From Maylandia zebra (taxonomy: Eukaryota > Chordata > Actinopteri > Cichliformes > Cichlidae), in assembly GCF_041146795.1 (NCBI RefSeq), contig NC_135174.1, positions 5,829,878 to 5,893,877 of the forward strand: a DNA stretch of 64,000 bases, written 5' to 3'. A program made the position numbers and the translations under genes. Under the pieces are notes generated by a model. It saw nothing but the letters and a program-made list of their open reading frames with translations. It was not told the DNA's origin and ran no database searches. Positions 1 to 64,000 of the stretch are shown in pieces; within the stretch, counting starts at the first letter, position 1, and each line of letters opens with the position of its first letter.

Positions 1-964
1 CTGGTACAGAGCGCCGCCAGTTCGAACCCCCACGATCTCGCTGCCACGGCCCTAGCTTGGGGGGCGGGGATGCGCATTCGCGTTTCCCCTTTTGCCTTTT
101 CCTGCTCCAGCCAAGTCCTCCGCCTGCTCCAGCCAAGTCCTCCGCCTGCTCGACATCTCTCCTATTACCTTTTATTACGCTTGCACTCATGCCTTTGCCT
201 TTCACCACTTCAAAACTGCGCCTACTTCAATATTACCTTCATATGCTCTCTTTGCTTTTCGCCTTCCTCACTACACTAAGTACCATTTTTTAACGCTGTG
301 TACTCACTCTTGCTAAGTACATGTGAACAGATCTTGAAGAAAAAAAACAAAACAAAACATACTTTTCTTTTCTCTTTAATTCAAACCACTTTACAGAAAG
401 TACAATTGTTTACAATGAACAAAGGAGTAGGTAGGTTTCCAATGCTTAATTAGTGTGTAAGAATATTGCAGAATCTGCTGTGCTGTGTACTTTGGAAAAA
501 CCATGAGAAGGGCTGGCTGGCTGAAGAAGAAATGATAAATGTCCTTTTTTTTCAAGCCTTCTCTCGGCCTGGCTTGGGGGGCGGGGAGACGTGCACTCGC
601 CTTTCCTTTTTGCTTTTTCCTGCTCTTGCCAAGTCCTCTGCCGGCTCTACATCTCTCCTATTAGCTTTTATTAGGCTTGCACTCATGCCTTTGCCTTTCA
701 CCACTTCAAAAGTGCGCCTACTTGAATATTACCTTGGTAGGCTCTCTTTGTTTTTGGCCTTCCTCACTACACCGTGAAGAGATGTTGAATAAAAAAAAGC
801 AAAGAAAAGATGGTTTTGTTTTGTGTTTTATTGAAAGCACTTTCCAGAAAGTGTAATTGTTTAGAATGAAGACAGAAGTAGGTAGGTAGGTTTCCATGTG
901 TAATTGATGTGTAAGAATATTGCAGAATCTGCTGTGCTGTGTACTTTGTAAAAACCATGAGAAG

Positions 965-1001
<37 letters not shown>
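965..1001 (+). repeat. (GGCT)n microsatellite inside each monomer
   Basis: A run of GGCT repeats closes every A and B monomer. It is long here, while units preceding B have only about two copies before GAAGAAG. Some A units begin the run with GGGCGGGCGG instead (near 1569, 5150, 8515 and 11880). The variable copy number explains most 4-bp steps in monomer spacing. Confidence 0.9.
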
Positions 1002-1002
<1 letters not shown>

Positions 1003-1046
1003 AGAAGAAATGATAAATGTCCTTTTTTTTAACCATTCTCTCGGCC

Positions 1047-1125
1047 GGCCGTTTGGCGTATGATGTGTGGCAGAGCACTCTGGTACAGAGCGCCGCCAGT
1101 TCGAACCCCCACGATCTCGCTGCCA
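1047..1125 (+). repeat. tRNA-like segment unique to A monomers
   Basis: This 79-bp segment is bracketed by CGGCC at 1042-1046 and 1126-1130 and is missing from B. Counting from its first base, TGGCGTA falls at positions 8-14, matching the T8, R9, G10, C11 and A14 of a tRNA A box. GTTCGAACC falls at 53-61, matching the B-box core GWTCRANNC at the standard tRNA coordinates. The segment ends in CCA. The tRNA stems do not pair properly, so it is not an intact tRNA gene. A separate 7-bp dyad, GTGGCAG (1067-1073) with CTGCCAC (1120-1126), is present. A SINE-head-like relic is an inference; chance resemblance remains possible. Confidence 0.4.
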
Positions 1126-1600
1126 CGGCCCTAGCTTGGGGGGCGGGGATGCGCATTCGCGTTTCCCCTTTTGCCTTTTCCTGCTCCAGCCAAGTCCTCC
1201 GCCTGCTCGACATCTCTCCTATTACCTTTTATTACGCTTGCACTCATGCCTTTGCCTTTCACCACTTCAAAACTGCGCCTACTTCAATATTACCTTCATA
1301 TGCTCTCTTTGCTTTTCGCCTTCCTCACTACACTAAGTACCATTTTTTAACGCTGTGTACTCACTCTTGCTAAGTACATGTGAACAGATCTTGAAGAAAA
1401 AAAACAAAACAAAACATACTTTTCTTTTCTCTTTAATTCAAACCACTTTACAGAAAGTACAATTGTTTACAATGAACAAAGGAGTAGGTAGGTTTCCAAT
1501 GCTTAATTAGTGTGTAAGAATATTGCAGAATCTGCTGTGCTGTGTACTTTGTAAAAACCATGAGAAGGGCGGGCGGGCTGGCTGGCTGGCTGGCTGGCTG

Positions 1601-2200
1601 GAGAAGAAATGATAAATGTCCTTTTTTTTAACCATTCTCTCGGCCGGCCGTTTGGCGTATGATGTGTGGCAGAGCACTCTGGTACAGAGCGCCGCCAGTT
1701 CGAACCCCCACGCTCTCGCTGCCACGGCCCTAGCTTGGGGGGCGGGGATGCGCATTCGCGTTTCCCCTTTTGCCTTTTCCTGCTCCAGCCAAGTCCTCCG
1801 CCTGCTCCAGCCAAGTCCTCCGCCTGCTCGACATCTCTCCTATTACCTTTTATTACGCTTGCACTCATGCCTTTGCCTTTCACCACTTCAAAACTGCGCC
1901 TACTTCAATATTACCTTCATATGCTCTCTTTGCTTTTCGCCTTCCTCACTACACTAAGTACCATTTTTTAACGCTGTGTACTCACTCTTGCTAAGTACAT
2001 GTGAACAGATCTTGAAGAAAAAAAACAAAACAAAACATACTTTTCTTTTCTCTTTAATTCAAACCACTTTACAGAAAGTACAATTGTTTACAATGAACAA
2101 AGGAGTAGGTAGGTTTCCAATGCTTAATTAGTGTGTAAGAATATTGCAGAATCTGCTGTGCTGTGTACTTTGGAAAAACCATGAGAAGGGCTGGCTGGCT
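1601..2200 (+). repeat. representative satellite monomer A
   Basis: A complete A unit. In order it has a T8 tract, a GC-rich segment unique to A (two copies of CGGCC bracketing about 79 bp), a G-rich block with GGGGGGCGGGG, one or two copies of the 22-bp unit CAGCCAAGTCCTCCG...CTGCTC (two here), a pyrimidine-rich stretch, an A-rich block, a GTAGGTAGG block and a terminal (GGCT)n run. The ending resembles that of B closely, so A and B share ancestry. Length varies mainly with the 22-bp unit and the (GGCT)n count. Confidence 0.93.
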
Positions 2201-2671
2201 GAAGAAGAAATGATAAATGTCCTTTTTTTTCAAGCCTTCTCTCGGCCTGGCTTGGGGGGCGGGGAGACGTGCACTCGCCTTTCCTTTTTGCTTTTTCCTG
2301 CTCTTGCCAAGTCCTCTGCCGGCTCTACATCTCTCCTATTAGCTTTTATTAGGCTTGCACTCATGCCTTTGCCTTTCACCACTTCAAAAGTGCGCCTACT
2401 TGAATATTACCTTGGTAGGCTCTCTTTGTTTTTGGCCTTCCTCACTACACCGTGAAGAGATGTTGAATAAAAAAAAGCAAAGAAAAGATGGTTTTGTTTT
2501 GTGTTTTATTGAAAGCACTTTCCAGAAAGTGTAATTGTTTAGAATGAAGACAGAAGTAGGTAGGTAGGTTTCCATGTGTAATTGATGTGTAAGAATATTG
2601 CAGAATCTGCTGTGCTGTGTACTTTGTAAAAACCATGAGAAGGGCTGGCTGGCTGGCTGGCTGGCTGGCTG
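2201..2671 (+). repeat. representative satellite monomer B
   Basis: A complete 471-bp B unit. It follows the layout of A but lacks the roughly 80-bp GC-rich segment between CTCTCGGCC and the G-rich block, and diverges from A by scattered substitutions. It carries AATAAA near GTTGAATAAAAAAAAG on the plus strand and TTTATT (AATAAA on the minus strand) in GTGTTTTATTGAAAG. B copies are recognised by GGGGAGACGTGCACTCGC and occur 19 times in the window. Confidence 0.93.
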
Positions 2672-3045
2672 GAGAAGAAATGATAAATGTCCTTTTTTTT
2701 AACCATTCTCTCGGCCGGCCGTTTGGCGTATGATGTGTGGCAGAGCACTCTGGTACAGAGCGCCGCCAGTTCGAACCCCCACGATCTCGCTGCCACGGCC
2801 CTAGCTTGGGGGGCGGGGATGCGCATTCGCGTTTCCCCTTTTGCCTTTTCCTGCTCCAGCCAAGTCCTCCGCCTGCTCCAGCCAAGTCCTCCGCCTGCTC
2901 GACATCTCTCCTATTACCTTTTATTACGCTTGCACTCATGCCTTTGCCTTTCACCACTTCAAAACTGCGCCTACTTCAATATTACCTTCATATGCTCTCT
3001 TTGCTTTTCGCCTTCCTCACTACACTAAGTACCATTTTTTAACGC

Positions 3046-3500
3046 TGTGTACTCACTCTTGCTAAGTACATGTGAACAGATCTTGAAGAAAAAAAACAAA
3101 ACAAAACATACTTTTCTTTTCTCTTTAATTCAAACCACTTTACAGAAAGTACAATTGTTTACAATGAACAAAGGAGTAGGTAGGTTTCCAATGCTTAATT
3201 AGTGTGTAAGAATATTGCAGAATCTGCTGTGCTGTGTACTTTGGAAAAACCATGAGAAGGGCTGGCTGGCTGGCTGTGTACTCACTCTTGCTAAGTACAT
3301 GTGAACAGATCTTGAAGAAAAAAAACAAAACAAAACATACTTTTCTTTTCTCTTTAATTCAAACCACTTTACAGAAAGTACAATTGTTTACAATGAACAA
3401 AGGAGTAGGTAGGTTTCCAATGCTTAATTAGTGTGTAAGAATATTGCAGAATCTGCTGTGCTGTGTACTTTGGAAAAACCATGAGAAGGGCTGGCTGGCT
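3046..3500 (+). repeat. internal partial duplication within an A unit
   Basis: The A unit that begins near 2687 runs to its GGCT tract, then jumps at about 3273 back to GCTGTGTACTCACTCTTGC, repeating the last roughly 227 bp of the unit before the next A begins. This gives the unique 846-bp spacing between A copies at 2687 and 3533. The jump point GGCTG is shared by both sites, consistent with slippage or unequal exchange at short homology. Confidence 0.85.
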
Positions 3501-4559
3501 GGCTGGCTGGCTGGCTGGAGAAGAAATGATAAATGTCCTTTTTTTTAACCATTCTCTCAGCCGGCCGTTTGGCGTATGATGTGTGGCAGAGCACTCTGGT
3601 ACAGAGCGCCGCCAGTTCGAACCCCCACGATCTCGCTGCCACGGCCCTAGCTTGGGGGGCGGGGATGCGCATTCGCGTTTCCCCTTTTGCCTTTTCCTGC
3701 TCCAGCCAAGTCCTCCGCCTGCTCCAGCCAAGTCCTCCGCCTGCTCGACATCTCTCCTATTACCTTTTATTACGCTTGCACTCATGCCTTTGCCTTTCAC
3801 CACTTCAAAACTGCGCCTACTTCAATATTACCTTCATATGCTCTCTTTGCTTTTCGCCTTCCTCACTACACTAAGCACCATTTTTTAACGCTGTGTACTC
3901 ACTCTTGCTAAGTACATGTGAACAGATCTTGAAGAAAAAAAACAAAACAAAACATACTTTTCTTTTCTCTTTAATTCAAACCACTTTACAGAAAGTACAA
4001 TTGTTTACAATGAACAAAGGAGTAGGTAGGTTTCCAATGCTTAATTAGTGTGTAAGAATATTGCAGAATCTGCTGTGCTGTGTACTTTGGAAAAACCATG
4101 AGAAGGGCTGGCTGGCTGAAGAAGAAATGATAAATGTCCTTTTTTTTCAAGCCTTCTCTCGGCCTGGCTTGGGGGGCGGGGAGACGTGCACTCGCCTTTC
4201 CTTTTTGCTTTTTCCTGCTCTTGCCAAGTCCTCTGCCGGCTCTACATCTCTCCTATTAGCTTTTATTAGGCTTGCACTCATGCCTTTGCCTTTCACCACT
4301 TCAAAAGTGCGCCTACTTGAATATTACCTTGGTAGGCTCTCTTTGTTTTTGGCCTTCCTCACTACACCGTGAAGAGATGTTGAATAAAAAAAAGCAAAGA
4401 AAAGATGGTTTTGTTTTGTGTTTTATTGAAAGCACTTTCCAGAAAGTGTAATTGTTTAGAATGAAGACAGAAGTAGGTAGGTAGGTTTCCATGTGTAATT
4501 GATGTGTAAGAATATTGCAGAATCTGCTGTGCTGTGTACTTTGTAAAAACCATGAGAAG

Positions 4560-4593
<34 letters not shown>

Positions 4594-7500
4594 AGAAGAA
4601 ATGATAAATGTCCTTTTTTTTAACCATTCTCTCGGCCGGCCGTTTGGCGTATGATGTGTGGCAGAGCACTCTGGTACAGAGCGCCGCCAGTTCGAACCCC
4701 CACGATCTCGCTGCCACGGCCCTAGCTTGGGGGGCGGGGATGCGCATTCCCCTTTTGCCTTTTCCTGCTCCAGCCAAGTCCTCCGCCTGCTCGACATCTC
4801 TCCTATTACCTTTTATTACGCTTGCACTCATGCCTTTGCCTTTCACCACTTCAAAACTGCGCCTACTTCAATATTACCTTCATATGCTCTCTTTGCTTTT
4901 CGCCTTCCTCACTACACTAAGTACCATTTTTTAACGCTGTGTACTCACTCTTGCTAAGTACATGTGAACAGATCTTGAAGAAAAAAAACAAAACAAAACA
5001 TACTTTTCTTTTCTCTTTAATTCAAACCACTTTACAGAAAGTACAATTGTTTACAATGAACAAAGGAGTAGGTAGGTTTCCAATGCTTAATTAGTGTGTA
5101 AGAATATTGCAGAATCTGCTGTGCTGTGTACTTTGGAAAAACCATGAGAAGGGCGGGCGGGCTGGCTGGCTGGCTGGCTGGCTGGAGAAGAAATGATAAA
5201 TGTCCTTTTTTTTAACCATTCTCTCGGCCGGCCGTTTGGCGTATGATGTGTGGCAGAGCACTCTGGTACAGAGCGCCGCCAGTTCGAACCCCCACGATCT
5301 CGCTGCCACGGCCCTAGCTTGGGGGGCGGGGATGCGCATTCGCGTTTCCCCTTTTGCCTTTTCCTGCTCCAGCCAAGTCCTCCGCCTGCTCCAGCCAAGT
5401 CCTCCGCCTGCTCGACATCTCTCCTATTACCTTTTATTACGCTTGCACTCATGCCTTTGCCTTTCACCACTTCAAAACTGCGCCTACTTCAATATTACCT
5501 TCATATGCTCTCTTTGCTTTTCGCCTTCCTCACTACACTAAGTACCATTTTTTAACGCTGTGTACTCACTCTTGCTAAGTACATGTGAACAGATCTTGAA
5601 GAAAAAAAACAAAACAAAACATACTTTTCTTTTCTCTTTAATTCAAACCACTTTACAGAAAGTACAATTGTTTACAATGAACAAAGGAGTAGGTAGGTTT
5701 CCAATGCTTAATTAGTGTGTAAGAATATTGCAGAATCTGCTGTGCTGTGTACTTTGGAAAAACCATGAGAAGGGCTGGCTGGCTGAAGAAGAAATGATAA
5801 ATGTCCTTTTTTTTCAAGCCTTCTCTCGGCCTGGCTTGGGGGGCGGGGAGACGTGCACTCGCCTTTCCTTTTTGCTTTTTCCTGCTCTTGCCAAGTCCTC
5901 TGCCGGCTCTACATCTCTCCTATTAGCTTTTATTAGGCTTGCACTCATGCCTTTGCCTTTCACCACTTCAAAAGTGCGCCTACTTGAATATTACCTTGGT
6001 AGGCTCTCTTTGTTTTTGGCCTTCCTCACTACACCGTGAAGAGATGTTGAATAAAAAAAAGCAAAGAAAAGATGGTTTTGTTTTGTGTTTTATTGAAAGC
6101 ACTTTCCAGAAAGTGTAATTGTTTAGAATGAAGACAGAAGTAGGTAGGTAGGTTTCCATGTGTAATTGATGTGTAAGAATATTGCAGAATCTGCTGTGCT
6201 GTGTACTTTGTAAAAACCATGAGAAGGGCTGGCTGGCTGGCTGGCTGGCTGGCTGGAGAAGAAATGATAAATGTCCTTTTTTTTAACCATTCTCTCGGCC
6301 GGCCGTTTGGCGTATGATGTGTGGCAGAGCACTCTGGTACAGAGCGCCGCCAGTTCGAACCCCCACGATCTCGCTGCCACGGCCCTAGCTTGGGGGGCGG
6401 GGATGCGCATTCGCGTTTCCCCTTTTGCCTTTTCCTGCTCCAGCCAAGTCCTCCGCCTGCTCCAGCCAAGTCCTCCGCCTGCTCGACATCTCTCCTATTA
6501 CCTTTTATTACGCTTGCACTCATGCCTTTGCCTTTCACCACTTCAAAACTGCGCCTACTTCAATATTACCTTCATATGCTCTCTTTGCTTTTCGCCTTCC
6601 TCACTACACTAAGTACCATTTTTTAACGCTGTGTACTCACTCTTGCTAAGTACATGTGAACAGATCTTGAAGAAAAAAAACAAAACAAAACATACTTTTC
6701 TTTTCTCTTTAATTCAAACCACTTTACAGAAAGTACAATTGTTTACAATGAACAAAGGAGTAGGTAGGTTTCCAATGCTTAATTAGTGTGTAAGAATATT
6801 GCAGAATCTGCTGTGCTGTGTACTTTGGAAAAACCATGAGAAGGGCTGGCTGGCTGGCTGGCTGGCTGGCTGGAGAAGAAATGATAAATGTCCTTTTTTT
6901 TAACCATTCTCTCAGCCGGCCGTTTGGCGTATGATGTGTGGCAGAGCACTCTGGTACAGAGCGCCGCCAGTTCGAACCCCCACGATCTCGCTGCCACGGC
7001 CCTAGCTTGGGGGGCGGGGATGCGCATTCGCGTTTCCCCTTTTGCCTTTTCCTGCTCCAGCCAAGTCCTCCGCCTGCTCCAGCCAAGTCCTCCGCCTGCT
7101 CGACATCTCTCCTATTACCTTTTATTACGCTTGCACTCATGCCTTTGCCTTTCACCACTTCAAAACTGCGCCTACTTCAATATTACCTTCATATGCTCTC
7201 TTTGCTTTTCGCCTTCCTCACTACACTAAGTACCATTTTTTAACGCTGTGTACTCACTCTTGCTAAGTACATGTGAACAGATCTTGAAGAAAAAAAACAA
7301 AACAAAACATACTTTTCTTTTCTCTTTAATTCAAACCACTTTACAGAAAGTACAATTGTTTACAATGAACAAAGGAGTAGGTAGGTTTCCAATGCTTAAT
7401 TAGTGTGTAAGAATATTGCAGAATCTGCTGTGCTGTGTACTTTGGAAAAACCATGAGAAGGGCTGGCTGGCTGAAGAAGAAATGATAAATGTCCTTTTTT

Positions 7501-7914
7501 TTCAAGCCTTCTCTCGGCCTGGCTTGGGGGGCGGGGAGACGTGCACTCGCCTTTCCTTTTTGCTTTTTCCTGCTCTTGCCAAGTCCTCTGCCGGCTCTAC
7601 ATCTCTCCTATTAGCTTTTATTAGGCTTGCACTCATGCCTTTGCCTTTCACCACTTCAAAAGTGCGCCTACTTGAATATTACCTTGGTAGGCTCTCTTTG
7701 TTTTTGGCCTTCCTCACTACACCGTGAAGAGATGTTGAATAAAAAAAAGCAAAGAAAAGATGGTTTTGTTTTGTGTTTTATTGAAAGCACTTTCCAGAAA
7801 GTGTAATTGTTTAGAATGAAGACAGAAGTAGGTAGGTAGGTTTCCATGTGTAATTGATGTGTAAGAATATTGCAGAATCTGCTGTGCTGTGTACTTTGTA
7901 AAAACCATGAGAAG

Positions 7915-7948
<34 letters not shown>

Positions 7949-9588
7949 AGAAGAAATGATAAATGTCCTTTTTTTTAACCATTCTCTCGGCCGGCCGTTT
8001 GGCGTATGATGTGTGGCAGAGCACTCTGGTACAGAGCGCCGCCAGTTCGAACCCCCACGATCTCGCTGCCACGGCCCTATCTTGGGGGGCGGGGATGCGC
8101 ATTCGCGTTTCCCCTTTTGCCTTTTCCTGCTCCAGCCAAGTCCTCCGCCTGCTCGACATCTCTCCTATTACCTTTTATTACGCTTGCACTCATGCCTTTG
8201 CCTTTCACCACTTCAAAACTGCGCCTACTTCAATATTACCTTCATATGCTCTCTTTGCTTTTCGCCTTCCTCACTACACTAAGTACCATTTTTTAACGCT
8301 GTGTACTCACTCTTGCTAAGTACATGTGAACAGATCTTGAAGAAAAAAAACAAAACAAAACATACTTTTCTTTTCTCTTTAATTCAAACCACTTTACAGA
8401 AAGTACAATTGTTTACAATGAACAAAGGAGTAGGTAGGTTTCCAATGCTTAATTAGTGTGTAAGAATATTGCAGAATCTGCTGTGCTGTGTACTTTGTAA
8501 AAACCATGAGAAGGGCGGGCGGGCTGGCTGGCTGGCTGGCTGGCTGGAGAAGAAATGATAAATGTCCTTTTTTTTAACCATTCTCTCGGCCGGCCGTTTG
8601 GCGTATGATGTGTGGCAGAGCACTCTGGTACAGAGCGCCGCCAGTTCGAACCCCCACGATCTCGCTGCCACGGCCCTAGCTTGGGGGGCGGGGATGCGCA
8701 TTCGCGTTTCCCCTTTTGCCTTTTCCTGCTCCAGCCAAGTCCTCCGCCTGCTCCAGCCAAGTCCTCCGCCTGCTCGACATCTCTCCTATTACCTTTTATT
8801 ACGCTTGCACTCATGCCTTTGCCTTTCACCACTTCAAAACTGCGCCTACTTCAATATTACCTTCATATGCTCTCTTTGCTTTTCGCCTTCCTCACTACAC
8901 TAAGTACCATTTTTTAACGCTGTGTACTCACTCTTGCTAAGTACATGTGAACAGATCTTGAAGAAAAAAAACAAAACAAAACATACTTTTCTTTTCTCTT
9001 TAATTCAAACCACTTTACAGAAAGTACAATTGTTTACAATGAACAAAGGAGTAGGTAGGTTTCCAATGCTTAATTAGTGTGTAAGAATATTGCAGAATCT
9101 GCTGTGCTGTGTACTTTGGAAAAACCATGAGAAGGGCTGGCTGGCTGAAGAAGAAATGATAAATGTCCTTTTTTTTCAAGCCTTCTCTCGGCCTGGCTTG
9201 GGGGGCGGGGAGACGTGCACTCGCCTTTCCTTTTTGCTTTTTCCTGCTCTTGCCAAGTCCTCTGCCGGCTCTACATCTCTCCTATTAGCTTTTATTAGGC
9301 TTGCACTCATGCCTTTGCCTTTCACCACTTCAAAAGTGCGCCTACTTGAATATTACCTTGGTAGGCTCTCTTTGTTTTTGGCCTTCCTCACTACACCGTG
9401 AAGAGATGTTGAATAAAAAAAAGCAAAGAAAAGATGGTTTTGTTTTGTGTTTTATTGAAAGCACTTTCCAGAAAGTGTAATTGTTTAGAATGAAGACAGA
9501 AGTAGGTAGGTAGGTTTCCATGTGTAATTGATGTGTAAGAATATTGCAGAATCTGCTGTGCTGTGTACTTTGTAAAAACCATGAGAAG

Positions 9589-9622
<34 letters not shown>

Positions 9623-11280
9623 AGAAGAAATGATAAATGTCCTTTTTTTTAACCATTCTCTCGGCCGGCCGTTTGGCGTATGATGTGTGGCAGAGCACTC
9701 TGGTACAGAGCGCTGCCAGTTCGAACCCCCACGATCTCGCTGCCACGGCCCTAGCTTGGGGGGCGGGGATGCGCATTCGCGTTTCCCCTTTTGCCTTTTC
9801 CTGCTCCAGCCAAGTCCTCCGCCTGCTCCAGCCAAGTCCTCCGCCTGCTCGACATCTCTCCTATTACCTTTTATTACGCTTGCACTCATGCCTTTGCCTT
9901 TCACCACTTCAAAACTGCGCCTACTTCAATATTACCTTCATATGCTCTCTTTGCTTTTCGCCTTCCTCACTACACTAAGTACCATTTTTTAACGCTGTGT
10001 ACTCACTCTTGCTAAGTACATGTGAACAGATCTTGAAGAAAAAAAACAAAACAAAACATACTTTTCTTTTCTCTTTAATTCAAACCACTTTACAGAAAGT
10101 ACAATTGTTTACAATGAACAAAGGAGTAGGTAGGTTTCCAATGCTTAATTAGTGTGTAAGAATATTGCAGAATCTGCTGTGCTGTGTACTTTGGAAAAAC
10201 CATGAGAAGGGCTGGCTGGCTGGCTGGCTGGCTGGCTGGAGAAGAAATGATAAATGTCCTTTTTTTTAACCATTCTCTCAGCCGGCCGTTTGGCGTATGA
10301 TGTGTGGCAGAGCACTCTGGTACAGAGCGCCGCCAGTTCGAACCCCCACGATCTCGCTGCCACGGCCCTAGCTTGGGGGGCGGGGATGCGCATTCGCGTT
10401 TCCCCTTTTGCCTTTTCCTGCTCCAGCCAAGTCCTCCGCCTGCTCCAGCCAAGTCCTCCGCCTGCTCGACATCTCTCCTATTACCTTTTATTACGCTTGC
10501 ACTCATGCCTTTGCCTTTCACCACTTCAAAACTGCGCCTACTTCAATATTACCTTCATATGCTCTCTTTGCTTTTCGCCTTCCTCACTACACTAAGTACC
10601 ATTTTTTAACGCTGTGTACTCACTCTTGCTAAGTACATGTGAACAGATCTTGAAGAAAAAAAACAAAACAAAACATACTTTTCTTTTCTCTTTAATTCAA
10701 ACCACTTTACAGAAAGTACAATTGTTTACAATGAACAAAGGAGTAGGTAGGTTTCCAATGCTTAATTAGTGTGTAAGAATATTGCAGAATCTGCTGTGCT
10801 GTGTACTTTGGAAAAACCATGAGAAGGGCTGGCTGGCTGAAGAAGAAATGATAAATGTCCTTTTTTTTCAAGCCTTCTCTCGGCCTGGCTTGGGGGGCGG
10901 GGAGACGTGCACTCGCCTTTCCTTTTTGCTTTTTCCTGCTCTTGCCAAGTCCTCTGCCGGCTCTACATCTCTCCTATTAGCTTTTATTAGGCTTGCACTC
11001 ATGCCTTTGCCTTTCACCACTTCAAAAGTGCGCCTACTTGAATATTACCTTGGTAGGCTCTCTTTGTTTTTGGCCTTCCTCACTACACCGTGAAGAGATG
11101 TTGAATAAAAAAAAGCAAAGAAAAGATGGTTTTGTTTTGTGTTTTATTGAAAGCACTTTCCAGAAAGTGTAATTGTTTAGAATGAAGACAGAAGTAGGTA
11201 GGTAGGTTTCCATGTGTAATTGATGTGTAAGAATATTGCAGAATCTGCTGTGCTGTGTACTTTGTAAAAACCATGAGAAG

Positions 11281-11314
<34 letters not shown>

Positions 11315-12504
11315 AGAAGAAATGATAAATGTCCTTTTTTTTAACCATTCTCTCGGCCGGCCGTTTGGCGTATGATGTGTGGCAGAGCACTCTGGTACAG
11401 AGCGCCGCCAGTTCGAACCCCCACGATCTCGCTGCCACGGCCCTAGCTTGGGGGGCGGGGATGCGCATTCGCGTTTCCCCTTTTGCCTTTTCCTGCTCCA
11501 GCCAAGTCCTCTGCCTGCTCGACATCTCTCCTATTACCTTTTATTACGCTTGCACTCATGCCTTTGCCTTTCACCACTTCAAAACTGCGCCTACTTCAAT
11601 ATTACCTTCATATGCTCTCTTTGCTTTTCGCCTTCCTCACTACACTAAGTACCATTTTTTAACGCTGTGTACTCACTCTTGCTAAGTACATGTGAACAGA
11701 TCTTGAAGAAAAAAAACAAAACAAAACATACTTTTCTTTTCTCTTTAATTCAAACCACTTTACAGAAAGTACAATTGTTTACAATGAACAAAGGAGTAGG
11801 TAGGTTTCCAATGCTTAATTAGTGTGTAAGAATATTGCAGAATCTGCTGTGCTGTGTACTTTGTAAAAACCATGAGAAGGGCGGGCGGGCTGGCTGGCTG
11901 GCTGGCTGGCTGGCTGGAGAAGAAATGATAAATGTCCTTTTTTTTAACCATTCTCTCGGCCGGCCGTTTGGCGTATGATGTGTGGCAGAGCACTCTGGTA
12001 CAGAGCGCCGCCAGTTCGAACCCCCACGATCTCGCTGCCACGGCCCTAGCTTGGGGGGCGGGGATGCGCATTCGCGTTTCCCCTTTTGCCTTTTCCTGCT
12101 CCAGCCAAGTCCTCCGCCTGCTCCAGCCAAGTCCTCCGCCTGCTCGACATCTCTCCTATTACCTTTTATTACGCTTGCACTCATGCCTTTGCCTTTCACC
12201 ACTTCAAAACTGCGCCTACTTCAATATTACCTTCATATGCTCTCTTTGCTTTTCGCCTTCCTCACTACACTAAGTACCATTTTTTAACGCTGTGTACTCA
12301 CTCTTGCTAAGTACATGTGAACAGATCTTGAAGAAAAAAAACAAAACAAAACATACTTTTCTTTTCTCTTTAATTCAAACCACTTTACAGAAAGTACAAT
12401 TGTTTACAATGAACAAAGGAGTAGGTAGGTTTCCAATGCTTAATTAGTGTGTAAGAATATTGCAGAATCTGCTGTGCTGTGTACTTTGTAAAAACCATGA
12501 GAAG

Positions 12505-12538
<34 letters not shown>

Positions 12539-13579
12539 AGAAGAAATGATAAATGTCCTTTTTTTTAACCATTCTCTCAGCCGGCCGTTTGGCGTATGAT
12601 GTGTGGCAGAGCACTCTGGTACAGAGCGCCGCCAGTTCGAACCCCCACGATCTCGCTGCCACGGCCCTAGCTAGGGGGGCGGGGATGCGCATTCGCGTTT
12701 CCCCTTTTGCCTTTTCCTGCTCCAGCCAAGTCCTCCGCCTGCTCCAGCCAAGTCCTCCGCCTGCTCGACATCTCTCCTATTACCTTTTATTACGCTTGCA
12801 CTCATGCCTTTGCCTTTCACCACTTCAAAACTGCGCCTACTTCAATATTACCTTCATATGCTCTCTTTGCTTTTCGCCTTCCTCACTACACTAAGTACCA
12901 TTTTTTAACGCTGTGTACTCACTCTTGCTAAGTACATGTGAACAGATCTTGAAGAAAAAAAACAAAACAAAACATACTTTTCTTTTCTCTTTAATTCAAA
13001 CCACTTTACAGAAAGTACAATTGTTTACAATGAACAAAGGAGTAGGTAGGTTTCCAATGCTTAATTAGTGTGTAAGAATATTGCAGAATCTGCTGTGCTG
13101 TGTACTTTGGAAAAACCATGAGAAGGGCTGGCTGGCTGAAGAAGAAATGATAAATGTCCTTTTTTTTCAAGCCTTCTCTCGGCCTGGCTTGGGGGGCGGG
13201 GAGACGTGCACTCGCCTTTCCTTTTTGCTTTTTCCTGCTCTTGCCAAGTCCTCTGCCGGCTCTACATCTCTCCTATTAGCTTTTATTAGGCTTGCACTCA
13301 TGCCTTTGCCTTTCACCACTTCAAAAGTGCGCCTACTTGAATATTACCTTGGTAGGCTCTCTTTGTTTTTGGCCTTCCTCACTACACCGTGAAGAGATGT
13401 TGAATAAAAAAAAGCAAAGAAAAGATGGTTTTGTTTTGTGTTTTATTGAAAGCACTTTCCAGAAAGTGTAATTGTTTAGAATGAAGACAGAAGTAGGTAG
13501 GTAGGTTTCCATGTGTAATTGATGTGTAAGAATATTGCAGAATCTGCTGTGCTGTGTACTTTGTAAAAACCATGAGAAG

Positions 13580-13613
<34 letters not shown>

Positions 13614-14178
13614 AGAAGAAATGATAAATGTCCTTTTTTTTAACCATTCTCTCGGCCGGCCGTTTGGCGTATGATGTGTGGCAGAGCACTCTGGTACAGA
13701 GCGCTGCCAGTTCAAACCCCCACGATCTCGCTGCCACGGCCCTAGCTTGGGGGGCGGGGATGCGCATTCGCGTTTCCCCTTTTGCCTTTTCCTGCTCCAG
13801 CCAAGTCCTCCGCCTGCTCGACATCTCTCCTATTACCTTTTATTACGCTTGCACTCATGCCTTTGCCTTTCACCACTTCAAAACTGCGCCTACTTCAATA
13901 TTACCTTCATATGCTCTCTTTGCTTTTCGCCTTCCTCACTACACTAAGTACCATTTTTTAACGCTGTGTACTCACTCTTGCTAAGTACATGTGAACAGAT
14001 CTTGAAGAAAAAAAACAAAACAAAACATACTTTTCTTTTCTCTTTAATTCAAACCACTTTACAGAAAGTACAATTGTTTACAATGAACAAAGGAGTAGGT
14101 AGGTTTCCAATGCTTAATTAGTGTGTAAGAATATTGCAGAATCTGCTGTGCTGTGTACTTTGGAAAAACCATGAGAAG

Positions 14179-14212
<34 letters not shown>

Positions 14213-17200
14213 AGAAGAAATGATAAATGTCCTTTTTTTTAACCATTCTCTCGGCCGGCCGTTTGGCGTATGATGTGTGGCAGAGCACTCTGGTACAGAG
14301 CGCCGCCAGTTCGAACCCCCACGATCTCGCTGCCACGGCCCTAGCTTGGGGGGCGGGGATGCGCATTCGCGTTTCCCCTTTTGCCTTTTCCTGCTCCAGC
14401 CAAGTCCTCCGCCTGCTCCAGCCAAGTCCTCCGCCTGCTCGACATCTCTCCTATTACCTTTTATTACGCTTGCACTCATGCCTTTGCCTTTCACCACTTC
14501 AAAACTGCGCCTACTTCAATATTACCTTCATATGCTCTCTTTGCTTTTCGCCTTCCTCACTACACTAAGTACCATTTTTTAACGCTGTGTACTCACTCTT
14601 GCTAAGTACATGTGAACAGATCTTGAAGAAAAAAAACAAAACAAAACATACTTTTCTTTTCTCTTTAATTCAAACCACTTTACAGAAAGTACAATTGTTT
14701 ACAATGAACAAAGGAGTAGGTAGGTTTCCAATGCTTAATTAGTGTGTAAGAATATTGCAGAATCTGCTGTGCTGTGTACTTTGGAAAAACCATGAGAAGG
14801 GCTGGCTGGCTGAAGAAGAAATGATAAATGTCCTTTTTTTTCAAGCCTTCTCTCGGCCTGGCTTGGGGGGCGGGGAGACGTGCACTCGCCTTTCCTTTTT
14901 GCTTTTTCCTGCTCTTGCCAAGTCCTCTGCCGGCTCTACATCTCTCCTATTAGCTTTTATTAGGCTTGCACTCATGCCTTTGCCTTTCACCACTTCAAAA
15001 GTGCGCCTACTTGAATATTACCTTGGTAGGCTCTCTTTGTTTTTGGCCTTCCTCACTACACCGTGAAGAGATGTTGAATAAAAAAAAGCAAAGAAAAGAT
15101 GGTTTTGTTTTGTGTTTTATTGAAAGCACTTTCCAGAAAGTGTAATTGTTTAGAATGAAGACAGAAGTAGGTAGGTAGGTTTCCATGTGTAATTGATGTG
15201 TAAGAATATTGCAGAATCTGCTGTGCTGTGTACTTTGTAAAAACCATGAGAAGGGCTGGCTGGCTGGCTGGCTGGCTGGAGAAGAAATGATAAATGTCCT
15301 TTTTTTTAACCATTCTCTCGGCCGGCCGTTTGGCGTATGATGTGTGGCAGAGCACTCTGGTACAGAGCGCCGCCAGTTCGAACCCCCACGATCTCGCTGC
15401 CACAGCCCTAGCTTGGGGGGCGGGGATGCGCATTCGCGTTTCCCCTTTTGCCTTTTCCTGCTCCAGCCAAGTCCTCCGCCTGCTCGACATCTCTCCTATT
15501 ACCTTTTATTACGCTTGCACTCATGCCTTTGCCTTTCACCACTTCAAAACTGCGCCTACTTCAATATTACCTTCATATGCTCTCTTTGCTTTTCGCCTTC
15601 CTCACTACACTAAGTACCATTTTTTAACGCTGTGTACTCACTCTTGCTAAGTACATGTGAACAGATCTTGAAGAAAAAAAACAAAACAAAACATACTTTT
15701 CTTTTCTCTTTAATTCAAACCACTTTACAGAAAGTACAATTGTTTACAATGAACAAAGGAGTAGGTAGGTTTCCAATGCTTAATTAGTGTGTAAGAATAT
15801 TGCAGAATCTGCTGTGCTGTGTACTTTGGAAAAACCATGAGAAGGGCTGGCTGGCTGAAGAAGAAATGATAAATGTCCTTTTTTTTCAAGCCTTCTCTCG
15901 GCCTGGCTTGGGGGGCGGGGAGACGTGCACTCGCCTTTCCTTTTTGCTTTTTCCTGCTCTTGCCAAGTCCTCTGCCGGCTCTACATCTCTCCTATTAGCT
16001 TTTATTAGGCTTGCACTCATGCCTTTGCCTTTCACCACTTCAAAAGTGCGCCTACTTGAATATTACCTTGGTAGGCTCTCTTTGTTTTTGGCCTTCCTCA
16101 CTACACCGTGAAGAGATGTTGAATAAAAAAAAGCAAAGAAAAGATGGTTTTGTTTTGTGTTTTATTGAAAGCACTTTCCAGAAAGTGTAATTGTTTAGAA
16201 TGAAGACAGAAGTAGGTAGGTAGGTTTCCATGTGTAATTGATGTGTAAGAATATTGCAGAATCTGCTGTGCTGTGTACTTTGTAAAAACCATGAGAAGGG
16301 CTGGCTGGCTGGCTGGCTGGCTGGCTGGAGAAGAAATGATAAATGTCCTTTTTTTTAACCATTCTCTCGGCCGGCCGTTTGGCGTATGATGTGTGGCAGA
16401 GCACTCTGGTACAGAGCGCCGCCAGTTCGAACCCCCACGATCTTGCTGCCACGGCCCTAGCTTGGGGGGCGGGGATGCGCATTCGCGTTTCCCCTTTTGC
16501 CTTTTCCTGCTCCAGCCAAGTCCTCCGCCTGCTCGACATCTCTCCTATTACCTTTTATTACGCTTGCACTCATGCCTTTGCCTTTCACCACTTCAAAACT
16601 GCGCCTACTTCAATATTACCTTCATATGCTCTCTTTGCTTTTCGCCTTCCTCACTACACTAAGTACCATTTTTTAACGCTGTGTACTCACTCTTGCTAAG
16701 TACATGTGAACAGATCTTGAAGAAAAAAAACAAAACAAAACATACTTTTCTTTTCTCTTTAATTCAAACCACTTTACAGAAAGTACAATTGTTTACAATG
16801 AACAAAGGAGTAGGTAGGTTTCCAATGCTTAATTAGTGTGTAAGAATATTGCAGAATCTGCTGTGCTGTGTACTTTGGAAAAACCATGAGAAGGGCTGGC
16901 TGGCTGAAGAAGAAATGATAAATGTCCTTTTTTTTCAAGCCTTCTCTCGGCCTGGCTTGGGGGGCGGGGAGACGTGCACTCGCCTTTCCTTTTTGCTTTT
17001 TCCTGCTCTTGCCAAGTCCTCTGCCGGCTCTACATCTCTCCTATTAGCTTTTATTAGGCTTGCACTCATGCCTTTGCCTTTCACCACTTCAAAAGTGCGC
17101 CTACTTGAATATTACCTTGGTAGGCTCTCTTTGTTTTTGGCCTTCCTCACTACACCGTGAAGAGATGTTGAATAAAAAAAAGCAAAGAAAAGATGGTTTT

Positions 17201-20200
17201 GTTTTGTGTTTTATTGAAAGCACTTTCCAGAAAGTGTAATTGTTTAGAATGAAGACAGAAGTAGGTAGGTAGGTTTCCATGTGTAATTGATGTGTAAGAA
17301 TATTGCAGAATCTGCTGTGCTGTGTACTTTGTAAAAACCATGAGAAGGGCTGGCTGGCTGGCTGGCTGGCTGGCTGGAGAAGAAATGATAAATGTCCTTT
17401 TTTTTAACCATTCTCTCGGCCGGCCGTTTGGCGTATGATGTGTGGCAGAGCACTCTGGTACAGAGCGCCGCCAGTTCGAACCCCCACGATCTCGCTGCCA
17501 CGGCCCTAGCTTGGGGGGCGGGGATGCGCATTCGCGTTTCCCCTTTTGCCTTTTCCTGCTCCAGCCAAGTCCTCCGCCTGCTCGACATCTCTCCTATTAC
17601 CTTTTATTACGCTTGCACTCATGCCTTTGCCTTTCACCACTTCAAAACTGCGCCTACTTCAATATTACCTTCATATGCTCTCTTTGCTTTTCGCCTTCCT
17701 CACTACACTAAGTACCATTTTTTAACGCTGTGTACTCACTCTTGCTAAGTACATGTGAACAGATCTTGAAGAAAAAAAACAAAACAAAACATACTTTTCT
17801 TTTCTCTTTAATTCAAACCACTTTACAGAAAGTACAATTGTTTACAATGAACAAAGGAGTAGGTAGGTTTCCAATGCTTAATTAGTGTGTAAGAATATTG
17901 CAGAATCTGCTGTGCTGTGTACTTTGTAAAAACCATGAGAAGGGCTGGCTGGCTGGCTGGCTGGCTGGAGAAGAAATGATAAATGTCCTTTTTTTTAACC
18001 ATTCTCTCGGCCGGCCGTTTGGCGTATGATGTGTGGCAGAGCACTCTGGTACAGAGCGCCGCCAGTTCGAACCCCCACGATCTCGCTGCCACGGCCCTAG
18101 CTTGGGGGGCGGGGATGCGCATTCGCGTTTCCCCTTTTGCCTTTTCCTGCTCCAGCCAAGTCCTCCGCCTGCTCCAGCCAAGTCCTCCGCCTGCTCGACA
18201 TCTCTCCTATTACCTTTTATTACGCTTGCACTCATGCCTTTGCCTTTCACCACTTCAAAACTGCGCCTACTTCAATATTACCTTCATATGCTCTCTTTGC
18301 TTTTCGCCTTCCTCACTACACTAAGTACCATTTTTTAACGCTGTGTACTCACTCTTGCTAAGTACATGTGAACAGATCTTGAAGAAAAAAAACAAAACAA
18401 AACATACTTTTCTTTTCTCTTTAATTCAAACCACTTTACAGAAAGTACAATTGTTTACAATGAACAAAGGAGTAGGTAGGTTTCCAATGCTTAATTAGTG
18501 TGTAAGAATATTGCAGAATCTGCTGTGCTGTGTACTTTGGAAAAACCATGAGAAGGGCTGGCTGGCTGAAGAAGAAATGATAAATGTCCTTTTTTTTCAA
18601 GCCTTCTCTCGGCCTGGCTTGGGGGGCGGGGAGACGTGCACTCGCCTTTCCTTTTTGCTTTTTCCTGCTCTTGCCAAGTCCTCTGCCGGCTCTACATCTC
18701 TCCTATTAGCTTTTATTAGGCTTGCACTCATGCCTTTGCCTTTCACCACTTCAAAAGTGCGCCTACTTGAATATTACCTTGGTAGGCTCTCTTTGTTTTT
18801 GGCCTTCCTCACTACACCGTGAAGAGATGTTGAATAAAAAAAAGCAAAGAAAAGATGGTTTTGTTTTGTGTTTTATTGAAAGCACTTTCCAGAAAGTGTA
18901 ATTGTTTAGAATGAAGACAGAAGTAGGTAGGTAGGTTTCCATGTGTAATTGATGTGTAAGAATATTGCAGAATCTGCTGTGCTGTGTACTTTGTAAAAAC
19001 CATGAGAAGGGCTGGCTGGCTGGCTGGCTGGCTGGCTGGAGAAGAAATGATAAATGTCCTTTTTTTTAACCATTCTCTCGGCCGGCCGTTTGGCGTATGA
19101 TGTGTGGCAGAGCACTCTGGTACAGAGCGCCGCCAGTTCGAACCCCCACGATCTCGCTGCCACGGCCCTAGCTTGGGGGGCGGGGATGCGCATTCGCGTT
19201 TCCCCTTTTGCCTTTTCCTGCTCCAGCCAAGTCCTCCGCCTGCTCGACATCTCTCCTATTACCTTTTATTACGCTTGCACTCATGCCTTTGCCTTTCACC
19301 ACTTCAAAACTGCGCCTACTTCAATATTACCTTCATATGCTCTCTTTGCTTTTCGCCTTCCTCACTACACTAAGTACCATTTTTTAACGCTGTGTACTCA
19401 CTCTTGCTAAGTACATGTGAACAGATCTTGAAGAAAAAAAACAAAACAAAACATACTTTTCTTTTCTCTTTAATTCAAACCACTTTACAGAAAGTACAAT
19501 TGTTTACAATGAACAAAGGAGTAGGTAGGTTTCCAATGCTTAATTAGTGTGTAAGAATATTGCAGAATCTGCTGTGCTGTGTACTTTGTAAAAACCATGA
19601 GAAAGGCTGGCTGGCTGGCTGGCTGGCTGGAGAAGAAATGATAAATGTCCTTTTTTTTAACCATTCTCTCGGCCGGCCGTTTGGCGTATGATGTGTGGCA
19701 GAGCACTCTGGTACAGAGCGCCGCCAGTTCGAACCCCCACGATCTCGCTGCCACGGCCCTAGCTTGGGGGGCGGGGATGCGCATTCGCGTTTCCCCTTTT
19801 GCCTTTTCCTGCTCCAGCCAAGTCCTCCGCCTGCTCCAGCCAAGTCCTCCGCCTGCTCGACATCTCTCCTATTACCTTTTATTACGCTTGCACTCATGCC
19901 TTTGCCTTTCACCACTTCAAAACTGCGCCTACTTCAATATTACCTTCATATGCTCTCTTTGCTTTTCGCCTTCCTCACTACACTAAGTACCATTTTTTAA
20001 CGCTGTGTACTCACTCTTGCTAAGTACATGTGAACAGATCTTGAAGAAAAAAAACAAAACAAAACATACTTTTCTTTTCTCTTTAATTCAAACCACTTTA
20101 CAGAAAGTACAATTGTTTACAATGAACAAAGGAGTAGGTAGGTTTCCAATGCTTAATTAGTGTGTAAGAATATTGCAGAATCTGCTGTGCTGTGTACTTT

Positions 20201-22928
20201 GGAAAAACCATGAGAAGGGCTGGCTGGCTGAAGAAGAAATGATAAATGTCCTTTTTTTTCAAGCCTTCTCTCGGCCTGGCTTGGGGGGCGGGGAGACGTG
20301 CACTCGCCTTTCCTTTTTGCTTTTTCCTGCTCTTGCCAAGTCCTCTGCCGGCTCTACATCTCTCCTATTAGCTTTTATTAGGCTTGCACTCATGCCTTTG
20401 CCTTTCACCACTTCAAAAGTGCGCCTACTTGAATATTACCTTGGTAGGCTCTCTTTGTTTTTGGCCTTCCTCACTACACCGTGAAGAGATGTTGAATAAA
20501 AAAAAGCAAAGAAAAGATGGTTTTGTTTTGTGTTTTATTGAAAGCACTTTCCAGAAAGTGTAATTGTTTAGAATGAAGACAGAAGTAGGTAGGTAGGTTT
20601 CCATGTGTAATTGATGTGTAAGAATATTGCAGAATCTGCTGTGCTGTGTACTTTGTAAAAACCATGAGAAGGGCTGGCTGGCTGGCTGGCTGGCTGGCTG
20701 GAGAAGAAATGATAAATGTCCTTTTTTTTAACCATTCTCTCGGCCGGCCGTTTGGCGTATGATGTGTGGCAGAGCACTCTGGTACAGAGCGCCGCCAGTT
20801 CGAACCCCCACGATCTCGCTGCCACGGCCCTAGCTTGGGGGGCGGGGATGCGCATTCGCGTTTCCCCTTTTGCCTTTTCCTGCTCCAGCCAAGTCCTCCG
20901 CCTGCTCGACATCTCTCCTATTACCTTTTATTACGCTTGCACTCATGCCTTTGCCTTTCACCACTTCAAAACTGCGCCTACTTCAATATTACCTTCATAT
21001 GCTCTCTTTGCTTTTCGCCTTCCTCACTACACTAAGTACCATTTTTTAACGCTGTGTACTCACTCTTGCTAAGTACATGTGAACAGATCTTGAAGAAAAA
21101 AAACAAAACAAAACATACTTTTCTTTTCTCTTTAATTCAAACCACTTTACAGAAAGTACAATTGTTTACAATGAACAAAGGAGTAGGTAGGTTTCCAATG
21201 CTTAATTAGTGTGTAAGAATATTGCAGAATCTGCTGTGCTGTGTACTTTGTAAAAACCATGAGAAAGGCTGGCTGGCTGGCTGGCTGGCTGGAGAAGAAA
21301 TGATAAATGTCCTTTTTTTTAACCATTCTCTCGGCCGGCCGTTTGGCGTATGATGTGTGGCAGAGCACTCTGGTACAGAGCGCCGCCAGTTCGAACCCCC
21401 ACGATCTCGCTGCCACGGCCCTAGCTTGGGGGGCGGGGATGCGCATTCGCGTTTCCCCTTTTGCCTTTTCCTGCTCCAGCCAAGTCCTCCGCCTGCTCCA
21501 GCCAAGTCCTCCGCCTGCTCGACATCTCTCCTATTACCTTTTATTACGCTTGCACTCATGCCTTTGCCTTTCACCACTTCAAAACTGCGCCTACTTCAAT
21601 ATTACCTTCATATGCTCTCTTTGCTTTTCGCCTTCCTCACTACACTAAGTACCATTTTTTAACGCTGTGTACTCACTCTTGCTAAGTACATGTGAACAGA
21701 TCTTGAAGAAAAAAAACAAAACAAAACATACTTTTCTTTTCTCTTTAATTCAAACCACTTTACAGAAAGTACAATTGTTTACAATGAACAAAGGAGTAGG
21801 TAGGTTTCCAATGCTTAATTAGTGTGTAAGAATATTGCAGAATCTGCTGTGCTGTGTACTTTGGAAAAACCATGAGAAGGGCTGGCTGGCTGAAGAAGAA
21901 ATGATAAATGTCCTTTTTTTTCAAGCCTTCTCTCGGCCTGGCTTGGGGGGCGGGGAGACGTGCACTCGCCTTTCCTTTTTGCTTTTTCCTGCTCTTGCCA
22001 AGTCCTCTGCCGGCTCTACATCTCTCCTATTAGCTTTTATTAGGCTTGCACTCATGCCTTTGCCTTTCACCACTTCAAAAGTGCGCCTACTTGAATATTA
22101 CCTTGGTAGGCTCTCTTTGTTTTTGGCCTTCCTCACTACACCGTGAAGAGATGTTGAATAAAAAAAAGCAAAGAAAAGATGGTTTTGTTTTGTGTTTTAT
22201 TGAAAGCACTTTCCAGAAAGTGTAATTGTTTAGAATGAAGACAGAAGTAGGTAGGTAGGTTTCCATGTGTAATTGATGTGTAAGAATATTGCAGAATCTG
22301 CTGTGCTGTGTACTTTGTAAAAACCATGAGAAGGGCTGGCTGGCTGGCTGGCTGGCTGGCTGGAGAAGAAATGATAAATGTCCTTTTTTTTAACCATTCT
22401 CTCGGCCGGCCGTTTGGCGTATGATGTGTGGCAGAGCACTCTGGTACAGAGCGCCGCCAGTTCGAACCCCCACGATCTCGCTGCCACGGCCCTAGCTTGG
22501 GGGGCGGGGATGCGCATTCGCGTTTCCCCTTTTGCCTTTTCCTGCTCCAGCCAAGTCCTCCGCCTGCTCGACATCTCTCCTATTACCTTTTATTACGCTT
22601 GCACTCATGCCTTTGCCTTTCACCACTTCAAAACTGCGCCTACTTCAATATTACCTTCATATGCTCTCTTTGCTTTTCGCCTTCCTCACTACACTAAGTA
22701 CCATTTTTTAACGCTGTGTACTCACTCTTGCTAAGTACATGTGAACAGATCTTGAAGAAAAAAAACAAAACAAAACATACTTTTCTTTTCTCTTTAATTC
22801 AAACCACTTTACAGAAAGTACAATTGTTTACAATGAACAAAGGAGTAGGTAGGTTTCCAATGCTTAATTAGTGTGTAAGAATATTGCAGAATCTGCTGTG
22901 CTGTGTACTTTGTAAAAACCATGAGAAG

Positions 22929-22966
<38 letters not shown>

Positions 22967-24624
22967 AGAAGAAATGATAAATGTCCTTTTTTTTAACCAT
23001 TCTCTCGGCCGGCCGTTTGGCGTATGATGTGTGGCAGAGCACTCTGGTACAGAGCGCCGCCAGTTCGAACCCCCACGATCTCGCTGCCACGGCCCTAGCT
23101 TGGGGGGCGGGGATGCGCATTCGCGTTTCCCCTTTTGCCTTTTCCTGCTCCAGCCAAGTCCTCCGCCTGCTCCAGCCAAGTCCTCCGCCTGCTCGACATC
23201 TCTCCTATTACCTTTTATTACGCTTGCACTCATGCCTTTGCCTTTCACCACTTCAAAACTGCGCCTACTTCAATATTACCTTCATATGCTCTCTTTGCTT
23301 TTCGCCTTCCTCACTACACTAAGTACCATTTTTTAACGCTGTGTACTCACTCTTGCTAAGTACATGTGAACAGATCTTGAAGAAAAAAAACAAAACAAAA
23401 CATACTTTTCTTTTCTCTTTAATTCAAACCACTTTACAGAAAGTACAATTGTTTACAATGAACAAAGGAGTAGGTAGGTTTCCAATGCTTAATTAGTGTG
23501 TAAGAATATTGCAGAATCTGCTGTGCTGTGTACTTTGGAAAAACCATGAGAAGGGCTGGCTGGCTGAAGAAGAAATGATAAATGTCCTTTTTTTTCAAGC
23601 CTTCTCTCGGCCTGGCTTGGGGGGCGGGGAGACGTGCACTCGCCTTTCCTTTTTGCTTTTTCCTGCTCTTGCCAAGTCCTCTGCCGGCTCTACATCTCTC
23701 CTATTAGCTTTTATTAGGCTTGCACTCATGCCTTTGCCTTTCACCACTTCAAAAGTGCGCCTACTTGAATATTACCTTGGTAGGCTCTCTTTGTTTTTGG
23801 CCTTCCTCACTACACCGTGAAGAGATGTTGAATAAAAAAAAGCAAAGAAAAGATGGTTTTGTTTTGTGTTTTATTGAAAGCACTTTCCAGAAAGTGTAAT
23901 TGTTTAGAATGAAGACAGAAGTAGGTAGGTAGGTTTCCATGTGTAATTGATGTGTAAGAATATTGCAGAATCTGCTGTGCTGTGTACTTTGTAAAAACCA
24001 TGAGAAGGGCTGGCTGGCTGGCTGGCTGGCTGGCTGGAGAAGAAATGATAAATGTCCTTTTTTTTAACCATTCTCTCGGCCGGCCGTTTGGCGTATGATG
24101 TGTGGCAGAGCACTCTGGTACAGAGCGCCGCCAGTTCGAACCCCCACGATCTCGCTGCCACGGCCCTAGCTTGGGGGGCGGGGATGCGCATTCGCGTTTC
24201 CCCTTTTGCCTTTTCCTGCTCCAGCCAAGTCCTCCGCCTGCTCCAGCCAAGTCCTCCGCCTGCTCGACATCTCTCCTATTACCTTTTATTACGCTTGCAC
24301 TCATGCCTTTGCCTTTCACCACTTCAAAACTGCGCCTACTTCAATATTACCTTCATATGCTCTCTTTGCTTTTCGCCTTCCTCACTACACTAAGTACCAT
24401 TTTTTAACGCTGTGTACTCACTCTTGCTAAGTACATGTGAACAGATCTTGAAGAAAAAAAACAAAACAAAACATACTTTTCTTTTCTCTTTAATTCAAAC
24501 CACTTTACAGAAAGTACAATTGTTTACAATGAACAAAGGAGTAGGTAGGTTTCCAATGCTTAATTAGTGTGTAAGAATATTGCAGAATCTGCTGTGCTGT
24601 GTACTTTGGAAAAACCATGAGAAG

Positions 24625-24658
<34 letters not shown>

Positions 24659-26294
24659 AGAAGAAATGATAAATGTCCTTTTTTTTAACCATTCTCTCGG
24701 CCGGCCGTTTGGCGTATGATGTGTGGCAGAGCACTCTGGTACAGAGCGCCGCCAGTTCGAACCCCCACGATCTCGCTGCCACGGCCCTAGCTTGGGGGGC
24801 GGGGATGCGCATTCGCGTTTCCCCTTTTGCCTTTTCCTGCTCCAGCCAAGTCCTCCGCCTGCTCGACATCTCTCCTATTACCTTTTATTACGCTTGCACT
24901 CATGCCTTTGCCTTTCACCACTTCAAAACTGCGCCTACTTCAATATTACCTTCATATGCTCTCTTTGCTTTTCGCCTTCCTCACTACACTAAGTACCATT
25001 TTTTAACGCTGTGTACTCACTCTTGCTAAGTACATGTGAACAGATCTTGAAGAAAAAAAACAAAACAAAACATACTTTTCTTTTCTCTTTAATTCAAACC
25101 ACTTTACAGAAAGTACAATTGTTTACAATGAACAAAGGAGTAGGTAGGTTTCCAATGCTTAATTAGTGTGTAAGAATATTGCAGAATCTGCTGTGCTGTG
25201 TACTTTGGAAAAACCATGAGAAGGGCTGGCTGGCTGAAGAAGAAATGATAAATGTCCTTTTTTTTCAAGCCTTCTCTCGGCCTGGCTTGGGGGGCGGGGA
25301 GACGTGCACTCGCCTTTCCTTTTTGCTTTTTCCTGCTCTTGCCAAGTCCTCTGCCGGCTCTACATCTCTCCTATTAGCTTTTATTAGGCTTGCACTCATG
25401 CCTTTGCCTTTCACCACTTCAAAAGTGCGCCTACTTGAATATTACCTTGGTAGGCTCTCTTTGTTTTTGGCCTTCCTCACTACACCGTGAAGAGATGTTG
25501 AATAAAAAAAAGCAAAGAAAAGATGGTTTTGTTTTGTGTTTTATTGAAAGCACTTTCCAGAAAGTGTAATTGTTTAGAATGAAGACAGAAGTAGGTAGGT
25601 AGGTTTCCATGTGTAATTGATGTGTAAGAATATTGCAGAATCTGCTGTGCTGTGTACTTTGTAAAAACCATGAGAAGGGCTGGCTGGCTGGCTGGCTGGC
25701 TGGCTGGAGAAGAAATGATAAATGTCCTTTTTTTTAACCATTCTCTCGGCCGGCCGTTTGGCGTATGATGTGTGGCAGAGCACTCTGGTACAGAGCGCCG
25801 CCAGTTCGAACCCCCACGATCTCGCTGCCACGGCCCTAGCTTGGGGGGCGGGGATGCGCATTCGCGTTTCCCCTTTTGCCTTTTCCTGCTCCAGCCAAGT
25901 CCTCCGCCTGCTCCAGCCAAGTCCTCCGCCTGCTCGACATCTCTCCTATTACCTTTTATTACGCTTGCACTCATGCCTTTGCCTTTCACCACTTCAAAAC
26001 TGCGCCTACTTCAATATTACCTTCATATGCTCTCTTTGCTTTTCGCCTTCCTCACTACACTAAGTACCATTTTTTAACGCTGTGTACTCACTCTTGCTAA
26101 GTACATGTGAACAGATCTTGAAGAAAAAAAACAAAACAAAACATACTTTTCTTTTCTCTTTAATTCAAACCACTTTACAGAAAGTACAATTGTTTACAAT
26201 GAACAAAGGAGTAGGTAGGTTTCCAATGCTTAATTAGTGTGTAAGAATATTGCAGAATCTGCTGTGCTGTGTACTTTGGAAAAACCATGAGAAG

Positions 26295-26328
<34 letters not shown>

Positions 26329-28577
26329 AGAAGAAATGATAAATGTCCTTTTTTTTAACCATTCTCTCGGCCGGCCGTTTGGCGTATGATGTGTGGCAGA
26401 GCACTCTGGTACAGAGCGCCGCCAGTTCGAACCCCCACGATCTCGCTGCCACGGCCCTAGCTTGGGGGGCGGGGATGCGCATTCGCGTTTCCCCTTTTGC
26501 CTTTTCCTGCTCCAGCCAAGTCCTCCGCCTGCTCGACATCTCTCCTATTACCTTTTATTACGCTTGCACTCATGCCTTTGCCTTTCACCACTTCAAAACT
26601 GCGCCTACTTCAATATTACCTTCATATGCTCTCTTTGCTTTTCGCCTTCCTCACTACACTAAGTACCATTTTTTAACGCTGTGTACTCACTCTTGCTAAG
26701 TACATGTGAACAGATCTTGAAGAAAAAAAACAAAACAAAACATACTTTTCTTTTCTCTTTAATTCAAACCACTTTACAGAAAGTACAATTGTTTACAATG
26801 AACAAAGGAGTAGGTAGGTTTCCAATGCTTAATTAGTGTGTAAGAATATTGCAGAATCTGCTGTGCTGTGTACTTTGTAAAAACCATGAGAAGGGCTGGC
26901 TGGCTGGCTGGCTGGCTGGAGAAGAAATGATAAATGTCCTTTTTTTTAACCATTCTCTCGGCCGGCCGTTTGGCGTATGATGTGTGGCAGAGCACTCTGG
27001 TACAGAGCGCCGCCAGTTCGAACCCCCACGATCTCGCTGCCACGGCCCTAGCTTGGGGGGCGGGGATGCGCATTCGCGTTTCCCCTTTTGCCTTTTCCTG
27101 CTCCAGCCAAGTCCTCCGCCTGCTCCAGCCAAGTCCTCCGCCTGCTCGACATCTCTCCTATTACCTTTTATTACGCTTGCACTCATGCCTTTGCCTTTCA
27201 CCACTTCAAAACTGCGCCTACTTCAATATTACCTTCATATGCTCTCTTTGCTTTTCGCCTTCCTCACTACACTAAGTACCATTTTTTAACGCTGTGTACT
27301 CACTCTTGCTAAGTACATGTGAACAGATCTTGAAGAAAAAAAACAAAACAAAACATACTTTTCTTTTCTCTTTAATTCAAACCACTTTACAGAAAGTACA
27401 ATTGTTTACAATGAACAAAGGAGTAGGTAGGTTTCCAATGCTTAATTAGTGTGTAAGAATATTGCAGAATCTGCTGTGCTGTGTACTTTGGAAAAACCAT
27501 GAGAAGGGCTGGCTGGCTGAAGAAGAAATGATAAATGTCCTTTTTTTTCAAGCCTTCTCTCGGCCTGGCTTGGGGGGCGGGGAGACGTGCACTCGCCTTT
27601 CCTTTTTGCTTTTTCCTGCTCTTGCCAAGTCCTCTGCCGGCTCTACATCTCTCCTATTAGCTTTTATTAGGCTTGCACTCATGCCTTTGCCTTTCACCAC
27701 TTCAAAAGTGCGCCTACTTGAATATTACCTTGGTAGGCTCTCTTTGTTTTTGGCCTTCCTCACTACACCGTGAAGAGATGTTGAATAAAAAAAAGCAAAG
27801 AAAAGATGGTTTTGTTTTGTGTTTTATTGAAAGCACTTTCCAGAAAGTGTAATTGTTTAGAATGAAGACAGAAGTAGGTAGGTAGGTTTCCATGTGTAAT
27901 TGATGTGTAAGAATATTGCAGAATCTGCTGTGCTGTGTACTTTGTAAAAACCATGAGAAGGGCTGGCTGGCTGGCTGGCTGGCTGGCTGGAGAAGAAATG
28001 ATAAATGTCCTTTTTTTTAACCATTCTCTCGGCCGGCCGTTTGGCGTATGATGTGTGGCAGAGCACTCTGGTACAGAGCGCCGCCAGTTCGAACCCCCAC
28101 GATCTCGCTGCCACGGCCCTAGCTTGGGGGGCGGGGATGCGCATTCGCGTTTCCCCTTTTGCCTTTTCCTGCTCCAGCCAAGTCCTCCGCCTGCTCCAGC
28201 CAAGTCCTCCGCCTGCTCGACATCTCTCCTATTACCTTTTATTACGCTTGCACTCATGCCTTTGCCTTTCACCACTTCAAAACTGCGCCTACTTCAATAT
28301 TACCTTCATATGCTCTCTTTGCTTTTCGCCTTCCTCACTACACTAAGTACCATTTTTTAACGCTGTGTACTCACTCTTGCTAAGTACATGTGAACAGATC
28401 TTGAAGAAAAAAAACAAAACAAAACATACTTTTCTTTTCTCTTTAATTCAAACCACTTTACAGAAAGTACAATTGTTTACAATGAACAAAGGAGTAGGTA
28501 GGTTTCCAATGCTTAATTAGTGTGTAAGAATATTGCAGAATCTGCTGTGCTGTGTACTTTGGAAAAACCATGAGAAG

Positions 28578-28611
<34 letters not shown>

Positions 28612-30269
28612 AGAAGAAATGATAAATGTCCTTTTTTTTAACCATTCTCTCGGCCGGCCGTTTGGCGTATGATGTGTGGCAGAGCACTCTGGTACAGAGC
28701 GCCGCCAGTTCGAACCCCCACGATCTCGCTGCCACGGCCCTAGCTTGGGGGGCGGGGATGCGCATTCGCGTTTCCCCTTTTGCCTTTTCCTGCTCCAGCC
28801 AAGTCCTCCGCCTGCTCCAGCCAAGTCCTCCGCCTGCTCGACATCTCTCCTATTACCTTTTATTACGCTTGCACTCATGCCTTTGCCTTTCACCACTTCA
28901 AAACTGCGCCTACTTCAATATTACCTTCATATGCTCTCTTTGCTTTTCGCCTTCCTCACTACACTAAGTACCATTTTTTAACGCTGTGTACTCACTCTTG
29001 CTAAGTACATGTGAACAGATCTTGAAGAAAAAAAACAAAACAAAACATACTTTTCTTTTCTCTTTAATTCAAACCACTTTACAGAAAGTACAATTGTTTA
29101 CAATGAACAAAGGAGTAGGTAGGTTTCCAATGCTTAATTAGTGTGTAAGAATATTGCAGAATCTGCTGTGCTGTGTACTTTGGAAAAACCATGAGAAGGG
29201 CTGGCTGGCTGAAGAAGAAATGATAAATGTCCTTTTTTTTCAAGCCTTCTCTCGGCCTGGCTTGGGGGGCGGGGAGACGTGCACTCGCCTTTCCTTTTTG
29301 CTTTTTCCTGCTCTTGCCAAGTCCTCTGCCGGCTCTACATCTCTCCTATTAGCTTTTATTAGGCTTGCACTCATGCCTTTGCCTTTCACCACTTCAAAAG
29401 TGCGCCTACTTGAATATTACCTTGGTAGGCTCTCTTTGTTTTTGGCCTTCCTCACTACACCGTGAAGAGATGTTGAATAAAAAAAAGCAAAGAAAAGATG
29501 GTTTTGTTTTGTGTTTTATTGAAAGCACTTTCCAGAAAGTGTAATTGTTTAGAATGAAGACAGAAGTAGGTAGGTAGGTTTCCATGTGTAATTGATGTGT
29601 AAGAATATTGCAGAATCTGCTGTGCTGTGTACTTTGTAAAAACCATGAGAAGGGCTGGCTGGCTGGCTGGCTGGCTGGCTGGAGAAGAAATGATAAATGT
29701 CCTTTTTTTTAACCATTCTCTCGGCCGGCCGTTTGGCGTATGATGTGTGGCAGAGCACTCTGGTACAGAGCGCCGCCAGTTCGAACCCCCACGATCTCGC
29801 TGCCACGGCCCTAGCTTGGGGGGCGGGGATGCGCATTCGCGTTTCCCCTTTTGCCTTTTCCTGCTCCAGCCAAGTCCTCCGCCTGCTCCAGCCAAGTCCT
29901 CCGCCTGCTCGACATCTCTCCTATTACCTTTTATTACGCTTGCACTCATGCCTTTGCCTTTCACCACTTCAAAACTGCGCCTACTTCAATATTACCTTCA
30001 TATGCTCTCTTTGCTTTTCGCCTTCCTCACTACACTAAGTACCATTTTTTAACGCTGTGTACTCACTCTTGCTAAGTACATGTGAACAGATCTTGAAGAA
30101 AAAAAACAAAACAAAACATACTTTTCTTTTCTCTTTAATTCAAACCACTTTACAGAAAGTACAATTGTTTACAATGAACAAAGGAGTAGGTAGGTTTCCA
30201 ATGCTTAATTAGTGTGTAAGAATATTGCAGAATCTGCTGTGCTGTGTACTTTGGAAAAACCATGAGAAG

Positions 30270-30303
<34 letters not shown>

Positions 30304-30890
30304 AGAAGAAATGATAAATGTCCTTTTTTTTAACCATTCTCTCGGCCGGCCGTTTGGCGTATGATGTGTGGCAGAGCACTCTGGTACAGAGCGCCGCCAG
30401 TTCGAACCCCCACGATCTCGCTGCCACGGCCCTAGCTTGGGGGGCGGGGATGCGCATTCGCGTTTCCCCTTTTGCCTTTTCCTGCTCCAGCCAAGTCCTC
30501 CGCCTGCTCCAGCCAAGTCCTCCGCCTGCTCGACATCTCTCCTATTACCTTTTATTACGCTTGCACTCATGCCTTTGCCTTTCACCACTTCAAAACTGCG
30601 CCTACTTCAATATTACCTTCATATGCTCTCTTTGCTTTTCGCCTTCCTCACTACACTAAGTACCATTTTTTAACGCTGTGTACTCACTCTTGCTAAGTAC
30701 ATGTGAACAGATCTTGAAGAAAAAAAACAAAACAAAACATACTTTTCTTTTCTCTTTAATTCAAACCACTTTACAGAAAGTACAATTGTTTACAATGAAC
30801 AAAGGAGTAGGTAGGTTTCCAATGCTTAATTAGTGTGTAAGAATATTGCAGAATCTGCTGTGCTGTGTACTTTGTAAAAACCATGAGAAG

Positions 30891-30924
<34 letters not shown>

Positions 30925-31827
30925 AGAAGAAATGATAAATGTCCTTTTTTTTAACCATTCTCTCGGCCGGCCGTTTGGCGTATGATGTGTGGCAGAGCAC
31001 TCTGGTACAGAGCGCCGCCAGTTCGAACCCCCACGATCTCGCTGCCACGGCCCTAGCTTGGGGGGCGGGGATGCGCATTCGCGTTTCCCCTTTTGCCTTT
31101 TCCTGCTCCAGCCAAGTCCTCCGCCTGCTCCAGCCAAGTCCTCCGCCTGCTCGACATCTCTCCTATTACCTTTTATTACGCTTGCACTCATGCCTTTGCC
31201 TTTCACCACTTCAAAACTGCGCCTACTTCAATATTACCTTCATATGCTCTCTTTGCTTTTCGCCTTCCTCACTACACTAAGTACCATTTTTTAACGCTGT
31301 GTACTCACTCTTGCTAAGTACATGTGAACAGATCTTGAAGAAAAAAAACAAAACAAAACATACTTTTCTTTTCTCTTTAATTCAAACCACTTTACAGAAA
31401 GTACAATTGTTTACAATGAACAAAGGAGTAGGTAGGTTTCCAATGCTTAATTAGTGTGTAAGAATATTGCAGAATCTGCTGTGCTGTGTACTTTGGAAAA
31501 ACCATGAGAAGGGCTGGCTGGCTGAAGAAGAAATGATAAATGTCCTTTTTTTTCAAGCCTTCTCTCGGCCTGGCTTGGGGGGCGGGGAGACGTGCACTCG
31601 CCTTTCCTTTTTGCTTTTTCCTGCTCTTGCCAAGTCCTCTGCCGGCTCTACATCTCTCCTATTAGCTTTTATTAGGCTTGCACTCATGCCTTTGCCTTTC
31701 ACCACTTCAAAAGTGCGCCTACTTGAATATTACCTTGGTAGGCTCTCTTTGTTTTTGGCCTTCCTCACTACACCGTGAAGAGATGTTGAATAAAAAAAAG
31801 CAAAGAAAAGATGGTTTTGTTTTGTGT

Positions 31828-31833
31828 TTTATT
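31828..31833 (-). promoter_or_regulatory. nearest canonical poly(A) signal for the matrin-like gene, inside the satellite
   Basis: TTTATT on the plus strand reads AATAAA on the minus strand. I see no other AATAAA between this point and the stop codon at 32,152-32,154. If used, the 3' UTR would cover the unique flank plus the terminal part-copy and part of a B monomer. Whether it is used cannot be told from sequence. Confidence 0.4.
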
Positions 31834-31971
31834 GAAAGCACTTTCCAGAAAGTGTAATTGTTTAGAATGAAGACAGAAGTAGGTAGGTAGGTTTCCATGT
31901 GTAATTGATGTGTAAGAATATTGCAGAATCTGCTGTGCTGTGTACTTTGTAAAAACCATGAGAAGGGCTGG

Positions 31972-32029
31972 CTGGAGAAGAAATGATAAATGTCCTTTTT
32001 TTTAAACGTTCTGTCTGCCGGCCGTTTGG
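31972..32029 (+). repeat. truncated, diverged terminal satellite copy
   Basis: The array ends here. After GAGAAGAAATGATAAATG and the T8 tract the sequence continues as AAACGTTCTGTCTGCC, which differs from the uniform AACCATTCTCTCGGCC of internal copies, keeps GGCCGTTTGG, and then enters unrelated single-copy DNA at AAGAAACAAATC. Edge copies escaping homogenisation commonly look like this. Confidence 0.85.
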
Positions 32030-32077
32030 AAGAAACAAATCACAAAACCCCAAACATGTACACAGTCATCCAGGACA

Positions 32078-32111
32078 CACATACACACACATATACATAT
32101 ATATATACACT
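32078..32111. repeat. CA/TA microsatellite
   Basis: Short alternating CACA and TATA tract between the satellite edge and the last coding exon, within the presumed 3' UTR of the minus-strand gene. Confidence 0.85.
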
Positions 32112-32151
32112 CTGCACAGTTATGTGTTAAAAATACAGTAGATCAGGTCCA

Positions 32152-32630
32152 TCAGTCAGAACCGGAGCCTGGAGACGTCTGAGACAAAGTTTTTGTAGCT
32201 CTTTGTCGACGTTCCTCATAATATTTCTAAAAAAACAGAAAAGCGAGAAAACAAACATCGTTAGGCCAACAGTGTGATTTTGTGTGCTGAATCGTGTATA
32301 TGTATGTGCGTGCGTACCTGCAGGTTGTCGTAGTGTTTCTGGCTGCAGCAGTGGAGTTCCTTGGCGGTCTTCTCATTCAGGCAGAAAACAGAGCAGATGT
32401 TACAGAAAAATCCTGATTTAGGGACCACAAACTCCTGACCTGCAGAGAAGCAGAAACAGGAAGATTAGACAAGTATTAACAACACATTTGAATTTAGAGT
32501 GTGTGTGTCTGACCGATGGGGCTGTTAGGGTTGAACTGAGGCAGTCTGAAATCTGCTACAACACACGGAGACTGAGAGCGAGATGGCTTTGCCTCAGGTC
32601 CGACAAGCTCCCTCCTGCGTTTACCCACAA
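32152..32630 (-). CDS. C-terminal exons with matrin-type zinc finger
   Basis: Three exons (32630-32514, 32439-32318, 32226-32152). The first encodes a basic KRRRELVG segment. The second encodes FVVPKSGFFCNICSVF and then LHCCSQKHYDNLQ, a U1/matrin-type finger with ligands C-X2-C and H-X5-H (CNIC and HCCSQKH). The last ends RRQRATKTLSQTSPGSGSD before TGA at 32,154-32,152. Matrin-3 and ZNF638 carry this finger near the C terminus, which is the main basis of the family call. Confidence 0.82.
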
Positions 32631-35600
32631 CTGAAAATGAAAAGAGCGACACGTTAATCATCAACAAATCTGCTACAGGAGCCACTGGGTTTATAAAATA
32701 TTTAAACATTCAATTATAACTCAATAATAATTGAACAAATGATTTCGATTTACTTGAAAAGCTGAAACCTTCATCGGCCACTTTATTAGGTACACCTGTT
32801 TGACTGCTCATTAATGTGACTCTCTAATCAGCCAATCACATGGCAGCAACTTAGTGATTTAGGTATGTAGACATGGTCAGATGACCTGCTGAAATTCAAA
32901 CTGAGCATCAGAATGAAGAAGAAAAATAATTTAAGTCACTTAAACGTGGCATGTTTGCTGATCTTAGCATTTCAAAAACTGCTGATCTGCTGGGATTTTC
33001 CCACAGAAGCATCTCTAGGGTTTACATAAAATCGTCTGAAACAGAAAATATCCAGGGAGTGGCAGTTCCCTGGAGGAAATGCATTTTTGAGTTTAGAGGA
33101 GAATGAAATAACTGCTTCACGCTGACCGGAAGGCCAGAGCAAGCCAAACAACCACTTATTACAATGCACAAGAGTATCTCTGAACGCACAGCACATCCAA
33201 CACTGAAGCAGATGAGCTACAGCAGCAGAAGACCACACTGGGTTCGACTTCTCTAAGCTAAGAACGCAAAACTGAGGGTACAATTCACACAGGCTCAGCA
33301 ACGCTGTAAAATAAAAACGCTGCCTGGTCTGTTGAATCTCAGTTTCTGCTGTGACATTAGGATGGTAGGGTCAGAAATCTTGGATCCATCCTGCCTTGTA
33401 TCAAAATCTCAGGCTGGTGATGGTGTGGGATATAGTCATCGCACCAACGGAGCTTTTTTTAACCACCACATATGTAAAATATATTACTACCACCAGGCTG
33501 AATGTCTGTAGCACAGTGAGGAGCACAAATATGAGATCAGAGCCATAAAATATCACAACTTTTCTTTTTATATTCACTTTACTGTGTTTTGGCTGTCAGA
33601 GCGGTGTATTTTGCTGATTTAAAGCAGCTCTTTGTACCTTTAATGTCGGCCATGCTCCATCCATCATTCTCCTCTCCCTCCTGTGTCTCGTCATCAGGAC
33701 ACTTGGGCTCTGGCTGCTGTCCAGCAGGGGCGGCTGCAGCATCGGGCTGGGTCACTGCCTCCTCCTCGGTCCTCTAGCTCTCCGCCTGGCAGTCACCTTT
33801 GGTCACTGCATCAGTCGATTCTGCGGTCTTCTTGGTTTTCATTTTGAGGTTAACTTTGTTGTCACCAGAGTCTTGCAGACGCTGTTTCAGGCTCTTCAAA
33901 CGGAATTTAAAAGCAAAGATGCCAGTAGGTTACCACGAAAAGAGGTTTGTTGTCACAAAATGTTCATGTGAAATAAGAAATTCCATTTCAAATTCCTAAT
34001 CTAGAGTTGCTTATATCTAAATCACATTCTTCTCTTTTTGCATCTTTGGGAACTGTTTACTATAGACGACCTTGAGGAGTGTATGGTATATTTGACTCTG
34101 CCACTAAACCTGAAAAAGAAAGATACTCACGACTCAATACGTCCAGCTTTACTCCTATGAAGAGGAGAGAAAAAAGCACAAGGTCAGACAGACATGAAGA
34201 CACTTTAAAGAAAATGAACAAACACAGTGTAAAATAAATTTCCTCTTTTTCTCACTTCTGATTGTGGGACACACTTACCAAGCAGATAAATAGTCCTTGG
34301 TGACTTTGCTCTCCATCACCTGTGTTAATCCACCAGGTTCGGCCATCTCAATGCATATCTGAGAAAACAGAAAGGATATTTGAGCAACACAGTGGTACTC
34401 AATGGGTGTGCTACAGGCACGATTTGTATTGTACAGGGCGATAAAGAATTTGTCCTGGCGAGTTTCTCTACTGCCCTGTACGATAGTACAAGGCAAAGAA
34501 AAAAAAATCTTGGGGTTTTAAACTTGCAAATGGGAAATAAGTGCAAACATATTTCTATACTTTTGCAAAGTTTTTGATTGAACAATAAAACCACTGAGCA
34601 AGAAACACTAAAAGAATAACTTAGCGCTGCCTCAAACTGCAGGGATCTCCCCTGCTCGATGGGCCAGGACAAAAGGCTGAACAGGTCATAAGATTACTAC
34701 TTGGTTGAGAACTTGCTGCATTTCAGGCAGTCCTTCTTCACCAGTGTTTGCAAAGGCATGTCAAATTCAGATTGCCTGCCGCAGGGACTGTCTGTACATG
34801 GAATATTTAAACTTGCTCAACTCGTGTTAAAAAAACACAAAGTCTCCTTCAGACTCATTTAAAATGTTTCTCAATATGAAAAGAACAGCAGACACCATGA
34901 CAAGCCTTGCAGCCTTCTGTAAAACATAAAAAAGTTGCACGTGTTTATGAAATCGTACCCTGTTGGCAAGCGGCAAGAATCTGACAAAAGCAGCAATGGA
35001 CGCCACCACTTCCATGATCATCATGACAAGGTCCACATTCACCTCGGAGACCTCCACACTCAGCAGCCGGTCCTCCAGAGACTCCGACTCCAGAACATGC
35101 TGAAAAACAACCAGCGTTAAGATCAGGGAGACCCGAGCCTGCTGCTTTTACAAGACAGATTTATGTGACTGCTGACTTACAGTGGTGCTCCATTTCATCA
35201 TGCTTCTATACATGCTCTCCTGTGAAAAGAGTAGAAGATGAAAGGGGATTACATCAATCACTGATCCTCTGTTTGTACAATAAATACTGAATAACTCTCC
35301 TCCTGCTTAGAGTGTTTTTAATGTTCTAGTGACCACATTTAATAAGATAAATATTGGACTCCACTGTAAGTGAGAAGTGACTCGATCCTGGTTTGCATCT
35401 TTGTGGCAAAGGATTCATACTTCAGGACAGTAACGACACAACATATAACCAAGGTTTTGCAGGAACTATTTGATGCTATTTGAGTCTCAGTGTCAGGTCT
35501 GACGGTGCCCCGACCGGCGACCTGTGTGTATGTGTGTGTTTGTTCTCCTCTCTCTCGCTCTGTTTTTTCCTCTCCTGCTCCGCTGCGATTGTTACGCGGT

Positions 35601-38600
35601 CGCGTAGCAATGGGAGATCTCCGAGCCGGAAGTGCTGCCGCTCTGACCTGCTGTCCCACCTGCGACTGATTCCTCGCCAGCTGCTGCCAATCATCCACCG
35701 TCGTTGGCAGAGCTATTTAATGGTGTGGCTGAGTGACAGACAGCGCTGGAGTATTGCACCAAGCCTGGTAGTGACTCGAGCTCAGCAAGGGTAAAGCAAG
35801 TGTTTGATAGCGGAGGGAGGCTAATCGTGGCTGTTTTGCCTTTTCCCAGGAAGCGAACGAGACGGAAGGAGAGACGTCACTGATTCACGGGAGTTGTGTG
35901 GACACACGAGGAGAGACGGGGAGAGGAGCACTGAAGGGACTTGCACTATGGATAACTGTGGATTGGCTTCACTGTAAATAAAGACACTGTTCAACTTTAA
36001 CGAGAGGTCCGCGTCTGGGTTCACTAACTCACCATCCTTAACACTCAGTGACTTTCCGCAACAGTTGTCAGACCTCAATTCCTCTTAACATGTAGCTGTG
36101 GAGAGAGTTCTCAGAAAGCTCCTGAATAGCTAGCCCACAAGGAAACTTGAGATGGGAAACGCTGAAGCTTGAAGGTTAGCAGCGACTGAAGTTTCAAAAT
36201 AAGTAAGGGCATTACTTAATAGTCAGTAAAACACTCTATAACCTATGTCTGGGTCTTTAAAGTTTACACGCGGCTGACTTCACAAGGAGCTCTGTGGAAA
36301 TTTAAAGTGGTGGCGGAATGACGTGGGTTGTCGCCTATGAACAGAAAAGTGGATAAAGTTCATGCAGCTTTTGTGCTGCTGTTGCAAAAAGGAACAAATA
36401 CAGACAAAGTAACAATAAATAGTTGATTTGAAATTCATGCATATTTTTAGCTTTTCCATTTCTTATTCAGATATTTATCAATAAGTGACTTATATGTATG
36501 TATATATTGTATATATTGTGCTATTCCTTACTTCTTGTATCTGTCTTTGTTACTGTTTGTACTGTAACCAATATATTTCCCCTAGGGATCAATAAAGTAT
36601 TCTCATTCTATTAATATTAGCCCAGAGAAGGATGATGCTGTGCTCACTCCTTAGAGGAGAAATCTGTTTTGATTGGGATCTGAATAGTTTGAGTGAAACA
36701 GGAGCATGCCCCTGATTTAACAGCCCCCGATTGCTCCATTTTCATACCTCACTTGTACCAGGAAGCATGTCTTGTAAAACAATGTGGATTCTGAGCGTCC
36801 ACTCTCCAACAGTAACTGGATTTTTAAGGTAATCCCTGGCGAAATCGCAGCACGCATCCCAGCTGTTAAAAAACACAAAGGCCTGGAGGGGAAAAATGAT
36901 GCAGAGGAAACATTCAATATTAATCATTAAATTGAATTCAATTTGCAAATGCAAATTTCTCTGTATCAGCCTGCTGGGTCTACTCCTCACCCTCCTCTGC
37001 AGTGATAAAACGATTATTTTGTAGTACAGAGTCTGAACAGTCTGATCAGGGACGTAACGCCACACCAGCTTGGTGACATCCTCCTGTCTGTAGTTTCCTT
37101 CTGGCAAACCGGTCAACATGATCGTGGAGAACGTAGAACCTTGAGATTGGGCTTTCTGCAAGACACAAGGTTCAAGAACCAAAGTTTATTTGAAGAGAAA
37201 CTTTGCGGTACTTTTTAAAAAATATATATTATTATTATTACTGACCACATAGAGAAGACAAAATGAAACCAAGTTTAGCAGAAAAAAAGAAATGTGGTTT
37301 TTGAGGTGAGTATTTGGAAAAATGGACACCTCTTGGTATTTACTCAAGGATTCCTGATTTTTAATGTTTACAATGATCCAGTAATATCAATGTTTTGACT
37401 TTTATTTGAACTTTAAGCACCTTTACAGATACCCAAGGTATCATAGACATCAGAAAAACAATGATTAGTGGGTTAGATCAAATGCCAGACTGAAAAAGTG
37501 CAGTTTAAGTAATGGCTCTGGTTCATGTGTCTGGGGCAGAGACAAGCAGAAGGAAATTGACCACTGATGGAGCAAAGATTTCTGGAGGGGCCAGAAAAGA
37601 GGTCAGAGAGATAATAAGGCAAATGAGCATCAAAGGATTTGTGGGAACCAGAATCACAGTGTTAGTGGATAAAAGTTGAGGGAATGTGTCACAATGATTT
37701 ATTGTGAACAACAATAAATCAGCAGTTTTGTCTGCACTTTATCCACAGCCCAGGGGAGAACTGAAAAATCTATTCACGAGTGTTTCACAAACAGAAAGCG
37801 AAAGAAAGGTCTTACCAGATGACCTTCCATTAACTTAACCCATCTTTTTTATTCATTTAAATCATCTTTGTTTAAAATCCCATTTAAAAAACACTTACGC
37901 AGTGAGGTACATCCACACTGTGGTATTTTCAGCCTTGACAATTTGTGGCCGGTGGCCCGTTTCAGAAGGCTGTACCAAACGCCAAGGCGATCAGCATCAC
38001 GAAGAGACTGAAATTCGATAAACACCTGAAACACAAGAAAGAAAATGTATTCTGAACATTTTACCTTCACATTGTAAATGTTAGAAAATAAGTGCTAAGC
38101 ACACGTGGAAAGAGTGAACTAAGTACAGCTTTACTGTGGAGTTCACTGGATTCAAAAGTCAGAAATCCTGGCTCAATGATGCACTGGAGCCATGCTCAAC
38201 ATGACCCCTGCACTAATGCTGTAATGTGATAAATACTAGTGCGCATGAGCATATGAAGAATTGCTCAGCGAGCAGCTTATCGGCAGTCTCTCTTTACTAT
38301 CGCTATAGTTTTGCAGTTGTGCTTTCCTCAAGATAAGTAGCATCCAAATCTAGACACATTATCTCTTTGTAAGGATGGATTTATGAAGGTTGGTGCATGT
38401 CCTTTAGTTTGGTGTGGTTAATCTGTCAATTTTTCTGTATGGTTAAGATTACACTTACACAAGCACATATCTCATACAGCCTTTCACAGACTTCTAACAC
38501 ATGCACTTGTTGGCATTTATGAGTGTGTTTATACCTTGTTGAGAAGAGGCAGGTAGTTTCTTACACAATCCATTTTTTTCAAAGCTTCTCTGAGATCCCG

Positions 38601-40669
38601 GGACTCGCCTGGCGAGATGTTCCTGATGTAGATTAATCGTGCTCCATTGTCAGTCACTTGCTGCTTCGAGAAAACCGGGTATGTCCCCATTTTTCAAGGT
38701 GTTTCGACTTGGATGTGAGTGCTTCCAGTTATGACTTTATACTCTGACCAATAAATCTAAAGGTATTCTAGTGCAGTCTTTGTTTCTGAGATATGTGCAT
38801 TACTTACATAGCATAGCCGTTTCATCAGAGACTTATAAAACTCAAGCTGAAAGGAAAAAAACAGTTCAAAATCATTACATCACTTCGGATTCGGTTCGAT
38901 TTATTTCAGCTTAAAGGTATTTTTTTTCTACAAAAAGAAATATTTTTTTACATTTATAATCACACTTTAAATAAACAAGCAGAAACAAATATTTTCAAAT
39001 AATTTTAATAACATCTGTCACAACAGTAGATTGCATTATCTACACACAGTGCTTACCGGCGTCATTAAAATGTTGCCCTTCTCAACCTGCAGTCGAAGTT
39101 TAGACCCATTGAGAATAAAATCATGATTTTCTGATACTAGCACGATGTTTTTAGCTGCCACTGCTGTCGGCATGAGGGCAAAAGCCTGAAGGAAAAACAA
39201 ACAACCAAACACTGATTTGTACTGCATAACCATGAAGACAGGCACTCACAAAATATGTATTAACTAACTAAATGTTAGCTAGGTCATCTTACAAAAGAGA
39301 TTTAGAGCGCCATTAAAATGAAGGTCATAACCCAGCCCAATGCAAACTGGTGCTTACCATGCGTGCCTGTGGTATAACGTAGATCGTGTCGTCGTAATAC
39401 TCAAATCGGTGTCGAGTGAGCAGACGGGCGATGTCCTCCTCTGCATAACAGCCATCGTGATACTCTGGCAGGTTGCTTATTAACAGCACCTTGTAATCAA
39501 GCGAAACAAGCTGTGCAAACGAAAAGAATTTCAGGATCAGTTTACAATTCCAGACAGAAATCTGAAAAATGCAAACATTAACTTATAAACCTCACTTTGA
39601 GCACTGTCTACAACTATGAACACAATCAGGTACCTATTACAAAATGTTTCTGATGCTAATTTTCCTTTACTTCTTTTTTTCTTTCTTTTTTTCACGTAGT
39701 GCAGCTCTACCTTGACTCACTGACAAAAAAGGCAGTAAGAGTCAGCTATGAAAGTACTTTTCATTTAAGGTGGATCCATAAACAGTGATAACTGATTCAC
39801 AAAAGGCAATGTGTAAACAGCACTATTGCACATGTCAAACTTGGGAAGGAAAAACCTTTTTAAGCACTCAAAACCACCATGTCCTGGATGACTGAGCATA
39901 TAATTTGAACATGTTAAACTAGCTTTTCAATAAAGGACTTTTAGTATGTGTTAGTACATGAGATAATTGTTTTATTACAATACTAAATTGGTAACCAAGA
40001 ATAGTGCAATTCTATTGGTGTCTATACTGACTACAAAATCTCTGGTATTGTGACACCCCTAGTGAATTTTTTAACATTTTTCTACATTTACACCTACTTG
40101 AGCGTCACCTGACAATGAGATATAACCCAACTACAAACTTGTAAAACAAATTGAACTATTTCAGATCAAAACTTAACCACTTTGATAAAGCATGTTTTTC
40201 TTACAGTGTTTTTTTAATGTTACCTTTGAATTGGGAAGTTTGACTGTCTTGAGACAACCTGTGAAGTGCAGAGCAAAAGAAAAACAAAAAAAGAATTATA
40301 AAATAGAAAATATCTTCACATTGAGAAATCTTTCATACAGATCTTTGGGGATTTCTTACGGATTCTTTCTGGACGCAGTTGCTCTTGTATCCGCTCCCAA
40401 AATGTTGGGTGGGTAACAGCGACCGGCTGATCCTTTGAGATCTTCTCTGCAGTCACAGAGTCTTGGAATAAAGGAAATGTAGTTAAGTTCAATAGTGGTA
40501 GTTTAGATAGGATGCAAATTACCCAGCTGATCTAAATACAAATCTGCGTGGTTGAGGCCGTTTCTGCTTTGGAAGCCAAGACTTTTGGCTCACCGTCAAC
40601 TGCAGCACCTTTAATTGGTTCAACAGCCTCCGTAGCCTTGGCTGTATTTTTAGGTGCCACTGCAGCTTC
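32152..40669 (-). CDS. matrin-3/ZNF638-like protein: RRM repeats plus matrin-type zinc finger (multi-exon)
   Basis: Likely a nuclear RNA-binding protein of the matrin-3/ZNF638 type. Exons traced 5' to 3' on the minus strand: 40669-40594, 40461-40360, 40258-40224, 39510-39358, 39185-39057, 38846-38808, 38660-38535, 38025-37899, 37151-36991, 36882-36748, 35219-35181, 35099-34959, 34358-34279, 34154-34131, 33891-33638, 32630-32514, 32439-32318, 32226-32152. Every join has GT/AG ends and keeps phase, which strongly supports a real gene. The product contains four RRM-like folds and ends in a CX2C...HX5H finger. No start codon was found in 40,594-40,669, so the 5' end lies further upstream (see 49,895-50,059). 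An in-frame TAG at 33774-33776 would remove the finger, so this may be a decaying or polymorphic copy. The assignment to a named ortholog is not secure. Confidence 0.8.
32778..33455 (+). mobile_element. decayed Tc1/mariner transposon relic in an intron
   Basis: Begins with CCACTTTATTAGGTACACCT, a sequence familiar from fish Tc1-like elements. Continues with remnants of a Tc1 transposase on the plus strand: the helix-turn-helix part (ISFQKLLICWDF), then SLNAQ and AAEDHTGFDF, then DGRVRNLGSILPCIK. Several stops and frame changes interrupt it. It lies in the matrin-like intron between 32,630 and 33,638. No paired terminal repeats were found, so it is a dead fragment. Confidence 0.75.
33638..33891 (-). 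CDS. acidic/Ala-rich exon with in-frame TAG
   Basis: This exon reads LKQRLQDSGDNKVNLK onward, then an acidic Glu/Asp-rich stretch ending ENDGWSMADIK. Both ends fit neighbouring exons in phase 1 with the chosen acceptor GAAGAG/C. At 33774-33776 the frame has TAG (...CQAES stop RTEEEAV...). Coding character continues on both sides, so this is a single nonsense change rather than a frame error. It would remove the zinc finger. It could be a recent mutation, a polymorphism or a sequencing error. Confidence 0.65.
34131..34154 (-). CDS. 24-nt microexon of the matrin-like gene
   Basis: CTTCATAG acceptor, 24 coding bases and GTGAGT donor. It joins the preceding exon's TG to make Trp, reading W-SKAGRIE-S, and joins the next exon in phase. 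The correct phase on both sides argues for a genuine microexon. Confidence 0.65.
34279..37151 (-). CDS. second two-RRM cassette of the matrin-like protein
   Basis: Exons 37151-36991, 36882-36748, 35219-35181, 35099-34959 and 34358-34279. The third fold begins STIMLTGLPEGNYRQEDV and continues AFVFFNSWDACCDFARDYL. A 39-nt exon encodes ESMYRSMMKWSTT, matching the equivalent 39-nt exon of the first cassette. The fourth fold ends with RICIEMAEPGGLTQVM. Exon order and sizes mirror the first cassette. Acceptor AAAG at 37,152 restores phase; the nearby CAG does not. The intron between 35,219 and 36,748 holds a solo LTR and a LINE tail. Confidence 0.78.
35486..36048 (+). mobile_element. solo LTR with 5-bp target duplication
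   Basis: A 553-bp unit at 35491-36043 starts TGTCAGG and ends CTTAACA (TGT...ACA). CTCAG flanks both sides (35486-35490 and 36044-36048). Inside are TATTTAA at 35714-35720 and AATAAA at 35977-35982, in the order expected for an LTR promoter and poly(A) signal. No internal retroelement genes are present, so this is the product of LTR-LTR recombination. It sits in an intron of the minus-strand matrin-like gene, probably in antisense orientation. Confidence 0.85.
36490..36612 (+). mobile_element. 3' tail of an L2/CR1-type LINE
   Basis: Ends with CCCTAGGGATCAATAAAGTA and short TTCTATT-type repeats, closely resembling the longer LINE tail at 49,740-49,808. Only the tail remains. Confidence 0.6.
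37160..37890. other. intron sequence, nothing recognised
   Basis: Intron between matrin-like exons. Stop-rich in all frames, with no repeat edges or conserved motif seen. The same holds for the introns at 38,030-38,530 and 39,515-40,220. Confidence 0.6.
37899..39510 (-). CDS. first two-RRM cassette of the matrin-like protein
   Basis: Exons 39510-39358, 39185-39057, 38846-38808, 38660-38535 and 38025-37899. The first fold runs from VLLISNLPEYHDG to LQVEKGNILMTP. A 39-nt exon then encodes LEFYKSLMKRLCY. The second fold has RNP2-like LIYIRNIS and RNP1-like VFIEFQS. The acceptor chosen at 38,661 follows TTCTCGAAGCAG, because reading further upstream hits TGA in frame. RNP1 aromatic residues are partly replaced, as is common in matrin-type RRMs, so RNA affinity cannot be judged. 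Confidence 0.78.
40224..40669 (-). CDS. 5' linker exons of the matrin-like gene
   Basis: Three exons (40669-40594, 40461-40360, 40258-40224) encode an Ala/Lys/Glu-rich linker (starting EAAVAPKNTAKATEAV) leading to HPTFWERIQEQL and then KTVKLPNSK just before the first RRM. Joins are phase 1, phase 1 and phase 0. The first exon uses the donor G/GTGAGC; reading past it meets a stop. Its acceptor follows a (TG)n tract and looks weak. Low-complexity linkers before RRMs are usual in this family. Confidence 0.65.
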
Positions 40670-41275
40670 CTTACAAACACACACACACACACACACACAC
40701 ACAACGAACATACATTAGTTTGTATTACTACCAAAACTGTTAAGTTACTACATTCACACTAAAAATCATACATGAGCACTTGTCATGAGCTTACAAGTAT
40801 TTACAGACAAGTTGGAGTCTTCCATGCAAACTACAAGCAACTGTGGCAACTTGCAAGCAACCAGTGCGATTCCAAGGATGTTTTCAGTACAATGTGTATA
40901 TATAGATTTAAAAAATGCATAATGCAACACAGCAAAATAAAAACAAAGTACAGTTTGTATGCTTTCATAGCATTAGACTTGAGCGGAAGCTTTCTGACAT
41001 GGGGATGACTATATAAAAGCTCAGTATAATCCAAAGTAACTATGAATTTGAGGGGTGCGAGACTGTAGAAGAAATGTAAGGATAACCAACTGACTTTAAA
41101 CCGCATAATGAATGCAGGACTACAACCGTGAACGGACAGTATATTTATAGAGAATTGTAGCTACGGTGCATAAATATCTATCTTAGATTGCAGAAGCAAA
41201 CCAGGAGACAAACAGGAGAGGAACTTTCTCTAGATTCACAAGTAGGTCAATGAACTCATCCATCTATAACAGTGA
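40670..41275. other. intron or intergenic DNA with (AC)n run
   Basis: An (AC)n microsatellite at 40,675-40,702 sits directly upstream (minus-strand sense) of a coding exon. The rest shows no recognisable feature. Confidence 0.6.
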
Positions 41276-43115
41276 CAGGGGCGGACCTAGAAGGGTGGCA
41301 TGGGGTGGCAAGTGTCACCCTAAAATGATCCCTTGCCACCCCAAGTGCCACCCCAGTTTTGCATATGACAGTGTTGTTTATTAAAATAAGATAGCATTAA
41401 CAGTTTGAGTGTAGTTACAGTCAACAGTGAATATAAATGCTAAAACTGAAAATATTGCATAGTGTTACCCCCCTCCACCATTAACAAATGGTTCAGCCCA
41501 TAGCAGGACCGGCTTTTTTCTTGTTTTCAGTAGCAAGCGATGCTTATGATTGTGCCAGAGCACATTCTGAACAACACCATGGGAATTTGGCTTTTTACAC
41601 AGGTGGGTGGATGTTACACTCTGGAAATGGAAGGAAGGTGAGTGTTATTAACCCTCTGTGGTCCACGGACACGCTGCACCTCCAAATCACATGACTGATG
41701 TAAGCTGACACAGCAACAAGCTGCAGCCATGCTGAGTTTCTATTTCAGCCACATTGAAAATTCGGACTTCAAAGTTTTTAAATTTCAATTACAGGCCAGT
41801 AAATCCAGAGTTATGATAATATATATAAGCCACGCTTTTTTCTAAATACTGTCGTCACGTTTTTGTGTGTGTTTTAAGCATTCTGTAAGGACAGCACGAA
41901 AACAGTAAAGAAAGAAAAAAAGCCACCACTTTCCTAAATGTACCATGTCGACCAATTAAAAAAAAACAGTCAACGCGTGGGATTTGATTGTTTAGGAAGA
42001 GGGAAAAGTTTTAGGAGTGACGGTAACGGCAGCGAGACAGAGCAAGCAAGTGAGAGAGAGAGAGCGAGAGAGTTTTTAGATGTGGGAGATTTGTGACGTT
42101 TAGTGTGGAGTGTTTACTTAGTGTGTTGTGTTGTGTAGTTGTTCTGTTGTGTAGTCGTTTTGTTTTGTGTGTCAGGTAGGGCACTAATGAATGTCACAAA
42201 GGCACATTTGCAATGTAAACACTGTCACTAAGTAGAAAACCAGCGGAGTGATACACCTGCTGTTATCAGGCCTGCAGGTTTATCCCTGTGCTGTTCTGTC
42301 TTTTGGTGGACAAACTTTTTTTTACTGGCACACATCATTTGTGGGGCATCTTATTGCGACACCTAATTGTTCTCTCATTTTAGTTGTAGCAATATTTTTA
42401 AATTCTTATACAAAATGAAAAAGAAAACAAAAACGGCAGGTGTATTGGCTGCATTTTTAGATAAATAGTTGTTTATGTTTACAAAATGTACAATTTATAT
42501 TTGCATTTCAAGTTATAAAAATATACTGTGTTTTTTTTACAGTAAAAAAATACTACTAGGATTTTAAGTTCTTTGTGTGATTTCAGATCAGTAATACTAA
42601 TGCAGTATGTCAGTGAAAAAAACAACTAAATTCAGTTGAGCTGAAAAGAATGACACCAAACAAGGCAAGGGGAAAAAATAAAATGAAACAATCTGAGGGT
42701 GAAATACAAACGTCAACTCAAAAGGAGTCAAAAATGGCCGATTGTATTTCAGACCTCAGTGGGTTCATCCAACAAATCATGAAAAATTAGGTTTAAATTT
42801 TTGTTCATGACAGTGCAGATTTCTGACATTTTGTGTCATTTAAGCTGTAACAATGTGATTGTTTTCTAACAGTGTGAAACATAAGTTAGACTTGTGTTGG
42901 TAAATGAACCGCCCCATGTTGTGTAGCTTTCTGGATTTTATACTTGTTGGGCTACATATTTATTTATTATACAGGCTATACAGAAACTCACATGTTTTAT
43001 GTAACTAAAGTGTGTAATTATGTGGGCTACAGACAATAATTAAGTTCTAGACTATATTTATATGAAAAACGTGTATACTTACTGCATTTGAATTATTCTA
43101 ATCATATGTAACCAC
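41276..43115 (+). mobile_element. hAT-like non-autonomous element, copy 1 (right end missing)
   Basis: Starts CAGGGGCGGACCTAGA, a hAT-type terminal sequence, followed by subterminal GGTGGCA and TGCCACCCC repeats. From 41,531 it is collinear and nearly identical with 56,868-58,310 (copy 2). Homology stops at AACCAC (43,115), where the foldback element begins. Copy 2 continues to a matching terminus TCTAGATCCGCCCCTG, which is absent here. Short open frames (41488-41694) are shared with copy 2 but match no transposase. Confidence 0.72.
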
Positions 43116-43590
43116 TATGGAGTGCCAGGACTGCCATAATGAATTAAATACACCATTAAATAATTAATTAAATGTGTCAATAATTAATTAAAATGTGAAA
43201 TACATAAATAATTAATTTTATGTATTTCCCATTTTAATTAATTATTGACACATTAAATTAATTAATTATTGACACATTTAATTATTTATGTATTTCACAT
43301 TTTAATTAATTATTGACACATTTAATTAATCAATTATTGACACATTTAATTAATTAATGACACATTTAATTAATTATTTATGTATTTCACATTTTAATTA
43401 ATTAATTATGTATTTCACATTTTAATTAATTATTGACACATTTAATTAATCAATTATTGACACATTTAATTAATTATTTAATGATATATTTATTTATTTC
43501 ATTTTGGCAGTCCTGACGCCTGGCTCTCATCTTGAAATAATTTTATCTGTCAGCCTCACCCATCAAACTCAGGGGGCGGGGTTAACGCTG
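43116..43590 (+). repeat. left inverted arm with AT-rich minisatellite
   Basis: Contains repeated AATTAATTAAATGTGTCA and TTAATTAAAATGTGAAATA modules in both orientations. The arm ends in the GC-richer block shared with the right arm. Module number differs between arms, indicating expansion or contraction after insertion. Confidence 0.85.
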
Positions 43591-46522
43591 CCCATGCAGC
43601 TTCTCTAACATTTGATTGGTTGCCGTGCAAAGTAAGTCAAAACAGGTCGATCCTAGAAAATCGATTGCTTGTGTAGACTTGGGGCAGCCAGTTATCCCAG
43701 AATGCAGATCAAATCACAGGCAGCAATGGTGGTGGTGTAGTTTTAAAATACCCCGTTTTTCTGTCACCAGCTACACTTTTAACAGTGTTTTAGCCGCGAA
43801 TGTCGCGCCGTATGTCTGGTCAGGTTGTCAACATAGAACATGTTTGCAAAAGTGCTCAGATGTTTTCAGAGATTTCACTAGCTCTGCTAACAATTAGCAT
43901 GCAGAGTGCACCCAGGGGGTTACGTTAACCGGTTTGTTTACATATTTCACTCTCCGTGTTCCACATGTTGCATTCGCAGATTCTCATTTTCACCGAACGA
44001 TCGTCTCTTTCCGCCTGGTCTTGTGTCTCTGTGCTTCTGTAACATAAAGAACGAGCTGACATTTTTCTCACGAAACCAGCGATCAGCTCAACAGACCCTC
44101 AGTTTACCTGCATGCATCCTCCTCCTCATCTGTCAGCTGTTTAACACCTGCTGCTAATTCAAGAAACACGCCTACGTTACCTGGTGATAGTCACAGTTTA
44201 ACTGGGCAGCCGGTACTCGATATAAAGCAATGTCAGCGCATTTTTCTGCACAAGATAAGGAAATATAGTGTTTTCCCTGAGCGCAGAGCTGCTGGAGCTT
44301 GTTTCCTTACAGAGCCCTTTATAGGCAAACCAGCTTCATCAGCGGCTGATGTCCAATCACCGGCACACAGCTTTGAAACCTCAGCTGAGTTTTAGCTCTC
44401 AGTGGTTAAACGCTGGACTTCATTCACTCAGGTTCTGTCTGTCGGGTCACGTTTACTTCGCTGTTTTATTTACAACTGAGCAAATCGGTTTGGCTGAGGT
44501 TAAAGTTATGTTTCATAACTGCATAGTTTCACAGACGTTTAATGGTTCACTGGCACATGTGTTAGACTGAACTATTCGCTTTTCTTTATCTGGTGTGTTT
44601 TGGATTTAACAGTGAATTTTGAGATGAAACTGACTTTTAAAGTGTTTTTATACAAAGAGGAAAGAGAAGGCGCATTTCCACCGAGAGAAGCAGAGTTTGC
44701 AACAGCATGTTCATCATGAAGTCTGCAACCTGGACAGAAATATTATATCATCTGTTTTTTAATAGTTATTCAACTGTATTCTAAGCACCAGCTGTCTGTT
44801 AGAATGTGATTTTTTTCCTCTCTCTGTTGGCAGAGGTATAAAAATGCACAGGAAAATCTGACGTGCATGGCAAACTTCACCGACGATATTTAGGGAGGAA
44901 TAAACACACATCAAACATAAATGAACCATTTGCCTGTCTTCATAATTGAGAGCATTTTCTCTTCTTATGTCAACACTCTCTCTCTCTCTCTCTTCTTTTT
45001 TTTTTTGCTTTTTCGGTCATGTTATGTTTACCTGTCAAAGGCTTGTTACAAACTATGAAACACATGGTGCAGACTTCTGGATGTTAGAAGAAAACGAATA
45101 CTGCTCATGAATGAGACTAAAGGCAGGAAGGTGTCCTTTAAAACTAAACATGTTAATAGGACCTCCCTGTTTATATCATAGTTTATGATATAGCACGTGT
45201 ATTTCAGTAATAGCCTGCTGATTTCAGTGTAGTGGCGAACAGTCGCACAGCTCACGTAGGCGTTATCTGTGATACTCCTTAACTATAATTTATCCAAGTT
45301 AACTTCAGTTAACCATTCAGACAGTTCTTTTGCAATGAAAAACATAAACACCCATGCTGCCGGGAGGTTTCCTCAGTGCCAGCTGTTAACATTATAGCTG
45401 CTTATGCAGTAACCATGGTAACCACGGACTGAGCGGCTGGATTGACGGAGGTCAGACAACAATTTTACATGTATGATCTTAAAACAGGACACAGCCACTA
45501 TACGTGCTGGCCTCATATCAAATGTGAAGGCAGACTGAGTCTATGTTTGACGTTTGTTTATATCTAATCTTCCTTTTCAAACATTTAAACAGCAGCGAGT
45601 CTGCAGCTGAGGGAATACAAACTCAAATTGTCGGAACAGGTTTGCTCGTTTCTTGGATTCATTTGGTGATTTATTAAATGTATAACTGTTATTCTAATCT
45701 GCTGCTGAGTCTCTTACACTTTTCTTTATGCTGTATATTTTCACGTCTCTGGAATAGTTGGCAGTTAGATAGTCAGCTGGGAAACTCTGTGTTAACTCAT
45801 GGAGCTGAGGATATCGTGGATATGCTGACCTCGCTCCGTGGTGTACAGGGCCGTTTACCCTCATGATTAATATTCGCAATAAAAATATTAGCCGAACATC
45901 ATGAAGTCTGTATGTGTTTCATAGTGTCGAACAACCTTTGTACAGTTAAAGCCAGCAGTTACTACATGACAGAAACACCCACGTTATCTCTTTTATGCGT
46001 TTATACACAGGTCACGCTGATTACTGAACAAAAACCCAAAGATCAGATGTTAAACAGATTTATTTGCTCTCTCTCCTCCTTAAACATGTTTTTAATGTTA
46101 GTTATAATTCAGAATTGGCGACTGAAACACGTAGGACACATAAGAACATCAGGAAATAAAACATCGATAAATATAACCTCAGTAAAAGAAGTCAGCGGGG
46201 GTTACTACAGCTGTGTACCGGGGCCTGCGCTTTGTCGGTGGGATTGCTTGCGAGGCGAGCGGGTCTATCCCACGCTTTGCCGTGAGACTGTGACGACATC
46301 TCCGAAATCATCGAAACACTTTTGCAAAGAGGCTGTATCTTGACAAACCGACCAGACACATGAAGATTAAACCACTACATTCTCGGCTAAAAAAATATTA
46401 AAACGGTATTTGGTAACACACAAACAGGGTTTTTCAAAGCTCAGTTCTGTTAGCTTCCACATGCCGGTTGTTGTGTGCTAGAAACAATGGCCACCAGGCC
46501 AAAGCAATGGTTTTGACTCGAT
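43591..46522. other. internal cargo of the foldback element, function unknown
   Basis: Holds a (CT)n run near 44,980-44,995 and several short open frames, the longest at 45912-46343 (plus, 143 codons). Part of that frame reads NKTSINITSVKEVSGGYYSC, which loosely resembles the end of an Ig-type V domain (S-V-K...YYSC). That is weak evidence for a captured gene piece. No DDE-type or RT motif was seen. Confidence 0.45.
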
Positions 46523-46814
46523 CAGCGTTAACCCCGCCCCCTGAGTTTGATGGGTGAGGCTGACAGATAAAATTATTTCAAGATGAGAGCCAGGCGCCAG
46601 GACTGCCAAAATGAAATAAATAAATATATCATTAAATAATTAATTAAATGTGTCAATAATTAATTAAAATGTGAAATACATAATTAATTAATTACATGTG
46701 TCATAACTATTTATTTAATTAATTAATTCCAATTTTAATTAATTATTGACACATTTAATTAATTATTTAATGGTGTATTTAATTAATGCATTATGGCAGT
46801 CCTGGCACTCCATA
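46523..46814 (-). repeat. right inverted arm of the foldback element
   Basis: Reverse complement of the left arm, with a shorter minisatellite. The inner junction is CAGCGTTAACCCCGCCCCC at 46523; the outer end is GGCACTCCATA at 46814. Confidence 0.85.
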
Positions 46815-46990
46815 CACAAAGGCTCTCAAAACAATACATGTATGTGAATTTTTGCGTGTATTCTTATAATTGTTACCTTTTTCTTTTACTCTTGGCTTTT
46901 TGTGTTCATGTTCTGTTGTTTTGTATACTTCATCTGTTCGTATGTTGTATACTCATTGTTTGTTAAATAAAGTTTAAAAAAAAGAAACTT
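46815..46990 (+). mobile_element. retroelement 3' tail with AATAAA and A-rich end
   Basis: T-rich sequence ending TTGTTTGTTAAATAAAGTTT and then A8, typical of an L1/Tx1-type LINE 3' end. Only the tail is present, and it starts at or near the right end of the foldback element. Confidence 0.5.
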
Positions 46991-47587
46991 AAAAAGGTTA
47001 CCTCTAGCGGCAACATAAGGTATCAACCCAAAAATGGCTCCTACAAAAATAATGTCTTCTTTCAACTGGGATTAAGATTGTCTCATTTCCAGCAGGTGGC
47101 ACCACAGTCCTATAACCCTCATAGAAAGTCCTTGTATCCTATTATTATAGATGGTAGATTTATAAATGGCCTGTATTTGTATCGCGCTTTTATAAAAACA
47201 ATGAATGAATTTCCTGCTGCACTTAAGATAATATAAAGATATAGAATCAATAGCAGCCAATCCTAAATGGGCCTGAAAAATAAAAATATGTTAAAGACAC
47301 AAGTGATCAAAGTAGAAGTACCCATCACATAATATAATAAGAATAGAAGAATTGGCCTGCTATTTACAGCAACATACTGCTGTGATGGTTTTATTAATAG
47401 CATGAAACCAAACAGTAAAACCCAGAGATAGTGCTGCTTAATACTGAATAGAAATTAGACTGGAAGAACTGGAAACAGAAAATAATGTGGACGGTGGACA
47501 ATCCGGTAATAATGTCTCAACTGAACACAACACAACTGATCCCCAAGGATTTACAGTGGAGATCATTTAAAGTTACATTATGCTTAC
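46991..47587. other. no gene recognised
   Basis: Contains CCTGTATTTGTATCGCGCTTTTA near 47,170, a motif common in fish retroposon tails, but no coding structure. Confidence 0.5.
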
Positions 47588-47705
47588 CTTGTGTCTGCTT
47601 CTCCACCCAGCTGTTGATGTGGACCCTGGCCTCCTCTGCATTTCCTTTGAAGTCCACAGACTCGAGCTCAGCGTTGTAATGCTTTTTGGTGCCTTTTAAA
47701 AATTC
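47588..47705 (-). CDS. serpin clade B exon (helix C-D to D-E region)
   Basis: A 118-nt exon with a CCAG acceptor and GTAAGC donor encoding EFLKGTKKHYNAELESVDFK, then EEARVHINSWVEKQTQ. This matches the serpin B segment ending in the INxWVExxTxGKI motif, and 118 nt is the usual size of that exon. It follows the exon at 48,521-48,661 in the correct order and phase. The downstream serpin exons that should carry the shutter region and reactive loop were not found, so this is a gene fragment. Confidence 0.82.
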
Positions 47706-48520
47706 CTGGAATTGTGAAAATAAGTCACTCGAAACAGATTCAACAAACTACGGAGACTTCAATCAAGTTCAGTCACTGTGTTAAAACATTTTCAGTCCTT
47801 TGGATGCAGTTGAAGCTTGAACTAACCAGTCAGCCTTTGTCTAATAAAAGATTAAAGCAAATAGCTTGTTGGATGCCAATTTAAGTAGCCAGCATAGAAA
47901 AATACACAGATTGTGGGTAAGCTGGTTTGTAACGTTTCGGTTCAGATGGCAGCAGTTTTTGCTGACAAATGTACATTTTAGTATTTCTAAGTATTAATAA
48001 ATTAGTGTTTTACTTCTTTATATATTTCTTTATACTATTTGCAAATATTTTAAAAGTTTAATCTGCTGTGATGACTGGAACACAAAGGAGAGAAATGGTG
48101 CCTTGTCTCTTGTTATGAACTGTAAATAAATAAAACTGTAAAATGATTATATTTCATTTTTGTTTTATCTGTTTAGTTCTATTTTTTCAGTTTTACTGTT
48201 TTTGTGTTATTTAGTTTTAATGCAAATGTTTCTATTTTATTGCTGTGTTTTATGAAGACTTGTCTGTTTTTTATCATAGAACATATTCTTGTGAAATGTT
48301 TCCAGTAAATACAGTGAACGTGTACTACCACTACTACTGACTAGATGTAGCCAACTTCATGGTATTAAATTAGCATTACTGTCCTAAACTTTGTGTAAGT
48401 GAAAAATCCAGGGAGCAGGGAGAAACGTGCACAGCTTTGGCCTCATGACTTATAACAGGGCTCACTGCACAGGTTAGTCATTTATTGTAAGTCTAAGTAA
48501 CAACAGGTTTCCTCTCACAC
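47706..48520. other. intron between the serpin exons
   Basis: AT-rich, no repeat edges seen. The neighbouring stretch 48,662-49,075, upstream of the serpin exon, also has no recognised feature. Confidence 0.6.
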
Positions 48521-48661
48521 CTCGAGAAACGTGTAGGACCGATCCCCGTAAAGTCTGTTGGCAAGACTGAGGGAGTATGGAGCATCAGCCTTGTTCAGAT
48601 CAGTTAGTAGTTTGGCAAACTTGGCGTGGACATCGTCCTCGTCGGTCTGGGGTTTCAGACA
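48521..48661 (-). CDS. serpin clade B exon (helix B-C region)
   Basis: A 141-nt exon (47 codons, phase 0 at both ends) with TTCACAG acceptor and GTGTGAG donor. It reads CLKPQTDEDDVHAKFAKLL, then LSLANRLYGDRSYTFLE. The LANRLYG motif is diagnostic of ov-serpins such as leukocyte elastase inhibitor (SERPINB1-like). No stop or frame break is visible, so either the fragment is young or it belongs to a gene whose other exons diverged or moved. The first serpin exon with the start codon was not found upstream. Confidence 0.82.
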
Positions 48662-49075
48662 CTGTGAACAGCCAGAGAAGACTTGCGTGTTATAAAGCCA
48701 CGATGAACCAAAGACAGATGAAAGACAGCTAATATGGCTAACATAACTCTGCATTGGCCTTTTTGAATGTATCAATGTTAGTTTGTTTTCATTTGGTAAT
48801 AGCTTTCTCATAACTAACATCCACTGAATGATTGGATTCAAAGTCTTAAGGAACTGAAGGGCTCAGTAGTAATCTGTATTTACAAGGCCTCCTGCATCTT
48901 TTGGAAAGAATACAGAAAAAGGACAAACAGACGCAACAAACGCTCAAATATGTTAAACATTTAGAACATGTATGATGTTATGCTTTTGTTGACACTGAAC
49001 TTTTCACCTGCTGCATAAATCTGCTTTCTACTAATTCTGTTTTAAGGTGTTAGCTATGTGTTGGATATAACACAG

Positions 49076-49808
49076 AGCACCTGTATAAAAAAGCCCAAAG
49101 CCGACTGTACTTCCTCAGGAGGCTGAGGTCTTTTAACATCTGCAGGAAGCTCCTGAGGATGTTTTACCAGTCGGTGGTTGCTGGAGTACTTTTCTATGCT
49201 GTGGTGTGCTGGGGGAGCAGCACAGCAAAGGAGGACTCATCCAGGCTGGAGAAACTGATCAGGAGGGCTAGCTCTGTGGTCGGCATGAAGCTGGACACTC
49301 TGGTGACAGTGGCAGAGAAAAGGACATTAAAGAAACTGATGGACATTATGGACAATGCCAGGCATCCTCTGCACACGGCCATTAACAACCAGAAGAGTCT
49401 GTTCAGTGACAGGTTGCTTCTCCCAAAGACAAGAACTAACAGACTTAAAAACTCCTTTGTCCCACACGCCATCAGACTGTTTAACTCCTCTCTGGAGGGG
49501 AGAGGGAGGGGAAACAGGAGGACAAAGGAGGGGGGAACAACTAAGCTGTAGTGCCTCTTCACCTCACTGTACAATACTTTTGTAAATAGTCAACGGTGCA
49601 ATAGACTCAATACTTGAAATGTGCAATTCACTTGTATTTTTATTTTTATTCCTATTTATTCTATTTATCCCCTTCGTATATTTTATTTATATATATGTGT
49701 GTGTGTATAACTCTGTAACTTCTGTCGGTGCTGTGCTTTTTTGGAAATCGAATTTCCCAGAGGAACCCACCCGAGGGATTAATAAAGTTCTATCTAATCT
49801 AATCTAAT
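49076..49808 (+). mobile_element. 5'-truncated L2-clade LINE
   Basis: The reading frame covers the end of the reverse transcriptase ORF (KKAQSRLYFLRRLRSF, FYAVVCWGSS, LDTLVTVAEKRTLKKLMDI, PHAIRLFNSS) and stops at 49,551. The 3' end has GGGATTAATAAAGTTCTATC and TCTAATC repeats. These are hallmarks of fish L2 (Maui-like) elements. The RT catalytic core is absent, so this is a dead-on-arrival copy. Confidence 0.82.
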
Positions 49809-49894
49809 ATGTGGTGGGAAGTTTGGTGTGAGATACTCTGGAGCTAAGACCTTGAATTTCCCTGTCAGATCACAGTTATTCGCTTTGTTACCAC

Positions 49895-50059
49895 CTTGAG
49901 CAGGTAGCCCGGCAGTCTGGTTTGCTGCTGAATCTGCGTCTGCGTCTGCATCCGTGTCTGCATTGGCGTCTGTAGCGACGACGACGACGTTTCTGACTGT
50001 GTTTGTGTCGGTTTCTCTTCTGCCGGCTTTGGTTTTTCAACCTCAGTAAAGCCGAGGAC
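49895..50059 (-). CDS. Gln/Thr-rich exon, possible 5' exon of the matrin-like gene
   Basis: CCTCACAG acceptor, 165 coding bases without stop in phase 0, donor AAG/GTGGTAAC (weak). It encodes VLGFTEVEKPKPAEEKPTQ followed by Gln/Thr repeats and RLPGYLLK. The phase fits the exon at 40,669, and the Pro/Lys/Glu content resembles the linker there. If joined, the intron would contain the serpin exons, the foldback element and the L2 fragment. The link is an inference. Confidence 0.45.
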
Positions 50060-50259
50060 CTGTGAGGGAGGAATCAATGTTGACATTTTCATAGTTTGTT
50101 TGTGTGTGAATATGTGAATGCATGCATGCATGCATTACACATGTTATTTGGATATAAATATGTTTGAGCAGACATTCTGTGGTGACCTGCTTCCCTTTTG
50201 GAAATGAAAAAATAAATCCACATGACAAAAAGTCTCAAATTTAAGGTTAAATAAATATG

Positions 50260-51050
50260 GAGGGTTATGGACGCACTGGAACGGTTCGCAGCCGAGTGTG
50301 AAGCAGCAGGAATGAGCACCTCCAAATCTGAGGCCATGGTTCTCAGCCGGAAAAGGGTGGAGTGCCCACTCCGGGTCGGGGATGAGTTCCTGCCCCAAGT
50401 GGAGGAGTTCAAGTATCTCGGGGTCTTGTTCGCGAGTGATGGGAGAAGGGAGCCGGAGATCGACAGACAGATTGGGGCTGCAGCTGCAGTAATGCGGACG
50501 TTGCACCGGTCCGTCGTGGTGAAGAGAGAGCTGAGTGTAAAAGCGAAGCTCTCAATTTACCGGTCGATCTACGTCCCTACCCTCACCTATGGCCACGAGC
50601 TGTGGGTAGTGACCGAAAGAACGAGATCGCGGATACAAGCGGCAGAAATGAGCTTCCTCCGAAGGGTGGCTGGCCTCTCCCTTAGAGATAGGGTGAGAAG
50701 TTCAGCCATCCGGGAGGGGCTCAGAGTAGAGCCGCTGCTGCTCCACATCGAAAGGAGCCAGCTGAGGTGGTTCGGGCATCTGACAAGGATGCCTTCTGGG
50801 CGCCTCCTGGGTGAGGTGTTCCAGGCATGTCCCACCGGGAGGAGGCCCCGGGGCAGACCCAGGACACGCTGGAGAGATTATATCTCTCAGCTGGCCTGGG
50901 AACGCCTTGGTATTCCCACTGTCGCCAAAGTGCTTGCTCATAGGGGGTCATATGATTGTTGGGTTTTTCTCTGTATCTATGAAGCGCCTTGAGGCAACTT
51001 TTGTTGTGATTTGGCGCTATATAAATAAAATTGAATTGAACTGAATTATC
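50260..51050 (+). mobile_element. 3' fragment of an RTE-like non-LTR retrotransposon
   Basis: The open frame 50267-50992 (241 codons) carries the C-terminal part of a reverse transcriptase polyprotein: FAAECEAAGMSTSKSEAMVL, VEEFKYLGVLFASDGR, YRSIYVPTLTYGHELWV, RTRSRIQAAEMSFLRRVAG, GRRPRGRPRTRWRDYI. These strings are abundant in fish genomes. The tail has GCGCCTTGAGGCAAC, TTTGGCGCTATATAAATAAA and TTGAA repeats. The YXDD core is absent, so the copy is 5'-truncated. The exact clade (RTE/Rex type) is uncertain. Confidence 0.82.
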
Positions 51051-51220
51051 TGAGGAAGAAGCAGAGTTGGTTTGTTTCCAGCTGAAATCATCCAGGCTCA
51101 GGAATTTGAATCGATCCACATCATTTCTGCTTGAACTAGAGAACATGAGTGTCGACTTACATTTGGTCTGTGAGACACATGTCATAGTGACAGTATTTGG
51201 GTTAATATGGCATTACTCAC

Positions 51221-52353
51221 CCTGGTCGCATTTCTTCAATATCAGGCACCAAGTTCAGGAACTCGTTCTTTGCAGCCCGCGCAAGGTAGGAGGTCTCCAG
51301 AGTGGGAACCATCGGGAAGTTTTCACAGTCTGAGCAGGAGGGACTGGAGGCACGTGAGCTGTTCTCAGGGGTCCTTTAACACAAATCACACCAAGTTAGA
51401 ATCAAATAGATAACCTGTCAATAACCGTTTGCAGATCGAGGTCAATGTTCCTAAAAATATGTTTACTTCTGGCCCATGGAGCCACAGCGGGAGTCCGAGA
51501 GAGGGGCAGGTAGAGGAAGGGGTGAGGGTGGCACTGCTGAAGCTCGTCACGGATGGATCACGTCCGATCGGTGAGATGAGAGAAAGCTGAAGTGAAACAA
51601 CAGCAGGATGAGGTAGACGTCAATATAGGAACTCCCTGATGTGACACAGAAAGGCTATTTTTTAATTTCTTTGTATCATTTCTCACCTTGCAGTCACTGA
51701 TGCTGTTCACCAGCTGGTTGTATTCAGTATTGAAGGTGTGTGTCAGAAGGCGCAGGCACTACAACACAACAGGAACAAGACCGATCAGCTCCGAGCAGAG
51801 AAGGAAGAAGGCAGCAACAAGAACGCCCACTAAGCCCACGTTTTTCTCACCTTGGTGGCCAGCTCCTTCTCACGCTTTCAAAGGTGGTGCTGGAGATGTG
51901 CGAGGAGACGGAGGTGGACGTGGACAGAGTGCCGGAGCTCACGCTGGGGGACAGAGACTCACTCAGGGACTTGGTGGTGGGAGCTGTTCCCACGGGAGCC
52001 GCCTCTCCCAGAAGGTGACGGGTCTTTTCCACCTGGACGAAAGATGGGGGCGAATGTGAGGTGGGGAGAAGAGGGGAGGTTAGTCATGTAACGTCTGTAC
52101 TCTAAGAAAAAACTTTTTAGAATAGCACTTTGTTCTTTGAGCTGAAAAGTCATTTTTCCCTCAATGATATTAAACAGATTTATTTCTTTATGAATCTTTT
52201 AAGGCCCCACCTCCTGCAGCTGCTCCATCTTCTCCAGCTCCCACTGGTGCTCTAGGATGAGGCTATCTCCTCTGGGCCTCCAGCCGGCCAGGTTCTCCTC
52301 TCCACGCACATAAGCCACTGATGTGTCCAGGACCTTCCTCCTCCTCTGCATCC
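51221..52353 (-). pseudogene. decayed KIF1-type kinesin gene fragment (five exons)
   Basis: Exons 52353-52211, 52032-51851, 51758-51687, 51586-51467 and 51373-51221 correspond to the region before the PH domain of KIF1A/KIF1B. They read [78 protein letters not shown], then YLARAAKNEFLNLVPDIEE. Introns and splice sites are retained, so it is not a processed copy. Exon 2 lost residues after VEKTRHLL and again after SSTTFE, where the frame shifts before EKELATK. Exon 4 has a 2-nt loss between the CPSL and SDSRCG parts. No PH-domain exons follow. Motor and FHA exons are not in the window. Confidence 0.85.
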
Positions 52354-53329
52354 CTGCTCAGGACATGAGCCCTCATTAGGATGAAGCTCTCCACAGAATC
52401 TCCGGTCAAACCTCACAAAATTTCAAGAACCACCAAACAGCTAAAACAGTAAATGAGAGCAGGAACACGGATTCTGCACAAAGACGTAAACACAAAGACC
52501 ATAAAAGATTCAAAATAATGAATATAGGATGTCATTATAGTTTAAAACAATCTTCTGTTGCAGCATCTTGTGCACAACAAAAAGCCCTCATCAAGTTTTG
52601 GACAGGATGGGAAGTCTTGCCGAGAAATGACTGTGGAAGTGGTCAACAGCAATCTTCCAAAGTCTTCCACCGGTTTTGAAGTACTACGTCTTCCTGCACA
52701 CTACTGTACCTATGAGTCATTTCTAATGGACATTCAGGTGTGTCTCAACTCTACTGACTCAGGTTTTGGTCTGGTTTACGATTGATTCCATAACCACATG
52801 GTAAAATTAGACCATTTCTTCTTTCTTGCATCACATTACTGTACTCGGTGTTCAAAGAAACGGACAATCTAGTGAGTTCTAGTTCTTTTTAATACACTTG
52901 ACAGTGAAAAATACACACTACAGGTGTGCATTTATGGCTTTTTTAATATAAACTGATGAAGAGTTCAGATATCAAAATCAGTTGTTCACTGTACATTATA
53001 AATTACACAATATGTTTTGTTTATACTCGCTACTGATACAAAAAAAATTTCTAGAAAAAATTATTTGAATTAAGATGTTACACTACTCTACTGTGTTCAT
53101 TGTATTAAATCTGCTCAGAGTTGACATGTACTGTATATCCAACAAAGAAATGAATATCATTAAAGTGACAGCTGTATAAAACAAATCCTGTTTTATAGCC
53201 ACTCACTGTTTTGTTGAAAATGAAATTGGTTATGCTGTTTTGAGTCAGTATTAGCTACAAAGCTGTAGAAATTTAAAAAAAAAAAAAATCCTCCTGACAT
53301 AGAAACTGATTAAATGTAATAATGTCTTT
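52354..53329. other. no gene recognised
   Basis: AT-rich, stop-rich sequence between the KIF1 fragment and the integrase-like 3' exon. No repeat edges or conserved motif seen. Confidence 0.6.
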
Positions 53330-53473
53330 CTACAAGTGATTTTGAAGTATTGGTAGCACAGCAGGGTCTTGTTCATTCAGTGCATCTGGGAGCTGAATCT
53401 CAGGAATGGTGATCTCATTTGATGGGCAGCGATTATGTTGTCCTGTCCAGTCCACACCATAATCCTCATCAAC
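53330..53473 (-). pseudogene. terminal exon of an integrase-core-like gene
   Basis: CTTTCAG acceptor, 47 codons, then TAG. It reads VDEDYGVDWTGQHN, then NEITIPEIQLPDALNEQDP. A YGVDW...VPE ending after the catalytic core is familiar from teleost integrase-domain proteins of transposon origin. It pairs with the helix-turn-helix exon at 54,267-54,560. The catalytic exon expected between them is absent. Confidence 0.55.
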
Positions 53474-54266
53474 CTGAAAGAGCATGCACATGTTTTAAAT
53501 CTAAACTGAAGAGGTGTTTCCTGCAGCTGTTCCTAGATGGACTTATTGAGTCTGCCAGGGCCTATGTGAGTTGCTTAGGCATTGGCTACCAACTAATTAT
53601 TCATTCACCCATTCTAGGTCAGGATTGGTTCTCTTCAGGTATAACAAATTTAACTTTGTTTAAAGTATTGCCATCTATACCTGACAGGTGGGATAAAAGA
53701 GAATGGCTTGGGAGGCGCACAGCAAATCTCAAAGTTTTCCAATTAATGCTGAAAGAACCAAGGATGTAAATGTATTCTTGTTTTAGCTTTACCGAAGACA
53801 CCAGAGAAAGTATATCTATAATGCTGCTGAAATAGACAAAACCATTTCAATAAACTCGCTATTTAACATCAACCTTGTTATGCGTTATCAGAGAACAATC
53901 AACTGCAAACAGCAATGAAACATTCAACTATGTACTATTTAAAGCACTAATGACCCTGTTGTCTAACAAGATGTGATAAGTAAGTAGACTGTGGAAAGCT
54001 GGTGGGTCTACTCTCTGTGTAAAAGGTTCCTACAGGCTCCACTGACCCCAATCTCCGAGTTAACACACTAACAGCTAACACTGCTAAACGTGTCTCAACG
54101 CCGAGATGGCGCCGATAGCTTTAGCCGTAGCTGCCCCACTTAGTTTAGACAGTAACAAAAAAAAGTAAGCGATAATAATTCATTGTCAAACGTCATAATG
54201 AAGGTCAACACCTAAACAATGCTGTGTACAGAATCACACAGGTGCTCAATTACAGCATAAACTTAC
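53474..54266. other. gap where an integrase catalytic exon would be expected
   Basis: A plus-strand open frame (53419-53769) has no recognisable domain. No DDE motif could be found on the minus strand. The sequence looks like unrelated intergenic DNA. Confidence 0.5.
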
Positions 54267-54560
54267 CTTAGACCATCCTCCGTCATTTTCCTCCTAATTG
54301 TGCTCGGAGACACAGAAAATGTATCGGCAATTACCCCGACGGTTATCCCGGACAGCACTAAAGTCCTGAGTGCTGCACCGGGATTTCTAGACGTGGACGG
54401 CCAACATTTGAAGACTGTTTTTCCTCGGCGTATTCCAAACGAACACGGTGCTGAATTGATCTTAAACCTTTGACAATGCTGTCATCGATGCGAACATCTT
54501 GAAGAGCAATTATCATCCCAAGCATTTCAGAAACATCTAAACGACTCAAAACAGTATCTA
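54267..54560 (-). pseudogene. integrase-like gene 5' exon with helix-turn-helix, frameshifted
   Basis: Reads SRLDVSEMLGMIIALQDVRI, then LEYAEEKQSSNVGRPRLEIP in one frame, which then meets TAG. In another frame the sequence continues ALRTLVLSGITVGVIADTFS then SPSTIRRKMTEDGL before a GTAAGT donor. The second part is a classic resolvase/integrase-type helix-turn-helix (VIADTFSVSPSTIRRKM). A frame change near LEIP marks it as broken. Similar intron-containing integrase genes occur in many fish; that comparison is from memory. Confidence 0.6.
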
Positions 54561-54779
54561 CAGGTAAATGATCCCTCTCTATCTGATTTGCTTAAATGAG
54601 CAGAACTGGCTGAAGTTCACACCAGTCCGCCATCCTCCGTGACTTTTGACCTAGCACGCTGTTGCTAGCTGCAGTAGCCGTCCGCGGAGCCGGTATCCAG
54701 GAAAACTAGTCGATGGTAAACGATAAGCCAATAGGTGCAAAGGTCCAGCCCACTTACATTGATTGACAGACAAAGTCAT

Positions 54780-55145
54780 TCTGCTGAAAAGTCGCATTAT
54801 GAAATAAATAGACCATCGGGAAAAACGGGATTTTGAAATAAAGACTGACTTTGAAAAAAGGTCATTTTGGACTAAAAACGGCTGGAAATAAATAAAATGC
54901 CTCAGGAATAATCTCTGTTATTGTGAAAAATAATGACCATGAAATAATATTTCACAATAATAAGTAAATTTATATAGCAGAATGCAATATATTTCACAAT
55001 AATGAGCATTTTTTTCAAAATGTGTTCCATTATTTCACAATATCATTCTCACATTACATATCTGTGTCTTATTTATTCACATAGTTATTTATTTCATCTT
55101 GACCTATTTATTTATTTAATTTTGAACACTTTGGAGTTCCATATA
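54780..55145. repeat. AT-rich repeat ending in GGAGTTCCATA
   Basis: Many TTATTTCACAATAAT and GAAATAAATA modules with an end resembling that of the foldback element (ACTCCATA). Possibly a related element with only one end left. No matching left terminus was found. Confidence 0.4.
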
Positions 55146-55478
55146 TATTTAGACGCCGGGCATTGACAGACCTGTTTCTGCCGGAGACTCAACGGACAGT
55201 CGGGGATGAGAGCTTTCCAACAAGGTTCCCACATTTAAAATAAACCCCACAATGAAATTTAATGCTAAATACATACCATTAACGTGGTCGCATAAAATGG
55301 AAACTAAGAGCAATCCTTGTTTTAAACGATGTGTTAGACCAACGCCAGGACGATTATATAGTGTTATTGCTGCTTATAATAAGAAAACGACAGGTTGAAA
55401 AATCCTCTTCCAGCCTACTGAAACAAACCCCTCTTTAGCATAAAAGAAACCATTTGCAGTCGAACCGCGATCACTCAC

Positions 55479-55617
55479 CAGACTTGGGGTACGTTACAAT
55501 AAGGATGTCATCCGGACGAAACGCAAACTCCTCGTAGTACCTGAGGCTCTCGGGCGGATGGAGACTTGAAGGCACATAGACGCCTTTGTACAGCGTGTAT
55601 AACTCTGTCTCAGTCAT
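55479..55617 (-). CDS. first coding exon of a cytosolic sulfotransferase
   Basis: ATG at 55617 followed by 46 codons plus one base and a GTGAGT donor. It reads MTETELYTLYKGVYVPSSLH, then FRPDDILIVTYPKS-G. TYPKSG is the start of the 5'-phosphosulfate-binding loop (TYPKSGTTW) of cytosolic SULTs, which transfer sulfate from PAPS to small molecules. The split inside this motif is the usual exon 1 boundary. No second exon (TTWMQ...) was recognised down to 32 kb, so the exon may be orphaned or the rest displaced. Confidence 0.82.
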
Positions 55618-56325
55618 GCTTCAACAAGCAGAAGCAGCTCACTGAAAACAGCTCTGAGAGCTTCGAGCTGAAAAACTGCTGGACTTTGTCTCAACTTAAC
55701 GCACTATCACTGTTTTTGTAGCTCGAGACTGTAGCGCAACTCCCGCTTCTCCTGTGGTCTCGCGCTGGCTTCTGTTTGCGTCACTTTCCAACAAGTGTGC
55801 GATTCTTTGTCAAAGCTCAAGCATTCATGACCAAGTAATCATTGAACGATTCGTGTAAAATTTAAAATATCTTTATAGATCTATTGTTATATTTCTGCTA
55901 TCCTTTGGCCGGATCGGTCTTAAAAAATACATTTTTAATGTCAATCAGATGTTGTATGGGTTAAATAACGGATATATTAAAGTCACTCTGTCAAAAAACT
56001 GATTGAGGCTTCTACCTTGTGACAGGAATGTTGTTTGTGGTTCAAGATAACTTGATATCATTCATGAGGGATACATTTAATGTACGTTTCACATATACAT
56101 AGGCTTAAAAGTTATTTATAGCAGTTTAAATTCAATCAATGACTTTTTGGCGCTACAATGGCAACTAAAGTCCGCAAGGACTTATAGGTGGCATCTTATT
56201 CCCAGCCCTATACTAAGTAAGGAAGGGAACTAGCCTCCCCTCGTCACACTAGAACACCAGTCCCCTTTCTATCTATCTTCGTCGCCTCATCTATGAATGC
56301 AAAACTACCATGTCTGTCAAATGCG
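55618..56325. other. upstream region of the sulfotransferase exon; no gene seen
   Basis: Presumed 5' flank of the sulfotransferase exon. No clear TATA box. The remainder shows nothing recognisable. Confidence 0.5.
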
Positions 56326-56369
56326 TTTGTTAGGTTTTGTGAGGTCAAAACCTCACAAAACCTAACAAA
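56326..56369. repeat. perfect 20-bp hairpin with 4-nt loop
   Basis: TTTGTTAGGTTTTGTGAGGT, loop CAAA, then the exact reverse complement. No T-run or gene context explains it. It may be a palindromic end-to-end junction of a mobile element. Confidence 0.85.
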
Positions 56370-56393
56370 ACCAAAAGAAATTAGCAACTAGGG

Positions 56394-56841
56394 CTAAAGA
56401 GTCAAACTAACATACTGACAACCCCCAAGAATATGCATAGCCCCCCATTTTCTGCTCTTCACTCCCATTACTATACTCTTGCAAATCAGATCCCCCCCCC
56501 CCCCCCCCTTAGTAATACAGAACCAAACTGATTTAGGTATAATGGAATATGATTTCCCTGTAATAACCAGTACAAACCCACCTAATTTACCATCGATGCA
56601 TTCAGAACCTTCTTTAGCACTTTCCAAGCCTCTGACAGATACTAAAAGGGTTGGGATGGACAGGTATTGGGCCCTATGCACGCCTCCTTTCCTGGAAATA
56701 AGGGCAATTTCACCATATGTGTGGACTACAGTCACACTACCAAAACCCTTCTCCTGTTACTGGAACTAGCAGGCTGAGGGAGAAGAGTGGGAATAACTGG
56801 GAATATGTCTGTGAAGGTTCTCAGTCATCCAGGTCATCGTA
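56394..56841 (+). other. unidentified segment with open frames and a C-run
   Basis: A run of about 18 Cs near 56,490-56,508 starts a plus frame (56479-56769) rich in Pro and Ser; an overlapping minus frame is also open. No domain recognised. It may be part of the same retroelement debris as the gag relic at 58,530-59,110, separated by the nested elements, but that is a guess. Confidence 0.35.
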
Positions 56842-58522
56842 GTCTAAGGAGCTTGGAAAGAAAAGTAACAAGCAATGCTTCTGATTGTGCCAGAGCACAT
56901 TTTGAACAACACCATGGGAATTTCGGATTTTACACAGGTGGTTGGATGTTACACTCTGGAAATGGAAGGAAGGTGAGTGTTATTAACCCTCTGTGGTCCA
57001 CGCTGCACCTGCAAATCACATGACTGATGTAAGCTGACATAGCAACAAGCTGCAGCCACCCTGAGTCTCTATTTCAGCCCACATTGAAAGTTATGACTTT
57101 AAAGTTTTTAAATTTTAATTACAGGCCAGTAAATCTAGAGTTGTGATAATATATATAAGGCACGCTTTTTTCTAAATACTGTCATCACGATTTTGTGTGT
57201 GTGTGTTTAAAGCGTTTTCTAAGGAAAGCACGAAAACAGTAAAGAAACGTTTAGTGTGGAGTGGATTCTTAGTGTTGTGTTGTCTTGTGTAGTTGTTCTG
57301 TTGTGTAGTCGTTTTGTTTTGTGTGTCAGTGAGGGCACTAATGAATGTCACAAAGGCACATTTGCAATGTAAACACTGTCACTAAGTAGAAAACCAGCGG
57401 AGTGATACACCTGCTGTTGTCAGGCCTGCAGGTTTATCCCTGTGCTGTTCTCTGTCTTTTGGTGGACAAACTTTTTTTTTACTGGCACACATCATTTGTG
57501 GGGCATCTTATTGCAACACCTGATTGTTCTCTCATTTTAGTTTTAGTAATATTTTTAAATGGTTGTAGAAAAAAAAACAGCAGGTGTATTGGCTGCATTT
57601 TTAGATAAATAGTTGTATATGTTTACAAAATGTACAATTATTTTATATTTGCATTTCAAGTTATAAAAATTTACTCAAGATGTCTGTGGGGGTTTTTACA
57701 GTAAAAAAATACTACTAGGATTTTAAGTTCTTTGTGTGATTTCAGATCAGTAATAGTACTATTAATAGTAATAGTAGTACTAATGCAGTATGTCAGTGAA
57801 AAACAACTAAATTCAGTTGAGCTGAAAAGAATGATACCAAACAAGGCAAGGGGGGGAAAAAAATTAAACAATCTGAGGGTGAAACACAAACGTCAACTCA
57901 AAAGGAGTCAAAAATGGCCGGTTTTATTTCAGACCTCAGTGGGTTAATCCAACAAATCATGAAAAATTAGGTTTACATTTTTGTTCATGACAGTGCAGAT
58001 TTCTGACATTTTGTGTAATTTAAGCTGTAACAATGTGATTGTTTTCTAACAAAAAACAGTGTGAAACTTAAGTTAGACTTGTGTTTGTAAATGAACCGCC
58101 CCATGTTGTGTAGCTTTCTGGAGTTTATACTTATTGGGCTACATATTTATTTATTATACAGGCTATACAGTACATAACATCAAAACTCACATGTTTTATG
58201 TAACTAAAGTGTGTAATTATGTGGGCTACAGACAATAATTAAGTTATAGACTCTATATATATATATATATATGAAAAACGTGTATACTTACTGCATTTGA
58301 ATCATTTTAACCATATATAACCACCTACATGTGTGTTTGGAGAAAAAAAAAGGCTTTGATTTTGCCACCCCATTTGATTTCTTTGCCACCCTCATGCCAC
58401 CCTAAGAAAATTTCTCTAGATCCGCCCCTGCTTAGAACTGAAGAAGCTTCTCGGATGAGAGGTGAAACGTCTTCAAGCAACTCAAAGAAGTCCAGACGCT
58501 TTTCTTTCCAAGCTCCTTAGAC
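56842..58522. mobile_element. inverted-repeat-bounded element with nested hAT-like copy
   Basis: A 24-bp inverted repeat, containing CTAAGGAGCTTGGAAAGAAA, lies at 56842-56865 and 58499-58522. The right flank has GAAGAAGCTTCTCGGATGAG and GGTGAAACGTCTTCAAGCAA, a sequence familiar as the end of a dispersed fish repeat. Nearly all of the interior is copy 2 of the hAT-like element, so an older element was split by, or captured, the other. Confidence 0.6.
56868..58430 (+). mobile_element. hAT-like non-autonomous element, copy 2 (left end missing)
   Basis: Collinear with copy 1 (41,531-43,115) over about 1.45 kb with scattered substitutions and a roughly 24-bp gap near 41,650. It then continues through TTTGCCACCCC repeats to the terminus TCTAGATCCGCCCCTG at 58430, the complement of the left end of copy 1. 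The two copies together give the whole element: both ends and about 2 kb. Confidence 0.75.
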
Positions 58523-58529
58523 AACTGTG

Positions 58530-59110
58530 GGAATAGAAGCAAAATGCGTGGGCTCCAATTTCAGGCACTGAACCGCTCTCCCTTCCACTACACCAAGTAA
58601 AACTTCCAGCTGCTCATCCCTCTTTGACTTTTGTTCTACAACTACATTACTATCCTGAGCCAAGTGGCCATTTTGCAAACCTCTAATAAGTTCCAATTCT
58701 GCAGTCAAATTTATTGCAGCCGCTAATGTTGCTGGTTTAGAACTGCTAAGAGTAACATGCAAAATCCTACATCCCACATGTGTAATAAAATGATCCCTTG
58801 CCAGCAAGTCTTGTGTCACATATGTGTATCATTATCAGTAGAAGTGTACTCTCTACATACCAGCCTATGTGAGGCAATGCAAAATTCCTGGACTGTTTCA
58901 TTATGTAACTTCCTCCATGTAGAATAATTCACACAGTTGCAATCTTCACTATCACAAGGATCCAAACACCTCCTCATAGCATCTTTCAGGAGAGTATAAT
59001 TAGTTTTAGATTAAGCGGACAAACCACTATAAACTTCATGAGCCTGTTCCAATTTTAACTTCTTCACATCTTCCCATACGTTAATGCAACATCTGCATGC
59101 ATGTCCATTT
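58530..59110 (-). pseudogene. fossil gag-like segment of an LTR retroelement
   Basis: The minus frame 58517-58819 reads TLAAAINLTAELELIRGLQ, resembling the C-terminal half of retroelement gag/SCAN-type domains. Upstream on the same strand, in a shifted frame, is WRKLHNETVQEFCIASHRL. Frame breaks show it is dead. No protease or polymerase part was found nearby. Similarity is judged by eye only. Confidence 0.4.
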
Positions 59111-60112
59111 CATGTTTCAGAGAGTTAAAATGTGAAATTGACACGGTGGATGCGATGGACTTGGCGTGTCTATTATACGTTTTGCTGTGATATACATCCT
59201 ACAGGATTTTCAATAAAATGTTTTTGTTCACAGTAAAAAATATTTCAAATTGTTGCTTAACACTCGAAGAACATTCCTGAAGGATGACTACACACGCATT
59301 CCTATTGGTGGAAAACACTGAGCTGAACAGATCTGTTTCGTTTGTGTGTTTGCCTGTCTTAATACGTGTGCCTGTATTTACATTGATGTTGCTGTGCATA
59401 GTATAGACAGGATATAGTCTGTGGCAATTTTATTTGTTTATTTATTTACTTTACTGATAGGTACTTTGACTTTATTGGGTATTCAAATATTTACTAAAGG
59501 TATTCAGTAGTCATCAGAAGGTCCTTAGTTTTCGGTCAAAGTACCCTGTCCCCATATACCTCATTTCAGGGTTACTGGCAACTCTGTTGACCCTTGTCCT
59601 TTGCTCTTTTCAGCTTCATCTGTGCCTTCTTTATTAAGTTTCCATCTCTTCAAGTGCTCTCTGAAATTCCATTAATTCCCTCTTTGCACAGATGAATACA
59701 TATACAGTGTTAGGGATGTCGCTGATGAACTAAACAGAAGCATTTGTTTTACAGTAGCCACAGCATTCCACACATTTCTCTTGCAGTGCACTGACAAAAC
59801 TTTTCAGTAGAGCGTACAGCCCGATTCGATCCGGTGGGGGGATGCCAGATCAGGCGCCCCCATCCGGCTCTATATTAAAGGGTAAGTATTAATTTTCATT
59901 TCGAACTGATAGAAGAAAAAAAATTGTAGTTAACTAAATAGAAGAAAGTAGAAGAGAAATAACAATCTAACGTAAACCAGTGACACACTCTTGGGCCTGA
60001 TCAACCTTGGCAGGGCCTTCCTGGATGGTGTCTAGTGATAATGGCTGAAACGCCCAATGAATCCAAGGTCCACTACTGATGATGTGTCCCAAATTTAATA
60101 TTATAATAAGTG
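59111..60112. other. no gene recognised
   Basis: Includes an imperfect GC-rich dyad at 59,833-59,867 (CCGGTGGGGGG with CGCCCCCATCCGG). No coding or repeat boundaries established. Confidence 0.5.
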
Positions 60113-60260
60113 CTGTCAGCGTTAATCTCGTTAAAATGACGTTAACGGCATAACTGCATTAACATGGCATATCTCTGTTAGCGAGTTAGCACAGATCGCC
60201 CCGTGTGTGGGGCTGCATGGCGCTAACGCGTTAACGAGCTAACCGCGCTAACGCCTTCAC
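60113..60260. repeat. GTTAAC-rich dispersed repeat, probably a hAT end
   Basis: Starts AGTGCTGTCAGCGTTAATCT and is dense in GTTAACG and GCGTTAACG palindromes, a pattern seen at ends of some fish hAT elements. No partner end found in the window. Confidence 0.45.
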
Positions 60261-61374
60261 ACCTGCACAGACTATCGACAGTAAGGCTATACCTGAGCAG
60301 AAAAGTGTGTCAAAGTGTGTGGACCGTGTGTCAAAATGACAAACGCTACACTGGTTTACAAAGGAATTCCAAGTTTACGTTTAATTTCGTAATTCTTATG
60401 TTTTGCGTGACTAGCAATCTCCGTACAGGTGTTCAGAATGTATTCTCCTGGATAAGACTTTTGATAATCTGCAACCATTTTTTATTAAACTATGTGAGGT
60501 CAAAAGTATTGCTTGGCGACTGTCAACATGTTCTCTAAATGAGTACCTTTTTTCTTCTAGCAAACAAGATGCAGGTTGTAAGGAAAAGTGAGGGGTAAAA
60601 ATCGCCCTCCTCCAACAAGACAAGCTCCAAGTAAGTGAAGTACAGAGTGAGACTTTGTGTCGCCCACAAGGGATCAACAATGAACGCAGAGATTCATTTA
60701 AGCAACCAGGCTGATGTTGCCTGAAAGGTTCAGTGTGGGTTTTTTTTGGTTATGGTGGTGTGGATTTTTAGCATGCGTACAAATGATTACACAACTCTCC
60801 AAATATCAGAAATACTAGAAAATATATATATATGTATATATGTACATGTAAGGAAGAGGACTCCCTTACTATATTTATTTATATTATATTATCTGTATAG
60901 CACTTTAGAGCACACCTTTCACTTTATTAAAAGCACCTTATCAAACACTTTATTTAGCATTGCACTTTAAGCATGGATTTGCACACAAGAAGTTTAAATA
61001 TTTATTGACTATTTATTGGGAATTTTAAAATCAGTTGGTAGCCTTATTTCAGATCCTGCACAGCTGCTCCTCAAGGAATGTGGTGGTTGTCTGTCAGGAG
61101 AAAAGAATGGTGATTGAGATTTTGATTAAGGTTTACCAGTAAGGAAAACTAATGCAAGTGTGTGTGAAATCTAGGGATAAAAGTGGTGCAAATAAGTGTT
61201 TGTAAGATAATGATTACTCACCTTTCTTGCCTGTGTCCTCTTCAAGGTGTTTGGGCAAAGGTTTCCCCTGGGGTCCAGACACCATTTAAAGGTTCCGGGA
61301 GAGACCATTGGTAAAGAGAGTGTGGTGAATCTTGTTGTGCTTGGGTTTCTGGGTTTTTATAACATTGGGTTTGG
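60261..61374. other. no gene recognised
   Basis: AT-rich sequence leading to the LTR. Short open frames only, no domains seen. Confidence 0.5.
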
Positions 61375-62523
61375 TGTAACATTAAAGTGTGAAATATTTA
61401 TTAATATGTAAATGTGAAAATGTATTTATGTATTTATTTATTCTTATTGATATATTGGATATTGTGGTGGAAGGTTGGGATTTAAGAATTTACCTGAGAG
61501 TGGAATAATGGTTTAGTCTGTGACAGCTGAACATATTTAAGGCTGCCAGTTGTCATTAGAGTGTGGTTTTTTGTGCTGTGAAGAAGCTTGACAAATTAAT
61601 TGTTGTAAGGGGAGCTGTATAGGAAATAAATGCTTTTTTGTTCCACTACACTTGCCTTGGTCCATCTCACTGTGTTTCCAGCCGCTAGTGATGGCCAAAT
61701 GAAGCTTTCCGAAGCACTGAAGCTTGTATTGAAAAACGGTTCATTACTCGAAGCTTTTCAACACAGTCCTCTCCGGTGACATCTGGTGGTGAAAATTTTG
61801 AAGAGCAGCTTGAATCTGCAAAATAAAACGGACTGCTCAATTATCACTGCTCACTCAAGAGTGGAGTTCTCTCTGATATTGGGCCACCGTTCCGTTGCTT
61901 TGAACATGTAATTGGTTTTGTTTTCTCGATTGGGGGGCTGAAAAAAATGTAATGCGTATCTGCGTAATACATTTTAATCAATAAACTTTCCCTATTTAAA
62001 CATGCACTATGGTGGCCTTTCTTTGCTCATAACTCCTTGATGTTGGTAAATACAATAAGTGAGCAATATATATAATATACATATGATAATGCACAGCACA
62101 TTATGGAGTATGCCCCTGCTGTGAAGTCCTGCCTCCATCTACTTGTCGTTTAATCACTGGACAGCTGGACAGGTTCATACAAAATATTAGATTAGGCCAA
62201 TTCCTATACATATTTTTGACCTAGGGGTGGGATTGATTGTGAACTGGAAAGGGAAAATGCTTAGGGGGCTGAGTAGGGCTGCATCGTCACTGATTTGTAG
62301 AATCCTTTTGATTCGATACAGGATCCGATTCAATTTGATTGGAATCTGGAAAGTTTTGCCTCAGTCAGAAATATTACAAGTCTGATCATTTAACAGTATA
62401 TATCCATAATTTCGTATCTATTAAAAGAAAGCTGATACATGTGAGACTTAATTAGAGATGTAAACAGAGAGTTATGAAACCTGCAGCTGCAGAAGCCAGC
62501 GGGGAAAAAAAGAGGCAAACACA

Positions 62524-62575
62524 GCGCGGACCCGACGACGCACCAAAATCTGATTCTGACGCGTCGGGTCCGCGC
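62524..62575. repeat. 14-bp GC-rich hairpin inside the hAT element
   Basis: GCGCGGACCCGACG (62524-62537) pairs perfectly with CGTCGGGTCCGCGC (62562-62575) across a 24-nt loop. It lies in the non-coding half of the element. Confidence 0.8.
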
Positions 62576-62826
62576 TCTGTGTTTACGTTTGTATGCAGAA
62601 TCCGTAAACCTGCTCCTAGTTACTGTTTTAGCTGCATGGTGTTTGACGACATGTTGTGAGGTTTAACCTGAGATGCTGGCGTTTCAGGCATAATAACGTT
62701 AATTTACAAATCGACACGGGATTTTAATGAATCAATATCACTTTATTCAATTTAGCATGGATTGTAATCAGAAAAGCGATAATCAAAACCCATCCCTAAT
62801 CAAGAACTTGCAAAGTAAAAACATGA

Positions 62827-63033
62827 TCAATGTAAGGTAGCCCTTTTGTTATTTACATTTAAAAAGAGGATTAGTGTTACTGTGCGCTGGCTGAGTCTGT
62901 TTCTTTTCTTAGAAATAGTTTCTCCTGCCCTGGAGAAAATCCACTTGCATGGAACAGAAGAGGCTGTGGAGTGCAGGAACCACACTGCAAGCTGGTAGAT
63001 ATGCAGGTATTCCTGGGTCCTGCAGACTATCAC
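62827..63033 (-). pseudogene. hAT transposase C-terminal dimerisation domain remnant
   Basis: Reads STASSVPCKWIFSRAGETIS then KKRNRLSQRTVTLILFLNVN. This matches the hAT C-terminal pattern (ASSxPxERxFSxAGxxxSxxRxRLxxxxVxxLxFLxxN), with Lys-Trp in place of the usual Glu-Arg. It ends about 1.1 kb from the left end of the element. It is the 3' part of a transposase whose catalytic DDE region was deleted. Confidence 0.85.
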
Positions 63034-63229
63034 CTAAAAACAATAAACAAAATGATTTTCTAAACTGTAGCAATGTAATGTACGTATAGTGTCAAATACA
63101 TTTTTGTAGTCTTCATTAGCTTTAATTCACATGGAAGTGTTCCTAAAGTCATATGCTGTAATGATATTTACATTATGAAAACATGATTTTGGACATTTCA
63201 AGTTTTTCACTTCGGCAGATAAAATGAAT

Positions 63230-63305
63230 TGAGCAAAATCAACTCAAAATATTTCCACACGCCATAACGTCCTCTCTTCCTCGCTGGCTCCATATCTGTC
63301 AGTGG
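63230..63305 (-). pseudogene. possible BED-finger start of the hAT transposase
   Basis: DMEPARKRGRYGVWKYFEL resembles the opening of a BED zinc finger (basic, then VWxYF). The cysteine and histidine ligands that should follow are missing. Position and strand fit the N terminus of the transposase whose C terminus is at 62,827-63,033. Confidence 0.5.
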
Positions 63306-63575
63306 AATGATCACCTCGTCGCTATCTGTCACCATCAACACACTCCACGAATCCCGTGGATGATTCACTTCCTTATATCCGTTTGAATCAGGTACCGAAG
63401 CAGTTACGTGCGTAATGAAGCTTCGGACGTCACTGGTCACGTGACCTTTGCCAAACGAAGCAAGCCTCGACACAGTGCTTCTGAACCAGTGTGTTGTTTT
63501 TTTCGACACACGCTCCGGAGCGTCAGCTTCAAGCGGGCCATCACTACCAGCCGCTAAGGGCTGCCCTGTTACAAG

Positions 63576-63589
63576 TGGTGTCAGAAGTG
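63576..63589 (+). other. primer-binding site of the LTR element
   Basis: TGGTGTCAGAAGTG begins two bases after the LTR end TGTTACA. The TGG start and position are those of a tRNA 3'-end-primed site. The priming tRNA was not determined. Confidence 0.6.
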
Positions 63590-63613
63590 TGTCACTCATG
63601 GCACAGTGAGAAG

Positions 63614-64000
63614 ATGATGACAAGAGGTGGAAGAAAGCCAGGCCAAGAGGAGCAGCCTGATGAAGGAGTTGGAGCTTCATCTGAGCTAGAGGCCATGGCA
63701 GCAACAAGCCCTGAGGACAAATTGGAGGAGTTGACAGGGTTGGTGAAATCTCTTATGCGGTCTCAAGCAGCCAGAGACCAAAAGTGGGAGAAGGATTTGT
63801 CACGTCAGGAGCAAAGGTGGAAAGGCATGCAGCATCAATTTCAGCAAATCCAGCTACAAGTTAACGCTGTAATTGATAAGCCTGATCCACCAGAGGCGCC
63901 AGCGCCCCCTACAACATCTGAAGAACAAGAACTTGGATTCAAAGGTGAAGACATTCCAGTGGCCAGTGGGTCCAAGTCTTTAAGTGAACCAAAACTTTTT
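63614..64000 (+). CDS. 5' part of an LTR-retrotransposon gag gene, runs off the window
   Basis: ATGATG at 63614 opens a frame of 129 codons with no stop up to the last base. It begins MMTRGGRKPGQEEQPDEGVG, then a charged, Gln-rich helical stretch (LEELTGLVKSLMRSQAARDQ, then KWEKDLSRQEQRWK) likely to form a coiled coil, then a Pro/Ala-rich stretch. The setting (LTR, primer site, gag-like N terminus) fits a Ty3/Gypsy-type element. No capsid or zinc knuckle is reached. The intact frame suggests a fairly young insertion. Confidence 0.7.
   Translation, partial: MMTRGGRKPGQEEQPDEGVGASSELEAMAATSPEDKLEELTGLVKSLMRSQAARDQKWEKDLSRQEQRWKGMQHQFQQIQLQVNAVIDKPDPPEAPAPPTTSEEQELGFKGEDIPVASGSKSLSEPKLF

Follow-up and report, generated by a model that had tools for sequence, protein, structure and literature searches.

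What kind of tandem repeat lies beside exons on contig C8 of the Maylandia zebra genome (962 Mb in 63 contigs), and how did the order of its units arise? The stretch of DNA analysed, hereafter called the window, comprises 64,000 nucleotides (C8 5829878-5893877), and an earlier note on it had described a satellite of two related monomers, A and B, over its positions 1-32029. The array is probably a non-coding satellite of recent origin, in which unequal exchange built and homogenised the higher-order unit A1-A2-B.

The array was cut into units at the common word GAAGAAATGATAAATGTCC, which yielded 56 complete units in window 1-32029, 37 of type A and 19 of type B. The A units are 579-621 bases long, with one more of 846 bases, and the B units 450-478 bases. 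Runs of A between successive Bs (n = 18) consist of two units in 13 instances, three units in 3 and one unit in 2, which are exactly the 13 AAB, 3 AAAB and 2 AB blocks counted in the earlier note. Mean divergence within the window was 0.42% among As (666 pairs) and 0.13% among Bs (171 pairs). Both values are far below the divergence between the two types, for which the aligned consensuses differ at 51 of 458 bases (about 11%) and a single pair at 50 of 463 sites. Relative to B, the A unit also contains additional blocks of about 85, 45 and 22 bp. The ends of the 85-bp block, or head, are ambiguous by a few bases because GGCC is present on both sides. Repeats reported by TRF at periods of up to 500 were those inside units only. 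The partial unit at the right edge has private changes when inspected by eye, in agreement with the diverged edge copy noted earlier. The longest open reading frame in window 1-4700 encodes 178 amino acids and none spans the higher-order unit, and a coding role for the satellite was rejected on this evidence. Coordinates of the features are collected in Table 1.

Table 1 Features located in the window, with positions numbered from its first nucleotide.
Feature	Position	Strand	Description	Basis
Array 1, right 32 kb	1..32029	+	units in A1-A2-B order	unit cutting, array mapping
A unit, 846 bp	2674..3519	+	229-bp internal tandem duplication (TRF 3044-3505)	
Example B unit, 470 bp	29214..29683	+	shorter than A by the 85-bp head, 45-bp block and a single 22-bp copy	
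Example A1 unit, 621 bp	30305..30925	+	long GGCT tail ending GGA; next unit is an A	
A-only head, 85 bp	30347..30431	+	contains GTTCGAACC at 30400-30408, a loose match to a pol III B box	
Example A2 unit, 601 bp	30926..31526	+	short tail with terminal GAA, as in As that precede a B on C8	
Last B unit	31527..31976	+	tail shortest among the 19	
Partial unit at array edge	31977..32029	+	ends GCCGGCCGTTTGG	
Segment G, start	32030..41099	-	pieces 98-99.8% like the C1 inverted-repeat arms; minus-strand exon-like frames; interrupted by sequence unmatched in C1	
Segment X1, first part	55147..64000	.	resembles X0 (left of array 1) in pieces, at 99-100%	

Reading of C8 was extended beyond the window by 100 kb on its left and 20 kb on its right. 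The array, hereafter called array 1, spans C8 5762331-5861906, a length of 99.6 kb of which the window carries the right third; the earlier estimate of at least 32 kb thus holds, with 67.5 kb more to the left of the window. Array 1 contains 111 A units, 56 B units and a single short unit, together with eight units of a third kind, b, of about 700 bp, in which a B is extended by an additional A tail. It runs head-to-tail in one orientation, with 195 marker words forward and none reverse in 184 kb of C8. The tails of the A units follow their right-hand neighbours strictly: all 60 As preceding a B on C8 have a short tail ending GAA (A2), and all 51 As preceding another A have a long tail (A1). 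A2-B therefore acts as one dimer on C8, with A1 as an insert. Two B-B adjacencies are present in array 1, and as few were obtained in none of 20,000 shuffles. This order, the tail rule and the divergences given above confirm the description of the array as an ordered higher-order repeat. Three regimes can be distinguished by eye along array 1: bABA predominates over the left 19 kb, AAB with AAAAB occupies the middle, and AAB the right. Runs of identical units recur at fixed offsets (nine units at 4618 bp and seven at 22918 bp), and 77 distinct sequences were counted among the 193 units of the C8 stretch read (gap entry excluded).

Array 1 forms part of a larger segmental duplication on C8, with the layout X0-array1-G1-X1-array2-G2-X2, in which segments G and X were found repeated wherever they were read. 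Array 2 is about 35.5 kb long and starts 40.6 kb beyond array 1; the parts read are the stretch 5902461-5913877, a sample of 800 bases, and the stretch 5937000-5937958 with its right edge. X0 and X1 are 99-100% identical in pieces of 0.7-9 kb with unmatched gaps between them. X2, covered by one 800-base sample and 1.3 kb of reading, is 99.1-99.4% identical over the 1.3 kb. G2 is 99.9% identical in one 800-base sample, and the 1.2 kb beside the array edge is 99.3% identical to C1. The junctions can be read directly. X0 and X1 switch to array after AAAAACAAAACATA, the next bases being CTTTTC, where X2 continues from AAAAACAAAACATA into AAGCTG. The last 13 bases before this switch are also present in the A unit; this run, which is rich in A, is a putative microhomology. 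The right edge, GGCCGTTTGG followed by AAGAAAC, is common to array 1, to C1 at 33018967 and to array 2 at C8 5937958. No array words were found beyond X2 up to C8 5982500, and the sequence that follows X2 is presumably the native C8 flank.

The array had been described as lying directly against a coding gene. It does abut the 3' side of exons, but only about 9 kb of a 24-kb arm on C1 is matched on C8, in three pieces at 98-99.8%, and the C8 segment is therefore a partial copy of the C1 segment. G1 and the right arm on C1 differ at 26 of 6650 sites. Six exon frames of the adjoining putative gene matched no Pfam family and the joined exons no PDB entry; by eye, its product could be guessed to be matrin-like. 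Elsewhere in the right half of the window, A/T-rich tandem repeats with TTAATTAATTATTGACACATTTAA-like units occur at both 43157-43503 and 46609-46794. The open reading frames at 49054-49548 and 50255-50989 resemble remnants of a non-LTR element by eye; in Pfam the former matched ALKBH8_N (49 bits), and the latter gave a sub-threshold match to HTH_91 only.

Relatives of the array were located on two further contigs. At C1 32993481-33043019 lies an inverted duplication of 24 kb, whose arms differ by 21 substitutions over 24049 aligned positions; the 1.4-kb spacer between them carries an incomplete A followed by a B and the array right edge. On C18, at about 24096305-24097919, a single B-A-A-B unit is present in circularly permuted form, opened inside B, with ends that overlap by 2 bp and CTG flanking it on both sides. 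This permuted unit departs from the tail rule of C8, with a long tail on the A before B, and one of its As is without part of the head. Its As share the form GAACAAAGAAG with the A on C1; this form is absent from the C8 stretch read, where GAACAAAGGAG occurs in its place 138 times. A 30-base word with the GAACAAAGAAG form has 384 exact copies in the 962 Mb (142 forward, 242 reverse), and among the matches listed one is on C1 and 99 are on C18 at 23956997-24009402. The latter mark an array of A words on the reverse strand, known from word positions alone. The 98 spacings among those listed are 491 (53 cases), 587 (32), 581 (10), and 585, 586 and 588 (one each), which are too small for an A plus a B. 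A 40-mer of the A head has 356 exact copies in the 962 Mb (235 forward, 121 reverse); all 100 among the matches listed are on C8. Placement assigned 111 copies to array 1 and eight to the read part of array 2, leaving 237 of the 356, namely 116 forward (including any in the rest of array 2) and 121 reverse. An earlier similarity search had skipped common words and missed even the window's own array. The copies on C1 and C18 rule out a satellite or macrosatellite confined to one locus.

Several other explanations of the array were weighed. The earlier interpretation joined a higher-order satellite, which stands, to a centromeric or heterochromatic setting, for which no support was found. That the C8 block is one of several parts of a centromeric or pericentromeric satellite would fit its higher-order order, homogeneity and size, the presence of the family on at least three contigs (C8, C1 and C18), and the range of 20-345 kb given for medaka centromeric repeat regions in the available part of one report (PMC5705604). 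A large centromeric or unplaced block may also lie among the 237 remaining copies of the 40-mer. This explanation is nevertheless unlikely, as the array occupies an interstitial position, at 5.8 Mb of a 31-Mb contig, within an exon-containing segmental duplication. Among 20 samples of 800 bases spread over C8 5.49-6.19 Mb, one fell in an array (array 2), two matched G or X, two gave weak repeat matches at 72-78%, and 15 matched no compared sequence; array words were absent from 19 of the 20. The observed/expected CpG ratio is 0.56 in the array against 0.48 in the flank, which is no depletion; location and CpG content bear on context and not on centromere function. An assembly artefact, in which the array length, array 2 or the X copies were created by the assembler, was given even less weight and is improbable. 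Unit divergence of less than about 1% is within the range in which misassembly occurs, but the joined sequences of C8 (184 kb) and C1 (82 kb) contain no N, regimes succeed one another along array 1, and private variants occur in array 2, on C1 and on C18. These different variants make an artefact less likely.

It was also considered that a tRNA-derived element transcribed by pol III might make up the tandem array, with a promoter head in each A and none in B. The word GTTCGAACC within the A head, the GGCC bordering the head on either side and the clean absence of the head from B are in line with such an origin, which was nonetheless judged quite unlikely. A lax Rfam search of window 1000-3600 (E up to 10) returned six matches, none of them a tRNA; the best E was 0.39 and none came close to its own gathering score. 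ARAGORN found no tRNAs in the window. A B box of the GTTCGAACC kind arose in 16% of shuffles and is within chance, no A box matching the consensus applied was found at the correct distance from the B-box-like word, and the fold of the A head has a z score of -1.4. A tRNA-derived SINE array is not supported, as no tRNA match and only the B-box-like word were found.

The preferred explanation, a young satellite grown by exchange, can be set out as a series of proposed steps. Unequal exchange would have built and homogenised the A1-A2-B higher-order unit, and the A2-B dimer plus A1 units would have expanded to an array of 100 kb. The array and the adjoining C1-like segment would have been joined by microhomology to the C8 site. 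The block array-G-X may then have been repeated in tandem to give the layout now seen. Transfer presumably ran from C1 to C8, the order of C1, C8 and C18 being unrooted. Single units may also move as circles, as the one permuted insertion on C18 suggests. We infer no centromeric or other cellular role for the array, and its growth is probably a by-product of exchange. Steps in the growth of a satellite that normally disappear seem to survive in one assembly: C1 has a partial A-B dimer, C18 both a permuted single unit and an A-spaced array, and C8 the higher-order array. With these stages and readable C8 junctions kept, the origin and spread of the higher-order order are testable.

The alpha satellite monomer of primates is about 170 bp long. 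Primate alpha satellite and medaka centromeric repeats (PMC5705604) likewise have ordered, homogenised monomer types in local regimes, whereas the monomers here are 450-621 bp long and lie interstitially beside exons, and no evidence of a centromere was found. Macrosatellites such as DXZ4 (PMC3081327, PMC3491370) are likewise large homogeneous arrays among other sequence; the present array differs in having shorter units, several types and more than one locus. Higher-order 5S rDNA arrays of pike (PMC5437419) are also fish tandem arrays with variant blocks, but here neither 5S nor any other Rfam match reached gathering score in the 64-kb window, and ribosomal DNA or its spacer was dismissed as far as Rfam shows. 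Circles of higher-order length, comparable to satellite-derived circular DNA of plants (PMC2543021), would explain the permuted C18 unit; here they are proposed from that unit and none was observed. The centromere-associated cichlid satellites ONSATA and TZSAT (PMC6447674) likewise occur on several chromosomes, a likeness by description only. These comparisons draw on the available parts of the cited reports. Exact-match scans of viral contigs and genome contigs, collections that are not of fish, gave no match. The monomer is named in no title or abstract opening among the literature matches listed, a weak result since sequences cannot be searched there. In this company the array looks like an ordinary higher-order satellite with a readable history.

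The differences between A and B show a pattern of their own. Between the A unit at 30305-30925 and the B unit at 29214-29683, the 50 differences comprise 20 C>G, one G>C, eight C>T and 21 others, the direction of C>G versus G>C being unrooted. All 20 sites with C in A and G in B follow an A or T (20 of 55 such Cs, none of the 57 other Cs; p 8e-8), and 19 of the 20 lie inside 253 bp; the pattern was spotted before the tests were run, and the A/T context partly follows from an A/T-rich stretch. Eight further duplicate pairs, taken as a control from the same contigs, gave 27 C-G exchanges (18 C>G, 9 G>C) in 232 substitutions, compared with 21 of 50 between A and B (Fisher p 2e-6). A quasi-palindrome of 51 bp (A 410-460) holds eight of the 20 C>G changes; outside this core there remain 12 C>G and one G>C among 38 differences (p 9e-4). 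It is conceivable, though doubtful, that B was made from A not by drift but in one burst, or a small number of them, in which (A/T)C sites changed from C to G in a strand-coordinated way. Cytosines of one strand would have been lost and the change copied across during break repair, and the A/B pair would then have supplied the higher-order order of the array. If so, satellite subtypes may come from clustered mutation instead of slow divergence, which would add a route to monomer subtypes. A local inversion may have been the source of part of the C-G pattern, on mixed evidence. Inverted A aligned locally to B with a score of 37 (controls 23 and 21), and blastn returned an inverted A-B match of 17 bp (E 0.004); over a 62-bp stretch, plain alignment scored 34.0 against 13.5 for the inverted one.
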